In this document: positions 1 to 64,000 of the stretch, one piece after another
How positions within the stretch are numbered: the stretch's first letter is position 1
Layout of the letters: the number at the start of each line of letters is the position of its first letter
From: Roseibium salinum
Lineage (GTDB): Bacteria; Pseudomonadota; Alphaproteobacteria; Rhizobiales; Stappiaceae
Assembly: GCF_026240905.1 (NCBI RefSeq)
Contig: NZ_JAPEVI010000002.1
Location: 310,001-374,000 of the forward strand
Direction: 5' to 3'
Length of the DNA stretch: 64,000 nt
Notes under the pieces: generated by a model
Database searches by the model: none
What the model was told of the DNA's origin: nothing
Seen by the model: the letters and a program-made list of their open reading frames with translations, nothing else
Made by a program: the position numbers and the translations under genes

Positions 1-920
1 GCCAGCGTCTCGGCCTGGCCGTGGCCGGCAAGACCCGCCAGCCCGACGATTTCGCCGCGGCGGGCAGAAAGACCCTCAGGGGTTCTCAGAACCTCTTCGC
101 CGAAACTTTCGGCCTTTTGCACGGCGACCAGGGCCTCCGTCTTTTCGCTGGCCACATGGCCCATGGCGTCAATCAGCCCCTGCTGGGTGAATTCGCCGGC
201 CGGCCTGCTGGCGATGATCTTGCCGTCCTTCATAACGTCGATGCGGGTCGCGACATCGAAAACCTCGCCCAGCATGTGGGAAATAAAGATGACTGCTCCG
301 CCTTCCGCGCAGAACCTGCGCACCTGGTCCAGCAACTGCCGTGCGATCGACGCATCGAGCGAGGATGTCGGCTCGTCCAGGATGACGAGGCGGGCGGAGT
401 TCTTGCCTTCGGCAAATCCGGCGGCGATCTCGACCATCTGCCGTTCGGCGAGCGTGAGATCTCCGACCGTCATGCCGGGTTCGATGCGGTGGCCGGGAAA
501 GATTCGGTCGAGGGTCCTGGAAATCCTCCGTGCCGCCCGCTTCCGCCAGCCGGGTCCCGAAAGGTCACGATGCGGAATTCTCAGGTTTTCCAGAACCGTG
601 AGATTGGGGCAGAGCGACAGTTCCTGGAAAACGCTGCGGATGCCGGCGGCCCGCGCCATCTGCGCTCCGGTGCCGGTGCTGCCGTCAGACATCGTGTATT
701 GAACGCTTCCTGCGGTGGGTGTCAGTCCCCCGTTGATGACATTGACCGCAGTGGATTTTCCCGCGCCGTTGTGACCGACGAGCCCGACACATTCGCCGGG
801 TCTGACGGTCAGACTCACCCCGTCGAGCGCGCGCACTGCACCGAAGTGCACGCGCGCGTCCGAGAGGGCAACCAACGGGACATCCGGATCTGGATCACCG
901 GTGCCGGTTGCCAGTTGCAA
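1..920 (-). CDS. Sugar ABC transporter ATP-binding protein (partial, C-terminus outside window)
   Basis: This is the ATPase of a carbohydrate ABC importer of the RbsA/MglA class. It hydrolyses ATP at the inner membrane to drive uptake. The N-terminal nucleotide-binding domain is visible: Walker A GHNGAGKST near residue 47, Walker B VILDEPTSSLD, and the switch histidine in FISHM. The signature region reads LTLAERQMVE, degenerate as is usual in this class. The second ATPase domain would lie beyond position 1. I chose the TTG start at 920 because GGAGA lies just upstream and no ATG fits. It begins 15 bases after the stop of the binding-protein gene, so the two are one operon. The substrate is unknown. 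Confidence 0.9.
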   Translation of the reverse strand, partial: MQLATGTGDPDPDVPLVALSDARVHFGAVRALDGVSLTVRPGECVGLVGHNGAGKSTAVNVINGGLTPTAGSVQYTMSDGSTGTGAQMARAAGIRSVFQELSLCPNLTVLENLRIPHRDLSGPGWRKRAARRISRTLDRIFPGHRIEPGMTVGDLTLAERQMVEIAAGFAEGKNSARLVILDEPTSSLDASIARQLLDQVRRFCAEGGAVIFISHMLGEVFDVATRIDVMKDGKIIASRPAGEFTQQGLIDAMGHVASEKTEALVAVQKAESFGEEVLRTPEGLSARRGEIVGLAGLAGHGQAETL

Positions 921-934
921 TGCGACGTCTCCCT

Positions 935-1951
935 TTACTTGGCGTCAGCGATCACGGCCTTGGCGTCTTCCAGGCTGTATTCGACATTCGCCACCGAGCC
1001 CTCGGGCGTCGAAGCAAGGGTTTCATCGAGCGTGTCCTGAGTCACCGTCAGGAAGGGCACGGTCAGGTCCTTGGGCACTTCCGCCCCGTCAAGGACCTGC
1101 TGGGCAACCCAGAAGGCAAGCGTGCCGACGCCGGGAGCGATCGACAGGGACAGCGTTTCATAGCCGCTGGCATCGCGTGCTTCGGCCCACCATTTCATTT
1201 CGTCCTGGCGGTTGCCCATGACAATGATCGGTGTGTCCCGTCCGGCCGCCTTGATGGCCTGCGCGGCGCCGTAGCCGTCACCGCCCTGCGTGACCACGCC
1301 GTCGATCTCCGGCAGGCTCGGCAGGATGCCCGCGACCGCCTTTTGCGCAACGTCCTGTGCCCAATCGCCGTGGACGGAACCGACGATCTCGAACTGCGGG
1401 AATTCCTCCACGCCCTGTTCGATGCCGGCGTGGATCTCATCGTCCACGAAAACCCCGGCAAGACCCCGGATTTCCAGCAGGTTGCCGCCGTCGGGAAGCC
1501 TCGAGGCCAGGTATTCGACCTGCTGGCGGCCCATTTCCTTGAAGTCGACGGCGATCCGCCAGGCGCATGGCTCGGTCACGATGCCGTCGAAGGAGACGAC
1601 GACGATCCCGGCATCGCAGGCTTCCTTCACGGCGCCGTTGAGCGCCGTGGGCGAGGCCGCGTTCAGCACGATGGCGTCATAGCCCTGCAGGATCAGGTTC
1701 TGGATCTGCGCCGCCTGCTCGGTGGCCTGGTTTTCAGAAGTGGTAAAGGCGTCGGCAGCGGCGACGATCCCGTCTTCCACAGCCTTGTCCCCGACCTTGG
1801 CCCAGCTTTGCAGCATGGCCTGACGCCAGGAATTCCCGGCATAGTTGTTTGAAAGTGCTATCCGCTTGTCTGAGGTATCTGCAAGGGCATAGCCCGGCAG
1901 GGCCGCCGAAATCAGCGCGACGGCACCCAAGAGCTTGGCTTTGGTATTCAT
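935..1951 (-). CDS. Periplasmic sugar-binding protein of ABC transporter
   Basis: This is a type I periplasmic binding protein (Peripla_BP_4 family) that captures a sugar or related small molecule for the ATPase encoded next to it. The protein has about 338 residues. A signal peptide runs to about residue 24 (hydrophobic core, then GYALA-D). Typical fold signatures follow: NNYAGNSWRQ near the N-terminus, the IQNLILQGYDAIVLNAAS helix-strand pair, and VVTQGGDGYGAAQAIKAAG in the second lobe. The ATG at 1951 is preceded by GGAGGAACT, which decides it over the upstream ATG. A permease gene is not in view and is probably beyond position 1. Confidence 0.88.
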   Translation of the reverse strand: MNTKAKLLGAVALISAALPGYALADTSDKRIALSNNYAGNSWRQAMLQSWAKVGDKAVEDGIVAAADAFTTSENQATEQAAQIQNLILQGYDAIVLNAASPTALNGAVKEACDAGIVVVSFDGIVTEPCAWRIAVDFKEMGRQQVEYLASRLPDGGNLLEIRGLAGVFVDDEIHAGIEQGVEEFPQFEIVGSVHGDWAQDVAQKAVAGILPSLPEIDGVVTQGGDGYGAAQAIKAAGRDTPIIVMGNRQDEMKWWAEARDASGYETLSLSIAPGVGTLAFWVAQQVLDGAEVPKDLTVPFLTVTQDTLDETLASTPEGSVANVEYSLEDAKAVIADAK

Positions 1952-2053
1952 AGTTCCTCCCTGGCGCATGTGCGCCTCCAATCAGGACACGGTTCTCCCA
2001 ACGTGTCCGTACCAGATTGAAGAGGTCGGCGGTCCCGGTAAAGCCGTGCTCGC

Positions 2054-2087
2054 GCATCGCAGTTGCGGGAACCCGCAACTGCGATGC
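2054..2087. repeat. Perfect 34-bp inverted repeat between divergent genes
   Basis: Arms of 16 bases (2054-2069 and 2072-2087) are exactly complementary around a 2-base centre. The repeat sits between the divergent binding-protein gene and the histidine kinase gene. It could be an operator for a dimeric regulator or form a cruciform or hairpin. There is no T run, so an intrinsic terminator is unlikely. Confidence 0.8.
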
Positions 2088-2164
2088 AGTTGCTCGCCCA
2101 CATGACGTCTTGCCGACTTAAGGTAGGTGCCGCACACTGATGGTAACAACGCGAGGAGCTTGTT

Positions 2165-3439
2165 GTGCCCATGCGGCAGGAGACGGTCACAAACCCGGAG
2201 ATGCTGGAGCCAAATCCACTCGTCTCCCTGCTCAGAATATCCAGCCATCTGGCCGGCCAGGTCGAAATTCGCGCGGCGCTGCGCTCCGTCAAGACCGAAA
2301 TCGAGAACCTTCTGCCGATCGATCACCTGGATGTCTGCCTGGTCGACGACAACGTCACCTGGAACACCAGCTACGAGGTCGGCATCCGCACCCGCTGGAG
2401 CCTGTCGCGAACGCCGGTCGCGATCTCGCCGGTGCGCAGCATCCTTTTCGGCGAAACCGACTACATGCTCACCGACAACGCGATGGAGGACGAGCGCTAC
2501 ACCTACGAGGGCGCGCTTGCCCAGCCGATCATCAAGCACAAGCTGCGCAGCCGCGTGAACGTCGCCATGAAGGTGCTGGGACGCACCGTCGGCGCGCTGA
2601 ACTGCTCTTCCCGCACGCCCGGCCTCTATGACGAGAAGACCGTCGAAAGGGTCCGGCAGATCGCCGACGTGCTTGCCCCTTATTTCTATTCCCTGAAGGC
2701 CAACGAAAAGGCCAAGCAGGCGGCGATCGTGCGGGCCGAAGCCCAGGCGCGGGAAGAAGGACTGCGCCAGGGCGCCCTCGAACTGACGCGGGTGCTGGAA
2801 CAGGAACGCCAGCGGATCGGCATGGATCTGCACGACCAGACGCTGGCCGACCTGACCCGCATCATGCGCGATCTGGAAAAGGCCGAAACGCCGGACGACA
2901 AGGCCCACGTGATCGGCAGCATCCAGGACTGCATCCAGGATTTGCGCCGGATCATCGATACCGCGGTGCCGACGCTCCTGGACCTCTTCGGCTTCGCCCA
3001 TGCCCTGCGCATCCACCTGGAACGGGCCGTCGAGGATGCGGATGCCACGATCCTGCAGGTTTGCGACGAAACGGACGGACGGATCGACCGGCTGGACCCG
3101 GTGACGCGAATTGCGCTCTACCGGATCGCCCAGGAAGGGATCAACAATGCCGCACGGCATTCGGGCGCAGACAGGATCAGCGTTACGGTCAGATGCCGGA
3201 AGGGCCAGTTGAAGATGGTTATAGAGGATAACGGTCTTGGTCTGCCCGGCGGCAAATCGGGACGCCACGGCGGGAAAGCAACGGGCGGCATTGCGCATAT
3301 GCGCACGCGGGCGCGGCTGATCACCGCCGACTTCAGTGTGTCCGGCAAGGACGGAACACGGATCACGGTGAAGCTGCCGATGTCCGGCGAACCCGATGAG
3401 GACGCCTGCCCGACCGAGCCGGCGGAGTGGGAAGCATGA
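2165..3439 (+). CDS. Cytosolic sensor histidine kinase (GAF-like / HisKA_3 / HATPase_c)
   Basis: This is a NarL-class histidine kinase of about 424 residues. Residues about 15-175 look like a GAF-type sensor domain. A coiled linker rich in E, K and A follows at about 178-210. The HisKA_3 box is RQRIGMDLHDQTLAD, with H223 as the likely phosphorylation site. The ATPase domain shows an N box (EGINNAARHSGA, about 328) and a G1 box (EDNGLGL). There is no transmembrane segment or signal peptide, so it senses a cytoplasmic signal. The GTG start at 2165 has GAGGAG about 8 bases upstream; the ATG two codons later is an alternative. Its stop overlaps the next gene by four bases (ATGA), so kinase and regulator are translationally coupled. 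Confidence 0.88.
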   Translation: MPMRQETVTNPEMLEPNPLVSLLRISSHLAGQVEIRAALRSVKTEIENLLPIDHLDVCLVDDNVTWNTSYEVGIRTRWSLSRTPVAISPVRSILFGETDYMLTDNAMEDERYTYEGALAQPIIKHKLRSRVNVAMKVLGRTVGALNCSSRTPGLYDEKTVERVRQIADVLAPYFYSLKANEKAKQAAIVRAEAQAREEGLRQGALELTRVLEQERQRIGMDLHDQTLADLTRIMRDLEKAETPDDKAHVIGSIQDCIQDLRRIIDTAVPTLLDLFGFAHALRIHLERAVEDADATILQVCDETDGRIDRLDPVTRIALYRIAQEGINNAARHSGADRISVTVRCRKGQLKMVIEDNGLGLPGGKSGRHGGKATGGIAHMRTRARLITADFSVSGKDGTRITVKLPMSGEPDEDACPTEPAEWEA

Positions 3440-4155
3440 AGGTTCTTCTTGTCGAGGACGACCAGTTTCATGCCGGATACCTGACCGAGGCGTTGCGTCA
3501 GGCCTTGCCGGAAGTCGACGAAATTCTCCATGCGGTGAACGGGCTGGAAGGAGAAACACTGGCGCGGCAGCACTCCGTCCAGGCGGTGGTGATGGACCTG
3601 CAGATGAAGGAGCGCAACGGCATCGACGCGGCGCGCACGATCTGGCGCGAAAGACCGCAGACCCGGATCCTCTTCTGGTCCAATTACGCCGATGAAGCCT
3701 ATATGCGCGGCATCGCGAGGATCGTGCCGCACGAGTCGTCCTATGGCTACGTCCTGAAAACTGCAACGCGGGACCGGCTTCATCTTGCCCTTCGGGCCGT
3801 TCTCCTGGAATCGCAGATTGTCGTCGACCAGGAAATTCACCGCGTCCAGCAGCGCCACATCCGGACGCATGATGCCCTGACCGACAGCGAATATGCGGTC
3901 CTGATGGACATGGCCCTGGGCCTGTCGGACAAGCTCATCGCCAAACGGCAGGGCCTGTCGCTTCGAACGGTCCAGAACCGTCTGCTGTCGCTCTACGACA
4001 AACTGGGCGTCGACATTTTCGAATCTGGCACCGCAGACCTTGCGATCAACAAGCGCACCCGCGCCATCACGCGCGCGCTCAATCTCAGGGCCATCAACGC
4101 GGAGAGCCTGGAAAGCGCGGAACGCGATCTGCAGAAATGGCTGAGCCGGCTGTAA
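3436..4155 (+). CDS. Response regulator, LuxR/NarL-type output domain
   Basis: This is the partner of the upstream kinase. The receiver domain starts KVLLVEDD, with D54 (VVMDLQM) as phosphoacceptor. The switch serine lies in LFWSNYADE and the conserved lysine in YVLKTA. The output domain (about residues 145-205, ALTDSEYAVLMDMALGLSDK then LSLRTVQNRLLSLYDKLG) is a GerE/LuxR-like helix-turn-helix. The ATG at 3436 overlaps the kinase stop. The GTG four codons earlier is less likely because GGAG spacing favours 3436. The target genes are unknown. The divergent ABC transporter at 1-1951 is one candidate by position only. Confidence 0.88.
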   Translation: MKVLLVEDDQFHAGYLTEALRQALPEVDEILHAVNGLEGETLARQHSVQAVVMDLQMKERNGIDAARTIWRERPQTRILFWSNYADEAYMRGIARIVPHESSYGYVLKTATRDRLHLALRAVLLESQIVVDQEIHRVQQRHIRTHDALTDSEYAVLMDMALGLSDKLIAKRQGLSLRTVQNRLLSLYDKLGVDIFESGTADLAINKRTRAITRALNLRAINAESLESAERDLQKWLSRL

Positions 4156-4361
4156 CCGGGCCCGGTGGCGCCCTGATTTCCGCAAAAGCACCAGTGGGTG
4201 AGCCGAGCGGCATCTGCTATAATTCATGACTAAGCACATGCGAGACCGGCGCATCCTGCATTCAGGCGAACGCAGGCAAGACGGTCCAGTTCATCAGGAT
4301 CTATCTGCTGTCGGGCATTCTTGCGATTGCGAGTGAACGCCCGCTGATCTGCAGGGAGGCT

Positions 4362-5651
4362 GTCACGTCCTATCCAATCCCGGCCCATGAGACGGAACGG
4401 CTCGGCGCCCTTCTCGCGCTCAACATCCTCGACACGGCACCTGACCTTGGCTATGACGAAATCGCCGAACTCGCGGCGCAAATCTGCGGTTGCCCGGTCG
4501 CTTACATCGGCTTCATGGACGACGATCGCATGTGGTTGAAGTCAAAATACGGTTTGCCGCCCGACTTCAACTCCTGCCCCCGCGAGATTGCTTTCTGCAC
4601 CACGACCGTATGCGGTACCGAGTTGGTCGTCTCGCCCGACTTGCGCGAGGATCAGCGATTCAATCAGCTTCCGTTCGTGACCGGCGAACCCTATCTGAAA
4701 TTCTATTGCGGCATGCCTCTCATCAACGACGAGGGATATGCGCTCGGCACGCTTTGCGTCATGGATTTTGAGCCGCATAAACTCGCATTCGAACAGATCG
4801 AGGCGGTACGCAGGCTGTCCCACCAGGTGCTGACGCAGCTTGAATTGCGCCGGAAGCTCATCGAGTTCGATACAGCGGTCAGGGAACTGGACGAGGCCCG
4901 CACCGAGGTTGTCGCCGAAAAGAGGCGCACCGACGAGCTGCTAGCGAATATTCTGCCCGCGGCGATTGCCGACGAACTCAAGCGAAGCGGCAAGGTGCAG
5001 CCGAAATATGCTTCGTCTGCCACCATTCTCTTTGCCGATTTCAAGAATTTCTCGCTCCTTGCCGAGCGCGTGGAACCTGCCGCACTCGTCGGCACGCTTG
5101 ACCAGTACTTCACTGCCTTTGATGAAATCATTGCGCGCCATGGCCTTGAGAAGATCAAGACCATCGGCGATGCCTACATGGCTGTTGCGGGCGTCCCCGC
5201 AACCAGCCGGCATCATCCGTTCGATGCCTGCCTCGCGGCACTCGACATCGAGGCGACGATGGCCCGGATTGGGGCGCAGCGGCAGAAGCTGCATCTGCCG
5301 TCGCTCGAACTGCGCATCGGGCTTCACACCGGGCCTGTCATCTCGGGCGTTGTCGGCCGCCGGAGATTCACCTTCGACATCTGGGGCGACGCCGTAAACA
5401 CTGCAGCCCTTATGGAGGAGAACGGTGCACCGGGCCGCATCAACGCCTCGGAAACCGTGGCCAGCTACGTCAGAACCCTCTTTGAACTCGAGCCGCGGGA
5501 CGCAATCAGGACGAAGCACGGCCGCCAGCTCGAGATGTTCTTCCTCAACCGGATCAGACCGGAGCTGTCGCGCGATGCCGAAGGCCGCCTGCCGAACGAA
5601 AAATTCGCAACGGAATGCGCGCGCCTGCTGACCGGCTTCTCGGCAGCCTGA
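4362..5651 (+). CDS. GAF-domain class III adenylate cyclase (start codon unclear)
   Basis: This cytosolic cyclase probably makes cAMP from ATP. The N-terminal GAF domain begins with the family pattern ETERLGALLALNILDTAP, encoded at about 4389-4442, and continues to about 4810. A coiled linker follows, then a class III cyclase domain. FADFKNFS and IGDAYMAVAG carry the metal aspartates, and KTIGD plus FDIWGDAVNTA fit an adenylate rather than guanylate cyclase. The GAF reading frame is open from 4230 but has no ATG, GTG or TTG before 4515. A GGGAGG motif at 4354-4359 suggests initiation near 4362-4377 at a non-standard codon. The conservative start is ATG 4515, which would remove part of the GAF domain. 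Confidence 0.78.
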   Translation, partial: VTSYPIPAHETERLGALLALNILDTAPDLGYDEIAELAAQICGCPVAYIGFMDDDRMWLKSKYGLPPDFNSCPREIAFCTTTVCGTELVVSPDLREDQRFNQLPFVTGEPYLKFYCGMPLINDEGYALGTLCVMDFEPHKLAFEQIEAVRRLSHQVLTQLELRRKLIEFDTAVRELDEARTEVVAEKRRTDELLANILPAAIADELKRSGKVQPKYASSATILFADFKNFSLLAERVEPAALVGTLDQYFTAFDEIIARHGLEKIKTIGDAYMAVAGVPATSRHHPFDACLAALDIEATMARIGAQRQKLHLPSLELRIGLHTGPVISGVVGRRRFTFDIWGDAVNTAALMEENGAPGRINASETVASYVRTLFELEPRDAIRTKHGRQLEMFFLNRIRPELSRDAEGRLPNEKFATECARLLTGFSAA

Positions 5652-5709
5652 AGCGTCCTGCGTTTCAGATGAACACAGATGCCCCTGACGCTCTGGTCTC
5701 AATCAGATT

Positions 5710-6657
5710 TCAAGATGCCGGTGCGCTCTTGAGCGATGCAATGCGCCCGCGCTGCTGCTCGGCCCCTTCCAAGATCCGATCGACAACGACGTCGATGGCC
5801 CAATGCCGCTCGGGCAGGTCGTAGGCCACAGTGCGGGAGTGATCGCTGGCAAAGGTACCGATCCGCTTGTGGAAGCGCTTGGCGAGTTTCGGATAGCCGA
5901 AGGCTTCGCTGAGCGCGGAGAGGACGAGAAACGTCTGAAGCTCCTCCGCCATCTCCGGGTGGTCGGCGCCATGGTCGTAGAGCCAGCGGTAGAGATCCGG
6001 ATGGAAATTGTTCATCACGCCTGAAAACCCCAGGCCGCCAGCCTGCATCACCGGCCAGGCGATGGCCGCGTTGGCATTGATGATGGCAAGCGGCGTTCCC
6101 CGCGTCATGTCGATCCGCCGCTTAACGGTGTCCAGGTCGCAGGCCACGTCCTTGAGGAACGCGAACCGGCCGCTGTCGGCGCACCATTTGACCTCCGCGT
6201 CGCTCAGGAGCCGGCGGTAGGGCGCGGGACACTCGTAGAGGCCGAGGGGCATATCGCCCGGCAGCGCCGAAATCATGTCCTGCATCCGCGCCAGCAGTGT
6301 CCCCTCCGGATCACCCGCGCCTGCGAACCGGTTGGTGACGAACACGACCGCGTCCACACCGGTGTCGGCAATCGCCCGCAGTTCCGCCTTCTGGTCTTCC
6401 ACGCTCTCCGAGACGTGGCCGGAGGCGACGACCGGCACGCGGCCGTTCACATGATCGACCGCAAAGCGCGACAGGTCGCGACGCTCCTCCAGGCTGAGGA
6501 ACTGCATCTCGGAGGACTGGCAGACGGCGAACAGGCCGCTCGAGCCGTGTTCGATATACCAGTCGAGAAGCCGGGCATAACCGTCCCAGTCGATGTGGTT
6601 TTCCGCATCGAACGGGGTGAGAACGACCGGATAGATGCCTGAGAGTGTGTGCTGCAT
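5710..6657 (-). CDS. Dihydrodipicolinate synthase / N-acetylneuraminate lyase family aldolase
   Basis: This is a class I (Schiff-base) aldolase of about 315 residues from the DHDPS/NAL superfamily. It cleaves or forms a pyruvate-containing 2-keto acid. GIYPVVLTPF marks the N-terminus. The conserved tyrosine is in GLYECPAPY and the Schiff-base lysine in FAFLKD. The usual GTTGE loop reads SSEMQFL, so lysine biosynthesis is unlikely and a catabolic substrate is favoured. The ATG at 6657 starts the first homologous segment. The frame continues upstream across the TRAP gene, but that part is not coding. It is the last gene of a TRAP operon, so it probably acts on the imported acid or a derivative. 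Confidence 0.85.
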   Translation of the reverse strand: MQHTLSGIYPVVLTPFDAENHIDWDGYARLLDWYIEHGSSGLFAVCQSSEMQFLSLEERRDLSRFAVDHVNGRVPVVASGHVSESVEDQKAELRAIADTGVDAVVFVTNRFAGAGDPEGTLLARMQDMISALPGDMPLGLYECPAPYRRLLSDAEVKWCADSGRFAFLKDVACDLDTVKRRIDMTRGTPLAIINANAAIAWPVMQAGGLGFSGVMNNFHPDLYRWLYDHGADHPEMAEELQTFLVLSALSEAFGYPKLAKRFHKRIGTFASDHSRTVAYDLPERHWAIDVVVDRILEGAEQQRGRIASLKSAPAS

Positions 6658-6680
6658 GTTTATTCCGTTGAAAGAAGATC

Positions 6681-7976
6681 CTAGCCCGCATAGCCCATCA
6701 GGCGGGGCAGCCATAAGGTGATGTCGGGGAACAGGATCAGGAGCAGAAGGGCGAAGACCAGCACCGCGAGAAACAACCAGATCTCGCGGATGATTTCGCC
6801 GAGGGGGATGCGCGTCACCGCGTTGATGACAAAGAGCAGGATGCCGTAGGGCGGCGTGATCAGCCCGATCATGCAATTGACGATCGCCACCACGCCGAAA
6901 TGCACGAGATCGATGCCGAGTTCCCGGCAGGCCGGCACGAAGAGCGGAATGATCACCAGGATGATGGTGGACGCATCGAGAAGGCAGCCCAGAAGCAGGA
7001 TCAGCACGTTGACGCCCAGCAGGAAGACAATCGGGCTCACGTCCAGGCCGACAAGGGCACCCGCGACGCGGCCGGGAATGTTCTCCGAGGCGACGATGTA
7101 ATTCAGGATCAGGGCCCCGCCGATCACCAGGCCGACGGCCGCCGAAGAGCGCCCGCTGGAGACGAGGATCTCGTAGAAGGTCTTGAGGCTGAGGGAGCGG
7201 TAGAACAGCGCCGCCAGCAGCAGCGCGTAGAGGGCCGCGACCGCGGCGGCTTCCGTCGGCGTCGTCACGCCGCCATAGATGCCGTAAAGCAGGATCGCCG
7301 GCATGAGCAGCGCGGGAAAGGCGCGGAAGGTCACCAGCGGAAATTCGCTCAGCGGAACCGGTTCCTCCTTGGAGAAACCGCGCCGGTGCGAGATCCACAG
7401 GTTCATCGTCATGAGCACGAGGCCCATCAGCAGGCCCGGCAGGATGCCCGCCAGGAACAGGTACCCGATCGAGGTGTTCGACACGAGCGCGTATAGCACC
7501 ATCGGGATAGAGGGCGGTATGATCGGGCCGATGGTCGCCGATGCGGCGGTGATCGCGGCGGCATAGCCGCGCGTGTAGTGGCCCGACTTGGTCATCATTT
7601 CGATGATGATCTTGCCGATTCCCGCTGCATCGGCCACCGCCGAGCCGGACATGCCGGAAAACACCAGCGACGCGACGACATTCACGTGGCCCAGCCCGCC
7701 GCGGAAGCGGCCGACCAGCGCGATGCAGAACCGCAGCAGCCGGTCCGACACGGTGCCGGCGTTCATGATGTTCGCGGCCACGATGAACAGCGGCACGGCA
7801 AGGAGGATGTAGCTCTGGTAGAGACCGTCCATCAGCACCTTGCCGGCCACGCCGATGTTCTGGCCCGCGGCAAGCAGATAGACGAACGAACTGATGAGGA
7901 TGGCATGGGCGATGGGCGCGCCCATGCCCGCGATCACGAAGAGCGTCGCGAGGCAGAGAAAGAATTCAAACGTCAT
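6681..7976 (-). CDS. dctM: TRAP transporter large permease subunit (DctM)
   Basis: This is the 12-helix ion-coupled permease of a TRAP transporter, 431 residues, uniformly hydrophobic. DctM signatures include MSGSAVADAAGIGKIIIEMM, ATIGPIIPPSIPMVLY and GLITPPYG. It works with the small membrane subunit (overlapping by 4 bases) and the periplasmic DctP encoded upstream. The aldolase gene follows 23 bases downstream in the same direction. Substrate is not evident from the sequence; TRAP systems import organic and sugar acids. Confidence 0.95.
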   Translation of the reverse strand: MTFEFFLCLATLFVIAGMGAPIAHAILISSFVYLLAAGQNIGVAGKVLMDGLYQSYILLAVPLFIVAANIMNAGTVSDRLLRFCIALVGRFRGGLGHVNVVASLVFSGMSGSAVADAAGIGKIIIEMMTKSGHYTRGYAAAITAASATIGPIIPPSIPMVLYALVSNTSIGYLFLAGILPGLLMGLVLMTMNLWISHRRGFSKEEPVPLSEFPLVTFRAFPALLMPAILLYGIYGGVTTPTEAAAVAALYALLLAALFYRSLSLKTFYEILVSSGRSSAAVGLVIGGALILNYIVASENIPGRVAGALVGLDVSPIVFLLGVNVLILLLGCLLDASTIILVIIPLFVPACRELGIDLVHFGVVAIVNCMIGLITPPYGILLFVINAVTRIPLGEIIREIWLFLAVLVFALLLLILFPDITLWLPRLMGYAG

Positions 7977-8536
7977 TCCGGCCCCCGCTCGCCGGAGCCC
8001 GTCGTCAGTCCGGCGCCATCGCCCCGCAGGGCCCGCACCGCCGACCAGAGGGCGCGCAGTCCAACAGCGACCAGAAAGACGATGTAGATGACGTAGACAT
8101 CGCGCATCCGGATCCAGTCGCCGAAAACATCGCCCAGGGTTGCGGTCTGTTTGATGCGCAGGATCTTGAAACGGCTCCAGGTGGGCTCGACCGACGCCAG
8201 AAGACCGATGCCGATGACGAGGCCCGTTATCACCAGGAAGGCACGCGCCACGGGGAAAGGCACGCTTTGCGCCAGAAGATCGAAGGTCACATGCTCGTGC
8301 CGGCGAACCACGAATGCATTGCCCCAGAAGATCAGCCAGACCCAGAGCGCAAGGCAGAATTCGAGCGTCCAGCCATAATAGCCCGGGTCCAGAAACGGCA
8401 GGGCTCCGGTCAGAGCGTCAAGCCGCGCGCCGTAGCGGATGGCGACCTGAACGATAAAGGTCGCAAACATCAGGAACATGAACAGGGCTACCACCGCTTC
8501 GCACAGCCGGTACAGCAGGCGGATGATGTCGGACAT
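7973..8536 (-). CDS. dctQ: TRAP transporter small permease subunit (DctQ)
   Basis: This is the four-helix membrane subunit of the TRAP system, about 187 residues. Hydrophobic helices begin at AVVALFMFLMFATFIVQVAIRYG, and the family signature is WTLEFCLALWVWLIFWGNAFVVRRHEHVTFDLL. The ATG at 8536 is preceded by AGGGAAG. An in-frame ATG 14 codons upstream lacks a ribosome site and would overlap the hairpin between dctP and dctQ. The stop overlaps the dctM start (ATGA). Confidence 0.92.
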   Translation of the reverse strand: MSDIIRLLYRLCEAVVALFMFLMFATFIVQVAIRYGARLDALTGALPFLDPGYYGWTLEFCLALWVWLIFWGNAFVVRRHEHVTFDLLAQSVPFPVARAFLVITGLVIGIGLLASVEPTWSRFKILRIKQTATLGDVFGDWIRMRDVYVIYIVFLVAVGLRALWSAVRALRGDGAGLTTGSGERGPE

Positions 8537-8564
8537 GCTGCTTCCCTTTGGACTGGCAGGCATC

Positions 8565-8590
8565 GCGGAGGGCGGCATGCCGCCCTCCGC
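8565..8590 (-). other. Perfect stem-loop between dctP and dctQ
   Basis: Two 12-base arms (8565-8576 and 8579-8590) are exactly complementary around AT. In the transcript this lies 18 bases after the dctP stop. There is no U run. It probably shields the dctP message from 3' decay or weakens read-through, raising binding protein over permease. This is inference from the position. Confidence 0.7.
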
Positions 8591-8608
8591 TTTGGAAAAC
8601 GGCCGGTG

Positions 8609-9613
8609 TTACTGACCAAGCTCGTTGATGCGTTCCAGCACGCCCTCGGGCCAGGAGGCCGCAAGATCGGAAGCCAGATATTCGGCCTGCACGTGCTCGC
8701 GGAAGGCGGCAAGATCGGGCTCATAAAGCTCAAGACCCTGCTCTTTCAGGAAGGTACCGAGTTCCTCCTCCTTCGTGAGCTGAGCCTGGCGGGCGGACTC
8801 GGCCGCGTTGACGGCAGCCTCCTCAACGGTCGCCTGCTGTTCCGGGCTCAGCCCGTCCCAGACGGCTTTCGAGAACGCGATGTAGTTCAGGTCCACGAGG
8901 TGCTGGGTGAGTGCGATCTGTTTGGTGACTTCGTAGAATTTCGCATCCACCACCGTGGGAAGCGGGTTGTCCTGTCCGTCGACGGAGCCGGTCTGAAGCG
9001 CGGTATAGACCTCCGTGAAGGCCATCGGCGTCGGGTTCGCGCCGAGTGCGCGGCCCAGGAACTGCCAGGCGTCGCTGCCCGGCATGCGAAGGTTCACACC
9101 ATTGAGGTCAGCCGGCGTCTTGACGTCAAGCTCGGAGCGCGGGAAGCGCAGGTTCACGTGCCGCTTGCCCAGGTACATGACTGCCAGAAGCTTCACGCCC
9201 AGCTCGTCCTCGACCTTCTTCTTGAACGGATCCATGACCGCGTCGTTGAAGACCGCGACCTGATGCTCCGCGCTCTGATGCACGTAGCCGGCCGTGAAGA
9301 TCGAGAATTCGGGGAAGAAGGTGGCAAGCTCCTGCGCGGACGCGATCGACATTTCCAGATCGCCGGTCGCGATCGATTCCAGTTCCGAGCCCTGCGCGAT
9401 CAGCGACGCGTTGTAATGGGGCTGGTAGGTCGCAAACTCCGCGACGGCCGGCCCGAAGACTTCGGCCAGGGCAATGCTGCGCTGGTCGGTGTCGGAGGCC
9501 GGGGTGGACATGCGCAGGGTCACCTTGTCCTGCGCGTATGCGGCGGGAATGATCGAGGTCAAGCAGGTGAGCGCAAGGGCGCAGACGGAAAACTTGCGGC
9601 GGGTCAGTGTCAT
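8609..9613 (-). CDS. dctP: TRAP transporter periplasmic solute-binding protein (DctP)
   Basis: This is the extracytoplasmic receptor of the first TRAP system, about 334 residues. A signal peptide ends near residue 28 (IIPAAYAQ-D). The DctP fold is recognised from FAEVFGPAVAEF-like N-terminal strands, the conserved arginine segment VKTPADLNGVNLRMPGSD, and FTEVYTALQTGSVDGQDNPL. The arginine in LRMPG is the usual carboxylate-binding residue, which points to an acidic substrate. The ATG at 9613 follows GGAGGAAA; an upstream ATG is rejected. It is the first gene of the operon and is divergent from a GntR regulator. Confidence 0.93.
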   Translation of the reverse strand: MTLTRRKFSVCALALTCLTSIIPAAYAQDKVTLRMSTPASDTDQRSIALAEVFGPAVAEFATYQPHYNASLIAQGSELESIATGDLEMSIASAQELATFFPEFSIFTAGYVHQSAEHQVAVFNDAVMDPFKKKVEDELGVKLLAVMYLGKRHVNLRFPRSELDVKTPADLNGVNLRMPGSDAWQFLGRALGANPTPMAFTEVYTALQTGSVDGQDNPLPTVVDAKFYEVTKQIALTQHLVDLNYIAFSKAVWDGLSPEQQATVEEAAVNAAESARQAQLTKEEELGTFLKEQGLELYEPDLAAFREHVQAEYLASDLAASWPEGVLERINELGQ

Positions 9614-9814
9614 TGTGGTTTCCTCCCAGACTACTGCAAGGAGACCAACCCGCATTCGGGCCGAAACACCTGAATGCGGAAATGCTGGTCTCTTTCATAA
9701 TGCCGGAGCATCTCGCGCACGTTCTTTCGAAACGCAGGATGCTCCAGTGCATTGCTTTCGGCCACATGCCGCCTCCGACATCTGACGAAGGCGAGGTTCA
9801 GCCTAGACATCGAA

Positions 9815-9837
9815 CTAACATGTCAGTAAGATGTTAG
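9815..9837. promoter_or_regulatory. Inverted-repeat operator candidate upstream of GntR gene
   Basis: CTAACAT (9815-9821) and ATGTTAG (9831-9837) form perfect 7-base arms with a 9-base spacer, 24 bases before the regulator start and in the divergent dctP/GntR gap. The position and symmetry fit autoregulation by the adjacent GntR protein. A second, looser repeat (9705-9712 with 9738-9745) lies nearer dctP. Confidence 0.6.
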
Positions 9838-9860
9838 CAATGATTTTTCGTGGAGAGGCC

Positions 9861-10601
9861 ATGGCCGAGCAGAGTTCACAGCGCGCGACGAACCCGGAAG
9901 CGGGACGTCTTCGGGACGAGACCGGATCCGGCAAGGGGAGCTTGCGCAAATTCGCTTATGACCAGATCGAGGACCTGCTCAACACGAGCCGCCTGAAGCC
10001 TGGCCAGCTCATTTCACAACGCGAGCTCGTGGAACTCACGGGCGCGACGCTAAGCTCGATTCGCGAGGCAATTCCGCGTTTTGAAGCGGAAGGCCTGCTG
10101 GTCACGGTTCCCAAGAAGGGCCTGAAGGTGCCCAGCCTCGATGTCACCTTCGTGCGCGACGCCTACCAGGTGCGCCGGATGATCGAATGCTCGGCCGTGT
10201 CCGACATGGTCCGCAGACTAGATGACGAGACGATTGCAGGCTTCATCGACAAGCAGAAATCGCTCCTGAAAGAGCTCAAGACCCACAAGGGAAGCGCACC
10301 GCAGCCGTTGCTCGACCGGATCCAGCGCGACGACTGGACCATGCACGCCACCTTCGTGCACACCATGCGGAACGTGCTGATCGACAACATCTACCGGGTC
10401 ACGGCGATCAAGATCCGAATGGTGGCGCAGTCACGGCTGAAGGTGACCGCGGAAAACGCGGAACGCATTTTTGGCGAGCACCTGACCATTCTGGAACCCC
10501 TGGCAGCCCGCGACCGTGAGGAAACCGAGCGCGCCCTCAAGCGCCATATCGACAATTCGCTCACAGTGGCGCTCGGCGGAAACATCGAAATCACAAGCTG
10601 A
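9861..10601 (+). CDS. GntR-family transcriptional regulator
   Basis: This is a winged-helix regulator of about 246 residues. The DNA-binding domain (about 20-90) contains LKPGQLISQRELVELTGATLSSIREAIPRFEAEGLLVTVPKKGLKV, the GntR helix-turn-helix and wing. The C-terminal part is all-helical, with HATFVHTM and HLTILEPLAARD, resembling the FCD ligand domain. The ATG at 9861 is preceded by GGAGAGG; an ATG ten codons earlier overlaps the operator-like repeat. It is divergent from the first TRAP operon and probably controls it. Confidence 0.85.
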   Translation: MAEQSSQRATNPEAGRLRDETGSGKGSLRKFAYDQIEDLLNTSRLKPGQLISQRELVELTGATLSSIREAIPRFEAEGLLVTVPKKGLKVPSLDVTFVRDAYQVRRMIECSAVSDMVRRLDDETIAGFIDKQKSLLKELKTHKGSAPQPLLDRIQRDDWTMHATFVHTMRNVLIDNIYRVTAIKIRMVAQSRLKVTAENAERIFGEHLTILEPLAARDREETERALKRHIDNSLTVALGGNIEITS

Positions 10602-11277
10602 CGAAAAGCCTGCAGGTGCCAAGCAGGGCCGCATCCCGAAATGTGTTCCATGCATCAGGCCCGGATATTACTTTTACAATTTAAGCGTGATTATTCACGC
10701 GCCCGATATCCAGCAAACATTATTCGTCTCATATTTCCCATTCAAAACAGTGAGTTATCCTGAAATCGCGAGAAACAGGCAAAAGATGCTTCCAATGCCC
10801 TTTGTGGTATGTTACACTTTGTGTGTAAAAAATGGTCGCAGCTAATAAGCACGTCTCCCCTCGACCATACCTTTCCCGCGAGGGCAGGATTCGGCAACGG
10901 AATAAAAACAAATCCGCCGAACCTGCTCCGCGGGACTTTCTTTTCCAGACCCGTTTGTTCAGAGCCTGCCCCACGCCGGCAACCGGCGGCTCCCGGCACG
11001 ACTTCACTTCACCAGACTATCCCGGCCCGAAGGTTCGCAATTGCGAAGGGACGCATTCCGGCAGCAGTGACCATGCAGCATGAAGCGGTTCAACTGACCG
11101 ACAGCCAGAGCGCCCCCGGCACTCGCAGGGCCTGCCGCCGCGGATGTCCGCCGCAGAAAGCCGCAGACCTACAAGAAATGGCCGTCAGGGCCATCGCCAG
11201 CTTTCTATCGCAACCCCTATTGTAGACTAGTATGGTAGTGTGCTACGTTAGGTAAGCTTCAGGAGAAGGAACTCTCG
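10602..11277. other. 676-bp intergenic region, partly AT-rich
   Basis: No convincing gene is seen between two GntR genes. Positions about 10660-10850 are clearly more AT-rich than the surroundings. They contain two inverted repeats: GCGTGA-TTAT-TCACGC (10685-10700) and TTACAC-TTTGT-GTGTAA (10812-10828). The second could be an operator. Short open frames here have atypical composition and no ribosome sites. A regulatory RNA or a gene remnant cannot be excluded. Confidence 0.5.
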
Positions 11278-12003
11278 ATGGTGGTTCCGAAGATGCCGTC
11301 AGGCGCGCTGGAAAAACGCGAACTCGAGACGCACCCGTTGGACATGGGAACCGCGGTGGGCCCGCAACTCTACCGCATCCTGCGCCGTCGCATCATCCGC
11401 AACGACCTGGTGCCGGGCGTGCGGATGTCCGAGTCCGAAATTGCCGGCAACTATGGCGTCAGCCGCCAGCCGGTTCGCGAAGCATTTATCAAACTCTCGG
11501 AAGAAGGCCTTCTTGAGATACGCCCCCAGCGCGGCACTTTCGTGCGCAGGATCGTCATCTCGGAAGTCACCGGCGCACGTTTCGTGCGCGAAGCCATCGA
11601 AGCCGACGTCATCAAGCTCCTGGCAAGTGAAACCGTGCTCGGGCTGGTGGAGGAATTGCGGGCCCAGTTGCGCAGGCAAATGAGCGTTGCAGAGCGCAAG
11701 GAGCCCTACTCCCGCTTTGTGGAGCTGGACGACACCTTTCACAGGACGCTCGCCACTGCTGCCCGCCAGAACTACGCCTGGGAGATCGTTGAAAACGTCA
11801 AGGCACAGATGGACCGGGTGCGCCATCTCTCAGCTCTTCGCTTCCCGATGGAAAAGCTCATCTCGCAGCACGAAGCCATCGTGGATGCGATCGAGGCGCA
11901 GGATGTTCGGGCGGCGGAAGCTGCCATTCGCGGGCACCTGCGCGAGATTCTGAACGACCTGCCGGTGGTCGCGCAGAGCAGGCCCGAATTCTTCGGTGAA
12001 TGA
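11278..12003 (+). CDS. GntR/FadR-family regulator (FCD domain) of second TRAP operon
   Basis: The protein has about 241 residues. The N-terminal winged helix (about 25-95) includes RIIRNDLVPGVRMSESEIAGNYGVSRQPVREAFIKLSEEGLLEIRPQRGTFV, split here by no gap. The FCD domain carries the metal-ligand pattern D-x3-H in ELDDTFHRTLA, with a further histidine in SQHEAIVDAI and one in RGHLREI. It likely senses an imported sugar acid. The ATG at 11278 follows AGGAGAAGGAA. Its gene is 51 bases upstream of dctP on the same strand, so it may be co-transcribed and autoregulated. Confidence 0.9.
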   Translation: MVVPKMPSGALEKRELETHPLDMGTAVGPQLYRILRRRIIRNDLVPGVRMSESEIAGNYGVSRQPVREAFIKLSEEGLLEIRPQRGTFVRRIVISEVTGARFVREAIEADVIKLLASETVLGLVEELRAQLRRQMSVAERKEPYSRFVELDDTFHRTLATAARQNYAWEIVENVKAQMDRVRHLSALRFPMEKLISQHEAIVDAIEAQDVRAAEAAIRGHLREILNDLPVVAQSRPEFFGE

Positions 12004-12054
12004 CGGGTCCGCAAAGACCGGCCGTAAAGACGAATTCAGCAAGAGGAGGAAAAC

Positions 12055-13032
12055 ATGCTGACAGGTTCCAAAATAGGAAAGGGCTTTCTTGTTGCCCTCG
12101 CAAGCGGACTGCTGGCCGGATCGGCCTATGCCGCCGACGTGACGTTGAAGCTCGGCCATCCGGCCAATGAACAGAATTCCTGGCATCAGGCTTCCGTGAA
12201 ATTCGGCGAGGAACTGGCGCGCCTGACGGATGGCCGCATCGAGGTGCAGGTGTTTGCCAACGAGTCGCTGGGTAAGGAAATCGACCTGATCAACGGCATG
12301 CAACTCGGTACGGCGGACATGACGATCACCGGCGAGAGCCTGCAGAACTGGGCGCCCAAGGCCGCGCTGCTGGCTGTGCCCTACGCCTATAGCTCCACCG
12401 AGCACATGGACGAGGTCGCTTCGGGCGAAATCGGCGATCAGATCGAACAGCAGATCATCGAGAAAGCCCAGATCCGCCCCATAGCGTATTTTGCGCGCGG
12501 TCCACGCAATCTGACCTCCAACCGCCCGATCGAGTCGCCAGACGACCTGGAAGGCCTGAAGATGCGCGTGCCGAACGTGCCACTCTTTGTCGACGTCTGG
12601 AAAGCGCTCGGCGCCAATCCGGGTCCGATGGCCTTCTCGGAAGTCTTCACCTCACTGCAGAACGGCACCATCGAGGCGCAGGAGAACCCGCTGGCCCTGA
12701 TCCGCTCGGCGAATTTCCATGAAGTCCAGAAATACGTGAACCTGACCGAACACGTACGTTCCTGGATCTACCTGACGATTGCCGAATCCACCTGGAACAA
12801 GCTCTCCAAGGAGGACCAGGACGCCGTCATGGAAGCAGCCAGGATCGCCCAGGCCCATGAGCGTGAGCTGTTCAACGCCTCGCTTCAGGAGGACCGCGAG
12901 TTCCTCGAAAGCAAAGGCATGACCTTTGTCGAGGTCGACGGTCCGGCATTCCAGGCGGCGGCCAAGGATGCGGTGCTGCAGAACGTCAATGACGAGATCA
13001 AGCCGATCGTTGAGGACCTGTTCTCGAACTGA
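12055..13032 (+). CDS. dctP: TRAP transporter periplasmic solute-binding protein (DctP)
   Basis: This is the receptor of the second TRAP system, 325 residues. The signal peptide ends near residue 24 (GSAYAAD). DctP hallmarks are KLGHPANEQNSWHQASVKF, the arginine segment LEGLKMRVPNVPLF and FSEVFTSLQNGTIEAQENPL. The RBS is AGGAGGAAAAC before the ATG. It is followed by a strong hairpin and then by the two permease genes. The neighbouring L-idonate dehydrogenase suggests a sugar acid as substrate, but this is inference. Confidence 0.93.
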   Translation: MLTGSKIGKGFLVALASGLLAGSAYAADVTLKLGHPANEQNSWHQASVKFGEELARLTDGRIEVQVFANESLGKEIDLINGMQLGTADMTITGESLQNWAPKAALLAVPYAYSSTEHMDEVASGEIGDQIEQQIIEKAQIRPIAYFARGPRNLTSNRPIESPDDLEGLKMRVPNVPLFVDVWKALGANPGPMAFSEVFTSLQNGTIEAQENPLALIRSANFHEVQKYVNLTEHVRSWIYLTIAESTWNKLSKEDQDAVMEAARIAQAHERELFNASLQEDREFLESKGMTFVEVDGPAFQAAAKDAVLQNVNDEIKPIVEDLFSN

Positions 13033-13044
13033 CAGTCCGCCACA

Positions 13045-13079
13045 GCGAGGCCGGGCCGCCTCATCCGGCCCGGCCTCGC
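13045..13079 (+). other. Perfect stem-loop downstream of second dctP
   Basis: A 14-base perfect stem (13045-13058 with 13066-13079) closes a 7-base loop, 12 bases after the dctP stop. No T run follows, so it is unlikely to be a full terminator. It matches in position the hairpin after the first dctP and probably stabilises the binding-protein message or attenuates the permease genes. Confidence 0.7.
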
Positions 13080-13216
13080 GATGGTTTCAGCAACTCCGGA
13101 GCTCCCGCGGTCTCAAGCCGCAGACGACAGGCTTCGGCACCTTTGAAAGCGATCGACAATTCAGCACCCGGGCGGATCAACCCGGATGCAGGTTGATCCA
13201 GCCAGCAGTTGAGATC

Positions 13217-13717
13217 ATGGACCGCCTCATTTCGTTGATCATCACGTTCAGCCGGTTTGCCACCGGAACGGCCTTCGCCGTGCTCATGGCCGCCGTGCTG
13301 CTCCAGATCGCCGGCAGGCTCACCGGCGACTCCCCGGTCTGGACCGAGGAATTGACCCGCTTCGCATTGCTGTTCCTGGCCGCGTTCGGCGCGGGACTGT
13401 CCTATCGCAGCGGCGATCTCGTGAATGTCGATCTGGTATCGGAGTCGCTGCCGGGTAAATGGCCGCGGCGCCTGCGCCTGTTGTCGGCGGTCACCACCGC
13501 GCTGCTCTGCCTGGTCCTGATCCCGCCCGCCTGGAAATACACCTCGATCGGCGCCATGCAGACCTCGCCGGCCCTTACCTGGCGCATGGATTTCATCCAC
13601 GCCAGCGTCCTGGTCCTGCTCGCTTCCCTCGCCGTCTTCTCGATCGTGCGCACGATCGAGATGCTCCTCGGGCGTTCCGAAGGCCTGCCACCAAATCCAG
13701 CGGATGACGTCGCATGA
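13217..13717 (+). CDS. dctQ: TRAP transporter small permease subunit (DctQ)
   Basis: This is the four-helix subunit of the second TRAP transporter, 166 residues. The protein starts MDRLISLIITFSRFATG; the DctQ motif is GDSPVWTEELTRFALLFLAAFGAGLSYRSGD region and later helices at about 95-150. I chose ATG 13217 because homology begins there; the frame is open further upstream without family resemblance. The ribosome site is weak, so translation may depend on reinitiation. The stop overlaps dctM (ATGA). Confidence 0.9.
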   Translation: MDRLISLIITFSRFATGTAFAVLMAAVLLQIAGRLTGDSPVWTEELTRFALLFLAAFGAGLSYRSGDLVNVDLVSESLPGKWPRRLRLLSAVTTALLCLVLIPPAWKYTSIGAMQTSPALTWRMDFIHASVLVLLASLAVFSIVRTIEMLLGRSEGLPPNPADDVA

Positions 13718-14991
13718 ACCTTGCCATTCTCATTGCCGTCTTTGTCGGGGGGCTGATCGTCGGCATCCCCGTGGCCGTAACATTGGGCCTGGCGTCCGCC
13801 GCCTACCTGCTGGCTGCGGGCATTCCCCTCGTGGTCATGCCGCAAAAAATGTATGCGGGCATCGATGTCTTCGTGCTGCTGTGCATCCCCGGCTTCATTC
13901 TGGCCGGCAACCTGATGAATTCCGGCGGCATCACCGAGCGCATCATCCGCTTCGCCAACGCGCTTGTCGGCTGGGCGCGGGGCGGTTTGGGGCTGACAAA
14001 TGTCGCCGGATCCATGCTGTTCGGCGGGATTTCCGGCACCGCGGTCGCCGATGCCGCCTCGATCGGCGGGATGATGATCCCGGGCATGAAGAGAGCCGGT
14101 TATCCGGCCGACTTCTCGGCCGCGGTCACCGCCGCCTCGTCAACGGTCGGACCGATCATTCCCCCGTCCGTTCCAATGATCATCGTCGGGGCGCTTTCCG
14201 GCATTTCCGTCGGCCGGATGTTCCTTGCCGGAGCGGTTCCGGGCATCATGCTGGGCCTTGCGATGATGGTCACCGTCTACATCATCGCAGTGCGCAAGGG
14301 CTTCCCGCGCCAGCCCTGGCAGGGATGGGGCGAGCTCGGCGGATCCTTTCTGGGAGCGATCTGGGCCATTGCGATGACCGCGCTGATCATCGGCGGCCTG
14401 ATGAGCGGACTATCCACGCCGACGGAAACGGCGGTGGTCGCCAGCGTCTATGCCTTCGCCGTCGGCTGCTTCGTCTACAAGGAGTTGCCGCTGCGCGCGG
14501 TCCCGCGCATCGTCGTCGACAGCGCGATCTCTTCCGCCGCGATCCTGGCGCTCGTGGGCTTTGCCAACGTGTTCGGCTGGATCCTGGTGTCCGAAGGCAT
14601 TCCCCAGGCGATCGCCTCGGGCGTCCTGTCGATAACGGACAACAAGTACCTGGTCATCCTGCTGATCAACGTGCTGTTGCTTTTCGTCGGCATGTTCATG
14701 GAAACCATCGCGGCGCTGATCATCCTGTTCGTGCCGCTGCTGACGCTCGCCACGGGCGTCGGCATCGATCCGCTGCATTTCGCGACATTCGCGGTGCTCA
14801 ACCTGATGATCGGACTGACCACGCCACCGGTCGGGGTGTGCCTGTTCATCTGCGCCAATATCGCCAAACTGCCGCTCGGACCGGTGGTCCGGGCGCTCTT
14901 GCCCTTCCTGCTGACCAACATTATCGTTCTTCTCCTGGTCTCCTACGTGCCGGCGTTCTCCACCTGGCTGCCAGCCCTTCTCATGGATTAA
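13714..14991 (+). CDS. dctM: TRAP transporter large permease subunit (DctM)
   Basis: This is the 425-residue, 12-helix permease of the second TRAP system. Signatures are ISGTAVADAASIGGMMIPGM, SSTVGPIIPPSVPMIIVG and MIGLTTPPVGVCLF. It overlaps dctQ by four bases and is followed four bases later by the L-idonate dehydrogenase gene. This tight spacing says that the enzyme is part of the uptake-catabolism operon. Confidence 0.95.
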   Translation: MNLAILIAVFVGGLIVGIPVAVTLGLASAAYLLAAGIPLVVMPQKMYAGIDVFVLLCIPGFILAGNLMNSGGITERIIRFANALVGWARGGLGLTNVAGSMLFGGISGTAVADAASIGGMMIPGMKRAGYPADFSAAVTAASSTVGPIIPPSVPMIIVGALSGISVGRMFLAGAVPGIMLGLAMMVTVYIIAVRKGFPRQPWQGWGELGGSFLGAIWAIAMTALIIGGLMSGLSTPTETAVVASVYAFAVGCFVYKELPLRAVPRIVVDSAISSAAILALVGFANVFGWILVSEGIPQAIASGVLSITDNKYLVILLINVLLLFVGMFMETIAALIILFVPLLTLATGVGIDPLHFATFAVLNLMIGLTTPPVGVCLFICANIAKLPLGPVVRALLPFLLTNIIVLLLVSYVPAFSTWLPALLMD

Positions 14992-14995
14992 GAAA

Positions 14996-16042
14996 ATGAC
15001 GAACGAGACACGCGTCTGCCGTCTTCACGACAAGCACGACATCCGCATAGAGATCGCCCCGCTCGATGCGCCGGGCGAGGAGGAGGTGCTCGTCGCGATC
15101 GGGGCCGGCGGCATTTGCGGCTCGGACCTGCATTATTATCACGACGGCGGCTTCGGCCCGATCCGGGTCAGGGAGCCGATTATCCTCGGCCACGAAGTGG
15201 CGGGAACCGTGGAAGCGGTCGGTCCCGGCGTGAACACTCTCAAGGCCGGGGACCGCGTCGCCGTCAATCCCAGCCGCCCGTGCGGCACTTGCACCTATTG
15301 CAGGGAGGGCGCGTTCAACCACTGCCTTCAGATGCGGTTCTACGGGTCTGCGCTTCGCTTCCCCCACGAACAGGGTGCCTTCCGGGAACGGATCGTGGCG
15401 AAGGCGTTTCAGTGTGAACGGGTCGGCGCGCATACGTCGCTGGCCGAAGCGGCCTGCGCGGAACCGCTTGCCGTCTGTCTTCATGCCGCGAACCGGGCGG
15501 GGAACCTCGGCGGGAAACGGGTTCTGGTGACCGGTGCCGGCCCCATCGGCGCCTTGTGCACGGCGGTAGCCCGCCAGCGCGGTGCCGCGGAAATCGTCGT
15601 GAGCGACCTTGAGGACCGGGTGCTCTCGGTTGCTGCCGACATGGGCGCCACGACACGGATCAACGTCAGGACCCGGCCCGACGCCCTGGATGTCTATGCC
15701 GAAAATAAGGGCTATTTCGATGTGGTGTTCGAGTGTTCCGGCGCACCCGTTGCGCTGCGGAGTGCCATCAACACGGCGCGCCCGCTGGCAACCATCGTGC
15801 AGGTGGGCATTGCGGCGGACGTCCCCGTCCCGCTCAGCCTGCTGGTCGGCAAGGAAATCAACCTGATCGGCACCCACCGCTTCCATGCGGAATTTGCCGA
15901 AGCAGCACGCCTGATCGACAGCGGCGCGATCGACGTGAAACCCATCATCACTGGCAGCTATCCGCTGGACCGGGCTGTCGAGGCCTTCGAGGCGGCCGGT
16001 GACCGCAGCCGCTCCGTCAAGGTTCAATTGTCCTTTGGCTGA
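14996..16042 (+). CDS. idnD: L-idonate 5-dehydrogenase (zinc alcohol dehydrogenase family)
   Basis: This medium-chain, zinc-dependent dehydrogenase has 348 residues. It oxidises L-idonate (or a related aldonate) at C5 to 5-keto-D-gluconate with NAD(P). The catalytic zinc site is in GICGSDLHYYHDGG and GHEVAG. Four cysteines for structural zinc lie in PCGTCTYCREGAFNHC. The Rossmann motif is VLVTGAGPIGAL. The string GICGSDLHYYHDGGFGPIRV is typical of IdnD. The last gene of the second TRAP operon, it suggests that the operon imports L-idonate or a similar sugar acid. No 5-ketogluconate reductase is next to it. Confidence 0.85.
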   Translation: MTNETRVCRLHDKHDIRIEIAPLDAPGEEEVLVAIGAGGICGSDLHYYHDGGFGPIRVREPIILGHEVAGTVEAVGPGVNTLKAGDRVAVNPSRPCGTCTYCREGAFNHCLQMRFYGSALRFPHEQGAFRERIVAKAFQCERVGAHTSLAEAACAEPLAVCLHAANRAGNLGGKRVLVTGAGPIGALCTAVARQRGAAEIVVSDLEDRVLSVAADMGATTRINVRTRPDALDVYAENKGYFDVVFECSGAPVALRSAINTARPLATIVQVGIAADVPVPLSLLVGKEINLIGTHRFHAEFAEAARLIDSGAIDVKPIITGSYPLDRAVEAFEAAGDRSRSVKVQLSFG

Positions 16043-16099
16043 GCGCCGGGGATCCACATCCGAGGTCCCGCGCGGGAGCGATTCCCAACCGGCCTGAAG

Positions 16100-17278
16100 T
16101 CAGGCACGATCCTCCGCAACCTGGCGGAGTTCCGGCTCACTGGCGCCAGGTCCGCCCGAAAGCTCGCGGTGGACGGCGAGGAAGTGCATCAGGTCGCGCA
16201 TCGTAAGCATACCCTTCAGGTCGCCGCGCTCGACCACCATGAGGCGGCTGACGTTGTTTTCCTTCATCAGCGTAAGCGCGTCCCAGACGAGAGCGCCGGG
16301 TTCCACGACGTGGCTGCCGTTCCCGCTGGAAAGGATTTCGGCAACGCTGGTCGTTCCCCAATTCTCGCGCGGCACCTGTCCGACATCCTTCAGGCGGACG
16401 GAGCCGAGCACCTGCTCGCCGCGAACCACGGGAAAGGCCTTGTGGAAGTGGCGGTAGAAGTAGTCGTCCACGAGCTCGGCCACGGTGATGTCGGCCGGAA
16501 CCGCGATCACTTGCGAATTCATGATGTCGCGTACGCGAATATCCTTGAGGGTCTGCTTGAGTTCGACCTGCATCGCCGTGCTGCCGGCGGCCGTGAGGAT
16601 GAAGAAGCCGATCAGTCCGATCCACAGACCGCCCACGAAGTCGCCCGACACGATGTTGATGACCCCGAGGGCCATCAGCGCCACGCCGAGACCGCGGCCG
16701 AGAGCCGCGCTGACCTGCGTCGCGCGGCGCAGGCTCCCGGTCCAGCCCCAGACCGCGGCTCTAAGCACCCGCCCGCCATCGAGAGGAAAGGCCGGCAGCA
16801 GATTGAACGTGGCGAGCACGGCGTTGATCAGCGTGAGATAGGAAAACAGCGCGGCGAGCGGCGTAATTCCGTCCCCGGCCGACGTGACTGCGAGCAGGAG
16901 GTAGAACCCGGCGGCAAGGATGTAGCTTGAAATGGGTCCGGCAATGGCCACGAGAAACTCGGCCCGGGCGCTCGGCGGCTCGTCGCGAAGATGCGCGACA
17001 CCACCGAAGAGAAACAGCGTGATTCCGGAAATCGGCATGTCGAAGCGCCGTGCGACGAGGGCATGTGCGAATTCATGGAAGATGATGGATGCGAAAAGCC
17101 CGATCGCCCCGGCAATGGCAAGCCAGATGGCCGTGTCGGTGGCCAGCCCTTCGATCACGGCGGGAAAGTAGCCCCGTGCCAGACTCCACACGATCAGCAC
17201 GGCAAGCAGGAACCAGCTCGGATCGACACTGACCCTGAACCCGAAGAGCGTGAAGAGATGAAACCCCCTGCCGAACAT
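16100..17278 (-). CDS. Site-2 protease family membrane metalloprotease with CBS domains
   Basis: This is an intramembrane M50 zinc protease of 392 residues. HEFAH near residue 68 supplies the metal ligands and glutamate, and PLDGGRVLRA gives the second metal-binding aspartate. Four to six hydrophobic helices span residues 10-215. Two CBS motifs follow (IRVRDIMNSQVIAVP and the second ending KGMLTMRDLMHFLAV), which usually sense adenine nucleotides. The physiological substrate is unknown; related proteins act on anti-sigma factors or stress regulators. The start at 17278 follows AAGGAAGGAA. A general-stress-type promoter candidate lies upstream. Confidence 0.9.
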   Translation of the reverse strand: MFGRGFHLFTLFGFRVSVDPSWFLLAVLIVWSLARGYFPAVIEGLATDTAIWLAIAGAIGLFASIIFHEFAHALVARRFDMPISGITLFLFGGVAHLRDEPPSARAEFLVAIAGPISSYILAAGFYLLLAVTSAGDGITPLAALFSYLTLINAVLATFNLLPAFPLDGGRVLRAAVWGWTGSLRRATQVSAALGRGLGVALMALGVINIVSGDFVGGLWIGLIGFFILTAAGSTAMQVELKQTLKDIRVRDIMNSQVIAVPADITVAELVDDYFYRHFHKAFPVVRGEQVLGSVRLKDVGQVPRENWGTTSVAEILSSGNGSHVVEPGALVWDALTLMKENNVSRLMVVERGDLKGMLTMRDLMHFLAVHRELSGGPGASEPELRQVAEDRA

Positions 17279-17314
17279 ATCAGTTCCTTCCTTTAAGCAT
17301 CGCCTTGTGCGGAT

Positions 17315-17339
17315 AATCCTTCCACCGTCGCGTGGTTCC
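17315..17339 (-). promoter_or_regulatory. Possible EcfG-type promoter of the site-2 protease gene
   Basis: On the minus strand GGAAC (17339-17335) is followed after 16 bases by GATT (17318-17315). This keeps the GGAAC-N18-TT core of general stress promoters but not the full CGTT. The start codon is 37 bases downstream of the box. It is one of the weaker matches in the set. Confidence 0.35.
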
Positions 17340-17400
17340 GCCTGGAAGCCGTCTGATCCTGATGCATCCGCAGACGGCGCTTACAGTCCTCCGGTGCGCG

Positions 17401-18384
17401 TCAGGGAACCAGGACTGCGGCCCCTTGAAAGCGTCCCTCCCGCAGGTCGTCCAGCGCCTCGTTGGCTCTTTCCAGTAAATAGGGCGTAGTCACCGTCTTC
17501 ACACGGGCGCGCGGTGCGATCTTCAGGAACTCGGCCGCATCGGCGCGCGTCAGGTTGGCTACCGAGACGACCTGTCGCTCCTCCCACAGAATGCGGTAGG
17601 GAAAGGAGGGAATGTCGCTCATGTGGATGCCGCCGCAGACGACGCGGCCGCCTTTCTTCACCGCCTTCAGCGCCAGGGGAACCAGGTCACCCACAGGCGC
17701 GAACAGGATTGCGGCGTCGAGTTCGTCGGGCGGGCTGTCCTCGGATGCTCCTGCCCAAACGGCGCCGAGCGAGCGGGCATGGCTCTGGGCCGCCTCATCG
17801 CCCTTGCGGGTAAAGGCATAAACCGCACGTCCCTGCCAGGTCAGTATCTGGATCAGAATATGCGCGGCCGCGCCGAAGCCGTAAAGCCCGATCCGCCCGC
17901 CGTCGCCCGCCATCTTCAACGAGCGCCAGCCGATAAGACCCGCGCACATCAGCGGCGCGGCGGCCACCGGATCGTCAAAACCGTCCAAGGGAAATGCGAA
18001 TTCCGCATCCGCTATCACATGGGTCGCAAAGCCGCCATCGCGCGTATAGCCGGTAAACAAGGGTTTATCGCAAAGATTTTCACGTCCGCCGGCGCAGTAT
18101 TCGCAATGACCGCAAGTGTGGCCCAGCCACGGGATGCCGACGCGCTGATCCAAGTCGAGTGTCGATACGCCTTCGCCCCGCGCCACAACGCGGCCGACGA
18201 TTTCGTGGCCGGGAATGACCGGCAGCCTGGTGTCGGGCAGGTCGCCATCGACCACATGCAGGTCCGTCCGGCAAACGGCACAGGCTTCGACCCGGACGCA
18301 GATTTGACCGGCGCCTGGAACCGGATCCGGGCGCTCTTGGAGAACCAAACGCGTTCGCGGCGCGTTGAGTACCATGGCCTTCAT
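17401..18384 (-). CDS. Zinc-dependent alcohol dehydrogenase
   Basis: This 327-residue medium-chain dehydrogenase oxidises alcohols or reduces aldehydes. The catalytic zinc motif is CAVCRTDLHVVDGDL with GHEIVGRV. Structural zinc cysteines are in CGHCEYCAGGRENLCD. The nucleotide fold reads IGLYGFGAAAHI, so the usual GxGxxG is present as GFGAAA. It resembles the AdhA-like group often found in stress or solvent-exposure regions. It stands alone on the minus strand, with a 286-base gap to the divergent small gene. No stress-type promoter was found upstream. Confidence 0.85.
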   Translation of the reverse strand: MKAMVLNAPRTRLVLQERPDPVPGAGQICVRVEACAVCRTDLHVVDGDLPDTRLPVIPGHEIVGRVVARGEGVSTLDLDQRVGIPWLGHTCGHCEYCAGGRENLCDKPLFTGYTRDGGFATHVIADAEFAFPLDGFDDPVAAAPLMCAGLIGWRSLKMAGDGGRIGLYGFGAAAHILIQILTWQGRAVYAFTRKGDEAAQSHARSLGAVWAGASEDSPPDELDAAILFAPVGDLVPLALKAVKKGGRVVCGGIHMSDIPSFPYRILWEERQVVSVANLTRADAAEFLKIAPRARVKTVTTPYLLERANEALDDLREGRFQGAAVLVP

Positions 18385-18670
18385 GACAAAACGTCACCTT
18401 ATTCCGCTGCCGCTCCCATCGATCCGTGGAAAGCGGGCTCGGGATCCCAAAGGCGAGAACTTGCACCAATAGAAGGCCGGTGCATTGACCACAGTCAACG
18501 ACAGTCAGGTCATTTGCGGCTAGCCGGTATTTCTCGAACTCTTTGCCGCGTGCGCCTGAGGAGTTTCGTTTCGGCCCGGCACCGGCGGTTTTACCGTCTG
18601 CCCCACCGAAACGGAACGCACACCGGAGAGTTTGAAAATGCGGGCCAGGCCCGTTGGGAGGAGGAGAAAG

Positions 18671-18964
18671 ATGATAAAAGGGGCTGCGAAGGTTCATGAA
18701 CCGGCCGTCTCGGATGAGCAAGCTGAAACCCTCTGGTGGCCGGATTTCCGCGTGGTTGCGCTCGACAATGCCAGATGGCAGGTCAAGCTCTTATCGGCCA
18801 AGGCGTGCGATTGGGTCCGCAGGAGAACCGAACCGCCTTTGGCTTCCGATGCCGGAAAGCTGATGATCACGGAGCTTGCCAGCCTCAACCTTCTGATTTG
18901 CAGCGCGCGTGAGAGTGGCCTGAAGATCGAATATGTCGGTCCGCATCAGGTGGTCAGGTTCTGA
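18671..18964 (+). CDS. Small conserved-looking protein of unknown function
   Basis: A 97-residue soluble protein that I do not recognise. It starts MIKGAAKVHEP and contains a tryptophan-rich patch (LWWPDFRVV), a central helix (LSAKACDWVRRRTEPPL) and a C-terminal strand pair ending EYVGPHQVVRF. The ribosome site GGGAGGAGGAGAAAG before ATG 18671 is very strong, which supports expression. The preceding 286 bases hold no other gene. There is a GGAAC at 18613 but without a matching -10 element. Confidence 0.6.
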   Translation: MIKGAAKVHEPAVSDEQAETLWWPDFRVVALDNARWQVKLLSAKACDWVRRRTEPPLASDAGKLMITELASLNLLICSARESGLKIEYVGPHQVVRF

Positions 18965-19031
18965 GCGGCGCGAATAAGGGCCGATACCATCGCTGGCAGT
19001 TCCCCGCGGCAACGGAAATCCGGCACGTGCC

Positions 19032-19056
19032 GGAACCTTCTTCCAAAATCGCCGTT
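19032..19056 (+). promoter_or_regulatory. EcfG-type general stress promoter, perfect match
   Basis: GGAAC (19032-19036), 16 bases, CGTT (19053-19056). This is an exact match to the promoter type read by EcfG sigma factors in Alphaproteobacteria. It lies 36 bases before the flavodoxin-family gene start. Confidence 0.7.
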
Positions 19057-19091
19057 CGCCGCTTGAGGTCCGGCAGACGAAAGGAAACATC

Positions 19092-19715
19092 ATGGCCCAG
19101 GCGCTTTCCGCATTCGCATTGAACTGCTCGCTCAAATCCGCTTCCGACAACGAGCGCTCGTCAACCGACAAGATGCTGGACGACCTGCTTTCGGCGCTTG
19201 CCAGGTTCGGCGTCAAATCGGAGGTCGTGCGTGCGGTTGATGAAAACCTGAAGCCGGGTGTGCTCTCGGATATGGGCGACGGCGATGACTGGCCGCGGCT
19301 GCGCGGCAAGATCGTCGACGCGGACATCTTCGTGCTCGGCACACCCATCTGGCTCGGACATCCGTCCAGCGTCGCCCAGCGGGTGCTCGAACGGCTCGAT
19401 GCCTTTCTCGGCGAAACGGACGACCGTGGCCGCATGCCCGCCACCGGCAAGGTGGCTCTCGTGGCGGTCGTCGGCAACGAGGACGGCGCACATCACTGCC
19501 ATGCCGCCTGCTTCCAGGCTCTCAACGACGTCGGCTTCACCATTCCGGCCGGCGGCGGCTGTTACTGGGTGGGCGAGGCCATGCAGGCCACAGACTACAA
19601 GGATCTCGACAAGATCCCCGACCCGGTCCGCTCGACAATCGAGACGGCGGCCTCCAACGCGGTTCACCTGGCCGATCTTCTCAAGAAAGACCGCTACCCC
19701 GGCATTCAATCCTGA
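19092..19715 (+). CDS. Flavodoxin-family / NADPH-dependent FMN reductase-like protein
   Basis: This 207-residue protein has a flavodoxin-like fold that binds FMN and probably transfers electrons from NAD(P)H. The phosphate-binding loop is NCSLKSASDNERSSTDKMLDDL at the N-terminus. The segment ADIFVLGTPIWLGHPSS matches the second FMN contact, and VGNEDGAHHCHAACFQALNDVGF the third. The ATG at 19092 follows AAAGGAAAC. A perfect stress-type promoter precedes it, suggesting a role in redox protection. Confidence 0.82.
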   Translation: MAQALSAFALNCSLKSASDNERSSTDKMLDDLLSALARFGVKSEVVRAVDENLKPGVLSDMGDGDDWPRLRGKIVDADIFVLGTPIWLGHPSSVAQRVLERLDAFLGETDDRGRMPATGKVALVAVVGNEDGAHHCHAACFQALNDVGFTIPAGGGCYWVGEAMQATDYKDLDKIPDPVRSTIETAASNAVHLADLLKKDRYPGIQS

Positions 19716-19746
19716 AAGTGGCAGTTGCATGTCCGGGGTAGCAGCC

Positions 19747-20808
19747 TCAAGTGCTGGTCGCCTTCTTGAGTGCGTCAAAATCCCTACAGTCGGACAGGAA
19801 CAGAGCCAGGGGCTGCAGGGCCGGGATCTTTGCGCAAAAAATCATCATCACCAGCGACATGGGTACCGCCACAAGGGCGCCGGCCATGCCCCACACCCAG
19901 GTCCAGAACATTAGCGCGATCAGCACGACGAGCGGAGACAGCGACAACTCCCGCCCCTGAAACTTGGGATCGATGTAGTTGCCCATGATCTGCTCGATCA
20001 CCAGGAGTCCGATCCCGTAGATCGACGCCCACCAGGGAGGCAGTTGCAGGAAGGCGAAGGCTGCGGGCAATAGCCCTGCTACCAGAGAGCCGACGGTGGG
20101 CACATAGTTCAGAAGGACCGCGAGCAGTCCCCATACGAGCACGAAGTCGAGATCCCACATCCAGCTCCACAGGGCATAAAGCGCACCCGTGGCCACGCCG
20201 ATCACCGTGCGGACGACAAGATACCAGCGCACGCGCCCCGCGATGGAGAAAATCGCGTCGCGATATTCCTTGCCGTTGGCGTACCCGGATGCGGACTGCA
20301 GCTTGGCCGAGAGCGCCGGCGTTTCGACCAGCATCAACACCACGAGAAAGAGGATCAGCGAGAGAATTCCTGCGAGCGTGGTGGCCGACTGGAGAGTGAG
20401 CGTGACGAGGCTGAGCACCGGGTCGATGAGCCGGGCAGACAGCGCCTCTTCCCCGCCGTCCTTCATCAGGTTCGAAAAATCGATCCAATTCGACAACCTG
20501 GTCGCGTAGGCGGCAATGGCATCTTCATAGTCGGGCAGCTTGATGGTGATCTGACGCGCGGCCAGGAGCAAGCCACCGATAAAGATGGAAAACACGATCA
20601 GGATCACGATCACTGCGGCGAGATGGCCGAGCCAGCGTAACCCGTGGGGCAGGCGCTGGCGAAACAGCGCATCAACGGGCCACACCGCCATGGTGATGAA
20701 AAATGCGAGAGCGAGGGTGGAGGATACGAGGCTGGTGGCGTGAAGGGCAGCGACGGTGAGCAGGGCCGCCACGAGCCCGACGACCCAGGTCACAACTTGA
20801 AGATTCAT
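19747..20808 (-). CDS. AI-2E family transporter (YdiK/PerM-like membrane protein)
   Basis: This 353-residue membrane protein has about eight hydrophobic helices. The family hallmarks are the loop ending in LWSWMWDLDFVLVWGLLAVLLNYVPTVGS (about 220-250) and the C-terminal QIMGNYIDPKFQGRELSLSPLVVLIAL. Members export small molecules or ions; the autoinducer-2 role of the name applies to few of them. It is convergent with the flavodoxin-like gene. A stress-type promoter candidate lies upstream. Confidence 0.88.
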   Translation of the reverse strand: MNLQVVTWVVGLVAALLTVAALHATSLVSSTLALAFFITMAVWPVDALFRQRLPHGLRWLGHLAAVIVILIVFSIFIGGLLLAARQITIKLPDYEDAIAAYATRLSNWIDFSNLMKDGGEEALSARLIDPVLSLVTLTLQSATTLAGILSLILFLVVLMLVETPALSAKLQSASGYANGKEYRDAIFSIAGRVRWYLVVRTVIGVATGALYALWSWMWDLDFVLVWGLLAVLLNYVPTVGSLVAGLLPAAFAFLQLPPWWASIYGIGLLVIEQIMGNYIDPKFQGRELSLSPLVVLIALMFWTWVWGMAGALVAVPMSLVMMIFCAKIPALQPLALFLSDCRDFDALKKATST

Positions 20809-20866
20809 CGTTCCCTTGCTTCCCTCTCATCATGATGTGCCGGTACGCACTTTGTCTTCTTCCTTA

Positions 20867-20892
20867 AACAGCGTCGGGAGCCGTCTGGTTCC
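20867..20892 (-). promoter_or_regulatory. EcfG-type promoter candidate for the AI-2E gene
   Basis: On the minus strand GGAAC (20892-20888), 17 bases, TGTT (20870-20867). One base differs from CGTT and the TT core is kept. The start codon of the AI-2E family gene is 59 bases downstream. Confidence 0.5.
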
Positions 20893-20929
20893 GAAAGCTC
20901 CTCCGCGCAGCTTGAGATGAGGGCTGTTG

Positions 20930-21943
20930 TCAGCCGCCGCGCGGCTTCTCCAGCACCACGTTTTTCGCCTCCTTGTCCTCTCGCAGGCCCTTGTAGACCC
21001 CATGACGGACGCTGCCGCCGGCCGTAAATTCGGTGAATTCGATCTCGGCGACCAGATCGGGCGTCACATAGCGCACCGAACGCGCGATATTGGCCGGCAC
21101 CTCGGCAAAGGGCGAGGTCTTGCGGGCGCGCCTTTCTAACAACTTCGCCAACTTGTCCATCGTATCTTCATCGAAGCCCGTGCCGACGCGTCCGCGGTAG
21201 ATCAATTCGTCGCCTTCATACGCCCCGAGCAGGAGCGAGGCGAAGGGCCGGGCCGGCTTGTCGGAAAGGCTGTAGCCGCCGATGACGAGTTCCTGCCGCT
21301 TCGAACATTTCACCTTCAACCAGCTTTTTCCGCGCCCGGAGCGGTAGCGGTCGTCACGCTTGGCGATGATGCCCTCGTGGCCGGCGGAGCAGAGTTCCTG
21401 CAGTACCTTGTCCGCGTCCCCCTCGACGTGCTCTGAATACAGAAGAGGACCATTCTTGCTTTTCAGCAGCTTTTTCAGGCGGCGCTTGCGCTCCGTCAGC
21501 GGCTCGCCGGCCAGGTCCTTGCCGTCCTCTTCGAGAAGGTCGAAGACGAAGCACGACATGTCGCCTCCGGAGGAAAGCGATTTTTGAAGTGACGAGAAAT
21601 CGGTTCTGCCATTGGAATTGAAGGCGACGATCTCTCCGTCCATGAGCGTACCGCTGGTGGGCAACTCTGCTGCCGCGGCGGCGATTTGAGCGAACCGATC
21701 CGTCCAGTCCTTCCCGCCGCGCGTGTAGACCCGGGCGGTGCCGTCGCCGATGGCGATCAGTGCGCGGTAGCCGTCATATTTCATCTCGGACAGCCACTGC
21801 CCGCCCTCCGGCGCCGTGTCAACCAGCGTGGCAAGCTGCGGCTCGCGCCACTTGGGCAGCTTGCGCGCAGCCTTCGAGGACCGGCCGCCTTCCGCGCGGT
21901 TCTCCTTCGCCTTGGTCGATGCCTTTTTGGAGCCGCTGGCCAT
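20930..21943 (-). CDS. ligD: ATP-dependent DNA ligase, LigD-type, stand-alone ligase domain
   Basis: This is the ligase module of bacterial non-homologous end joining, 337 residues. The adenylation motif is SEMKYDGYRA with K55 as the AMP-accepting lysine. Other ligase motifs are GTLMDGEIVAF, FVFDLLEEDGKDL, EGIIAKRDDRYRSGRGKSWLKVKC and an OB-fold domain from about 225. A K-rich tail occupies the first 30 residues. The polymerase and phosphoesterase domains of full LigD are absent, so they may be encoded elsewhere. It lies 6 bases downstream of ku in the same operon. Confidence 0.92.
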   Translation of the reverse strand: MASGSKKASTKAKENRAEGGRSSKAARKLPKWREPQLATLVDTAPEGGQWLSEMKYDGYRALIAIGDGTARVYTRGGKDWTDRFAQIAAAAAELPTSGTLMDGEIVAFNSNGRTDFSSLQKSLSSGGDMSCFVFDLLEEDGKDLAGEPLTERKRRLKKLLKSKNGPLLYSEHVEGDADKVLQELCSAGHEGIIAKRDDRYRSGRGKSWLKVKCSKRQELVIGGYSLSDKPARPFASLLLGAYEGDELIYRGRVGTGFDEDTMDKLAKLLERRARKTSPFAEVPANIARSVRYVTPDLVAEIEFTEFTAGGSVRHGVYKGLREDKEAKNVVLEKPRGG

Positions 21944-21949
21944 CGGTCT

Positions 21950-22804
21950 TTATGCGCTCTTCTTTCGGCTGCCCGACTTGCTGCTTGCCGACGACTTCGA
22001 CCTGGATTTGCCGCCAGACGACTTGACGCTCTTTTGCAGCGCCGCCATCAGGTCCACGACGTTTCCGGCTCCCTCGGCTTCCTTGTCGGTCTTCACGCGG
22101 GTGGTGCCTTTCTTGCGCTTGCCGATCTTTTCCTCGACCAGGGCATGGATTGCCTCCGAATAGCGGTCCTTGAAGGCCGCGGCGTCGAAGGGTGCCGTTT
22201 TGCGTTCGATGAGCTCCTTGGCGACCGAAAGCAGATCCTTCTCAGCTTTCTTGTCGGAAATGGATGCAAAGAAGGGGTCCGTCTTGCGGATCTCGTTTTC
22301 ATAATGGAGCGTCTCCAGAAGCAGGCCCGTGCCGCAGGGCCGAACGGCCGCCAGGTGCTCCTGTCCGCGCATGGCGAGTTGGCCGATGCCGGCCTTGCCG
22401 GTTTCCTTGAGCGCATCGCGCACCACGCGGAAGGCGTCTTCCGCCAGTTCGTCGCGCGGGCTGAGGAAATAGGGCTTGTCGAAATAGATGGGCGGGATTT
22501 CGGTCACGTCGACAAACTGAACGAGCTCAAACGTCTTTTTCGATTCCAGCTTGATTTCCTCGATCTCGTCGGGATTGATCAGCACATATTCGTCTTTGTC
22601 GAGCTCGTATCCCTTCCAGATATCCTCGCTTTCCACCGGCCCGACGCCGGGCACCACCTTCTGATAGCGCACGCGCTTGCCGGTGGGTTTGTGAATCTGG
22701 CGGAACGAAATCTGGGCGCTCCGCTCGGTGGCCGAATACATTTCGACGGGGATAGCCACCAGCGAAAGCCGCAGCTGACCTTTCCATACGGGACGCGTGG
22801 CCAT
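21950..22804 (-). CDS. ku: Ku protein, DNA end-binding factor of non-homologous end joining
   Basis: Bacterial Ku of 284 residues. It forms a homodimeric ring on double-strand ends and recruits LigD. The core begins ATRPVWKGQLRLSLVAIPVEMYSATE and includes ISFRQIHKPTGKRVRYQKV and VVRDALKETGKAGIGQLAMRG in separate blocks. The C-terminal tail (about 255-284) is lysine/serine-rich and likely binds DNA. The ATG at 22804 follows the stop of a 25-codon leader ORF by 7 bases. A perfect stress-type promoter lies upstream of that leader. Confidence 0.95.
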   Translation of the reverse strand: MATRPVWKGQLRLSLVAIPVEMYSATERSAQISFRQIHKPTGKRVRYQKVVPGVGPVESEDIWKGYELDKDEYVLINPDEIEEIKLESKKTFELVQFVDVTEIPPIYFDKPYFLSPRDELAEDAFRVVRDALKETGKAGIGQLAMRGQEHLAAVRPCGTGLLLETLHYENEIRKTDPFFASISDKKAEKDLLSVAKELIERKTAPFDAAAFKDRYSEAIHALVEEKIGKRKKGTTRVKTDKEAEGAGNVVDLMAALQKSVKSSGGKSRSKSSASSKSGSRKKSA

Positions 22805-22811
22805 ATCTGCC

Positions 22812-22889
22812 TCACCCGTTCATGGTCTTGCCCGCCAGCCATGTGGCGATGGCGTGCGCGGCGGCGGCCGTCTCATCTCTGACATTCAT
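22812..22889 (-). CDS. 25-residue leader ORF upstream of ku
   Basis: A short reading frame starts at ATG 22889 (MNVRDETAAAAHAI) and ends at TGA 22812-22814. An excellent ribosome site (CGGAGG, 6 bases before the ATG) precedes it. Its stop is 7 bases before the Ku start, so Ku translation may be coupled to it. The predicted peptide is helical and alanine-rich with WLAGK near its end. I do not recognise a family. It may be a real small protein or a translational leader. Confidence 0.45.
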   Translation of the reverse strand: MNVRDETAAAAHAIATWLAGKTMNG

Positions 22890-22911
22890 GGAAAACCTCC
22901 GTTTTCAAGCG

Positions 22912-22937
22912 AACGGAGAAAAGCGGTAATTCGTTCC
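22912..22937 (-). promoter_or_regulatory. EcfG-type general stress promoter of the ku-ligD operon, perfect match
   Basis: On the minus strand GGAAC (22937-22933), 17 bases, CGTT (22915-22912). An expected start of transcription near 22905 gives a short leader before the 25-codon ORF at 22889. This places end joining under general stress control. Confidence 0.7.
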
Positions 22938-23130
22938 ATGACGGGTGGAGCCGGGCGGCTCCATCAGCGCGCCGTGCCCCCTGGCTTTCCCGCCTTCAGA
23001 CCCGCCGGCCGGTGGCGGTGAGGGAAGCGGGCCGACGAGGCTGGTAAAACTCACGATGGGCGAAGCAGCGATGCGGTATCCGGCGGTAATCGCCCGGGGA
23101 AAATTTATCTCTCGACGCCCTTTTAATGTG
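22938..23130. other. Intergenic stretch between divergent stress promoters
   Basis: The gap between the ku leader ORF (22889) and the sigma-factor start (23214) is 324 bases. It carries the two outward-facing stress promoters (22912-22937 and 23131-23155). In between I see no credible gene, RNA or repeat. Confidence 0.5.
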
Positions 23131-23155
23131 GGAACTCAATCGCCGGCGCCGCATT
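23131..23155 (+). promoter_or_regulatory. EcfG-type promoter candidate upstream of the sigma factor
   Basis: GGAAC (23131-23135), 16 bases, CATT (23152-23155). One base differs from CGTT. It lies 59 bases before the sigma-factor start and would give autoregulation or control by a master EcfG. Confidence 0.55.
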
Positions 23156-23213
23156 GAAGCGTTGTGCAACAGAGAAAAATCAACCTCAACACAAAATTGT
23201 CCGGGAGGACTGC

Positions 23214-23804
23214 ATGGCACCTCTTCCCCGTGTGGACGACAGACATGCTCGCCACCAGCAAACCATCTACCGGCCCAACGACGAAATCGTCGAGTTGATC
23301 CCGGCGTTGCGCGCTTTTGCGCGCACCTTCTACTACGACACCAACGACGCCGACGACCTCGTCCAGGAGACACTGACCAAAGCGATTGCGAGAATCCACC
23401 AGTTTACGCCCGGCACAAACATGAAGTCGTGGCTCTTCACCATCATGCGCAACACCTTCTACACCAAGATCAGGGTGCAGAAGCGGGAAACGCCGGCAAG
23501 CGCCGACTGCGCTTCACTGAGAGTGGCGGTGGATTCCACGCAGGAATGGTCGATGAAGGGCAAGGAACTGTCTCGCGCCCTGCACCGGCTGTCCCCCCTG
23601 CAGCGTGAGGTTCTTGTTCTTATCGGCGTGATGGGCGTGAGCTATGAAGATGCCGCCGTAATCCTCGGATGCGCCATAGGCACCGTGAAAAGCCGCCTCA
23701 ACCGGGCCCGCTGGAAACTGCTCGAGGAACTTGGCGAGGACAGCCCCGCTTCGAGCGTGGAACATGACGACGCCTTTACCGTCGGCTCGCTGCAAAAAGG
23801 CTGA
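23214..23804 (+). CDS. ECF RNA polymerase sigma factor, EcfG-like
   Basis: This 196-residue protein has sigma region 2 (LRAFARTFYYDTNDADDLVQETLTKA, then GTNMKSWLFTIMRNTFYTKIR) and region 4 (LHRLSPLQREVLVLIGVMGVSYEDAAVILGCAIGTVKSRLNRAR), quoted here in blocks. It resembles the EcfG group that runs the alphaproteobacterial general stress response. No NepR anti-sigma or PhyR gene is next to it, so it is probably a paralogue and not the master copy. I chose ATG 23214 because GGGAGGAC precedes it; an ATG 20 codons upstream lacks one. Confidence 0.85.
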   Translation: MAPLPRVDDRHARHQQTIYRPNDEIVELIPALRAFARTFYYDTNDADDLVQETLTKAIARIHQFTPGTNMKSWLFTIMRNTFYTKIRVQKRETPASADCASLRVAVDSTQEWSMKGKELSRALHRLSPLQREVLVLIGVMGVSYEDAAVILGCAIGTVKSRLNRARWKLLEELGEDSPASSVEHDDAFTVGSLQKG

Positions 23805-23905
23805 AACGCGCCTGAAAGCCGGAAACAATTTTTTCGCCTGTGCCGCGAACAAAATCGGCACATCAATCGTTGGAACAGCAAACGAACCAATTCAGGGAGC
23901 AGCCG

Positions 23906-24577
23906 ATGGCACGCCCAAGACAGCGTCAGGAATATCCGGAATGGTGGGAACGGGTCTCTTCGGGATACGGCGATGATCGCCGGCGCGACTGGCCGACCGA
24001 AGATCGCTGGTGGGACCGCGATCCCTATGGCGGCCCGAAACGCGAATACGGACCCGATTACCGCGATCCGTGGGGCCGCCACTACATGCAATCCATGCCC
24101 TACTGGCTCTACGCATGGCCGCTGCCCTCCGCATTCGCCGGAGATCGCTATTTTGAAGAGAGCGAATACCGGGACCGGGGGTATCGGGATCCAGACTACC
24201 GGGACCAGGACTTCCGTGACCGCGAAGGACGCGGTTTGGTAGACCGAGCGGCCGACGAGGTTTCCTCCTGGTTCGGCGACGATGACGCCGAACGCCGCCG
24301 CTGGCGGGACAGGCATCGCGGCAAGGGGCCGAAGGGCTATGCCCGTTCGGACAATCGTATCCTCGAGGACGTGAACGACCGCCTCATGGAAGACGGCGGT
24401 GTCGACGCAAGTGAAATTGAAGTGTCCGTCAAGGATGGCGAAGTCACGCTGAGCGGCTCGGTCACCGACCGCTTCGAGAAGCGGCGCGCAGAGGACTGTG
24501 CCGACATGGTGAGCGGCGTCCGCCACACCCAGAACAATTTGCAGATCGAGGAACCGGCGCGCGGGCAGCGGGCGTAG
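23906..24577 (+). CDS. BON-domain protein with acidic/aromatic low-complexity region
   Basis: This 223-residue protein has a C-terminal BON domain (about 160-218, DVNDRLMEDGGVDASEIEVSVKD with GEVTLSGSVTDR), a fold that binds phospholipids or other envelope parts. The first two-thirds are unusual: W-, R-, D- and Y-rich, with tandem YRDxx repeats at about 85-115 and a WFGDDDAERRR segment. There is no clear signal peptide. The ATG at 23906 has GGGAG upstream. It follows the sigma gene by 101 bases on the same strand and may be transcribed with it. Confidence 0.8.
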   Translation: MARPRQRQEYPEWWERVSSGYGDDRRRDWPTEDRWWDRDPYGGPKREYGPDYRDPWGRHYMQSMPYWLYAWPLPSAFAGDRYFEESEYRDRGYRDPDYRDQDFRDREGRGLVDRAADEVSSWFGDDDAERRRWRDRHRGKGPKGYARSDNRILEDVNDRLMEDGGVDASEIEVSVKDGEVTLSGSVTDRFEKRRAEDCADMVSGVRHTQNNLQIEEPARGQRA

Positions 24578-24621
24578 CACCGCCCCGTCGCGCGGCCACA
24601 GTCGAGAGTGAGGAAAACATC

Positions 24622-24810
24622 ATGCCAGCCAAATCAAAGTCCCAGCAGATGGCAGCCGGCGCAGCGCTTGCCGCAAAACGCGGCGAGAAAAAGAAAAGCG
24701 AACTGCAAGGCGCATCGAAGAGCATGGAAGAGTCGATGTCGAAGAAGGAACTCGAGGAACTTGCCTCGACCAAACGCAAGGGCAAGCCGAAACACGACTC
24801 GAAGGACTAG
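24622..24810 (+). CDS. DUF3008 small basic protein
   Basis: A 62-residue, highly charged soluble protein. The pattern MPAKSKSQQMAAGAALAAKRG followed by KSELQGASKSMEESMSKKELEELA and KRKG is typical of DUF3008, a small family common in Alphaproteobacteria and often stress-associated. The function is unknown. It lies 44 bases after the BON gene and is followed by a strong terminator. Confidence 0.85.
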   Translation: MPAKSKSQQMAAGAALAAKRGEKKKSELQGASKSMEESMSKKELEELASTKRKGKPKHDSKD

Positions 24811-24908
24811 CCCGCCCGGGCAGCGCACATCAGGAATTCCCGCCAACGGACACCCCTCTCCTCCCCATCCTCCCCCTGTCCGTTCGCGAGGACGCGGTGC
24901 AAAGCCGC

Positions 24909-24941
24909 AAGGAACCGGCCCCCAAGGCCGGTTCCTTTTTT
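24909..24941. terminator. Rho-independent terminator, usable in both directions
   Basis: A 12-base perfect stem (24909-24920 with 24926-24937) with a 5-base loop is followed by six T on the plus strand. The stem begins with AA, so the minus strand also has a short U run. It separates the sigma/BON/DUF3008 unit from the convergent topoisomerase gene. Confidence 0.9.
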
Positions 24942-24966
24942 GGCAGGGTATTGACCTCAATGACGG

Positions 24967-26040
24967 CTAACCTTCCGGCCGGATTGTTGCCCTCAACCAC
25001 CGCAGAACCAGCGACTCCTCCTTGTCCAGCCCGCTCAAGGGCTTGCGGTAGCGGCGGCGAAGTTCGTTGATTTCGTCGCCCAGGGTCCCCGCTTCCCAGG
25101 CGTCCAGGACTGCCGGGTGTATGTAGCCCTTTCGGCAGACCGTCCGCGTGTTCCGCAACTCCTGCGCAACACGGTCGATTATCCGATTGGCCGCGATGGT
25201 CCGCCTGCGCTTTGCCGACGGGCACTCGGCGTCGGCCAGCAGAACGGTCGCCAGCGATGTCGCTGCCCAGGTGCGGAAGTGTTTGGAGGTGAACTCCTCT
25301 CCGGCGGCCTCGCGAATGTAATCGTTCACGTCATGGGAGTGGATGGGAACACGGGTCTTGCCGTCGACATACTGAAACAGGTGCTGCCCCGGCAGATCCT
25401 CGATCGTGGCGATGATCCGGGCGATGCGGCGGTCCACGAGTTTCAGCTTCCACTCACGGCCGGACTTGCCCCGGAAGGCAAAGCGGACAGACGAACTGCT
25501 CGTGGCCACGTGTTGCGAACGGAGCGTGGTCAGCCCGAAACTCCGGTTCTCCCGCCGGTAGCTGTCGTTGCCGACGCGGATCAGGGTCTTGTCGAGGAGC
25601 CGCACGACCACCGCCAACACCTTCTCCCGCGGGAGGCCCGGGCGGGAGAGATCCGTGTCGACGCGCGCACGCAGCGCCGGCAGGCGCTCGGCAAAGTCGA
25701 CCAGGCTGGCGAACTTGACCGCGTCGCGAAAGGCAGTCCAATCCGGATGATAGCGGTACTGTTTCCGTCCGCGCTGGTCACGTCCGGTTGCCTGGATATG
25801 CCCGTTGGCGAGCGGACAGATCCAGACATCCGTCCAGGCCGGCGGTATCGCCAGGGAACGGATGCGTTTGAGTACTTCAGGATCCTTCACCCGCGAGCCG
25901 TCGGGCCGCTTGTAGGTGAAGCCCCTGCCCGCCCTGCGCCGGACGATCCCGGCATCGGTATCGCACACATGCACAAGCTGCGGATCATCCTGAAGATCTG
26001 TCAGGAACGGAACGGTATTCGCGGCTGGACTTATATCCAT
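24967..26040 (-). CDS. DNA topoisomerase IB (bacterial/poxvirus type)
   Basis: This enzyme relaxes supercoils by nicking one strand through a 3'-phosphotyrosine. It has about 357 residues. The N-terminal part shows YKRPDGSRVKDPEVLKRIRSL and IPPAWTDVWICP; the catalytic part has TLIRVGNDSYRRENRSFGLTTL, FRGKSGREWKLKLVDRRI and HDVNDYIREAAGEEFTSKHFRTW. The active tyrosine is probably in KGYIHPAVLDAW. I prefer ATG 26040, which has GGAAG upstream; 26052 is possible. It ends 26 bases from the shared terminator. Confidence 0.9.
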   Translation of the reverse strand: MDISPAANTVPFLTDLQDDPQLVHVCDTDAGIVRRRAGRGFTYKRPDGSRVKDPEVLKRIRSLAIPPAWTDVWICPLANGHIQATGRDQRGRKQYRYHPDWTAFRDAVKFASLVDFAERLPALRARVDTDLSRPGLPREKVLAVVVRLLDKTLIRVGNDSYRRENRSFGLTTLRSQHVATSSSSVRFAFRGKSGREWKLKLVDRRIARIIATIEDLPGQHLFQYVDGKTRVPIHSHDVNDYIREAAGEEFTSKHFRTWAATSLATVLLADAECPSAKRRRTIAANRIIDRVAQELRNTRTVCRKGYIHPAVLDAWEAGTLGDEINELRRRYRKPLSGLDKEESLVLRWLRATIRPEG

Positions 26041-26083
26041 GGCTTCCGACATCGTTGGAAAAAGGAACGCGGTGATGCCGTTA

Positions 26084-26109
26084 AAAGCCGAGGGCGGAGA
26101 TTTGGTTCC
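26084..26109 (-). promoter_or_regulatory. Possible EcfG-type promoter of the topoisomerase IB gene
   Basis: On the minus strand GGAAC (26109-26105), 17 bases, CTTT (26087-26084). The TT core is kept but the -10 deviates from CGTT. The start codon is 32 or 44 bases downstream. Confidence 0.35.
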
Positions 26110-26165
26110 CGGCCCCGGATGCCGGCGGCCAGTCAAAAAATCCGGCGTCGCAGGCTTCATCAGAG

Positions 26166-26190
26166 GGAACTTAAGGGCGCCTCCGTGGTT
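26166..26190 (+). promoter_or_regulatory. Possible EcfG-type promoter upstream of the CtaG-like gene
   Basis: GGAAC (26166-26170), 16 bases, GGTT (26187-26190). If used, the message would start only a few bases before ATG 26199 or about 26 bases before ATG 26223. Confidence 0.35.
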
Positions 26191-26198
26191 CAACGTCC

Positions 26199-26768
26199 AT
26201 GAGTGGAGCGCTCTCAATACAAATGACCACGCATATTCTTGCGATGAACGTCGTCGCGCCTCTTGCGGTGTGGCTGTGGCCCGTGGTGCGCAGACGGACC
26301 GCGGCACTCTCCTACGGCGTTGTCGCGGCAGCCGGTCTGCAGCTTGCGCTCATGTGGGGCTGGCACATGCCGGAGGCCATGCGGTCAGCCGCCTCCCATC
26401 CGGCGCTCGCCGCTGCCATGCATGCCTCCTTGTTTCTTTCGGCATTGCTGTTCTGGGGAGCGGTGTTCCAGGAGATGGACCGGGCTCCGTGGCGGTCACT
26501 CGCGGCACTGCTCCTCACGGGCAAGTTCTTCTGTCTTCTGGGAATTCTGCTCGTCTTCGCCCCCCGGCCCCTCTATGCGTCCGCCCAAGCGCCCCTGGGA
26601 TCTATTGCCGGCGTTCTCGCGGACCAGCAGATGGCCGGGCTCCTGATGATCATCGCCTGTCCCGTAACCTATGTGCTCGGCAGCATCCTCATAGTCCGCC
26701 GCTGGATGGTGGTGGACGAGATTGCCGGCGGATGGCGCCCGGTATCCGTTCACGGTGATCATGACTGA
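26199..26768 (+). CDS. ctaG: Cytochrome c oxidase assembly protein, CtaG/caa3 family
   Basis: This 189-residue integral membrane protein belongs to the Caa3_CtaG family, whose members help copper delivery or assembly of caa3-type oxidases. About five helices are seen; HILAMNVVAPLAVWLWP near the start, MWGWHMPEAM, and HASLFLSALLFWGAVFQ are typical. The C-terminal half has DQQMAGLLMIIACPVTYV. Start 26199 keeps the LSIQMTTHILAMN segment seen in relatives; ATG 26223 is an alternative. It heads the oxidase gene group, 132 bases before the cytochrome gene. Confidence 0.85.
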   Translation: MSGALSIQMTTHILAMNVVAPLAVWLWPVVRRRTAALSYGVVAAAGLQLALMWGWHMPEAMRSAASHPALAAAMHASLFLSALLFWGAVFQEMDRAPWRSLAALLLTGKFFCLLGILLVFAPRPLYASAQAPLGSIAGVLADQQMAGLLMIIACPVTYVLGSILIVRRWMVVDEIAGGWRPVSVHGDHD

Positions 26769-26900
26769 TCCGGCAACCCATATCGGGCTGCCGGCCAGGC
26801 AGGTCGCGCGGTGCAGTGCGCCCGGCCGAACGACCCGAACAGGCGGTCAGACCGGGACAAGCCGCCGTGAACCGGCATCAGAACGACCGGAGCGGTAACG

Positions 26901-28001
26901 GTGAATCTTCCGCGTCGACTGACCCCGCAGAATGGTTTCCTCTGGCTGGCCGTCGCCGGCCTTCTCGGGGCCTTCCTGATCGGCATTGTTGCTCTCGTCT
27001 TTGCCATGTCCGGGCTCTACAACGTCTCGGCCGCGGTCAAGCATTTTCAAATCACGGAGAAGCTGATCCAGATCACACTTCACCGCTCGATCTCGTTCCA
27101 CAGCGACGACGAGGTACCGGTCGACCTGAAGGACCAGAACCTCGCCCGGCTGGGCGCCCGGCATTTCGATCTCGGCTGTGCGCCATGTCACGGCGCCCCC
27201 GGCACGCCTGCGAGCGTCGTGATGCAATCGATGTATCCAACCCCTCCCGACCTGACGCGCGCGGTGGACAAATTCACGCCTGGGGAACTGGCCTGGATCA
27301 TCGAGAACGGACTGAAATACACCGGCATGCCCTCCTGGCCCGGGCACGGCAGGAAAGACGAAGTCTGGCCGCTGGTCGCCTTCCTGCATCAATTGCCGGA
27401 TATGGGACTGCGGGAATATTCCCAATATGCCGGCGCCGTCAAAGAAGTCCCTTCGAGCGAACTTTCCTCGTGCAATTCGTGCCACGGCGGGAAAAACCGG
27501 CCGCCGGTGGCGCCCATGGTGCCTTCTCTGTCGGGCCAGAGTGCCACCTATCTCCAGCGTGCGTTGACGGAGTACCGGTCCGGCACACGCCAGAGCGGGA
27601 TGATGGAACCGATAGCGGCGAAACTGGATGATGCGGCGATCCAAAAGCTCGCTAATACCTTTGCCGGGGAGTCCCGTGCGCCACAGGACGCTCCTGCGGT
27701 GGATGGCAACATCGCTCTGGGACAACGGATCGCAACATCCGGCGACCCGCAGAACGCAATACCGGCCTGCCTGTCTTGCCACGGGACAAATGCCTCCGAC
27801 AAGTTCCCCAGGCTGAACGGCCTGTCGCGCACCTATATCACCCGCCAGTTGTCCCTGTTCAAGGCGGGCGTGCGCGACCAGACGGCCTATGGCGCAGTGA
27901 TGGCGACCGTTGCACGCCGGCTGAACCGTGAGCAGATGGACGCTGCCGCCGCCTACTTTGCCTCCACCGCTACCACCCCGGCAGCGGGAGGCGGCCAATG
28001 A
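26901..28001 (+). CDS. Triheme c-type cytochrome
   Basis: A 366-residue membrane-anchored periplasmic cytochrome. An N-terminal helix (about 13-38, LWLAVAGLLGAFLIGIVALVF) anchors it. Three CxxCH heme sites are visible: CAPCH (about 94), CNSCH (about 194) and CLSCH (about 293). The fold looks like one monoheme domain plus a diheme cytochrome c4-like pair. It probably carries electrons to the oxidase encoded next to it. The GTG start at 26901 has GGAG upstream. The stop overlaps ctaC by four bases. Confidence 0.88.
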   Translation: MNLPRRLTPQNGFLWLAVAGLLGAFLIGIVALVFAMSGLYNVSAAVKHFQITEKLIQITLHRSISFHSDDEVPVDLKDQNLARLGARHFDLGCAPCHGAPGTPASVVMQSMYPTPPDLTRAVDKFTPGELAWIIENGLKYTGMPSWPGHGRKDEVWPLVAFLHQLPDMGLREYSQYAGAVKEVPSSELSSCNSCHGGKNRPPVAPMVPSLSGQSATYLQRALTEYRSGTRQSGMMEPIAAKLDDAAIQKLANTFAGESRAPQDAPAVDGNIALGQRIATSGDPQNAIPACLSCHGTNASDKFPRLNGLSRTYITRQLSLFKAGVRDQTAYGAVMATVARRLNREQMDAAAAYFASTATTPAAGGGQ

Positions 28002-28990
28002 CCGGTCTCGCACGGAAGGCACTCACGCTCGGTTCAGCGTCGCTCGCCAGCGGCTGTGGCGGTATCCAGTCGGCCCTCCAGCCGACCGGCCGGGAAGCGG
28101 CCGACGTGGAGCTCCTGTTTATGGTCGTCACCTGGTTGAGTGTCGCCATTACGCTGCTCGTGCTGGCGGCGATCGCCGTCGCGCTGTGGGGGTCCGACGG
28201 CTGGCGCAGCCGGCTCGGGCGCGAATGGCCGATCATCGGCGGCGGCATCGTCCTGCCGGTGCTGGTCCTCTCGGGCCTGCTCGCCTACGGCCTCATCATC
28301 ATGAACATCGGTGCTTCGCGCGCCTCGCGCGCCGAGGGGCCGGGCATAACCGTGATCGGCAAACAATGGTGGTGGAAGGTCGTCTATACCACTGAAGACG
28401 GGCAGCGTGTCGTCAGCGCCAACGAACTCAGGATACCGATCGACAGGCCGGTCGCGCTCAGGCTCGAGACCGAGGACGTGATCCACAGCTTCTGGGTGCC
28501 GCAGCTGGCCGGCAAGCTAGACATGATCCCGGGCCGCACAAACACGCTGACGATCGAGGCGGACGAGCCCGGCATCAGCCGCGGCCAATGCGCGGAATAT
28601 TGCGGCGGCGCCCATGCACTGATGTCGTTCTACGTGGTGGCGATGCCGCCGGACGCCTACGAGGACTGGCTGGCGGCGGAGGCCGCGCCGGCCCAAGAGC
28701 CCGGCGGTGCCGAGGCCCGCGAGGGCAAGACACTGTTCATGGAAAACGGCTGCGGTGGTTGCCACGCGATCCGCGGAACGCAAGCGAAAGGCACGATCGG
28801 CCCGGACCTGACGCATGTCGGCGGTCGCCACTCGCTTGGCGCAGCCACGCTGGCCAATGACGCGGAAGCCTTCGCGAACTGGATCCGGAACAACCAGCGC
28901 ATCAAGCCGGACAACCTCATGCCCGGTTACCGGAACCTGGAGCGCGACGAGCTTTCGGCAATCGCAATCTATCTGGAGGGGCTGGACTGA
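27998..28990 (+). CDS. ctaC: Cytochrome c oxidase subunit II with C-terminal cytochrome c domain (caa3 type)
   Basis: A 330-residue lipoprotein-like subunit II. LASGC near residue 20 is a lipobox. Two helices (about 40-65 and 78-102) anchor it. The CuA site is GQCAEYCGGAHALM, and the electron-entry tryptophans are in GKQWWWKV. After about residue 235 comes a cytochrome c domain with CGGCH and the distal methionine in NLMPGYRNL. This fusion defines caa3 oxidases. It accepts electrons from cytochrome c and passes them to subunit I. Confidence 0.95.
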   Translation: MTGLARKALTLGSASLASGCGGIQSALQPTGREAADVELLFMVVTWLSVAITLLVLAAIAVALWGSDGWRSRLGREWPIIGGGIVLPVLVLSGLLAYGLIIMNIGASRASRAEGPGITVIGKQWWWKVVYTTEDGQRVVSANELRIPIDRPVALRLETEDVIHSFWVPQLAGKLDMIPGRTNTLTIEADEPGISRGQCAEYCGGAHALMSFYVVAMPPDAYEDWLAAEAAPAQEPGGAEAREGKTLFMENGCGGCHAIRGTQAKGTIGPDLTHVGGRHSLGAATLANDAEAFANWIRNNQRIKPDNLMPGYRNLERDELSAIAIYLEGLD

Positions 28991-28991
28991 C

Positions 28992-31529
28992 ATGAGCCGG
29001 ACGGAAGACACGCTTCCCAATCCCGAGCCCCGCTCCGAAGCGGAGGTGGAAGAGCTTCGCCGTATCTGGGCAACGCCCGGCGGCTTCAAGCTCGTCACCG
29101 CCGTGAACAACACGGTGATCGGCCTCCTTTACATCGGCACCGCCTTCCTGATGTTCCTTCTGGCCGGCGGGCTGGCGCTGCTGATGCGCACGCAGCTCGC
29201 GGTGCCGGAGAACGATTTCATCGGCCAGGACCTCTACAACCAGATGTTCACGGTGCACGGCACGACGATGATGTTCCTGTTCGCCGTGCCGGCCGTGGAG
29301 GCCCTGGGCGTGATGCTCCTGCCACAGATGCTTGCCGCCCGCGACCTTCCCTTCCCCCGCCTCAGCGCATTCGCCATCTGGGCCTATGTTGTGGGCGGGC
29401 TGGTGTTCTTTTCCACCATCTTCTACGACCTCGCGCCCAAGGGCGGCTGGTTCATGTACACGCCGCTGACGCTCAAGGAGTTCTCTCCCGGCGACAATGC
29501 CGATTTCTGGCTGCTCGGAATCGGTTTCATCGAAATCTCCGCCATTGCCGGGGCGATCGAGATCGTGGTCGGCACGCTGCGCACGCGCCCGCCCGGCATG
29601 TCGCTGACCAAGATGCCGATCTTCGCCTGGTCGATGCTGATCTTCGCGGCGATGATCATGTTCGCCTTTCCGGCGGTCATTCTCGGCACCATGCTGCTCG
29701 AGATCGAGCGCTCCTTCGGCTGGCCGTTCTTCACCGCCGCAAAGGGCGGCGACCCGCTTCTGTGGCAGCATCTCTTCTGGTTCTTCGGCCATCCCGAGGT
29801 CTACATCATTTTCCTTCCCGCCGCCGGCCTTGTGTCGATGATCGTCCCGGCGATGGCACAGCGCCCGCTGATCGGCTACAGGCTGATCGTCGTGGCGCTG
29901 GTCGGCACCGGCTTCTTTTCCTTCGGCCTGTGGGTGCACCACATGTTCACCACAGGCATCCCGTCGCTGAGCCTGGCCTTCTTCTCGGCGGCCAGCATGG
30001 CGGTCGCGGTTCCCTCCGGCATCCAGGTGTTTTCCTGGATCGCCACCATGGCGGCCAGCAAGGGACGTTTCCGCATCACGACACCATCACTCTTCGTGCT
30101 CGGTTTTCTGGCGATTTTCACTATCGGCGGGCTGACCGGCGTGATGGTGGCCATCGTTCCGCTCGATTTTCAGGTGCACGATTCCTACTTCGTCGTCGCC
30201 CATTTTCACTACGTGCTGATCGGCGGCATGGTCTTTCCGCTCTTTGCCACCTTCTACTACTGGATGCCGATGGCGACCGGCAGGCTGCTGTCCGAGAGAG
30301 CCGGGCGATGGGTGTTCTGGCTGATGTTCGCCGGCTTCAACATCTCCTTTTTCCCCATGCACCTTACCGGGCTGAAAGGCATGCCGCGCCGCGTGTGGAC
30401 CTATCCGGAGGGGGTCGGCTGGGACTGGCTCAACATGGTCTCCACGATCGGCGCCTATGTGCTTGCGGCCGGTGTCGCGGTCTTCGTCGTCGATGTCGCG
30501 CGAAGCCTGCGCCGCCCGGCCGATGCGCCGGACAATCCGTGGAACGCGGGAACGCTCGAATGGCTTCCGAACGACGTCTATTCGACGCGCAGCATTCCCC
30601 TTATCACCAGCCGCGAGCCGCTGTGGGACCAGCCGGACCTGCCGCGCCAGGTGCGTTCAGGCCAGCACTTCCTGCCCAATGCGCCGACAGGCGGGCGGGA
30701 AACGATCGTCACCTCGGCGATCGAGGCGAGACCGCAATACATCATCCAGATGCCCGGTCCCGGATGGGAACACCTCGTCGCCGCCGTGTTCACCGCGGCG
30801 TTCTTCCTGCTTCTGACCGTCAAGATCGTCGTGCCCGCCATTGTCTGCGGCGTGATCGCCGTTGCCGCATGCCTGGTGTGGGTCTGGGGGCTCGACCCCG
30901 GGCCATCCAAGGGGTCGGTGGAGATCGGCGGGGGACTGACCGTGCCAACCTATGCCAGCGGCCCCTCTTCACATTCCTGGTGGGCGATGGTGGTGCTGGT
31001 CTTCGTGGCAGGCTCTCTCTATGTCGCCTTCATCTTTTCCTATCTCTACCTGTGGGTCGTCTCCCCGGACATCTGGGCGCCGCAGGGCTCACCATCCCTG
31101 CCGCCGCTCTTCTGGCCGGTGGCCGGAGCCGTTCTTGCGTGTGGCGGCGCAGCGGCCATGAAAGCCGCAGGAAGACTGCTGCCGGAGCCCGGCACGGGCG
31201 GTGCAACGGCACCCCTGCTCAATTGCGTTGGCGCCCTTGCGCTGGCGGGAGCCGTGGTTCTTGAGGTTTACGGCCATTGGCAGACCGGGTTGCGCCCGAC
31301 CGAAAACGCCTATGGCGCCCTCGTCTACATGCAGAGTGCTCTCAACGGACAAGTCGCCTTCGTGATCCTGATCATGAGCGGCTTTGCGATCGCGCGCATG
31401 CTGACCGGCAGGCTGGACCGGGTCCGCCGGGTCAGCTTCGACAATTGCGCGGTGCTCTACTACTACGCCGCAGCCCAGCTTCTGTTCGGGCTGCTTCTGA
31501 TCCACGGGTTTCCAAGGGGCGCGGCATAG
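28992..31529 (+). CDS. ctaD: Cytochrome c oxidase subunit I + III fusion (caa3-type terminal oxidase)
   Basis: An 845-residue membrane protein joining subunit I (about 1-560) and a subunit III-like part (about 640-845). In subunit I the heme and CuB histidines are in FTVHGTTMMF, FGHPEVYI, VHHMFTTG and HFHYVLIGG. GHPEVYI has the glutamate of the D-channel, as in A1-type heme-copper oxidases. The fusion makes a separate ctaE gene unnecessary. It reduces oxygen to water while pumping protons. The ATG is at 28992; earlier in-frame starts overlap ctaC. Confidence 0.93.
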   Translation: MSRTEDTLPNPEPRSEAEVEELRRIWATPGGFKLVTAVNNTVIGLLYIGTAFLMFLLAGGLALLMRTQLAVPENDFIGQDLYNQMFTVHGTTMMFLFAVPAVEALGVMLLPQMLAARDLPFPRLSAFAIWAYVVGGLVFFSTIFYDLAPKGGWFMYTPLTLKEFSPGDNADFWLLGIGFIEISAIAGAIEIVVGTLRTRPPGMSLTKMPIFAWSMLIFAAMIMFAFPAVILGTMLLEIERSFGWPFFTAAKGGDPLLWQHLFWFFGHPEVYIIFLPAAGLVSMIVPAMAQRPLIGYRLIVVALVGTGFFSFGLWVHHMFTTGIPSLSLAFFSAASMAVAVPSGIQVFSWIATMAASKGRFRITTPSLFVLGFLAIFTIGGLTGVMVAIVPLDFQVHDSYFVVAHFHYVLIGGMVFPLFATFYYWMPMATGRLLSERAGRWVFWLMFAGFNISFFPMHLTGLKGMPRRVWTYPEGVGWDWLNMVSTIGAYVLAAGVAVFVVDVARSLRRPADAPDNPWNAGTLEWLPNDVYSTRSIPLITSREPLWDQPDLPRQVRSGQHFLPNAPTGGRETIVTSAIEARPQYIIQMPGPGWEHLVAAVFTAAFFLLLTVKIVVPAIVCGVIAVAACLVWVWGLDPGPSKGSVEIGGGLTVPTYASGPSSHSWWAMVVLVFVAGSLYVAFIFSYLYLWVVSPDIWAPQGSPSLPPLFWPVAGAVLACGGAAAMKAAGRLLPEPGTGGATAPLLNCVGALALAGAVVLEVYGHWQTGLRPTENAYGALVYMQSALNGQVAFVILIMSGFAIARMLTGRLDRVRRVSFDNCAVLYYYAAAQLLFGLLLIHGFPRGAA

Positions 31530-31913
31530 ATGGCAAAGGACGGCAACTTCTTTCGATCCGGGCGCGAACCTTCCACCGCCGGAACACTGGTTTTCCTGAT
31601 GTTCGGACCCTTGGTGTGGGCCGGCCACCTTACCATCGTTTATGGCGGGCACACGCTCCTGTGCCTGCGCGGCGAGCTGGCCGGCGTGGCCGACGTCTAT
31701 GTTCTGACAATCACGGCCGCAGCCGTGTTGATCCTTGGCGCGTTCGTGTTCCGGATTGCGAGTTGGGAGCGGGTGATGGGGCTCCTGACCGGCGAAGATG
31801 CGAACAGGACCACCCGCCGTACTGCCCGCCTGCTCGCCATCCTGTCGCTGATCGCAGTTCTGTGGAGCGGCGCAACGGTGGGATTGGTGGCCGCCTGCGT
31901 GCAAGGCCGGTGA
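31530..31913 (+). CDS. Small membrane protein of the oxidase operon
   Basis: A 127-residue protein with about three hydrophobic helices (about 15-35, 52-76, 96-120). I do not recognise a characterised family; similar small membrane proteins end caa3 operons in Rhizobiales. The ATG directly follows the stop of the fused oxidase gene. A role in oxidase stability or assembly is inference from position only. Confidence 0.7.
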   Translation: MAKDGNFFRSGREPSTAGTLVFLMFGPLVWAGHLTIVYGGHTLLCLRGELAGVADVYVLTITAAAVLILGAFVFRIASWERVMGLLTGEDANRTTRRTARLLAILSLIAVLWSGATVGLVAACVQGR

Positions 31914-31954
31914 GACAGGTTGTCCAGCAAAAGACGGTCCGAAGGCACCGGCGA

Positions 31955-31979
31955 GGAACCTATGCGCGCGCCAGCGGTT
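31955..31979 (+). promoter_or_regulatory. EcfG-type promoter candidate upstream of small ORF and udgX
   Basis: GGAAC (31955-31959), 16 bases, GGTT (31976-31979). It keeps the GGAAC-N18-TT core. The 53-residue ORF starts 48 bases downstream, then udgX. Confidence 0.45.
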
Positions 31980-32026
31980 GTTTTCCTAAACACCCCAATT
32001 CGGGCTGAACAACCAGCGAGGCCAAG

Positions 32027-32188
32027 ATGATTATATCCGACATTCTCTGGTTTGCGGCTGTTGCGCTGGGGCCGCTGGCACTCGCAGCCGCCATAATCTA
32101 CGCGATCTTCAGGCGCAGACGGCTCACGAGGAGCGAGCGCGAGCGCCAGAAGCGCGGTGTTCGGCACCTTTACAAGGACGAGCCGTAG
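32027..32188 (+). CDS. 53-residue single-pass membrane protein
   Basis: A short gene: ATG 32027 to TAG 32186-32188. It encodes one hydrophobic helix (about residues 7-27, FAAVALGPLALAAAIIYAIF), then a strongly basic tail (RRRRLTRSERERQKRG) and the end RHLYKDEP. GAGG lies 7-10 bases before the ATG. Such small helix-plus-basic-tail proteins are common in Rhizobiales but uncharacterised. It ends 4 bases before the udgX start, so the two are likely co-expressed. Confidence 0.6.
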   Translation: MIISDILWFAAVALGPLALAAAIIYAIFRRRRLTRSERERQKRGVRHLYKDEP

Positions 32189-32192
32189 TCCC

Positions 32193-32789
32193 ATGTCGGA
32201 GGCAAGCTCCCTGAAGGAACTGGCGGAAGCGGAAGCCGAATGCCGCCGCTGCCCACTGTGGCGCGACGCCACGCAGGCTGTGCCAGGAGCCGGCCGACGG
32301 AATGCGCGGCTGATGCTGATCGGCGAACAGCCGGGCGACAAGGAAGATCTTGCCGGCGAACCGTTCGTCGGCCCGGCAGGGGCTATCCTCAACAAGGCGA
32401 TGGCCGACGCGGGCCTATCGCGCGAGGAAATCTTCCTCACCAATAGCGTGAAGCATTTCAAGCATGAGCAGCGCGGCAAGCGCCGTCTGCACAAGAGGCC
32501 GAATGCCGGCGAGATCGACCAGTGTCGCTGGTGGCTGGGCCTGGAGCTGCGGCTGGTCCGGCCGAAACTGGCGGTGGCGCTCGGTGCGACGGCTTTTCGC
32601 GGCGTTGCGGGACGACCGGGCAGGATTTCCGACTTGCGCGGCCGCGTCCTGGACGACGTCTGCGAGGTTCCCGTGTTTGTCACGGTGCATCCCTCATTCC
32701 TGCTGCGCATTCGCGACAACCGCGAAAGCGCGTACCGGCAGTTCGTCCGCGATCTGGAGGCGTGTGGACGACTGGCCGCGCAGATGTAG
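32193..32789 (+). CDS. udgX: UdgX-type uracil-DNA glycosylase
   Basis: A 198-residue protein of the uracil-DNA glycosylase superfamily. Motif 1 reads GEQPGDKEDLAGEPFVGPAG, and VHPSFLLR is motif 3. After NSVKHFKHEQRG comes KRRLHKRP, the insertion typical of UdgX. In the characterised mycobacterial UdgX a histidine of this loop makes a covalent bond with the abasic site after uracil excision; the histidine is present here. The four cysteine positions for an iron-sulphur cluster fit CRRC and later C residues. The ATG at 32193 is chosen because the homology starts at about residue 8. Confidence 0.88.
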   Translation: MSEASSLKELAEAEAECRRCPLWRDATQAVPGAGRRNARLMLIGEQPGDKEDLAGEPFVGPAGAILNKAMADAGLSREEIFLTNSVKHFKHEQRGKRRLHKRPNAGEIDQCRWWLGLELRLVRPKLAVALGATAFRGVAGRPGRISDLRGRVLDDVCEVPVFVTVHPSFLLRIRDNRESAYRQFVRDLEACGRLAAQM

Positions 32790-32907
32790 CGTCTCTGCGC
32801 GCTGTCCATGAAAAACCGCCGTGTCCGGCGAAGTGTCGAAACGTGGCGTGGCTCGCCTCATCTCTTCGCACACTCGCCGCTCGGAATGAGGCTCGCTCGC
32901 GCCAGCT

Positions 32908-33396
32908 TCAGACAGCCTCGCGCTGGAGATAGGTTGTCGTGACTTCAGTGAGGTTTTCGATAAGCCACGCCGCCATGGTTTCTTCTTCGCGCTGTATGTC
33001 CTCGCACACTTTGGCGGTTTTTGCGTCACCGGCCACCCGGGCGGCAGCTGCAAGGATCTTGTAGGCTGCGATCTCCATATGCTCGAACGTGTAGCTTGCC
33101 AGTGCGCTCTTGACGACCTCATCGGAGACGAACATGCCGCTGAAGGTCTGCAGACCGGCGGTAAACTTGCCGGCAGCGTCCTTCATACCCGACGTGCTGG
33201 TACCGCGGGCCTTTAGGCAATCCTCAAGGCGTTCGCGCTGCGACTGGGTTTCCGAGATGTGCTGCTGAATGCGCGCCTTCAGTTCGGGAAAGTTCTCGAT
33301 CCGGTCCGCCTGTGCTTTCAGCACCTGTTCCGCCTGTTCTTCCATCGCGTGGGCATCGCGCAGCCACTGGTTCAAGGTCTCGTTGATATCGGCCAT
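32908..33396 (-). CDS. DUF892 (YciE/YciF) ferritin-like protein
   Basis: A 162-residue, all-helical protein of the DUF892 ferritin-like family. Metal-ligand-like glutamates and histidines occur in HAMEEQAEQVL, HISETQSQRERLE, YTFEHMEIAAYK and REEETMAAWL. Members are induced by osmotic, oxidative or general stress; their chemistry is poorly known. Start 33396 has GAGGA upstream; the frame upstream has no homology. A stress-type promoter candidate lies in front of it. Confidence 0.9.
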   Translation of the reverse strand: MADINETLNQWLRDAHAMEEQAEQVLKAQADRIENFPELKARIQQHISETQSQRERLEDCLKARGTSTSGMKDAAGKFTAGLQTFSGMFVSDEVVKSALASYTFEHMEIAAYKILAAAARVAGDAKTAKVCEDIQREEETMAAWLIENLTEVTTTYLQREAV

Positions 33397-33432
33397 GTCG
33401 GTGTTCCTCGCGTTGCAGCTTGATGTCAGTCC

Positions 33433-33457
33433 AACAGCCGTGGCGCCGATTGGTTCC
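33433..33457 (-). promoter_or_regulatory. EcfG-type promoter candidate of the DUF892 gene
   Basis: On the minus strand GGAAC (33457-33453), 16 bases, TGTT (33436-33433). One base differs from CGTT. The start codon is 37 bases downstream. Confidence 0.55.
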
Positions 33458-33501
33458 CCGTTTCCCGTTGGAGCGCGCTGACGGAGGACCTGCCGGTTGA
33501 G

Positions 33502-33526
33502 GGAACCGGAACCGTGCCCGTGCGTT
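33502..33526 (+). promoter_or_regulatory. EcfG-type general stress promoter, perfect match
   Basis: GGAAC (33502-33506), 16 bases, CGTT (33523-33526). The next start codon (33539) is only 12 bases after the box, so the message would be almost leaderless. It faces away from the DUF892 promoter 45 bases away. Confidence 0.65.
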
Positions 33527-33538
33527 TGATCGACAATC

Positions 33539-34045
33539 ATGTCAAACAAGGACCAGCCACCACCGGTCAGGGACGACGGCCTTCAGCTTGCCGAGGATCG
33601 CGCGTTTCAGAACCGGCTCTGGACGATCCAGCGGAGCGCCTGGATCGGGTTCATCGTGTTGCTGCTCATTGCGCTCGCCGGCTTCACCGGCGGGGGTGGT
33701 TATTTCAGCAATCAGAAAGTGGAGATCGGTGACGCGACCGTGGTCCTGCCGCGGATCTCGCGCCGTGAGGCAACTGACGAGATGAGGCTGATCGTGTCCG
33801 ACGCTCCGACCGTCGACGTTCTGCTGAGCTCCGACTTCGCCCGCTACTACACGATCAAGCAGATATATCCGCAGCCGGACCACAGCGAGGCGACCGATAC
33901 GGGACTGCGGTTGCGCTTTGCTCTTGCCGGCAAGGGCTCAAAGGAAATCGCTATCGACCTGATCGCCTCCCGGATCGGTCTGACCTCGTTTGAGATTTCG
34001 ATCGGCACGGCGACCCGGACCGTCCGCACCATGGTGCTGCCATAG
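33539..34045 (+). CDS. Single-pass membrane protein of unknown function
   Basis: A 168-residue protein. A polar N-terminus (about 30 residues) is followed by one helix (about 37-56, WIGFIVLLLIALAGFTGGGGY) and a beta-rich outer domain of about 110 residues. I do not recognise the family; similar proteins accompany DUF421 genes. There is no Shine-Dalgarno sequence, in line with a nearly leaderless message from the promoter at 33502. It is 9 bases upstream of the first DUF421 gene. Confidence 0.7.
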   Translation: MSNKDQPPPVRDDGLQLAEDRAFQNRLWTIQRSAWIGFIVLLLIALAGFTGGGGYFSNQKVEIGDATVVLPRISRREATDEMRLIVSDAPTVDVLLSSDFARYYTIKQIYPQPDHSEATDTGLRLRFALAGKGSKEIAIDLIASRIGLTSFEISIGTATRTVRTMVLP

Positions 34046-34054
34046 GAGGAAATC

Positions 34055-34501
34055 ATGGAATCGGTATTGCGCGGCCTTGCGGTTTACGTCGTGCTTCTGG
34101 TCGTCACGCGGCTATCGGGCCGCCGGACCATGGCGCAGATCACACCCTTCGATTTCGTGCTTCTCCTGATCGTCGCCGAGACCACTCAACAGGCCCTGCT
34201 CGGATTCGATTATTCGATTACCAATGCCGTCATCGTCATCGTGACGCTGTTCGGCTCCGACATCGCGTTCTCATACATCAAGCAATTGTCGCCGCGCAGC
34301 GCCTACCTTCTGAACGGTGTGCCTACGGTCCTCATCAGCCGCGGGGAACCCGACTTTGCTGCCTTGCGCCGGGCACGCGTCAGCCTGGACGACGTCCTGG
34401 AGAGCGCACGCCAGCAGCACGGGCTCGGCAGGCTGGACGAGGTCGAATTCGCGGTGCTCGAAATCGGCGGCAATCTCAGCATCATTCCCCGAAAACGCTA
34501 G
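34055..34501 (+). CDS. DUF421 (YetF-like) membrane protein
   Basis: A 148-residue protein with two to three N-terminal helices and a cytosolic DUF421 domain. RLSGRRTMAQITPFDFVLLLIVAETTQ is the family's membrane motif, and YLLNGVPTVLISRGEPDF with SLDDVLESARQQHGLGRLDEVEFAVLE marks the soluble part, quoted in blocks. The function of DUF421 proteins is unclear (membrane or spore/stress associated in other bacteria). AGGAGG precedes the ATG. It is the second of three genes transcribed together. Confidence 0.88.
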   Translation: MESVLRGLAVYVVLLVVTRLSGRRTMAQITPFDFVLLLIVAETTQQALLGFDYSITNAVIVIVTLFGSDIAFSYIKQLSPRSAYLLNGVPTVLISRGEPDFAALRRARVSLDDVLESARQQHGLGRLDEVEFAVLEIGGNLSIIPRKR

Positions 34502-34508
34502 GCGAGAC

Positions 34509-35015
34509 ATGGACTGGCTTGACGACTTTCACTATCTGATCGGCAGCGATCCCGGCGGAATTTCCTGGTGGCAGATGAGCATCCGCGCCGTGCTCGTCTT
34601 TGTGTTCGGGCTCGTCCTGATCAGGCTGTTCGGCCGGCGCGCCTTTGGTCAGCAGACGGCACTGGATATCTTTCTGGCAATTATCGTAGGTTCCAATCTG
34701 GGCCGGGCAATCACCGGGAACGCGCCCTTTGGTCCCACCCTCGCGGCGACCATGGTGCTTGCGATCCTGTATTGGATCGTGAGGCATGCCACCGCCCGGT
34801 TCTCCCGTTTCTCGAACCTCATCAAGGGTCATCCCATCCCTTTGGTGGAACATGGACGGCTCAAGGCCAAGGCGATGCGCGGAGCCGCCGTGAGCGTCGG
34901 CGATATCGACGAATCCGCGCGGGAGTCGGGGTTGCCCGGGCTGGATTCCGTCGAGGAAGCGCGATTGGAGCGCAGCGGCCGGATCAGCACTCGAAGCGGC
35001 GGATCTGCTGAGTAG
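34509..35015 (+). CDS. Second DUF421-family membrane protein
   Basis: A 168-residue paralogue of the preceding gene. IRLFGRRAFGQQTALDIFLAIIVGSNLGRAI replaces the RTMAQ motif, and helices occupy about 22-45 and 55-100. The soluble part has HPIPLVEHGRLKAKAMRGAAVSVGDIDESARESGLPGLDSVEEARLERSG, in blocks. It starts 7 bases after the first DUF421 stop. Paired DUF421 proteins may form a heteromer; this is inference. Confidence 0.85.
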   Translation: MDWLDDFHYLIGSDPGGISWWQMSIRAVLVFVFGLVLIRLFGRRAFGQQTALDIFLAIIVGSNLGRAITGNAPFGPTLAATMVLAILYWIVRHATARFSRFSNLIKGHPIPLVEHGRLKAKAMRGAAVSVGDIDESARESGLPGLDSVEEARLERSGRISTRSGGSAE

Positions 35016-35081
35016 TGGCGCCGAATACCGCATCGCTCGAGGCTGTCCGGGCCTTCAAGCGATGCGGCGCTCAGCTCAGGA

Positions 35082-35774
35082 TCAATGCGCCATCATCTCG
35101 CCGGCAATCTGCTCACCGCTCAGCGAGGAGGGATAATAGGTCGGCCAGTTGGTCACTTCCTTCAGCAGGTTGGCGCGTTCGTCGCCCCAATAGAGGTGGT
35201 AGTGAGACGCCCCTTCGGGTGCGATGCGGTGGTCGCTGAACTGAATGAACCCAGGAGCCTCATCATCTCCTTCCGTCTTTTCGAAGATGTAGCGCACGCC
35301 ACGATTGCCCGCTTCATATGTCAGGAGCTCGTACCCGTCGGCAGCGTAGTGCCCCGCGACGGCCCCACCTTCCGCGTAGAAGGTGACGAGGTCGCCGCTG
35401 ATGGTGATGCGGTCGACATCGGTGCGGTATCCTGTTTCGTAATAGGCACGGTACTCTTGCGCGCTCTTGCCGCCATGCTCCGCCTTGTGCTCCATGACCG
35501 GGTCCAGGGTGCCACTCATCAAAAGTGGATAGACAGACTGCCAATCCCCCTCCCAGTCAGAGAGCTCACGCGCCTCGACCTGTTCGTCGTCGAAGTATCC
35601 TTTGTAAATCTCGGATTGCTCGTGCGCGCTGTCATGGTCGTGCGAATGCGCCACCGCTTTATCGGCAATTTGGCCTCCTTCTGCCCGCACCTGCGCCGCG
35701 AACAGCAGCGTTGACCCTATCATCAACGCGCCAACGGACGTGGTGACCGCCTTGTGCATGATCGCCTTTTGCAT
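35082..35774 (-). CDS. zinT: ZinT-family periplasmic zinc-binding protein
   Basis: A 230-residue protein. The signal peptide ends near residue 31 (LLFAAQVRAEGG). A histidine-rich linker follows (AHSHDHDSAHEQSE). The ZinT domain begins IYKGYFDDEQVEARELSDWEGDWQSVYP, in blocks, and the metal histidines are in DHRIAPEGASHYHLYWGD. It binds zinc in the periplasm and passes it to the ZnuABC importer, which is not in this window. ATG 35774 has AGGAAAAGG upstream. A Zur-type palindrome lies 52 bases before the start. Confidence 0.93.
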   Translation of the reverse strand: MQKAIMHKAVTTSVGALMIGSTLLFAAQVRAEGGQIADKAVAHSHDHDSAHEQSEIYKGYFDDEQVEARELSDWEGDWQSVYPLLMSGTLDPVMEHKAEHGGKSAQEYRAYYETGYRTDVDRITISGDLVTFYAEGGAVAGHYAADGYELLTYEAGNRGVRYIFEKTEGDDEAPGFIQFSDHRIAPEGASHYHLYWGDERANLLKEVTNWPTYYPSSLSGEQIAGEMMAH

Positions 35775-35825
35775 GTTTCTGCCTTTTCCTGGTTATTGAA
35801 CGGGGGGTGTGAATCTGGTCGGTTA

Positions 35826-35843
35826 GTTATGTTATTACATAAC
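35826..35843. promoter_or_regulatory. Zur-box-like palindrome upstream of zinT
   Basis: GTTATGT (35826-35832) and ACATAAC (35837-35843) are perfect 7-base arms around 4 bases. It is close to the Zur consensus of proteobacteria (GTTATnnTATAAC-type). It predicts repression of zinT when zinc is plentiful. Confidence 0.75.
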
Positions 35844-36012
35844 GCAATCGTTGATGTAGCTGAACATTCTCACGCTGACAACAGGAATTCGAACACGCGG
35901 AGCGAAAATCCGGCTGCTTATGAGTGCCGGATCGAAAGGCCCATCGTGCGTCCAAAGGAAGTCTTGCGCCGTCAGTCACTTGCACGGATGCAGATTGATC
36001 CGGATCCCAAGA

Positions 36013-36930
36013 TCAGACCACCTGCCTGTTGCGCTGGTCGGTCAGCCAGTCGCGCACGTCCCGGGCGGCGGGCGACAGGGGCATGTCCTTCGGCCATGTC
36101 ACATAGTAGGTCTTGCCGGTGCGCAGCGTGTGTCCGGTCAGTCTTCGCAGGACGCCCTTTGCCACAAGTCCGTCCGTCAGATGCCCCCACCCGAGCGCGA
36201 TTCCCTGGCCCTCGATGACCGACTGAATCACCAGGACATAGTCATTGATCTGCAATCCCTTCGGTACGCGGCGGTCTGTGAGGCCGGCCGACACGAACCA
36301 GTCCGTCCAGGTCACCGAGGCGCGGAAGGGCTCCTCCAGATGGATGAGCGGATGCGACAGCAACTCCTCCATGTCGGCGGTATCCTCGAAACGACCCGAG
36401 TAGCTCGCGCCGCAGACCGGATAGATCTCTTCGGGCGCCAGAATCGCGCATTCGTACTGAGGCCAGTTTGCCGGAACACCGGCGCGGATGCCGAGCGGAA
36501 TGCCCTCGCCGACAAGATCGAGATCTCGGTCCGCCGTCTGGATGCGCAGTTCGATATGCGGCAGGTCTTCATGCAACTGGTGCAGCCGCGGGACCATCCA
36601 GTAGGCGGCAAAGGCCGTCGAAGCTGACAGGGTCACATGCGGTCCGGTTGCAGCCGCCCGCAGGTTCTGCGCCGACCTGTAGATGTGGGACAGGCCGAGC
36701 GACACATCCGCGTAAAAGCGCTGCCCCGCCTCGGTCAGGCGCACCCGCCTGTGCTCGCGCAGAAAAAGCGCCGTGCCGAGATGCGTCTCCAGCCTGCCGA
36801 TCGCGTAGGACACCGCCGCCTGTGTCATGCCGAGTTCACGTGCTGCCGCGCTGAAACTCTCCAGCCGCCCGGCGGCCTCATAAACCACGAGGCTGTTGAT
36901 GGAGGGTAAGAGCCGACGAAGTGTTTCCAT
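36013..36930 (-). CDS. LysR-family regulator, GcvA-like
   Basis: A 305-residue regulator. The N-terminal helix-turn-helix (about 8-68) reads SINSLVVYEAAGRLESFSAAARELGMTQAAVSYAIGRLETHLG, in blocks, and the ligand domain begins about residue 95 with ATGPHVTLSASTAFAAYWMVPRL. The GcvA-like pattern of the first 60 residues is clear. It is divergent from the MttB-family gene with a 92-base gap and probably controls it, responding to a methylated amine or its product. Confidence 0.88.
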   Translation of the reverse strand: METLRRLLPSINSLVVYEAAGRLESFSAAARELGMTQAAVSYAIGRLETHLGTALFLREHRRVRLTEAGQRFYADVSLGLSHIYRSAQNLRAAATGPHVTLSASTAFAAYWMVPRLHQLHEDLPHIELRIQTADRDLDLVGEGIPLGIRAGVPANWPQYECAILAPEEIYPVCGASYSGRFEDTADMEELLSHPLIHLEEPFRASVTWTDWFVSAGLTDRRVPKGLQINDYVLVIQSVIEGQGIALGWGHLTDGLVAKGVLRRLTGHTLRTGKTYYVTWPKDMPLSPAARDVRDWLTDQRNRQVV

Positions 36931-37022
36931 AAACCCAGCTTATCAATTTCATCAGTTTTTTCCAGAGTTACACGGTATTCCGGCGACCGTACTCTTTCCC
37001 TTCTGTAGAAGGAGCTTATGGA

Positions 37023-38579
37023 ATGACCAACCAGTCAGTGGAGATTTCCCCGGCGGCAGGGCGCAGATCAGGCCGTCAAGCGCGGCAGGAAAGCCGCAGC
37101 CGCGGACCGCAGGGGCTCCACCGCCCCTACATCGTCCGCAACATTCCGACCTACGATATCCTGTCCGAAGAAAATCTGGAGCGCATCGAGGCGACGGCGG
37201 ACCGGATTCTCGAGGAAGTCGGCATCGAGTTTCGCGACGATCCCGTCGCCGTCGAGCACTGGAAGAAGGCCGGAGCGCGCGTCGATGGCGTGCGCGTCAG
37301 ATTCGCGCCCGGCATGCTGCGGGAAATCCTGAAGAGTGCACCGGCGGAATTCACCCAGCATGCCCGCAATCCCGCGAATTTGGTTCGCATCGGCGGACCG
37401 AACGTCGTCTTCGCGCCCGCCTACGGCTCGCCCTTCGTGATGGATCTCGACCAGGGCCGCCGTTACGGCACGATCGAGGATTTCCGCAATTTCGTGAAAC
37501 TCGCGCAATCTTCACCCTGGCTGCATCATTCCGGCGGCACGATTTGCGAGCCCGTGGACGTTCCGGTCAACAAGCGCCATCTGGACATGGTCTACAGCCA
37601 CATCCGCTACTCGGATCGCCCGTTCATGGGATCGGTGACGGCGGAAAGCCGGGCCGAGGATTCCATCGAAATGGCCCGGCTCGTCTTTGGCCGTGCATTC
37701 GTCGACGAGAACTGCGTCATCCTCGGCAACGTCAACGTCAACTCGCCGCTGGTCTGGGACGGCACCATGACTGCGGTCCTCAGGGCCTATGCCCGTGCCA
37801 ACCAGGCGGCCGTCGTCGTGCCGTTCATTCTTGGAGGCGCCATGGGTCCGGTGACAAATGCCGGCGCGATCGCGCAGTCACTGGCGGAGACAATGGCCGG
37901 CTGCGCGCTGACCCAGCTCGAGCGACCCGGTGCGCCGGTCATCTTCGGCAACTTCCTGTCGTCCATGTCCCTGCGTTCCGGATCGCCGACATTCGGCACG
38001 CCGGAGCCGGCCATCGGTTCGATGGTGATCGGTCAACTCGCCCGGCGGCTCAATCTTCCGCTGCGCTGCTCGGGCAACTTCACGACCTCGAAGCTCCCCG
38101 ATGCCCAGTCGATGAACGAGGCAACGATGTCGATGCTGGCCGCTGTTCATTGCGGTGCGAATTTCATCCTGCATTCGGCCGGCTTCCTGGACGGGCTCCT
38201 GTCCATGTCCTACGAGAAATTCGTCATGGACACCGACTTTTGCGGCGCGCTGCACACCTATCTGGACGGGGTAAAGGTGGACGACGACCAACTCGCCCTC
38301 GATGCCTTCAGGGAAGTCGGACCCGGCAATCACTTCTTCGGCTGCGCGCACACCATGGCCAACTACCAGTCCGCCTTCTGGGACTCGCAGATCTCCGACA
38401 ACGATTCATTCGAAAAATGGGAAGCGGCCGGCTGTGAGGACACTGCCGGCCGCGCCAATTACCGTTGGAAGAAGATGCTCGCCGAATACGAAGCGCCGCC
38501 CCTGGAGGAAGCGACGGACGAGGCACTTCAGGACTTTGTGAACGGCCGCAAGGGGGCAATGGCGGATGCCTGGTATTGA
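37023..38579 (+). CDS. Trimethylamine methyltransferase (MttB) family protein, non-pyrrolysine type
   Basis: A 518-residue protein of the MttB superfamily. HRPYIVRNIPTYDILSEENLERIEATADRILEEVG and FAPAYGSPFVMDLDQGRRYGTIEDFRNF are family blocks. Members demethylate quaternary amines by passing a methyl group to a corrinoid protein. The reading frame has no internal amber codon, so it lacks pyrrolysine, the residue needed by true trimethylamine enzymes; such members act on glycine betaine, carnitine or similar compounds. No corrinoid protein gene is adjacent. A basic, disordered N-terminus (1-30) is present. AGGAG precedes the ATG. Confidence 0.88.
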   Translation: MTNQSVEISPAAGRRSGRQARQESRSRGPQGLHRPYIVRNIPTYDILSEENLERIEATADRILEEVGIEFRDDPVAVEHWKKAGARVDGVRVRFAPGMLREILKSAPAEFTQHARNPANLVRIGGPNVVFAPAYGSPFVMDLDQGRRYGTIEDFRNFVKLAQSSPWLHHSGGTICEPVDVPVNKRHLDMVYSHIRYSDRPFMGSVTAESRAEDSIEMARLVFGRAFVDENCVILGNVNVNSPLVWDGTMTAVLRAYARANQAAVVVPFILGGAMGPVTNAGAIAQSLAETMAGCALTQLERPGAPVIFGNFLSSMSLRSGSPTFGTPEPAIGSMVIGQLARRLNLPLRCSGNFTTSKLPDAQSMNEATMSMLAAVHCGANFILHSAGFLDGLLSMSYEKFVMDTDFCGALHTYLDGVKVDDDQLALDAFREVGPGNHFFGCAHTMANYQSAFWDSQISDNDSFEKWEAAGCEDTAGRANYRWKKMLAEYEAPPLEEATDEALQDFVNGRKGAMADAWY

Positions 38580-38652
38580 AGCTCGACGCAGCGGCATACG
38601 AGCTTTTCCAGGTCCGGCCCACGCGGTCGATCGCCATGCCTCGCGTTCCGGC

Positions 38653-38997
38653 TCAGCGCGTCGATCCCGCCGCTCGCCCGGACCGCAGTGATGCCTGCAG
38701 GCTGCCGGTGACCGGTGCGGTTTCAACGCCTCCGTCAAGAGCCGACGGTGCACTCTGCGCTTCAGCGATCAGGAGTTCGTGCCGTTCTGCAAAGGCGCAG
38801 AATGCGCCATAAACCGATTCTGCGTCAGCGTTCCCCGAGATACAGGCCCTGCAGGCGTTTCGCGCGGCCTCGTAGCTTTTGTCCCGCTGAGCGCAGGGCC
38901 AGTCTTCCAGAAGCGCATAGGCCTCGTTCACGCTATTGATCCGCGTGGGGAATCCTATCCCCACGAGTACAGGCACTGGCTGCTTGAAACGATACAT
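38653..38997 (-). CDS. DUF982 protein
   Basis: A 114-residue soluble protein of DUF982, a family found mainly in Rhizobiales. The pattern is FKQPVPVLVGIGFPTRINSVNEAYALLEDWPCAQRDKSYEAARNACRACISG, in blocks. The function is unknown. Start ATG 38997 has GGAAAGGGA upstream. An unusual serine- and arginine-rich tail of about 35 residues follows the domain. A second DUF982 gene lies upstream on the same strand. Confidence 0.82.
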   Translation of the reverse strand: MYRFKQPVPVLVGIGFPTRINSVNEAYALLEDWPCAQRDKSYEAARNACRACISGNADAESVYGAFCAFAERHELLIAEAQSAPSALDGGVETAPVTGSLQASLRSGRAAGSTR

Positions 38998-39152
38998 GAC
39001 GATGTCCCTTTCCTTGTGTTCCCTGGCAGCAAAGGACATGGCGCTCATGCCCGACTTCCTGCCGTGGGACAACAACGTCTGCGATGGCGATCAGATCCAT
39101 TACGCGGCCATCAGGCCGGAAATTTAAGACCAAAATACGTCTGTGGACCTGA

Positions 39153-39473
39153 TCAGCGTGCCAAAGTCGCGCCCGCCAGACCCGCCTGCGGGGACTGCGG
39201 GAGCCACGGCGCAGAACGCCGCCGGTGTCGGGGGAGGATCAAACCGGCGCTTGCCGCCGCCTTTGCAAGGCTTCGCCGCGCCTCGCCAGGCGCCCGCCAG
39301 CCGTCCAGCGCATCCCGGCAGATCACCCGGGCACGCCGCCAGTTCCTGTCGCGGGCCGCTGCCGGCCAGTCGTTTTCGAGACATTCGAGCGCTTCGAAAC
39401 TGGATGTAACCATCCGTGCGCCCGTGTCGGGCAAATCCAGAACGACAGGTTCTGAAAATGCAATATCGTCCAT
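39153..39473 (-). CDS. DUF982 protein, second copy
   Basis: A 106-residue paralogue: FSEPVVLDLPDTGARMVTSSFEALECLENDWPAAARDRNWRRARVICRDALDGW in blocks, then ARRSLAKAAASAGL and a basic, proline-rich tail. AGGAGGA precedes ATG 39473. It is 155 bases upstream of the other DUF982 gene. The pair is diverged, so it is not a recent duplicate. Confidence 0.82.
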   Translation of the reverse strand: MDDIAFSEPVVLDLPDTGARMVTSSFEALECLENDWPAAARDRNWRRARVICRDALDGWRAPGEARRSLAKAAASAGLILPRHRRRSAPWLPQSPQAGLAGATLAR

Positions 39474-39646
39474 TACATTCCTCCTATTGTCCTGTTTTCA
39501 CTCGAAAACCAGCAAAATCGGTGACGCATCAGCATCTCCACTGAGCGAAATGGTGTCGGGCCGGCTTGTGTTCAAGCCTGCCATGCATGCGATGGCCGGG
39601 CCGCTGCCGCGGCGCCGATAGAAGCACCCGACGCGCTGCAGCGCAT

Positions 39647-40672
39647 CTATTTGATGCACCGCTGCCCGGCCTGGTCGAAGAAGTGCAGATCCTTGAAATC
39701 CATCGTCAATCCGATGCGTTCACCGGAAACCGGCGTATCGCCGTTCTCGACGGCCAGGACGATTTCGCCACCCTCCAGCGTCACGTGCAGCATGGTCGCA
39801 GCGCCCGTATACTCGCTCACGGCGACCTTGCCGGTAACGAGACCCGCATCCGGGGCAACGACCTGCAGGTGCTCGGGACGCATGCCGACCTGCGTCGCCT
39901 TACGTGGAACACTGTCGGCAATCTGTCCGGCCACGCGTTCGACCGGCAGGATGTTCATGCGCGGGCTGCCGATGAACTGGGCGACGAACAGGTTGTCAGG
40001 GCAGGTGTAAAGCTCGCGCGGGGAGCCGATCTGCTCGATGAGCCCGTCGCGCAGCACCACGATCCTGTCGGCCAGCGTCATCGCCTCGATCTGATCGTGG
40101 GTGACATAGACCATCGTGTTGCCGAGCCGCGCATGCAGCGCGGCAATCTCCGATCGCATGTGGACCCGAAGTTCCGCGTCGAGGTTCGACAGCGGCTCGT
40201 CGAAAAGAAAAATCTCAGGATCGCCGACGATGGCTCGGCCGATGGCGACACGCTGGCGCTGTCCGCCGGAAAGTTCGCGAGGATAGCGATCGAGCAAACC
40301 GTCAAGCTTCAGGGTCGCGGATGCTTCCGCGACGCGCCGCGCCCGCTCCGCGGTCGGCACCTTGCGCACCTTCAGGCCGAAACCCATGTTCTCGCGCACC
40401 GTCAGGTGCGGATAGAGCGCATAGCTCTGAAACACCATCGCGACACCGCGTTTCGACGCCTGTACCTCGTTCACCCTTCGGCCCCCGATAAACAGATCGC
40501 CGGAACTGATGTATTCCAGACCCGAGATCATGCGCAGCAGGGTGGACTTGCCGCAGCCGGACGGGCCGACGAAAACGACGAATTCGCCATCGCTGATCTC
40601 AAGATCGATGCCCTTGATGATCTCGATCGAACCGAAGGACTTGCGGATGTCTGCAAGGGTGAGGCTGGTCAT
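39647..40672 (-). CDS. Sugar ABC transporter ATP-binding protein (MalK/UgpC type)
   Basis: A 341-residue ATPase. Walker A is GPSGCGKST (near residue 38), the signature is LSGGQRQRVAIGRAI, Walker B LFDEPLSNLD, and the switch histidine is in VTHDQ. The C-terminal TOBE/OB region begins about 235, as in MalK and UgpC. It energises a carbohydrate importer with the two permeases upstream. It is the last gene of the operon, 31 bases after the second permease. Confidence 0.94.
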   Translation of the reverse strand: MTSLTLADIRKSFGSIEIIKGIDLEISDGEFVVFVGPSGCGKSTLLRMISGLEYISSGDLFIGGRRVNEVQASKRGVAMVFQSYALYPHLTVRENMGFGLKVRKVPTAERARRVAEASATLKLDGLLDRYPRELSGGQRQRVAIGRAIVGDPEIFLFDEPLSNLDAELRVHMRSEIAALHARLGNTMVYVTHDQIEAMTLADRIVVLRDGLIEQIGSPRELYTCPDNLFVAQFIGSPRMNILPVERVAGQIADSVPRKATQVGMRPEHLQVVAPDAGLVTGKVAVSEYTGAATMLHVTLEGGEIVLAVENGDTPVSGERIGLTMDFKDLHFFDQAGQRCIK

Positions 40673-40703
40673 GGTCTGCTCGGTCTCTGGGGCTTGCAGG
40701 AGA

Positions 40704-41546
40704 TCATCCCTTCACTCCCGACATTGCGAAACTCTCGATGATTTGCCGCTGCGCGATCAGGTAGACGATCAGGATCGGCACCACCGCCAGCGACGTGGCG
40801 GCCAGTTGCAGATGCCAGAGCGGCAGTCCGTAGGCATCCGTGAAGTTGGAAAGCGCCAGCGGCAGGGTGAACTTGTCGAGGCTGGACAGGAAGACCAGCG
40901 GCTCAAGGAAAAGATTCCATGAAAACAGGAAGGTGATAATGGCCACGGCGGCCAGCGCCGGCCGCGACATGGGCAGGGCGATCTTCCACCAGATGCCCAG
41001 GCGCGACAGGCCGTCCATCTTTCCGGCCTCCTCCAGCTCTTTCGGCAGCGCGACGAAGTACTGGCGCATGAGGAAGGTCGCCATGACACCATGCGGCCCG
41101 AAGACCGGAAGGAGGACCAGGGGAGCATGTGTATCCATCAGGCCGAGCCAGCGCATCAGGAAGAAATTCGGAATGATCGTCACCTCCTCCGGTACCATCA
41201 GGGCCGAAATCAGAAAAAGCATCAGCAGCCCCGCGCCCGCGAACCGCATCCGTGCCAGTGCGTAGCCGGCGAGCGACGACAGTATCAGTGTCAGGATCGT
41301 GACCAGGGAGGCGATATAAAGCGAGTTGAAATACTGCTGCGCGAAGGGCTGATACTCGAACACTTCGACGAAATTCGTCCAGCGCCACACGTGCGGGATC
41401 AGCGTCGGCTGCCCGAAGATCTCGGTTGCGCTCTTGAAGCCCGACGAAACCATCCAGAGAAACGGGAACACGAAAGGTACCGCCAGGATGGAAAGCGAAA
41501 CCAGCCACATTGCCTGCTTGAGCCGGTCGAGTTGGCGTTGGGTCAT
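40704..41546 (-). CDS. Sugar ABC transporter permease (MalG type)
   Basis: A 280-residue, six-helix permease. The EAA-loop contacting the ATPase reads ELEEAGKMDGLSRLGIWWKIALPMSRPAL, in blocks. Helices start at WLVSLSILAVPFVFPFLWMVSSGF. It pairs with the MalF-type permease encoded upstream, which it overlaps by four bases. Confidence 0.93.
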   Translation of the reverse strand: MTQRQLDRLKQAMWLVSLSILAVPFVFPFLWMVSSGFKSATEIFGQPTLIPHVWRWTNFVEVFEYQPFAQQYFNSLYIASLVTILTLILSSLAGYALARMRFAGAGLLMLFLISALMVPEEVTIIPNFFLMRWLGLMDTHAPLVLLPVFGPHGVMATFLMRQYFVALPKELEEAGKMDGLSRLGIWWKIALPMSRPALAAVAIITFLFSWNLFLEPLVFLSSLDKFTLPLALSNFTDAYGLPLWHLQLAATSLAVVPILIVYLIAQRQIIESFAMSGVKG

Positions 41547-42469
41547 GTTGCCCCTTTCCGGCGAAGGATCAGCTGGACGATGGTCAGCGCCAGGACGAGC
41601 ATGAACATGATCATCGCGAGCGCGGACGCATAGCCGATGTTGAAGAATTCGAAGGCCTGCTCGTAGATGTAGAACGCCAGGACGAGCGTGCCGTTTTCCG
41701 GGCCGCCGCCGGTCATCAGGTAGATATGGTCGAAGACCTTGAACGAGCCGATGGAAGTGATCACCATGATGATCAGCGTCGTCGGCGCCAGCAACGGCCA
41801 GGTCACCATTCGGAACACCTGCCAGCCCGAGGCTCCCTCGAGACGCGCGGCTTCCTCATAGTCGCGCGGAATGGTCTGCAGCGCGGCTATGTAAAGGATC
41901 ATGTTCAGGCCGACCATCTTGATCACGCGGGTCACAATGACCGCCGCCATCGCCCAGTCGGGTTCGCGCAACCAGTTCGGGCCGTCGATGCCGATTATCG
42001 CGAGCATCTGGTTCACGGTTCCGCCTTCGCCCTGCAGAAGAAACTTCCAGACGATCGCCCAGGCAACCGCCGATGTGACGACCGGCGCGAAGAACACGGT
42101 GCGAAAAAAGATCACGCCCCGACGCGGACGCGCGAGCGCAAGTGCCAGCATCAGGGCGAGCGCCATATTCATGGGCACCAGACCGATTGCAAAGACAATG
42201 GAGTTACGGATGACGTGCCAGAATTCCGGGTTTTCCTGAAGGGCGTGTTCGTAGTTCGCGAGACCGACGAAGATCTGTTCGCCTGACAGGAGGTTCCACT
42301 CCGACATCGAATAGAGGATGACGGCGATCAACGGCCCGAGAAAGAAAATCAGGAACCCGGCGAGTGTCGGACTGACGAAGAGCCATGCCTCGATCGCCTC
42401 GCGCCGTTTCAGTGTCAGCCAGGGCACACGGAAACCGCGGGCCCTGGTTTGATCGGTGGATCCGGTCAC
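41543..42469 (-). CDS. Sugar ABC transporter permease (MalF type)
   Basis: A 308-residue, six-helix permease. The N-terminal cytosolic segment is followed by AWLFVSPTLAGFLIFFLGPLIAVILYS. The EAA loop reads DYEEAARLEGASGWQVFRMVTWPLLAPTT, in blocks. It forms the membrane channel with the MalG-type partner. It lies 11 bases downstream of the binding-protein gene. Confidence 0.93.
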   Translation of the reverse strand: MTGSTDQTRARGFRVPWLTLKRREAIEAWLFVSPTLAGFLIFFLGPLIAVILYSMSEWNLLSGEQIFVGLANYEHALQENPEFWHVIRNSIVFAIGLVPMNMALALMLALALARPRRGVIFFRTVFFAPVVTSAVAWAIVWKFLLQGEGGTVNQMLAIIGIDGPNWLREPDWAMAAVIVTRVIKMVGLNMILYIAALQTIPRDYEEAARLEGASGWQVFRMVTWPLLAPTTLIIMVITSIGSFKVFDHIYLMTGGGPENGTLVLAFYIYEQAFEFFNIGYASALAMIMFMLVLALTIVQLILRRKGAT

Positions 42470-42480
42470 GCCTGCCGCCC

Positions 42481-43728
42481 TCAGAGTTGAGGCTCGATCG
42501 CCGCACAGACCGCCTTGAGGGAAGCCTCAACGTCGGCGTCCGCGCGCCAAAGCGCGTCGAATTTCGGCTTCTGGGCCGCCATGATCTGCGGGGCCTTCTC
42601 ATGGCTGGGCAGGACGCTGCCCTGCTTGATCGCCGCCGCAACATGCTTCATCTGCTCTTCGGGTATGAGGGCATTCGCCTCGATGAAGGTATCGCTTTCA
42701 AGCACCGAGGCGCGCGCCGGCGGGAAGAACTGCGCCATGACGGCAACGTTCTCCTTGTTGGTCATCCATGCGATGAACTCCTTGGCGAGATCCACGTGCG
42801 GCGACTTCGCGAACACGACGAGACCTGCCTGACCGATCACCGGCGCTTCGCCTGCCGGACCGGACGGAAGAGGCGCGATGCCCCATTCAAAGCCGGCTTC
42901 CGGCATCTTCGATGCGCGCGAGATCTGATTGATCGTCATCGCAGAAGATCCGGAGAAAAAGTCGCCCTGCTCGCCCGGCGGAACGATCGACTTGTCCTTG
43001 AAGACCATGTCGTGGAGCATCTGGACAGCACTGACCGCTTCAGGATCATCGAAGCCGCATTCGCCGTTTGCCCATGCGTCTCCACCGTAGGCACGGATCG
43101 GCGGCATCACCGCGTGCATGATCCGCGTGTCATAGCCCTGGCCGTCCTTGAATTCGAAACCCCAGATACGCTCATCCGGCTTGGTGAGAGCCTTGGAGGC
43201 TTCCCGGAACGTCTCGAGTGTCCATTCGCCCTTTTCGGCGAGCGTCAGCGGGTCCTCGAGACCGGCTGCATCGAACATGTCCTTGTTGTAGTAGATCATG
43301 AAGGGCGAGGTGGAGAACGGAACGCCGTAAATCTCGCCGTCCCTCTTCCACAGGGCCATGGCCGGCTCGGAAAAGTCGGCAAGGTCGTAGCCTTCGGCGT
43401 TCTCCAGCGTGTCGGACAGCGGCGCAACCACATTGGCAGCCACGAAAGCGGGCATGGTGTCCTCGAACATCCATCCCAGATCCGGCGGATTGCCGCCGGC
43501 GAGCTGGAACGTCAGCTTCTGAACGTAGTCACCCGCCGGAATCGTCTCGAAGGTAACCGACACGTCCTCGTGCGTGGCCTCGAAGCCGTCAGCGATGTCG
43601 TTCAGCATCTTCAGGTGGGCTTCGTTGCCCGTCCACACGGTAAAGCGCAAGTCCTGCGCCAGGGCGCCGGAAGACGCGATTGACAGTGCCAGCGTGGACA
43701 CCGCGACTTTCAATTTCAGGTATCTCAT
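42481..43728 (-). CDS. Extracellular sugar-binding protein (family 1, MalE/UgpB-like)
   Basis: A 415-residue binding protein. The signal peptide ends near residue 25 (SIASSGALAQD). Family 1 features are FTVWTGNEAHLKMLNDIADGFE, GNPPDLGWMFEDTMPAFV and the C-terminal AKEFIAWMTNKENVAVMAQ. It captures a mono- or oligosaccharide; the neighbouring sugar-acid dehydratase and SDR suggest a sugar that is oxidised first. GGAGG precedes the ATG at 43728. Confidence 0.93.
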   Translation of the reverse strand: MRYLKLKVAVSTLALSIASSGALAQDLRFTVWTGNEAHLKMLNDIADGFEATHEDVSVTFETIPAGDYVQKLTFQLAGGNPPDLGWMFEDTMPAFVAANVVAPLSDTLENAEGYDLADFSEPAMALWKRDGEIYGVPFSTSPFMIYYNKDMFDAAGLEDPLTLAEKGEWTLETFREASKALTKPDERIWGFEFKDGQGYDTRIMHAVMPPIRAYGGDAWANGECGFDDPEAVSAVQMLHDMVFKDKSIVPPGEQGDFFSGSSAMTINQISRASKMPEAGFEWGIAPLPSGPAGEAPVIGQAGLVVFAKSPHVDLAKEFIAWMTNKENVAVMAQFFPPARASVLESDTFIEANALIPEEQMKHVAAAIKQGSVLPSHEKAPQIMAAQKPKFDALWRADADVEASLKAVCAAIEPQL

Positions 43729-43809
43729 CAGTTTCCTCCCTTCGTATTTGGCCCGGACTCACAGGCGTGAAGCCGGCCCGCGTCAGCGGTTCATCGGCGT
43801 TCGGCATCT

Positions 43810-43881
43810 TCAGGCCGCAGACCCCACATCAACCGCCACAAGCAGTTCGCCCCCAATCCGTATTCCCCCGGCTGACGTCAT
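43810..43881 (-). CDS. 23-residue ORF coupled to the SDR gene
   Basis: ATG 43881 overlaps the SDR stop (ATGA), the usual arrangement for coupled genes, and the frame ends at TGA 43810-43812. The peptide MTSAGGIRIGGELLVAVDVG is too short to place. It may be the start of a gene that has lost its body, or chance. Confidence 0.25.
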   Translation of the reverse strand: MTSAGGIRIGGELLVAVDVGSAA

Positions 43882-44672
43882 GACGTCTCCCCCGGGAGAG
43901 CTCCCGGCGCGTCGCCGATGGTCCAGCCTCCGTCGACCGGGATGTTCGCCCCGGTCACATAGGCACCGGCCTCGCTGCACAGCATCAGTACCGGCCCGAC
44001 ACAGTCGTCCGGCCGGCCCTGCCGCCCCGCCGGGATCTTGGCCACAACGGCTTTCAGGAATTCCGGATCGGAATACCTGGCCGCGTTTGCCTCCGTTTCG
44101 ATCGCCCCCGGCGAGAGGACGTTCATCGTCACGCCCTTGCGGGCGACCTCGCGCGCAAGGGCCCGGATCGCGGTGAGCTGGGCGGCTTTCAGCGACGCAT
44201 AAACCAGCGCTTCGGCGCGCGGCCGGGAGGCCATCACACTGCCGGTCGCAACGACGCGGCCCCAGCCGCGCTCTGCCATCGCCGGCACCAGTTTCTGCGT
44301 CAGCATGATCAGGGCCTTGAAATTGACGGCGAAATGCGTGTCCAGAAGGTCGGGCGTGACATCGGTCCACGCAGTGCGCTTCTCAATGGCCGCGTTGGCG
44401 ATGAGGATATCGACCGCACCGCGCCGCAGCGCGTCCTCCGCAAGGGCCTCGACGGCGGCGCCATCGTTAAAATCGGCCTCCAGGACCGAGGCCTCCCGGC
44501 CCTGGCTCCTGATTTCGTCGCGGACACGGCCGGCGCCGTCTTCATCGCCCTTGTGATGCAGAACGAGGTCGGCACCGTGACTGGCGAGGCCAAGCGCGAT
44601 CGCCCGGCCCATACCGGTATTGGCGCCGGTGACGAGCGCTCTGCGACCAGACAGGGAGAAAAGATCGCTCAC
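43878..44672 (-). CDS. Short-chain dehydrogenase/reductase
   Basis: A 264-residue classical SDR. The cofactor motif is ALVTGANTGMGRAIA, and NAAIEKRTAW and the Y-A-S-L-K catalytic pair (VYASLKAAQ) are visible. It ends with GANIPVDGGWTIGDAPG. It probably oxidises a sugar or sugar alcohol in the pathway shared with the dehydratase at 45559. Its start overlaps the regulator stop by four bases. Confidence 0.9.
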   Translation of the reverse strand: MSDLFSLSGRRALVTGANTGMGRAIALGLASHGADLVLHHKGDEDGAGRVRDEIRSQGREASVLEADFNDGAAVEALAEDALRRGAVDILIANAAIEKRTAWTDVTPDLLDTHFAVNFKALIMLTQKLVPAMAERGWGRVVATGSVMASRPRAEALVYASLKAAQLTAIRALAREVARKGVTMNVLSPGAIETEANAARYSDPEFLKAVVAKIPAGRQGRPDDCVGPVLMLCSEAGAYVTGANIPVDGGWTIGDAPGALPGETS

Positions 44673-45433
44673 GTGTCGCTGCCCCTTGCCTCAAGTTTGC
44701 CGGCGACCTCAAGCGATGCAATGTCGGCGGCTTCGAAATGGATCACGATCTTTTCTTCCGCCAGATCCGCGTCGCCCGCTGCGATGGCCTCGTACAGCGC
44801 CCTGTGGCGGCCGATCGTGGCATCCCAGTCCTCGCGGCTGCGGTTCGCCCGCCGCGAAAACAGTTCGGAAACCTCACGCTGGACGGAACGCATGCCTTCC
44901 ATCTGAAGCTGGATCATGGAATTGCCCGTCGTAGTCGCCATTCCCATGTGGAAGAGGATGTCCGCCTCCGTGAAGGCAGCCGGATTGCCGAGCCCCTCGC
45001 GCATGTCGGCGAGCGCACGCTCCATGGTCGCAAGGCCCGCCTGTTGCCGGCGCTGCGCGGCAAGCCTTGCAATTCCCGTTTCGATGACACGGCGCATCTC
45101 GTTCGCTTCCTGCAGCCTCTTCAGACTGTAGCGGACCGCATATCCGTAGATCTTCTCGAGCGGCTCCCCGTTCATTTTCCTGGCACGGGCCACCTTGCCC
45201 TGCTGGGTCGAAACCAGGCCGGCGGCGGTCAGCTGGCGCAACGCTTCACGAGCAATCGGCTTGCTTACGCCGAATTCGCGCGCGATTTCCCCTTCCGCAG
45301 GCAACGGCTCGCCCGGCGCGATCCGCCCATCGAAGAGCGCGGCCGCTATCGAATCCGAAACAAAATCGGCGAGCCGCGACGACGTGGCGGGCTTGGCGGA
45401 AAACAGCGGCTTCTTCTCGGTCAGATCGATCAT
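44669..45433 (-). CDS. FadR/GntR-family regulator
   Basis: A 254-residue regulator. The winged helix (about 20-90) has FDGRIAPGEPLPAEGEIAREFGVSKPIAREALRQLTAAGLVSTQQGKVARA, in blocks. The FCD domain has EADILFHMGMATTTGN and a late HFEAADI. ATG 45433 follows AAAGGAGCC. It heads the SDR and ABC-transporter operon and is divergent from the dehydratase gene; overlapping palindromes between them are its likely operators. Confidence 0.9.
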   Translation of the reverse strand: MIDLTEKKPLFSAKPATSSRLADFVSDSIAAALFDGRIAPGEPLPAEGEIAREFGVSKPIAREALRQLTAAGLVSTQQGKVARARKMNGEPLEKIYGYAVRYSLKRLQEANEMRRVIETGIARLAAQRRQQAGLATMERALADMREGLGNPAAFTEADILFHMGMATTTGNSMIQLQMEGMRSVQREVSELFSRRANRSREDWDATIGRHRALYEAIAAGDADLAEEKIVIHFEAADIASLEVAGKLEARGSDT

Positions 45434-45473
45434 CGTGGCTCCTTTTAAAAACAGACCTATCACATTGCTCGCA

Positions 45474-45500
45474 AACTTAGCAACTAAGTTTTCTAGTTGC
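45474..45500. promoter_or_regulatory. Overlapping palindromes, FadR-type operator candidate
   Basis: AACTTAG-CAA-CTAAGTT (45474-45490) and GCAACTA-AGTTTTC-TAGTTGC (45480-45500) are both perfect 7-base inverted repeats and share bases. They lie in the divergent gap 41 bases upstream of the regulator and 59 bases upstream of the dehydratase. Confidence 0.65.
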
Positions 45501-45558
45501 CAAGTTGTCTTGTTGTTGTCTAAAAGAGGGAAAGCCTCAGCCAAACGGGAGACGAACC

Positions 45559-46701
45559 TTGTCCAACGACACTGTCGCCGGCGCGGACGTCAGGATCACT
45601 GATGTCATCGCTCATCCGCTGACACAGACCCTGCCCCGGCCCACGGTCACTTCGTGGGGCAAATACTCGGAAGTCTCGATCGTCCTGGTCGAAATCCGAA
45701 CCGATGCCGGGCTGGTCGGCGTCGGGGAAACGCTGGCCCGCTTCTCCCCGAAGGCCTATGCGGAGCTCATCGAGACCTCGCTCAAGCCGCGCCTGGTCGG
45801 ACAGAACCCCACGGATATCACTCGGCACTGGCGCTCCATGCGCCGCGCGCTCTCTGGCCGCGCCGGCGGCATGCTGATCGAGGCCATCGCCGGGGTGGAC
45901 ATCGCGCTATGGGACATTCTGGGAAAAATCGCCGGTCTGCCGATCTATCAGCTCCTGGGCGGCGTCGGCCGCACCGAGGTGCCCGTCTATGCGGCGTCGG
46001 TCAACTGGGGCAGCGACGAGTTCATGGACAGCGAGTTCGATCGCTACCTCGCCAAGGGCTTTCCGCGGGTCAAGGTGAAGGTCGCCAACCCTGTGCGCGA
46101 CGCATGCCGGCGCATTGAACGCCTCCGCAAGCGTGCCGGCGACGATATCGAACTGTGTGTCGACGCGAACTGGGCCTACTCGCTGGAAGAGGCGGTCGAA
46201 GTCGGCCGCGCATTGACGGCGAACGGCTATTTCTGGTTCGAGGAACCGCTGCGTCCCGAGGACGAGCAGGGCTATGAAGAGCTGCACCGCCGGTGCGAAA
46301 CACCGCTCGCCGCGGGCGAGAGCAACTACAGCCTCGACCAGGCGATGCGCCTCGTCTCCAACCGCACGCTTTCGTACCTGCAGCCCGACGTTGCGCGTTC
46401 TGGCGGCATCACCGAAACGCGCCGCATGGCGGAATTCGCCGCCGCCCATGACGTTGCCTACGCCCCGCATATCGGCATGTCGGGCATCGTCTGCGAAACG
46501 GCCAGCGTTCATCTGGCGGCGGCAATGCCGAACCTGCGCGCCATGGAGTGCGAGACCGACGAAAGTCCGTTCAAGACGGCAATCACCGGCGCGCTTCCGG
46601 GCGCCGACCGGCAGACCAACGGCATGTTGCCCGTCCCCACTGGCCCGGGCCTCGGCATCGAAGTCGATTGGGACGCGGTAGCCAGCCTGCGCGCCGGGTA
46701 G
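45559..46701 (+). CDS. Mandelate racemase/muconate-lactonizing (enolase superfamily) enzyme, probable sugar-acid dehydratase
   Basis: A 380-residue enzyme. The KxK motif is in FPRVKVKVANP (near 170). Metal ligands fit CVDANWAY, WFEEPL and AAGESNY, and the catalytic histidine is in YAPHIGMSG. This set fits dehydratases of acid sugars in the MR subgroup, but the exact substrate is open. The TTG start at 45559 has GGAGA upstream, and homology begins shortly after. It is the first gene of a three-gene operon. Confidence 0.82.
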   Translation: MSNDTVAGADVRITDVIAHPLTQTLPRPTVTSWGKYSEVSIVLVEIRTDAGLVGVGETLARFSPKAYAELIETSLKPRLVGQNPTDITRHWRSMRRALSGRAGGMLIEAIAGVDIALWDILGKIAGLPIYQLLGGVGRTEVPVYAASVNWGSDEFMDSEFDRYLAKGFPRVKVKVANPVRDACRRIERLRKRAGDDIELCVDANWAYSLEEAVEVGRALTANGYFWFEEPLRPEDEQGYEELHRRCETPLAAGESNYSLDQAMRLVSNRTLSYLQPDVARSGGITETRRMAEFAAAHDVAYAPHIGMSGIVCETASVHLAAAMPNLRAMECETDESPFKTAITGALPGADRQTNGMLPVPTGPGLGIEVDWDAVASLRAG

Positions 46702-46723
46702 GCGCTGCTCAGAGGAGACGACA

Positions 46724-47629
46724 TTGACCGACACTTCCAACATGAGCGGCCTTGCCGAAGCGATGCGATTGGCGACGCTGCGGGCGGATCCGGACCTTAG
46801 CCGCTTCGACCCGCTTGCACGCATCATCAGCCATAACCGTTTTTCCACCGGCCATGGCGGCTGGTCCCAACTCGTGGGAAACTACGAGGACGATCTCGAC
46901 TCGATGCTGCCCGGCTACGCCCAGCACACAAGCCCGATGCTCTCCACCCTCGCCCATTGGGAGGCCGGCTCGCATGGCGGCTATGACAGTTCCTATGCGC
47001 TCAAGATCGCGACACGGCCCAGGAAAGGCGCGCAGAATGTTGCCATCAAGCGCCTGACCTTCCGCAAACGCTGTCCGATCCGCTTCGAGACCTATTTCAC
47101 CTTCAAGCCCGAAGCCACGGACCTCAAACTCGGCGAGACCGATGTGCGCTCGGTCGGGCTGCTGTTCGACCTGCAGGGCGGCGACAGCGACGCGCATGCG
47201 CAGCGCGTCATGCCGCACTTGCGCTTTTTGAACGCCCTTGATGGCGAGCACGTCCAGAAATGGCAGTTCAAGCGCCAGAGTACCGAGTTCAGGCCACTGG
47301 GAACGAGCGACAAGACGCTCAGCCACTATCATCTTTCGCCGGACGGCTGGGAAGACCTGCCCGGAGGCAACCAGCGGCTCTGCTACAACGAGATCCCGAC
47401 AAAGGTGAACTGGACCTATCTGCGCTTCGATTTCGACCTTGCGTCCATGCAGGCGCTGGCATTCCAGTGCAACGACAGGATCTTTGACATGTCCGACTTC
47501 GACTCGATCCGGATGCCAGCGATGAAGAACCTGTGGTGCATGCTGAACTTCGCTCTGTTTGCGGAGACCGATACGGACAAGCGGGCGTTTCTCTATGTCG
47601 ATTCCGTCTGCATTTCAGGAGACTTCTGA
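46724..47629 (+). CDS. Uncharacterised ~300-residue protein of sugar-acid cluster (DUF6772-like)
   Basis: A 301-residue soluble protein without signal peptide. I believe it belongs to DUF6772, but this is from memory and unconfirmed. Blocks include NRFSTGHGGWSQLVGNYEDDLDSM, GYDSSYALKIATRP, RFETYFTFKPEA and YNEIPTKVNWTYLRFDFDLASM. The beta-rich, tryptophan-containing pattern resembles a carbohydrate-binding fold. The TTG start has GGAG upstream. It lies between the dehydratase and another small unknown gene, which overlaps it. Confidence 0.75.
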   Translation: MTDTSNMSGLAEAMRLATLRADPDLSRFDPLARIISHNRFSTGHGGWSQLVGNYEDDLDSMLPGYAQHTSPMLSTLAHWEAGSHGGYDSSYALKIATRPRKGAQNVAIKRLTFRKRCPIRFETYFTFKPEATDLKLGETDVRSVGLLFDLQGGDSDAHAQRVMPHLRFLNALDGEHVQKWQFKRQSTEFRPLGTSDKTLSHYHLSPDGWEDLPGGNQRLCYNEIPTKVNWTYLRFDFDLASMQALAFQCNDRIFDMSDFDSIRMPAMKNLWCMLNFALFAETDTDKRAFLYVDSVCISGDF

Positions 47630-47964
47630 TGCTTCCGGAGAACATCTCCGCCATCGTCGCACGCAACGAGCGCTGGACGGGTCATGCCGCGAGCGAACCA
47701 TACGAGGCCGGCTGGGCCCGCGAAGCGGTCATTTTCGTGCGGGCCGTCAAGGACCCCGTGGGCGAGCAACCGAAACTCCGTGTCGAAATCTCGCCGGACG
47801 GCATGCACTGGATCGCGGAAGGCACCGAGGTCCAGATGCCCTCGGCAAAAGACGGCCTGGCAGCCGCACGCCTCACGCAGTTCGGTGGTTGGCTGAGGGT
47901 CTCGGCAGATTTCGCCGACGGATCGGAGGCGACCGTTCTCGTCACGATTCACCTCAAGGCGTGA
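47629..47964 (+). CDS. Small uncharacterised protein coupled to the preceding gene
   Basis: A 111-residue soluble beta-rich protein (MLPENISAIVARNERWTGHA ... SPDGMHWIAEG). Its ATG overlaps the stop of the preceding gene (TGATG), showing translational coupling. I recognise no family. The two products probably act together on a sugar or sugar acid. Confidence 0.7.
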   Translation: MLPENISAIVARNERWTGHAASEPYEAGWAREAVIFVRAVKDPVGEQPKLRVEISPDGMHWIAEGTEVQMPSAKDGLAAARLTQFGGWLRVSADFADGSEATVLVTIHLKA

Positions 47965-47992
47965 CCGGGGCTCGGAGAGCCCATTCGGCCCG

Positions 47993-49387
47993 TTATCGTG
48001 CTGCCATGGCATTTTCCAGGACGTGAAGTACCCGCTTGTCGGCCATCTGCGCAACGTTGAAGCGCATGAAGGACGCCGCGGATTGCGAAGGGCTGAAAAC
48101 GTTGCCCGGCGCTAGGATGACATTCTCCTGCGCGCAATGTTTCGCGACCTCCCCGGTATCGATCCCCTCGGGAAACCGGCACCAGAGATAAAAACCGCCG
48201 CGTGGCTGCGTCCAGGGCGTGATGCCCAGTGGCGCAAGCCTTGCGGCTGCGCTTTTCCGGGCTGAGGACAACCGCCCTCGTATCTCGACGAGATGCTTGC
48301 GGTAGCTGCCGCCCGACAGCACGCCGGCGAGCAATTCGGCCGCCACCGGGCTGGGTCCGCCGAAACTGGTCGCTACCTGGAGATCGACCAGGGCGTCTAT
48401 CCAATCGGCACCGCCGGCAATATACCCGCACCGAATTGAGGCAGAGAGCGTCTTGGAGAACCCACCGATCTTGAGGACCCGGTTCAGACCGTCGAGCACG
48501 GCAAGCCGCGGCGAGGGATCGGGCTCGAGATCGGCAAATGTGTCGTCCTCGACGATCGTCAGATCATGCGCCCCGGCCAGAGTGAGCAGCCGATAGGCGA
48601 CCTGCGGCGAGATTGTTGCGCCGGTCGGATTGTGTAGCGCGGAATTGGTGAGGTAGAGGCGCGCGGTGTTGTCGGTCAGAATGACCTCAAATGCATCCAG
48701 ATCCGGCCCGTCCGGCGTATAGGGGACACCGACCAACCGTACCCGATGCGCCTGAAGAAGGGCATGGAAATTGAAGTATCCCGGATCGTCAACGAGCACG
48801 GTGTCGCCGGGCTGCAAGAGCAGCCGACAGATCAGATCCATCGCCTGAGAGGCAGAGGCGGTCAGCATGACCTGTTCGGGGGCCGCAGGCAGGTTCTCCT
48901 CCGCAAAGCGGCCAAGCAGATACTGGCGGAGGGCAAGCGATCCATGGGCGCCGGCGTAGTTGGTCAGGACCGCTTCCCCGGACTTCGCCAAGGCTCGCAG
49001 GCCTTTGCGCAGTTCGTTGTGCGGCATCCAGTTTTCCGGAAGCCAGCCGCAGCCCGGTTGCAGCGCTCCAGGTCTGGGGTCGAGCGACTGGCGCGACACC
49101 CAGAACGGATCCACGTTGCGCGGACGTGTCGCTCCCATCTCCGCCACTTTCATCGGCGGCAAGTTCCTGCCCGTGACGTAAAACCCGGAACCTCGCCGCG
49201 CATGGATGATGCCTTCGGCCGCGAGGCGGTCATAAGCCTCGACAACGGTGGAAGGCGAGACGCCCATGGTCCGGGCGAAACGCCGGATCGACGGCATACG
49301 GTCGCCGGGCCCCAACGCACGGCTGGCGATGCGGTCACGCAGACTGTTCATCAGCATTTCGGTCTTCGTCAGCGACACGTCGTTCAT
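47993..49387 (-). CDS. MocR/PdxR-type regulator (GntR helix-turn-helix with aminotransferase-like domain)
   Basis: A 464-residue regulator. The N-terminal wHTH is LRDRIASRALGPGDRMPSIRRFARTMGVSPSTVVEAYDRLAAEG, in blocks; the C-terminal domain resembles class I aminotransferases with the PLP lysine in KIGGFSKTLSASIRCGY. Such proteins sense PLP or an amino-compound adduct. It is divergent from the DMT exporter gene, its likely target, with an inverted repeat in the gap. Confidence 0.9.
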   Translation of the reverse strand: MNDVSLTKTEMLMNSLRDRIASRALGPGDRMPSIRRFARTMGVSPSTVVEAYDRLAAEGIIHARRGSGFYVTGRNLPPMKVAEMGATRPRNVDPFWVSRQSLDPRPGALQPGCGWLPENWMPHNELRKGLRALAKSGEAVLTNYAGAHGSLALRQYLLGRFAEENLPAAPEQVMLTASASQAMDLICRLLLQPGDTVLVDDPGYFNFHALLQAHRVRLVGVPYTPDGPDLDAFEVILTDNTARLYLTNSALHNPTGATISPQVAYRLLTLAGAHDLTIVEDDTFADLEPDPSPRLAVLDGLNRVLKIGGFSKTLSASIRCGYIAGGADWIDALVDLQVATSFGGPSPVAAELLAGVLSGGSYRKHLVEIRGRLSSARKSAAARLAPLGITPWTQPRGGFYLWCRFPEGIDTGEVAKHCAQENVILAPGNVFSPSQSAASFMRFNVAQMADKRVLHVLENAMAAR

Positions 49388-49400
49388 CTCGGCCTCCGAC

Positions 49401-49424
49401 TGTATGGATCACCGCGACCATACA
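49401..49424. promoter_or_regulatory. Inverted repeat in the MocR/DMT gap, operator candidate
   Basis: TGTATGG (49401-49407) and CCATACA (49418-49424) form perfect 7-base arms with a 10-base spacer. Further ACTGTAT half-sites lie at about 49443-49451. The gap holds the start of both genes, so MocR binding here would control both. Confidence 0.6.
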
Positions 49425-49504
49425 GTTTGGTCATATTGTATTGTACTGTATCTGTGTGCGCCAGTTCCCGCCTTGTAAAGGAGAACCCAGGAAAGAGAGG
49501 CACC

Positions 49505-50365
49505 ATGGACAAACGACTGGCGGGTTGGGGCAGCGGATTTCTCGGCGTGTTGATCTTCAGCGGATCGCTTCCTGCCACGCGCCTGGCGGTAGCGGATTTC
49601 ACCCCGCTTTTCCTGACATCTGCCCGGGCGGCGATCGCGGCCTTGCTCGGGGCCCTGTGCCTGTTCACGCTACGCCAGGCTCAACCGGAGCGGCGGGACC
49701 TGCTGCCGCTCGCCATAGTCGCGCTCGGGGTGGTGATCGGCTTTCCGCTCCTCACGGCCCTGGCACTGCTGCATATCACGGCGGCGCATTCCATTGTGTT
49801 CATCGGCCTTCTCCCGCTGTCGACAGCAGTTTTCGGCGTGATCCGGGGCGGCGAGCGACCGCAACCTGCTTTCTGGCTGTTCTCGATGCTCGGGGCCGCG
49901 ACGGTCGCTGGATATGCCTTGTCGCAAGACGGCGGCGGATCGCTCACAGGGGACCTCCTGATGCTCGCGGCTATCGTGCTGTGCGGCCTGGGCTATGCCG
50001 AAGGCGCGACCCTGTCCCGCCGGTTGGGCGGTTGGCAGGTGATTTCCTGGGCACTGGCCCTGTCCCTGCCCGTCATGGCCCTGCTCACCGCGGCAACCTG
50101 GCCGGAAAGCTTCAGCCACGTATCGGAAACCGGCTGGATCAGCCTCGGCTATGTCGCCGTCTTCAGCATGCTTGTGGGCTTCGTCTTCTGGTACCGCGGC
50201 CTTGCGCTCGGCGGGATTGCGGGCGTGGGACAACTACAGCTCTTGCAGCCCTTTTTCGGGCTGATGCTGGCGGCCGTGCTCCTGAGCGAAGCCGTGCCGT
50301 GGACGATGATCGCCAGCACGCTGGTCGTCGTGCTCTGCGTGGCGGGCGCCAGGCGCTTTGCCTGA
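49505..50365 (+). CDS. DMT-family (EamA) transporter
   Basis: A 286-residue membrane protein with ten predicted helices in two EamA repeats. The first repeat has GSLPATRLAVADFTPLFLTSARAAIAALLGAL and the second AAIVLCGLGYAEGATLSRRLGGWQVISWALAL, in blocks. Members export amino acids, amines or other metabolites. AGGAAAGAGAGG precedes the ATG. Control by the divergent MocR suggests an amino-containing substrate; this is inference. Confidence 0.88.
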   Translation: MDKRLAGWGSGFLGVLIFSGSLPATRLAVADFTPLFLTSARAAIAALLGALCLFTLRQAQPERRDLLPLAIVALGVVIGFPLLTALALLHITAAHSIVFIGLLPLSTAVFGVIRGGERPQPAFWLFSMLGAATVAGYALSQDGGGSLTGDLLMLAAIVLCGLGYAEGATLSRRLGGWQVISWALALSLPVMALLTAATWPESFSHVSETGWISLGYVAVFSMLVGFVFWYRGLALGGIAGVGQLQLLQPFFGLMLAAVLLSEAVPWTMIASTLVVVLCVAGARRFA

Positions 50366-50410
50366 CGTCTGCCGAAGCGCCTGTCGGTCCATGCGCCTGA
50401 CGATGTTTCG

Positions 50411-51139
50411 TCAGTTCTGATGACGATAAAGATCCTGGGACCTGTTCAGGTGTGAGCGCATTGCGTTTTCGGCGTCGGCAGCAACGCCGCTCGCAATGCA
50501 GTCGACGATTTTCGAATGCTCGTCGAGGGTCACGTTTTCCCGGCCGGACCAGATCAGCAAGTCCGTGTGATAGGTAAACAACCACGTCAGCATGGCATCG
50601 CTGACGGCGGCGAAGATCGGGTTTCCCGATATCGAGGCGATCTTGTTGTGGAACGCAATATCCGCCTTGATGAACTCGGCGGGCTTGCCGAGCATTGTCG
50701 CCTGGTCGGCAACAAGTTGCTTCAGTTCAAGTATGTCCGCAGGCACCGCTTTTTCAGTGGCGATCTTGACCATGCCGACCTCGAACAGCCGCCGCGCTTC
50801 CTTGAGGTGTTCCAGGTTGTCGGACGATGCGGAAAGGAGCATCCGCGCGACCATGTCCATCTGCCGGAAAGCCAGATCTGCGGAGAGTTCGCTGACCCGG
50901 GACCGTTCGCCCTGAGATATCGTAATGAGACCCTGGGTGTGCATGGACTGCATGGCCTCTCGCACGGCGGGCCTGCCGACACCGAACCGTTCCATCAATT
51001 CCCTTTCGGAAGGCATTGGGTCCCCGGGCGCAAGCTCGCCGCGCACGATCATTTCGCGCAGACGGTCAAAAACCTGATCTGACAGTTTGCGCCGGACAAT
51101 CTTGTCCTCGTCGGCCCCCAGGCCTTTCCAGTTGTCCAT
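50411..51139 (-). CDS. GntR/FadR-family regulator of the D-apiose locus
   Basis: A 242-residue regulator. The wHTH is LRELIVRGELAPGDPMPSERELMERFGVGRPAVREAMQSMHTQGLITI-like (about 18-75). The FCD domain has KADIAFHNKIASISGNPIF and EHSKIVDCIASG. It lies last in the apiose operon, 74 bases after the lactonase gene, and likely represses the locus from the divergent promoter region at 59374-59485. Confidence 0.87.
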   Translation of the reverse strand: MDNWKGLGADEDKIVRRKLSDQVFDRLREMIVRGELAPGDPMPSERELMERFGVGRPAVREAMQSMHTQGLITISQGERSRVSELSADLAFRQMDMVARMLLSASSDNLEHLKEARRLFEVGMVKIATEKAVPADILELKQLVADQATMLGKPAEFIKADIAFHNKIASISGNPIFAAVSDAMLTWLFTYHTDLLIWSGRENVTLDEHSKIVDCIASGVAADAENAMRSHLNRSQDLYRHQN

Positions 51140-51213
51140 GATCCGCTGTCCAGTACGTCTTATCGTTATGCTGCTGTCCTTATATCGCGGAGTCCTCGGC
51201 GGCGAAAACCCGT

Positions 51214-53040
51214 TTATGGCCAGACTATCTCGTAAGGCCCGAGTGTTGCGGTCGCCGCGTGCCGCACCTCTACCGGCCGCCCCGTCAGGTTTGCCATCAA
51301 GAGCGTCGGCTGCCCGCCCGTTGCCACGCCCAGTGCCGCCACCGAGCGGGGATCATCGGTGCTGCACGTCAGGTATGGCAGGCCGCTCAGTCGGGCCAGG
51401 CATTTGACGAGTCGACCGATCGGCAAAAGGTCATCTCCGGATTTCGTCACAACGCCGCGCGGCCCGGCAAAGGCAGACGGCACCCACTGTTGCAGTCCGG
51501 CCGGGGCAATTGCCGCTGCATAACCGAGGGTCCAGGCAGCGGCAAAAAGGCCGCGCTGGCGCGGATCGTCGGAACTCATGCAGATCCGTTCCTCATTCGG
51601 GTTGGGGAAAGTGCGCGCGCCGTACGGGTTCTGGCGCATGCCGATCGTCGTTGGCCCCAGCCGGTACGGCATGTCCGCCCTGATGATCGCCCTGGCGGAG
51701 CGGGTTATGTGCGGCAGGGTCTCCAATGTCTCCATCACGCTCTCATCGTCCGCCGCGTGAACGATAGGGTTCGTCGCATGGGTCACGAAATCCAGGAGCC
51801 CGGTTGGCGGCCGCTTGCGGTTGAGCTCGGTGAAATAGCTGAACATGCCCCCACCCAGCACCGTCCGCGGAAACGCCTTCCTGGCTGCTTGATAAATGTT
51901 TTCCAGCGGCGGACAATCCGGCCAGCTGCTGCCTGGCGGCGTCGACTGGCGATCCACGGACGGACACACCGCCAGCGATGCCGGTTCCAGGCCGCTCTCC
52001 GCGATCATCTCCGCGAGGCGTGCGAACTCCGCGTCCAGATCGCCTTCACAGGCAACCACGTATTCAAGATCGAAGGCGGCCGGAAATGCTTGCTGGAGTT
52101 CCCTGAAAGCCCTGAGATCCTCAACTCCGTGGGACGCGGTCGGATCGAAGTGGCACAGGATCGCCTGCGGCCCGATATCGGACAGCAGCCCGACGCTGCC
52201 AAGTGCCTGGGCAACGTCCTCCGGGTTTACAAGCAAGCCAATCCGGGGGAAAGTCGCGCCCGTCGGCCCGTTCACAGTGATGTCAACCGGCGACAACGCG
52301 TCGCTTCGTCCGATCCGACCGGCCGCCCTGGCGGAACCGGTAACCTCGATCTGAAGATCGACGGCCTGCGTCAGCTCGCTGGACGCCGGAACGACGTATG
52401 GCCAGGGCAGCTCGAGAGGGCGGACATAGGTCTTGAAGGACGCGTCGGACCAATTGCGCTGATCCTCCATCTCAAAGTCGTCGCCTTCCATCCTGCAACA
52501 CGCCTTGAGATGGGCCGCCGGTGCATGGGTGAGCGCCCGGATGGACTTGAATGGCTGCCAGGGTTCGATCAGTTCCGGGAAAACCGTCTCTTCCACGGAT
52601 CCATCGCAGTGCTCAACAGTGACCGGAGCTCCCGCAAGGCCGTTTATCGGATGAAGCACCGTGAAGCCGCAACGGTTGGTTTCGAAGTCCTGGCCGGCAA
52701 CGGCCCTGGCCGTGAAGGTCAGGCGGCCGGAACTTGCGCCTTGAATGCGCGTTTCGACGGTCAGATCCGCACCGTCGTTCGAATATCCGGCCAGATAGGT
52801 GACATGGAAACCTGAACGGGTTTCCTCGATTCCGAGACGGCTTATCTTCGGGGTCAGCGTGCCCCAGTTCCTGTCTCTGACCACATAGGAAATCGCCCGA
52901 AGCACTTCGTGGCCGTCGTACCTGATGTAGCGGAGATTGCCGTTCTCCAGCCGCGCCTCCAGCGGACCGGCGCGGAGAACCCGGCCCTGGACGGGAGGTT
53001 GCTGCGTGCCAAAGAGCCGTGTGGCATCCGTGCGGGTCAT
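51214..53040 (-). CDS. apnL: D-apionate lactonase
   Basis: A 608-residue protein that hydrolyses D-apionolactone to D-apionate, the second step of apiose oxidation. The start MTRTDATRLFGTQQPP and the block NLRYIRYDGHEVLRAISYVVRDRNWG are the features on which I identify the family. No signal peptide is seen, so it is cytosolic. It overlaps the dehydrogenase gene by four bases (ATGA at 53037-53040). The frame is open further upstream without homology. Context (ApsD, ApnO, OiaK) makes the call strong; the assignment is from family knowledge. Confidence 0.82.
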   Translation of the reverse strand: MTRTDATRLFGTQQPPVQGRVLRAGPLEARLENGNLRYIRYDGHEVLRAISYVVRDRNWGTLTPKISRLGIEETRSGFHVTYLAGYSNDGADLTVETRIQGASSGRLTFTARAVAGQDFETNRCGFTVLHPINGLAGAPVTVEHCDGSVEETVFPELIEPWQPFKSIRALTHAPAAHLKACCRMEGDDFEMEDQRNWSDASFKTYVRPLELPWPYVVPASSELTQAVDLQIEVTGSARAAGRIGRSDALSPVDITVNGPTGATFPRIGLLVNPEDVAQALGSVGLLSDIGPQAILCHFDPTASHGVEDLRAFRELQQAFPAAFDLEYVVACEGDLDAEFARLAEMIAESGLEPASLAVCPSVDRQSTPPGSSWPDCPPLENIYQAARKAFPRTVLGGGMFSYFTELNRKRPPTGLLDFVTHATNPIVHAADDESVMETLETLPHITRSARAIIRADMPYRLGPTTIGMRQNPYGARTFPNPNEERICMSSDDPRQRGLFAAAWTLGYAAAIAPAGLQQWVPSAFAGPRGVVTKSGDDLLPIGRLVKCLARLSGLPYLTCSTDDPRSVAALGVATGGQPTLLMANLTGRPVEVRHAATATLGPYEIVWP

Positions 53041-54068
53041 CGCGCCTCGTGTCCTGTCGTCAGGCTTCGGCTTCCTTCGGCCGCGGAGCGGTAGGCGGCT
53101 TCGACGAGCTCCAGCGTTTTCAGGTTGTCCGCGCCCGACGTTTCGGGAACGGACGAGATATTGAGACACTCGACAAAATGCTGCTGGATGTTCAGGACAC
53201 TCTCCTGAATGTTGTGCCAGGGACGTTCGGCCCAGGGCAGCAATGGAGGGGAAACGTCGTTCCGGTGGGTTCCCTCAGCGTTGTGGACAACGAGCTGGTA
53301 GTCGGCCATCAGCCGCAAGGTGCCTCCGCTGCCGTCGATTTCAATCAGGGTTTCGGGGAAATGTTCGCGGGGCAGACGGGTCGCATAGCTGCAGTCGACG
53401 ATGCTGGTAGCCCCGTCCTTGTGAACGAGCATCATTGTCGCCACGTCCTCGGCCCTGATAGCCGGATTAACGCGTTTCGTGCTTGCCGAAATGGTCGCAA
53501 CGTCTCCGAAGAGAAATCGTGCGACATCCAGAATGTGGATACCGAGATCCTGAACGATGAACCGTTCATCCGTCGCCAGATAGGGCTGACCCGAATAGAC
53601 GTCGTAGGCCGAGCGGAAACTGACGCGTCCCCAGAAAGGCGTTCCGAGCGCCCCACTGTCGACTTCCGCCTTCACCCTGCGAACAGGTGATTGCCAGCGG
53701 AAATTCTCGTGCACCATCAGCGTTACACCCGCTGCGCGTGCCGCAGCGGTCATGGCGCGCGCATCTTCCATCGTGTCCGCAAACGGCTTTTGGCAAATGA
53801 TGTTCACCCCGGATGCGGCGGCCAGTTCCACGAGGGGAAGATGGGTCTGGACGGTTGTCGCGATGTCGGCGAAATCCAATTGCTCCGCTTTGAACAACTC
53901 GGCCGCATCCGTATAGGTCCGCTCGATGCCGAAGCGTTCCGCCGTTTCTCTCAGCCGGCCCTCGTCCCGGTCGCAAAGGGCGATCATGTCGGCGCCCTCA
54001 ACCGCCGCCCAGGCGTGCATGTGGTTCTGAGCGAAGAAACCGCAACCGATCAGCGCTCCCTTTTTCAT
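53037..54068 (-). CDS. apsD: D-apiose dehydrogenase (Gfo/Idh/MocA family)
   Basis: A 343-residue NAD(P)-dependent dehydrogenase. It oxidises D-apiose to D-apionolactone. GALIGCGFFAQNHMHAWAA is the nucleotide-binding motif, ICQKPFADT has the catalytic EKP-like lysine, and the catalytic histidine lies near the IQDLGIHILD segment. Gfo/Idh/MocA proteins act on many sugars; the apiose call rests on the neighbours (lactonase, oxidoisomerase, kinase). It is encoded 27 bases after the permease. Confidence 0.82.
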   Translation of the reverse strand: MKKGALIGCGFFAQNHMHAWAAVEGADMIALCDRDEGRLRETAERFGIERTYTDAAELFKAEQLDFADIATTVQTHLPLVELAAASGVNIICQKPFADTMEDARAMTAAARAAGVTLMVHENFRWQSPVRRVKAEVDSGALGTPFWGRVSFRSAYDVYSGQPYLATDERFIVQDLGIHILDVARFLFGDVATISASTKRVNPAIRAEDVATMMLVHKDGATSIVDCSYATRLPREHFPETLIEIDGSGGTLRLMADYQLVVHNAEGTHRNDVSPPLLPWAERPWHNIQESVLNIQQHFVECLNISSVPETSGADNLKTLELVEAAYRSAAEGSRSLTTGHEAR

Positions 54069-54095
54069 CCAAGTCTCCTTTGCCGTTGAAGCACT

Positions 54096-55160
54096 TTAAC
54101 CGGCCGCAGTCTGCTGTTGCAGAGCGACCCGCGCCTGAAGCCGCTGCTGTGCCTGGTCGACCACGACTGCTGCGATGATCACGAGCCCTTTTATGACGGT
54201 TTGCCAGAATGAGCTCACACCCATCATCACCAGGCCGTCCGACAGAACACCGATAACGAAGGCCCCGATGATCGTGCCGCCGATGCGTCCGCGTCCGCCG
54301 GACATAGATGTTCCGCCCAGAACGGCCGCGGCAATGGCATTCAGTTCAAAGGTTTCTCCGGTGGCCGGATGTGAGGCCACAAGCTGCGAGGAGATCACGA
54401 GACCGACAATCGCCGCGCAGAAACCCGAAAACATGTAGACGAACATCTTGACCCGCTTGACCTTGACCCCTGACAAGGCCGCGGCCCTTTCATTGCCTCC
54501 GACAGCATAGATATGTCGCCCAAGGGGAGTGCGGCCGGCAATATAGGCGGCTGTCAGCCCGACGGCGATCAGGAGCCAGATGGAAATGGGTATGCCCAGA
54601 ACGGTTCCCGCGCCAAGCAGATAGAAACCGGTGGACCCGTAAGCCTCATTCCCGACGAGGTTTGGAAAGGTTGCCCCCTCCGAGGACAGCAATGCCAGGC
54701 CGCGCGCGACATAGAGCGTGCCGAGTGTCGCAATGAAAGGAGCCACGTTGAGACGCGTGATCAGCGCTCCATTGATCGCTCCGACGAGAACACCGACCGC
54801 CAGCGTGATGAGAATGATCTCGAAAATGTTGAAGTAGAGAGAATAGCCGATCCCCAGATCGACGCCGTTCAGGATCAGCCAGCCGGCGACCATGCCGCAC
54901 AATCCGACAATCGAGCCCACCGACAGGTCAATACCGCCCGTGATAATGACGAATGTCATGCCAATGGCCAGAAATGCGTTCAGCGCCACGTGTTTCGACA
55001 TGATCACGAAATTGGCGGTGCTCAGGAAATTTGGCGCAGCGATCGAGAAGAACGCAAAAACGGCGATCAACGCGATGAAGGTCCTCAGCTTCAGCAACAG
55101 CAGGACCAGTGGCTGTCCTTGTGACACTGTCTGGCTCTGCGTGGCGGCGATCGAACTCAT
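54096..55160 (-). CDS. Sugar ABC transporter permease (RbsC type), probable apiose importer
   Basis: A 354-residue permease with eight to ten helices. Family blocks are IITGGIDLSVGSIVGLCGMVAG, INGALITRLNVAPFIATLGTLYVARGLALL, NERAAALSGVKVKRVKMFVYMFSG and LGGTSMSGGRGRIGGTIIGAF. It forms the channel of the ribose-type importer. It overlaps the ATPase gene by four bases. Confidence 0.93.
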   Translation of the reverse strand: MSSIAATQSQTVSQGQPLVLLLLKLRTFIALIAVFAFFSIAAPNFLSTANFVIMSKHVALNAFLAIGMTFVIITGGIDLSVGSIVGLCGMVAGWLILNGVDLGIGYSLYFNIFEIILITLAVGVLVGAINGALITRLNVAPFIATLGTLYVARGLALLSSEGATFPNLVGNEAYGSTGFYLLGAGTVLGIPISIWLLIAVGLTAAYIAGRTPLGRHIYAVGGNERAAALSGVKVKRVKMFVYMFSGFCAAIVGLVISSQLVASHPATGETFELNAIAAAVLGGTSMSGGRGRIGGTIIGAFVIGVLSDGLVMMGVSSFWQTVIKGLVIIAAVVVDQAQQRLQARVALQQQTAAG

Positions 55161-56719
55161 CCTTGTTTCCTCCCATTCGTGTAACCGGTTTTCCCGGTCG
55201 GTGCATGGCCGATCGCCGATGCCGCGATGATTTGTTCTTCAGTCGCGTCGGTTCCGTCGAACTCGCCGGTGATGCGTCCGTTGGACATGACGATAATTCG
55301 GTCGGACAGCGACATGACCTCTTCAAGATCCGAGGTGACGAAGAGAATGCCCAGCCCGTCGGCCGCCAGCCGGCGCATGGTGCGGAAGACTTCCGCCTTG
55401 GCGCCGATATCGATGCCGCGGCTGGGTTCGTCCATCAGAAGCACCTTCGGCGACGTCATCAGCGCCTTGCCGATGACCACCTTCTGCTGGTTGCCTCCGG
55501 ACAAGGAACTGACGGGGTTTTCCATGCTCGCGATCTTGATGGTGAGATCCCGCACGAACTTGCCGACCGTTTCCCGCTCCTGCCTGAGGCTGAGATGGAT
55601 GCCTTTCACGAATTTCGTCAGGCTCGAGAGCGACATGTTTTCCCGAACGGGTAGGATCTGCACGAGCCCTTCCGTCTTGCGGTCTTCGGGAATGAGCGCA
55701 AGCCCCCGGGAAATCCGCCCCGCAACGTCCGGCTCATCGAGACGCTTGCCCTCGACAAAGAACGAGCCGCTGCAACCAGGATGTTGCGCCATGATGCATT
55801 CGAAGAATTCGGAACGTCCGGCGCCCATAAGGCCGTAAATGCCGACAATCTCGCCGGCGCGCAGGGAAAGCGAGACGTGATCGACGACAAACTTGCCGGT
55901 CTTGCCGACAAGGCAAACATCTTCGCTTCGGAAGACCTCGTCGCCGAATTCGTGCTCGACCGATTTTGCAAAATCCTTCGTCGCCGCGCCGATCATGTTC
56001 TGCACGATCCAGGCGACATCGACTCCCTCCATCGACCGCGCACCCGTGCGCATTCCGTCCCTCAGGACCGTGATGTAGTCGCCAATGCGGATCAATTCTT
56101 CCAGCCGATGCGAAATGTAGACGATCCCGACGCCGCGCTTCTTCAAGTCGTCGATCACCCTGAAAAGTATTTCGACTTCCGCCGCGCTCAGTGCCGAAGT
56201 CGGCTCGTCCATGATCAGGATACGGGCATCCTGGGCAAGCGCCCTGGCAATCTCGACGATCTGCTGTTCACCTATGCGCAGGTCGGACACCAGCGCATCG
56301 GGGGAAATATCGTGTTCCAGCCGCTTCAGCAGGTCGGCGGCCTCCTTCTTCTGATCCTGGGCGGCAATGTCGATGCTGGCACGGGTTTTCTCCCGGCCAA
56401 TGAAAATGTTGTCGGCGACGGTCATGTTGGGAAACAGGTTCAGTTCCTGAAACACGATGCCGATGCCATGGGCTGCTGCGGCGCGGGTATCGGGAAAGGA
56501 CACGCTCTGGCCATCCATCAGGATCTCGCCCGATGTCAGTTGCTCCACGCCGGCGATCACCTTCATCAGCGTCGATTTGCCTGCACCATTCTCGCCGACG
56601 AGCACATTGACGGCCCCCAGGTGGACATCGAAATCGACCTCCTTCAGCGCCCGGGTGCCGGGATAGACCTTCGTTGCGCCCCGCACGGACAATCCGATCT
56701 TGTGACTGGGCGCGGTCAT
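55157..56719 (-). CDS. Sugar ABC transporter double ATPase (RbsA type)
   Basis: A 520-residue protein with two ATPase domains. Domain 1 has GENGAGKST and IMDEPTSALS. In domain 2 the signature is SLSGGNQQKVVIGKAL and Walker B is LLMDEPSRGIDIGAK; its Walker A is degenerate (GLMGAGRSE), as in all RbsA proteins. It powers the importer with the permease encoded next to it. The stop and start overlaps (ATGA) on both sides show one operon. Confidence 0.94.
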   Translation of the reverse strand: MTAPSHKIGLSVRGATKVYPGTRALKEVDFDVHLGAVNVLVGENGAGKSTLMKVIAGVEQLTSGEILMDGQSVSFPDTRAAAAHGIGIVFQELNLFPNMTVADNIFIGREKTRASIDIAAQDQKKEAADLLKRLEHDISPDALVSDLRIGEQQIVEIARALAQDARILIMDEPTSALSAAEVEILFRVIDDLKKRGVGIVYISHRLEELIRIGDYITVLRDGMRTGARSMEGVDVAWIVQNMIGAATKDFAKSVEHEFGDEVFRSEDVCLVGKTGKFVVDHVSLSLRAGEIVGIYGLMGAGRSEFFECIMAQHPGCSGSFFVEGKRLDEPDVAGRISRGLALIPEDRKTEGLVQILPVRENMSLSSLTKFVKGIHLSLRQERETVGKFVRDLTIKIASMENPVSSLSGGNQQKVVIGKALMTSPKVLLMDEPSRGIDIGAKAEVFRTMRRLAADGLGILFVTSDLEEVMSLSDRIIVMSNGRITGEFDGTDATEEQIIAASAIGHAPTGKTGYTNGRKQG

Positions 56720-57378
56720 TGCTCGCCGACCTCGACTGAAATGGGCGTTACCAGGAAGGGCGGCCCGTCACCGCGGACGGTGAAGGCTCCTGTCGCCCGC
56801 ACCTTCTGCCCCACGAGGTTATCGCGCGGAAGGTCCTCGAGCGCGGCCTCATAGGCGCGCGCGTTCAGGGCGCGCGACAGGTGAGCAAACTCGATCTGAT
56901 CGGTAAAGGAGGAAAAGTCGACGAATGGCAGTATGTCCCTGAGCGCGGTGCCGCGGATGACCGGGCCAAGCTGCAAGGTCACATCCGCTTCCCCGTCCCC
57001 GTTCACATCCACATCGGCGGTGGCTGCCCGGGTGTCCGTCTTTGCGGCCACGATCCTGCCGTTCATCCTTGCGGCAAAGTTCCACGGGCTGCCCTCGCTG
57101 GTCGGCCGGTACCCTTGTGCCTCTCCGGCGGCCTGCAGATCCTTCTTGATCGCGGCGGCGAGCGTCTTCATGTCCGTCGCGGTTTGCTCAAGGTGGGGCA
57201 CGACCTGGCTCTCCCAGATCTCCGCCACAAGCGTGTTCATGTCACCGCCCGGCTGACTGGAGACAACCTTCTGTCCCTGCTCCTGCGCAACGATGTCGTT
57301 CTTTTCCAGTTTGCATCCGCCAAGGCCGACGGCCGCAATCATGGCCAGGCAAATTGGCGGAGTGGAGCCGCGTATCAC
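56716..57378 (-). CDS. DUF2291 lipoprotein associated with sugar ABC transporter
   Basis: A 220-residue lipoprotein. The signal ends in the lipobox GLGGC near residue 22. The domain follows with DIVAQEQGQKVVS and ends ITPISVEVGEQ. DUF2291 proteins accompany ribose-type importers; their role is unknown. The GTG start at 57378 has GGAGG upstream. It follows the binding-protein gene after a hairpin. Confidence 0.85.
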   Translation of the reverse strand: MIRGSTPPICLAMIAAVGLGGCKLEKNDIVAQEQGQKVVSSQPGGDMNTLVAEIWESQVVPHLEQTATDMKTLAAAIKKDLQAAGEAQGYRPTSEGSPWNFAARMNGRIVAAKTDTRAATADVDVNGDGEADVTLQLGPVIRGTALRDILPFVDFSSFTDQIEFAHLSRALNARAYEAALEDLPRDNLVGQKVRATGAFTVRGDGPPFLVTPISVEVGEQ

Positions 57379-57460
57379 TGTGAAACCTCCTGAATAACGT
57401 TCACCCCCGGCAATGCGGCCGGCGAAGGGCCGCAGGGATCCGGGCATGTGAGGGAAGCGT

Positions 57461-57492
57461 CCCCGCCGCGGCGGCGAACCGGCGCGGCGGGG
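57461..57492 (-). other. Perfect stem-loop downstream of the binding-protein gene
   Basis: Ten-base arms CCCCGCCGCG (57461-57470) and CGCGGCGGGG (57483-57492) enclose 12 bases, 8 bases after the binding-protein stop (minus strand). No U run. It matches the hairpins behind both dctP genes. Confidence 0.7.
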
Positions 57493-57500
57493 CAGTCCAT

Positions 57501-59373
<1,873 letters not shown>

Positions 59374-59413
59374 GTGTCCTCCGGTTTTGTTGTCGGTATA
59401 AATTCATATGCAA

Positions 59414-59436
59414 ATCATATTGTCAACTGGTATGAT
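59414..59436. promoter_or_regulatory. Operator candidate in the divergent apiose control region
   Basis: ATCATA (59414-59419) and TATGAT (59431-59436) form perfect 6-base arms with an 11-base spacer, including TTGTCAA. The 112-base gap is AT-rich and the only divergent promoter region of the locus, so the GntR protein at 50411 may bind here. Confidence 0.5.
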
Positions 59437-59485
59437 AAGCTGATATTACTACTTCACTCGAACCGCAGCCGATAGAGGGGACAGA

Positions 59486-60753
59486 ATGGGGAGGATAGTG
59501 GCGAGCTATGACGTGGAGACGCCCGTCGGGCTTGAACGGGCCGCACAAGTCATCGCCGGTGAACAGTCGTCGGGAACGTTTCTGAAATTACCTGGCGAAA
59601 CGGATCTCCTGCGCGAGCGCTCGGGTGCCCGTGTGGAGCGAATCGTCGAAAAAGGCCGCAGCCCAACCCCGTCCCTGCCCTGCAGGATCAGTGCCGATAT
59701 CTACGAGAGGGGGAAATCGTTCTGTCCTGGCCGATCGAGAACATCGGACCATCCCTCCCGAACCTGTTGGCAACCGTTGCGGGCAACCTTTTTGAACTGG
59801 CCGAGATATCGGCTCTTCGTCTCACGGACATCCAACTTCCGGAGGCTTTCGCAGACACTTATCCCGGTCCCGCTTACGGGCCGGGCGGCACTCTGCAGCT
59901 CGCCGGCGTGAACGATCGGCCCATGATCGGCACGATCATCAAGCCGAGTGTCGGGCTCTCCCCCGACGACACCGCGGCCCTGGTCGACCAACTGATTGAA
60001 GGAGGGATCGACTTCATCAAGGACGATGAACTGCAGGCGAACGGTCCGCACTGCCCGTTCGAGGAACGGGTACGGGAAGTCATGCGTGTCATCAACAGGC
60101 ACGCCGAGCGTACCGGCAGGAAAGTCATGTACGCTTTCAACATCACCGGCGAGCTCGACGAGATGCGGCGCAACGCCGACCTCGTCGAAAGCGCCGGCGG
60201 GACGTGCGTCATGGTGAGCCTTTTCTCCCTGGGGCTTGCCGGCCTCTCGGCGATACGCAGTCACGTCCGGCTGCCGCTTCACTGCCACCGCAATGGCTGG
60301 GGGATCTATTCGAGATCGCCCGACATCGGCATAAACTTCCCCGTCTGGCAGAAATTATGGCGCCTTGCCGGTGCCGATCATCTGCACGTCAACGGACTTT
60401 CGAACAAGTTCACCGAGACCGACGAAACCGTCGTGCAGAGTGCCAGGTCGCTCGGCCAGCCGATATCCGCCACTCATGGCTATCAGGCAATGCCGGTGTT
60501 TTCCTCCGGTCAGACTGCCGTCCAGATGGCGCCGTCCCTCGCCGCCATCGGCCACACGGATTTCATATATTGCGCCGGCGGCGGGATCATGGGTCATCCG
60601 GGTGGCGTGGCCGGTGGCGTGGCCAGTCTCAGGCAGGCCGCGGAGGCTGCCGCAAGTGGCATTCCGGCGGACGAATATGCGCTGGACCATAAAGAGCTTG
60701 CCGAAGCGCTGTCGCACTTCCGCGCGCCGGACGAACCGCAGGGAAAACGATGA
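59486..60753 (+). pseudogene. RuBisCO-like protein (3-oxo-isoapionate-4-phosphate decarboxylase or transcarboxylase/hydrolase), frameshifted
   Basis: The N-terminal domain starts at ATG 59486 (GRIVASYDVETPVGLERAAQV) and runs to SADIYERG at 59713; the TIM-barrel part continues one frame back from EIVLSWPIENIGPSLPNL. One extra G in the GGGGG run at 59709-59713 would join them into about 422 residues, the normal size. Catalytic lysines are in IGTIIKPSVG and GGIDFIKDDE. In the apiose pathway it splits 3-oxo-isoapionate 4-phosphate. The homopolymer suggests a deletion, a sequencing slip or -1 slippage. The stop overlaps oiaK (ATGA). Confidence 0.8.
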
Positions 60754-62078
60754 CCGCCGATATGCTTCTTTCCTATTACGGCGACGATTTCACCGGCTCG
60801 ACCGACGTCATGGAAGCCCTGGCCACCGGCGGTGTCGAAACCGTGCTCTTCACGTGCGTTCCCAACGATGACCAGCGGCGGCAGTTCCGGCAGTGCAGGG
60901 CGATCGGCCTGGCCGGAACGAGCCGCAGCCAGTCGCCGGAGTGGATGTCGGACCATCTACCGGAAATCTTCGCCTGGCTAAGGGCGCTCGACGCGCGTTT
61001 CTGCCACTACAAGGTCTGTTCGACCTTCGACAGCGCTCCGCACAAGGGGTCGATCGGCAGAGCACTTGAAATAGGACTGGCCACCTTCAATCAACGTCAT
61101 GGGACGATTGTCGTCGGAGCTCCGCAACTGCGCCGGTACACCTATTTCGGCACCTTATTTGCCGCCTACCAGGATCGCGTCTACCGGATCGACAAACATC
61201 CGGTGATGAGCAGACATCCGGCGACGCCCATGGATGAAGCGGATCTCGTTTCGCATCTCGGCCGGCAGACGCGTTTACCCGTCACCTGCCTGACGCCGGA
61301 AGACATGGCAGACCATCTGGCGGGAGAACCGTGCCTCAAGTTCGCAGACCCTCAGGCTAGCGTCCTGATCGATGTATTCGATACCGGCTCTCAACAAGCA
61401 GCGGGAGACATGCTTGACGAGAAAAGAGAAATCCTTGGTCCGTTTGTCGCCGGCTCATCAGGAGTGGAATATGCTCTCCTGAGCGCCTGGCGCAAACAAG
61501 GACTGGTTTCTTCTAAAGTGCAACCAGCCGCGCCCCTGGGCTCGCAGCCTCGCATCGCCGTCGTATCGGGAAGCTGTTCGCCAACGACCGGCCGTCAGAT
61601 CGAACATGCGATGAATAATGGTTTCTGCGGCATCAAGGTGGATTTTGCAGCGCTTGCCGGCGGGATAGGCTTGGACGAGGAATGCCAAAGCGTCCTTGAA
61701 CGCGCATCGGCTGCTCTCAAGACGGGTCAAAGCCCGATACTTTATACAGCTAAGGGCGCGGCGGATTCATCACAGGCCAGTGGCTCGCTTTCCACGGACC
61801 GGGTCGGCAAGACCCTTGGACGCCTGCTCGCGAGACTGACGCTCGAACACGACCTGGAACGAGTCGCGGTAGCCGGCGGCGATACGTCCAGCCATGCCCT
61901 TGAGGAACTGGACATATTCGCCCTCACACTTCGCCATGCCATCCCCGAGACGCCGGGCTCGCCTGTCTGTACGGCACACAGGTCTGGAGGACATCCGCTG
62001 GAAATCGCGTTGAAAGGCGGCCAGATCGGCAACGACAGCTACCTGGTGAGCCTCAGAGATGGGGCTTTCGGACACTGA
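60750..62078 (+). CDS. oiaK: 3-oxo-isoapionate kinase (DUF1537 / four-carbon acid sugar kinase family)
   Basis: A 442-residue kinase. It phosphorylates 3-oxo-isoapionate at C4 using ATP. The N-terminal SYYGDDFTGSTDVMEAL motif, FDSAPHKGSIGRALEIGLA and the C-terminal ERVAVAGGDTSSHALEELDI block with GGQIGNDSYLV near the end are typical. The ATG overlaps the RuBisCO-like stop. It appears intact although the gene before it is frameshifted. Confidence 0.85.
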   Translation: MTADMLLSYYGDDFTGSTDVMEALATGGVETVLFTCVPNDDQRRQFRQCRAIGLAGTSRSQSPEWMSDHLPEIFAWLRALDARFCHYKVCSTFDSAPHKGSIGRALEIGLATFNQRHGTIVVGAPQLRRYTYFGTLFAAYQDRVYRIDKHPVMSRHPATPMDEADLVSHLGRQTRLPVTCLTPEDMADHLAGEPCLKFADPQASVLIDVFDTGSQQAAGDMLDEKREILGPFVAGSSGVEYALLSAWRKQGLVSSKVQPAAPLGSQPRIAVVSGSCSPTTGRQIEHAMNNGFCGIKVDFAALAGGIGLDEECQSVLERASAALKTGQSPILYTAKGAADSSQASGSLSTDRVGKTLGRLLARLTLEHDLERVAVAGGDTSSHALEELDIFALTLRHAIPETPGSPVCTAHRSGGHPLEIALKGGQIGNDSYLVSLRDGAFGH

Positions 62079-62165
62079 CTGATCCCGGGAAAGCCGGGCA
62101 CCATGCGCGGCCGGCGTCTGTTCGGATTGACGCACCATCAACCTGGCGTCCCTCCAACCTCAGGA

Positions 62166-63380
62166 TCATCCGGCCAGTTGTTCGGCGCGGCGGGCACCCG
62201 GTGGCGGGAAGGATGCCTGATCTGCGCGAGCCTGTCCGGCGCTGCGCACCCGGTTCCGCCCCCTGGTCTTGGCATCATAGAGGGCTGCGTCGGCACGGGT
62301 CATCAGTTCATCGAGGCGGACACCCGCGGTATCGGCGACAGCGACGCCGATGCTGACCGTGACCGATACCGGGCCGCCGGGGCGGTCGATTTGAAGTTCC
62401 GCCACGGCCCGGCGCAATTGCTCGGCGACGCGGCCCGATTCCTGACGACCGACGTTCGGTAGCAGCGCCGCGAATTCCTCGCCGCCGATCCGGGCGAACA
62501 GGTCCACATTGCGCAGTTGGCCCTGGACGAGCGCGCAGAACCCGCAAAGCACCGTGTCGCCGCCTGAATGGCCGAAGCGATCGTTGACCGACTTGAAGTG
62601 ATCCAGATCGAACACCAGCAAGGCGATCGGCGCCTGACGGCGCGCGCCGGGACGAAGCAGATTCTCCGCCCGCGCCTCGAAAGCCCGGCGGTTGAGCACA
62701 TTGGTCAGGGAATCGTAGTCAGCCTCGTATTTGAGGGAGCTCACCAGCTGCTCCCAATAGAAGCTGACCGCAATGACGCCGCCGGCGAAAAGGATCAGCA
62801 GATAAACATACAAGGAGGAGGCCACAAGGTTGCCGATGTCCGGCAACATCTCCGGTATCGGGTGAACCGCCGCATAGACCGCGCGGGCGGCATGAACGAG
62901 GCCGGAGAGGAGAAACACCGCCGCCATGGCGGCACGCAACCGGCCCATGGTGCGGGACTGGCGGCGGAATTCCCAGGCAATTGCCAGCGCACAGACGGAA
63001 AGCTCCGCGGAGACGAATGCTACGCGGTTGCCAAGGCTGGAATGGATTTCGGGAAACCGGCCTGCCATCAGCCAGAGCACCGCCGGGGCGGCGACGGCGA
63101 CCAGGTTGACGGGCCGGCAGGATTGGCGCCGCGCGGCAGCCCAGGAGACCCCCGCTCCCAGAAGCAGCAGGGCAAGCGCGACGTCGATCGACAGCCAGTC
63201 CGGAATTCTTTCGCGCAACAGGATGAGCGCGAAGGCCGGCGTGCGCAGGAACAGGCTGACGCTCCACCACAGCAGCCCGTCCTCGGAACGGTTCTGCAGC
63301 CAGGCCAGCAGCAGAACCATGCCGAGAAAGATGCACCCTGTTCCAAGGATCAGAAGCAAGGTGAAGATATCCAACTGCAT
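62166..63380 (-). CDS. Membrane diguanylate cyclase (GGDEF)
   Basis: A protein of about 404 residues. Six to seven hydrophobic helices (about 1-205) precede a GGDEF domain (about 220-385) with DSLTNVLNRRAFEAR, FDLDHFKSVNDRFGHSGGD and the active loop GGEEF. It probably makes cyclic di-GMP and is active. A product-inhibition RxxD site is not obvious. ATG 63380 is preferred to the TTG at 63392; neither has a strong ribosome site. It is convergent with oiaK and divergent from nothing in view. Confidence 0.87.
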   Translation of the reverse strand: MQLDIFTLLLILGTGCIFLGMVLLLAWLQNRSEDGLLWWSVSLFLRTPAFALILLRERIPDWLSIDVALALLLLGAGVSWAAARRQSCRPVNLVAVAAPAVLWLMAGRFPEIHSSLGNRVAFVSAELSVCALAIAWEFRRQSRTMGRLRAAMAAVFLLSGLVHAARAVYAAVHPIPEMLPDIGNLVASSLYVYLLILFAGGVIAVSFYWEQLVSSLKYEADYDSLTNVLNRRAFEARAENLLRPGARRQAPIALLVFDLDHFKSVNDRFGHSGGDTVLCGFCALVQGQLRNVDLFARIGGEEFAALLPNVGRQESGRVAEQLRRAVAELQIDRPGGPVSVTVSIGVAVADTAGVRLDELMTRADAALYDAKTRGRNRVRSAGQARADQASFPPPGARRAEQLAG

Positions 63381-63504
63381 CGGCAGGCCCAACCCGGTTT
63401 GGTCGGCAGCACGACAAGTGCCCCGGAACCAGCGGTTGATCCTACGTCAGGCGTGTTTATTCCCCGTTAAAATTCACGAGAAGTCGTAAAATTTCGGCCG
63501 TGGA

Positions 63505-63855
63505 TCAGCTCACCGCCGCGACGACGATGATCTCGACCTTGTATTCCGGCGTCGCCAGTTTGGATTCTCCGGTGGCACGGGCCGGCGGGTTGGACGGGTC
63601 CACCCAGGCATCCCAGACGGCGTTCATCTCGGCGAAATCCTTCATGTCGTCCAGCCAGATGGTCGTCTGGAGGATCCGGGACTTGTCGCTGCCGGCTTGG
63701 GCGAGCAAGGCGTCGACCCGCTCCAGGATGGTCCGGGTCTGATCGGCAACGCTGTCGCCCGCATTGCCGACCTGACCGGCAAGCCAGACGAGACCGCCAT
63801 GGATGACCGCCTGGCTCATGCGCGGACCGATTTCCAGCCGCTTGATGTCGGACAT
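63505..63855 (-). CDS. ridA: RidA-family protein (reactive enamine/imine deaminase)
   Basis: A 116-residue RidA/YjgF/Rid protein. It hydrolyses reactive imines from amino-acid metabolism. QTRTILERVDALLAQAGSDKSRILQTTIWL and PPARATGESKLATPEYKVEI, with the conserved arginine in ARATGE, are clear. ATG 63855 has AAAGGA upstream. It lies 33 bases downstream of the D-amino-acid dehydrogenase-like gene, which fits, since that enzyme makes imines. Confidence 0.9.
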   Translation of the reverse strand: MSDIKRLEIGPRMSQAVIHGGLVWLAGQVGNAGDSVADQTRTILERVDALLAQAGSDKSRILQTTIWLDDMKDFAEMNAVWDAWVDPSNPPARATGESKLATPEYKVEIIVVAAVS

Positions 63856-63888
63856 GTTCGTGTTTCCTTTCAATGGAGGAAGGCCCGC

Positions 63889-64000
63889 TTAGAACAGGCG
63901 GGCCGGATTGAGGGCTTCGACCACGTTTTCGGGGAGCTCGGACGGACGATCGAAACAGAGATCCGCAACGAGCCGGGACAGGGCCGGCGCCGTTTGTACG
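63889..64000 (-). CDS. C-terminal end of a probable FAD-dependent D-amino-acid dehydrogenase (partial)
   Basis: The last 36 residues are visible: VQTAPALSRLVADLCFDRPS then ENVVEALNPARLF and a stop at 63889-63891. The pattern TAPALSRLVADL with a final NPARLF resembles the end of DadA-type FAD oxidoreductases. The start lies beyond position 64000. The RidA gene follows it. Confidence 0.55.
   Translation of the reverse strand, partial: VQTAPALSRLVADLCFDRPSELPENVVEALNPARLF

Follow-up and report, generated by a model that had tools for sequence, protein, structure and literature searches.

The main finding of this work was a segment at 17315-33527 of the window (the whole 64-kb stretch of Roseibium salinum DNA that was analysed) which, judged from its sequence, is probably an accessory island of the general stress response, with the canonical EcfG of the genome driving most of its promoters and with a resident gene for an EcfG2-type sigma factor.

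Promoter sites of the island and the genes behind them

A preliminary description of this DNA had listed ten GGAAC-type sites in the segment, and a motif search of the window recovered all of them at the same positions and strands. GGAAC-N16/17-NNTT matches 21 times in the window, 11 times within genes and 10 times between them; the ten intergenic matches all fall within 17315-33527, and each is oriented towards a gene whose start, as called by a simple gene caller of our own, lies 12-108 bp away. In the control stretches from the same genome (14 of 20 kb, 280 kb in all, set blind at spaced coordinates, the clusters on contigs C1 and C3 excepted), there were 53 matches, 15 of them intergenic, and four oriented intergenic sites at 250 bp or less from a gene. 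The controls thus predict about 0.2 oriented intergenic sites per 16.2 kb, against the 10 found, and ordinary intergenic DNA does not carry such sites at equal density. The genome-wide count that the preliminary description had proposed revealed no excess of the strict motif, with 125 matches to GGAAC-N16/17-CGTT and 149 to the reversed pattern, a result that weakens the main reading and places the signal in placement and clustering. The same result, together with a looser motif count of 56 in the window that includes about 46 intragenic matches or matches with other spacings, is what could be said for a chance grouping of the ten sites in GC-rich intergenic DNA. Nevertheless, this explanation appears so improbable as to be almost negligible, given the number of oriented sites in 16.2 kb, the support from homologues for the sites at ku and topoisomerase IB, and the restriction to spacers of 16 and 17, at which the islands of this genome hold 30 NGTT sites, compared with 16 over fourteen other spacings combined. 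Both the orientation of all ten sites and the prominence of these two spacers also argue for the main reading.

Perfect CGTT boxes are present in three sites (19032, 22912 and 33502), as had been described. The first, GGAAC-N16-CGTT at 19032..19056 (plus strand), lies 36 bp before a gene for an NADPH-dependent FMN reductase-like protein (19092..19715, plus; Pfam FMN_red), and a GGAAC-N17-TGTT site (20867..20892, minus) lies 59 bp before that of an AI-2E family transporter (19747..20808, minus; Pfam AI-2E_transport). The second perfect site, GGAAC-N17-CGTT at 22912..22937 (minus), stands 108 bp upstream of ku (21950-22804, minus; NCBIfam Ku_bact and Pfam). Side by side with ku is ligD (20930-21943, minus; NCBIfam NHEJ_ligase_lig and Pfam), which encodes the ligase part only; the NCBIfam matches of both exceed their cut-offs, so that 20930..22804 represents a bacterial end-joining pair. 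A site at 250 bp or less upstream was found in 22 of 36 ku homologue loci, where, as for all homologues, gene starts were extrapolated from alignments. The sigma factor gene (23214..23804, plus) follows a GGAAC-N16-CATT site (23131..23155, plus) by 59 bp.

Three sites had been regarded as weak and possibly due to chance, and the homologues divide them. The site at 26084..26109 (minus; GGAAC-N16/17, box GGCTTTT), 32 bp upstream of the gene for DNA topoisomerase IB (24967..26052, minus; Pfam Topoisom_I and Top1B_N_bact on the longer frame 24967-26307), is supported by 18 of 29 homologue loci with an upstream site, four of these 18 overlapping the extrapolated start, and similar GCTT boxes precede three of the closest homologues (L219-L221). 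The site at 26166..26190 (plus; GGAAC-N16-GGTT) is likewise supported by three of four ctaG homologues; it lies 33 bp upstream of ctaG and the oxidase genes (ctaG, cytochrome c, coxB, coxA and a small hypothetical gene, 26223..31913, plus; Pfam Caa3_CtaG, Cytochrome_CBB3, COX2, COX1). The site at 17315..17339 (minus; GGAAC-N16-GATT), the weakest of the ten, is placed 37 bp before a gene for a site-2 protease with CBS domains (16100..17278, minus; Pfam Peptidase_M50, CBS), and only one of 15 homologues had an upstream site, which counts against the main reading, whereas the frequencies at ku and topoisomerase IB count for it.

For two of the sites, the proposed targets needed correction. Forty-eight base pairs after the GGAAC-N16-GGTT site at 31955..31979 (plus), which had been assigned to udgX, a small called ORF begins (32027), and the called start of the gene for the UdgX-family uracil-DNA binding protein (32193..32789, plus; NCBIfam TIGR03914) is about 214 bp away. 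Similarly, the site at 33502..33527 (plus; GGAAC-N16-CGTT with one further T) had been assigned to DUF421, but the first gene, 12 bp downstream, is hypothetical (33539), and DUF421 (34055) is second in line, the hypothetical gene and two DUF421/YetF genes (Pfam) occupying 33539..35015 (plus). Finally, a GGAAC-N16-TGTT site (33433..33457, minus) lies 37 bp before the gene for a DUF892 (ferritin-like) protein (32908..33396, minus; Pfam DUF892 on the longer frame 32908-33549).

The resident sigma factor and the other clusters of the genome

The product of the gene at 23214..23804 carries ECF regions 2 and 4 (Pfam Sigma70_r2, Sigma70_r4_2, PhyR_sigma2) and groups with NepR-linked EcfG, which assigns it to the EcfG (ECF15) family. 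Within that family, the tree places it apart from NepR-linked EcfG, in the clade of Rhizobium etli EcfG2 (31 rows, 98/100), in which the R. etli row itself has a long branch, and the clade residues S72 and L162 are present. Therefore, the EcfG-like sigma of the preliminary description does belong to the EcfG family, but the tree indicates that it is an EcfG2-type paralogue and not the canonical EcfG. In agreement with this, all NepR and PhyR matches of the genome, which consists of three contigs, are on C3, and none is on C2 (440,976 bases), where the island lies.

The canonical phyR, nepR and ecfG lie together on C3 inside a larger cluster of 23 oriented sites in 80 kb, a location that favours the main reading, and C1 holds a further cluster of seven oriented sites in 20 kb; both were chosen from strict-motif matches, and so their densities are no independent test. 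The segment had been proposed as a physical regulon of EcfG with its own EcfG-like sigma. It is indeed a cluster of EcfG-type promoters that includes such a sigma, but it is one of several such clusters, the largest of which surrounds phyR-nepR-ecfG.

Three more PhyR_sigma2-like sigma factors are encoded on C3 (C3:4516729, C3:1821709 and C3:3604992) and are 32-37% identical to the window sigma, so that a different ECF sigma of this genome might read the island promoters. We regard this as very unlikely, since the three fall on long branches outside the EcfG rows, the window sigma grouping with the EcfG1 and EcfG2 rows and away from them (96/93), and since motif sites concentrate at EcfG1 genes in 20 of 20 loci and at EcfG2 genes in 20 of 20.

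Promoter spelling and the proposed regulation

The neighbourhoods of EcfG2 relatives were rich in GGAAC promoters in all 20 cases, and these loci are found on named plasmids and also on large contigs of up to 6.3 Mb. The spelling differs between the two groups: EcfG2 loci have GGAACA...GGTTnGG and EcfG1 loci GGAACC...CGTT, with A after GGAAC in 91 of 136 sites of the larger EcfG2 subclade and C before GTT in 88 of 107 sites at EcfG1 loci elsewhere. In 17 genomes with an EcfG2 locus, GGAACA-N15/16-NGTTnGG occurred 173 times (166 after removal of a repeat that G219 carries in seven copies), compared with 64 for the reversed pattern. The contrast with 13 further members of the family (66 vs 107 reversed) is suggestive only, since the search for EcfG2 covered two of them. 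Among the control stretches, L143 (genome G204) accounts for eight of 15 NGTT sites, and it may belong to an island. The ecfG2 genes' own promoters resemble EcfG1 sites, often with CATT, and the CATT box of site 23131 is shared by 11 of 28 other ecfG2 promoters as well as by the published rpoE5 promoter. Because the island spelling differs and the ecfG2 promoter is EcfG1-like, a cascade from EcfG1 through ecfG2 to the island is suggested.

Does the window follow its relatives in this respect? None of its seven NGTT sites has A after GGAAC, which differs from the GGAACA...GGTTnGG islands, and the first base of the -10 box is mixed (C in three, G in two and T in two). A spelling classifier of moderate power (correct, with one locus left out at a time, for 101 of 136 EcfG2 and 89 of 107 EcfG1 sites) gave intermediate scores that lean to EcfG1, and on both grounds we rejected a plain EcfG2 type for the window promoters. 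Resampling of the window sites gave p 0.015 against EcfG2 sites and p 0.075 against the C3 and C1 clusters of the host. Alternatively, most of the ten promoters could be read by the resident EcfG2-type sigma, whose regulon the island would then mainly be, and the canonical EcfG would do no more than switch that sigma on: the sigma sits inside the cluster, has the membership and residues of the EcfG2 clade, whose loci are so rich in such sites, and the mixed -10 base is like that of EcfG2 loci. This account is possible but doubtful, as A after GGAAC is absent, the resampling separates the window from EcfG2 sites, and the clearest EcfG2-type sites of C2 (C2:425092 and C2:429252) are 80 kb from the island. 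The spelling, the resampling values and the EcfG1-like ecfG2 promoters speak for canonical EcfG as the main driver, while the presence of C before GTT in just three of seven window sites, against 88 of 107, speaks against it.

We infer the following regulatory steps from where the sites lie, how they cluster and are spaced, the sigma family, the recurrence of the islands and the two spellings. Under stress, active PhyR would free the canonical EcfG from its anti-sigma NepR, and EcfG would then start most GGAAC promoters of the window (those of ku-ligase, topoisomerase IB, the oxidase genes, DUF892, DUF421 and others) and would also fire the CATT promoter of the resident sigma gene. EcfG2 might make the response broader or longer through its preferred promoters, such as C2:425092 and C2:429252, and perhaps act on window promoters too.

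Comparison with known systems

R. etli EcfG2 (PF00052, plasmid p42f; non-canonical EcfG subgroup, PMC3892343) shares the tree clade of the window sigma, to which it is 54% identical on a long branch. In both cases no NepR or PhyR gene adjoins, the replicon is separate from that of the canonical EcfG, and the locus has oriented GGAAC sites (in R. etli chiefly with GGAACA or GGTT) and ferritin-like genes. Unlike the window sigma gene, R. etli ecfG2 had no GGAAC site found upstream. We also considered whether R. etli katG is an EcfG2 target behind a promoter of this kind and rejected the idea, as no oriented site was found in p42f 1-34705. In R. etli, EcfG1 and EcfG2 are reported to work in parallel, and in E. 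coli the ecfG2 promoter showed no direct stimulation by EcfG1 (PMC3892343); both results, like the missing site upstream of R. etli ecfG2, go against the main reading. The absence of such promoters at Methylobacterium ecfG genes goes against it as well.

RpoE5 of Sinorhizobium meliloti (SMb21484, pSymB; ECF15) shares 53% identity with the window sigma and, as a sequence outside the tree, is more similar to the EcfG2 rows than to those of EcfG1. Its promoter, GGAAC-N16-CATT, has the same box as site 23131 and is raised by RpoE2 (PMC6180224), in support of the main reading. A possible anti-sigma gene adjoins rpoE5, and RpoE5 overexpression is reported to have given one target only, SMb20091 (PMC6180224), which counts against it. 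On pSymB, GGAACA-type sites were observed at 83-106 kb.

With the canonical phyR-nepR-ecfG response, present as a whole module on C3 of the host, the window has GGAAC-N16/17-CGTT promoters in common, but it has the sigma only, and in its relatives the island promoters have another spelling. We are somewhat inclined to think that in the order to which the window belongs, probably Hyphomicrobiales to judge by the named relatives, EcfG2-type sigmas mark portable stress islands whose promoters have a distinct spelling (GGAACA-N15/16-GGTTnGG vs GGAACC-N15/16-CGTT), and that the core EcfG activates these islands by way of a conserved CATT or CGTT promoter of ecfG2. If so, the general stress response would have an accessory second tier, EcfG2 islands under core EcfG. 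The comparison also connects end joining, topoisomerase IB and an alternative oxidase with general stress promoters within an accessory island. The R. etli study reports no motif for EcfG2 and no satisfactory explanation so far for the spread of extra EcfG copies (PMC3892343); to that study our comparison adds a concrete candidate EcfG2 motif and a concrete candidate cascade.

Oriented stress promoters and the genes behind them

The window holds 21 matches to the general-stress (EcfG-type) promoter GGAAC-N16/17-NNTT, 11 of them within genes according to our gene calls and ten intergenic. All ten intergenic matches fall in 17315-33527, are oriented, lying 12-108 bp upstream of a gene, and correspond to the ten sites of the preliminary description at the positions it assigned to them. 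Ordinary DNA of the same genome does not share this density, as the 14 control stretches contain 4 oriented intergenic sites in 280 kb, against 10 in the 64-kb window; 23 further sites occur in C3:2540001-2620000 and seven in C1:245001-265000, stretches on the other two contigs that were picked with genome-wide strict-motif matches already known. The whole-genome count proposed earlier as a measure of background showed no excess of the strict motif (125 vs 149 for the reversed pattern). The seven sites on C1 (L035) form a third cluster at 10102-16139 of that stretch and precede PRC-barrel genes, a copper-zinc superoxide dismutase, a cyclase-like gene and a GntR regulator. The DNA that separates the window's BON gene from its topoisomerase gene contains, at 24909-24937, a near-perfect palindrome (GGAACCGGCC...GGCCGGTTCC). 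Under a loose scan each of its strands matches GGAAC...TT; it resembles a hairpin more closely than a promoter.

Sites 17315, 26084 and 26166 had been regarded as weak and possibly due to chance, a doubt that persists for the first (a site at 1/15 site-2 protease homologues) but not for the other two, with a site at three of four ctaG homologues and at 18/29 topoisomerase IB loci (among the matches listed, of 50 genomes matching), although 4 of these 18 overlap the extrapolated start. For ku, a site was found within 250 bp in 22 of 36 homologue loci, seven from the family search and 29 among the matches listed, of 73 genomes matching. In homologues of both ku and topoisomerase IB, NGTT matches (the stricter -10 form) concentrate at the two correct spacings. 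Close Ku homologues are rare in the window's family (5/87 genomes at 1e-30). End joining in S. meliloti is controlled by RpoE2. In Mesorhizobium loti, a Ku gene is reported among those most strongly induced by heat (PMC3989490). A second end-joining ligase lies at the canonical phyR-ecfG locus (L033, C3:2580001-2600000), at 6476-8029 of that stretch and 23 bp downstream of a GGAAC-N16-CGTT site; it comprises LigD phosphoesterase and ligase parts, whereas the window ligase has the ligase part only.

The window sigma factor and islands around its relatives

The ECF sigma factor at 23214-23804 (frame from 23154) matches Sigma70_r2, Sigma70_r4_2 and PhyR_sigma2. The last of these was matched at six places in the genome: PhyR (C3:2581120, receiver domain confirmed), the canonical EcfG (C3:2581731), the window sigma and three further sigmas with 32-37% identity to it. 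NepR lies at C3:2581553; a second, weaker match at C3:4428019 is below the family cut-off, and the NepR search of the genome gave none on C2, the window's contig. Among nine genomes of the window's genus searched, a NepR match at 1e-4 was absent in G044, G045, G051 and G053. In a tree of 58 rows, several of which have long branches, including R. etli EcfG2, the window sigma forms one clade (98/100) with R. etli EcfG2, 20 EcfG2-like sequences and nine more named loci, separate from 24 NepR-linked or canonical (EcfG1) rows and the three further own sigmas. The view of the region as an EcfG regulon with its own EcfG-like sigma stands as regards that sigma, which is of the EcfG2 type; the canonical EcfG is on C3.

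Within the order, 215/297 genomes gave a match at 1e-20, the canonical EcfG counted in. The best 20 EcfG2-like matches, one per genome, were taken with 10 kb on each side, omitting G370 for its internal stop, and were compared with 18 control stretches of the same genomes and 20 NepR loci (19 of the same genomes plus G055; G004 was without a NepR match). The EcfG2 loci (399 kb) contained 135 oriented intergenic NGTT sites, the NepR loci (400 kb) 107 and the controls (360 kb) 15, with a single stretch contributing 8 of the 15; at least two were present at 20/20, 20/20 and 4/18, respectively. In a test of 16 spacings, the two correct ones gave 135 sites vs 20 for the 14 others combined at EcfG2 loci, and 107 vs 13 at NepR loci. 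Ten named EcfG2 loci added 81 such sites in 284 kb. PMC3892343 describes an EcfG2 subgroup carried on plasmids. Nine GGAACA...NGTTnGG sites within 50 kb of genome G204 (C11:46376-96501), distant from its EcfG2 gene (C11:323500), are perhaps a further island.

When window genes were searched by tblastn against the 30 EcfG2 loci (10 kb each side), matches were obtained for DUF892 (8), cytochrome oxidase subunits I (6) and II (5), the first DUF421 gene (4) and its hypothetical neighbour (4), topoisomerase IB (4), BON (4), ligase (2), UdgX (2) and Ku (1), all ten having none in the 18 controls, the 14 control stretches of the window's own genome or any of the 20 NepR loci. Site-2 protease, FMN reductase and ctaG were matched at 0/30 EcfG2 loci, and AI-2E was commoner at NepR loci (5/20 vs 2/30), which argues against a constant set of island genes.

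Two promoter spellings

EcfG2 loci tend to GGAACA...GGTTnGG and EcfG1 loci to GGAACC...CGTT. In the larger EcfG2 subclade (23 loci), A follows GGAAC at 91/136 sites vs 16/107 at NepR loci (p 1e-16) and C precedes GTT at 31/136 vs 88/107 (p 4e-21), p-values that are too strong because sites within one locus and kindred genomes are non-independent. Where a genome has an EcfG2 and a NepR locus (19 genomes), C was the less frequent at EcfG2 in 17 and the more frequent there in two; the seven basal EcfG2 loci show a weaker shift (A 29/58, C 28/58). In window sigma numbering, position 72 is S in 22/23 EcfG2 and A in 23/24 EcfG1, and position 162 is L in 21/23 and V in 23/24, respectively; these positions would fall within the -10 loop and -35 helix. 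The window sigma carries the EcfG2-type residue at both, but differs from most EcfG2 at position 95 (A instead of G). The literature searched (main texts, few subscription papers) yielded no description of the GGAACA...GGTTnGG spelling or of such islands; Methylobacterium EcfG promoters are given as GAAC-N16,17-C/GGTT (PMC4814048), and Sphingopyxis is known to tolerate flexibility in the -10 box (PMC7083833).

Among the window's seven NGTT sites, none has A after GGAAC and three have C before GTT, and resampled score sums gave p 0.015 against EcfG2 sites and p 0.075 against the own C3 and C1 clusters. Clear EcfG2-type sites occur elsewhere on the same contig, at C2:425092 before an SDR gene and C2:429252 before a second DUF892 gene; these are the two strongly EcfG2-type members of five oriented sites at 4007-17935 of L166 (C2:421001-440976). 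On these grounds, we lean to the ten window promoters being nearer to the EcfG1 type by sequence, and possibly served by both sigmas.

The ecfG2 promoter and a proposed cascade

At 28/30 loci the called ecfG2 start has a site no more than 300 bp away, the exceptions being L100 (R. etli) and L122. Compared with 203 other island sites, the 29 ecfG2 promoters, the window's included, have C first in the -10 in 23/29 vs 56/203, a CATT box in 12/29 vs 4/203 and A after GGAAC in 6/29 vs 125/203. Because these promoters are EcfG1-like or carry CATT, and the S. meliloti rpoE5 promoter, listed in PMC6180224, reads GGAAC-N16-CATT and is from a gene reported there to be raised by RpoE2, we propose that EcfG1 may activate ecfG2, which would in turn activate the island. 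Against this cascade, R. etli EcfG1 and EcfG2 are reported to act largely in parallel, and in E. coli no direct stimulation of ecfG2 by R. etli EcfG1 was observed (PMC3892343); RpoE5 overexpression gave one target (PMC6180224), and Methylobacterium ecfG genes are without such promoters (PMC4814048). By BLASTP, outside the tree, S. meliloti RpoE5 shows 53-60% identity to the best EcfG2 rows, whereas its identity to the four best EcfG1 rows is at most 48%.
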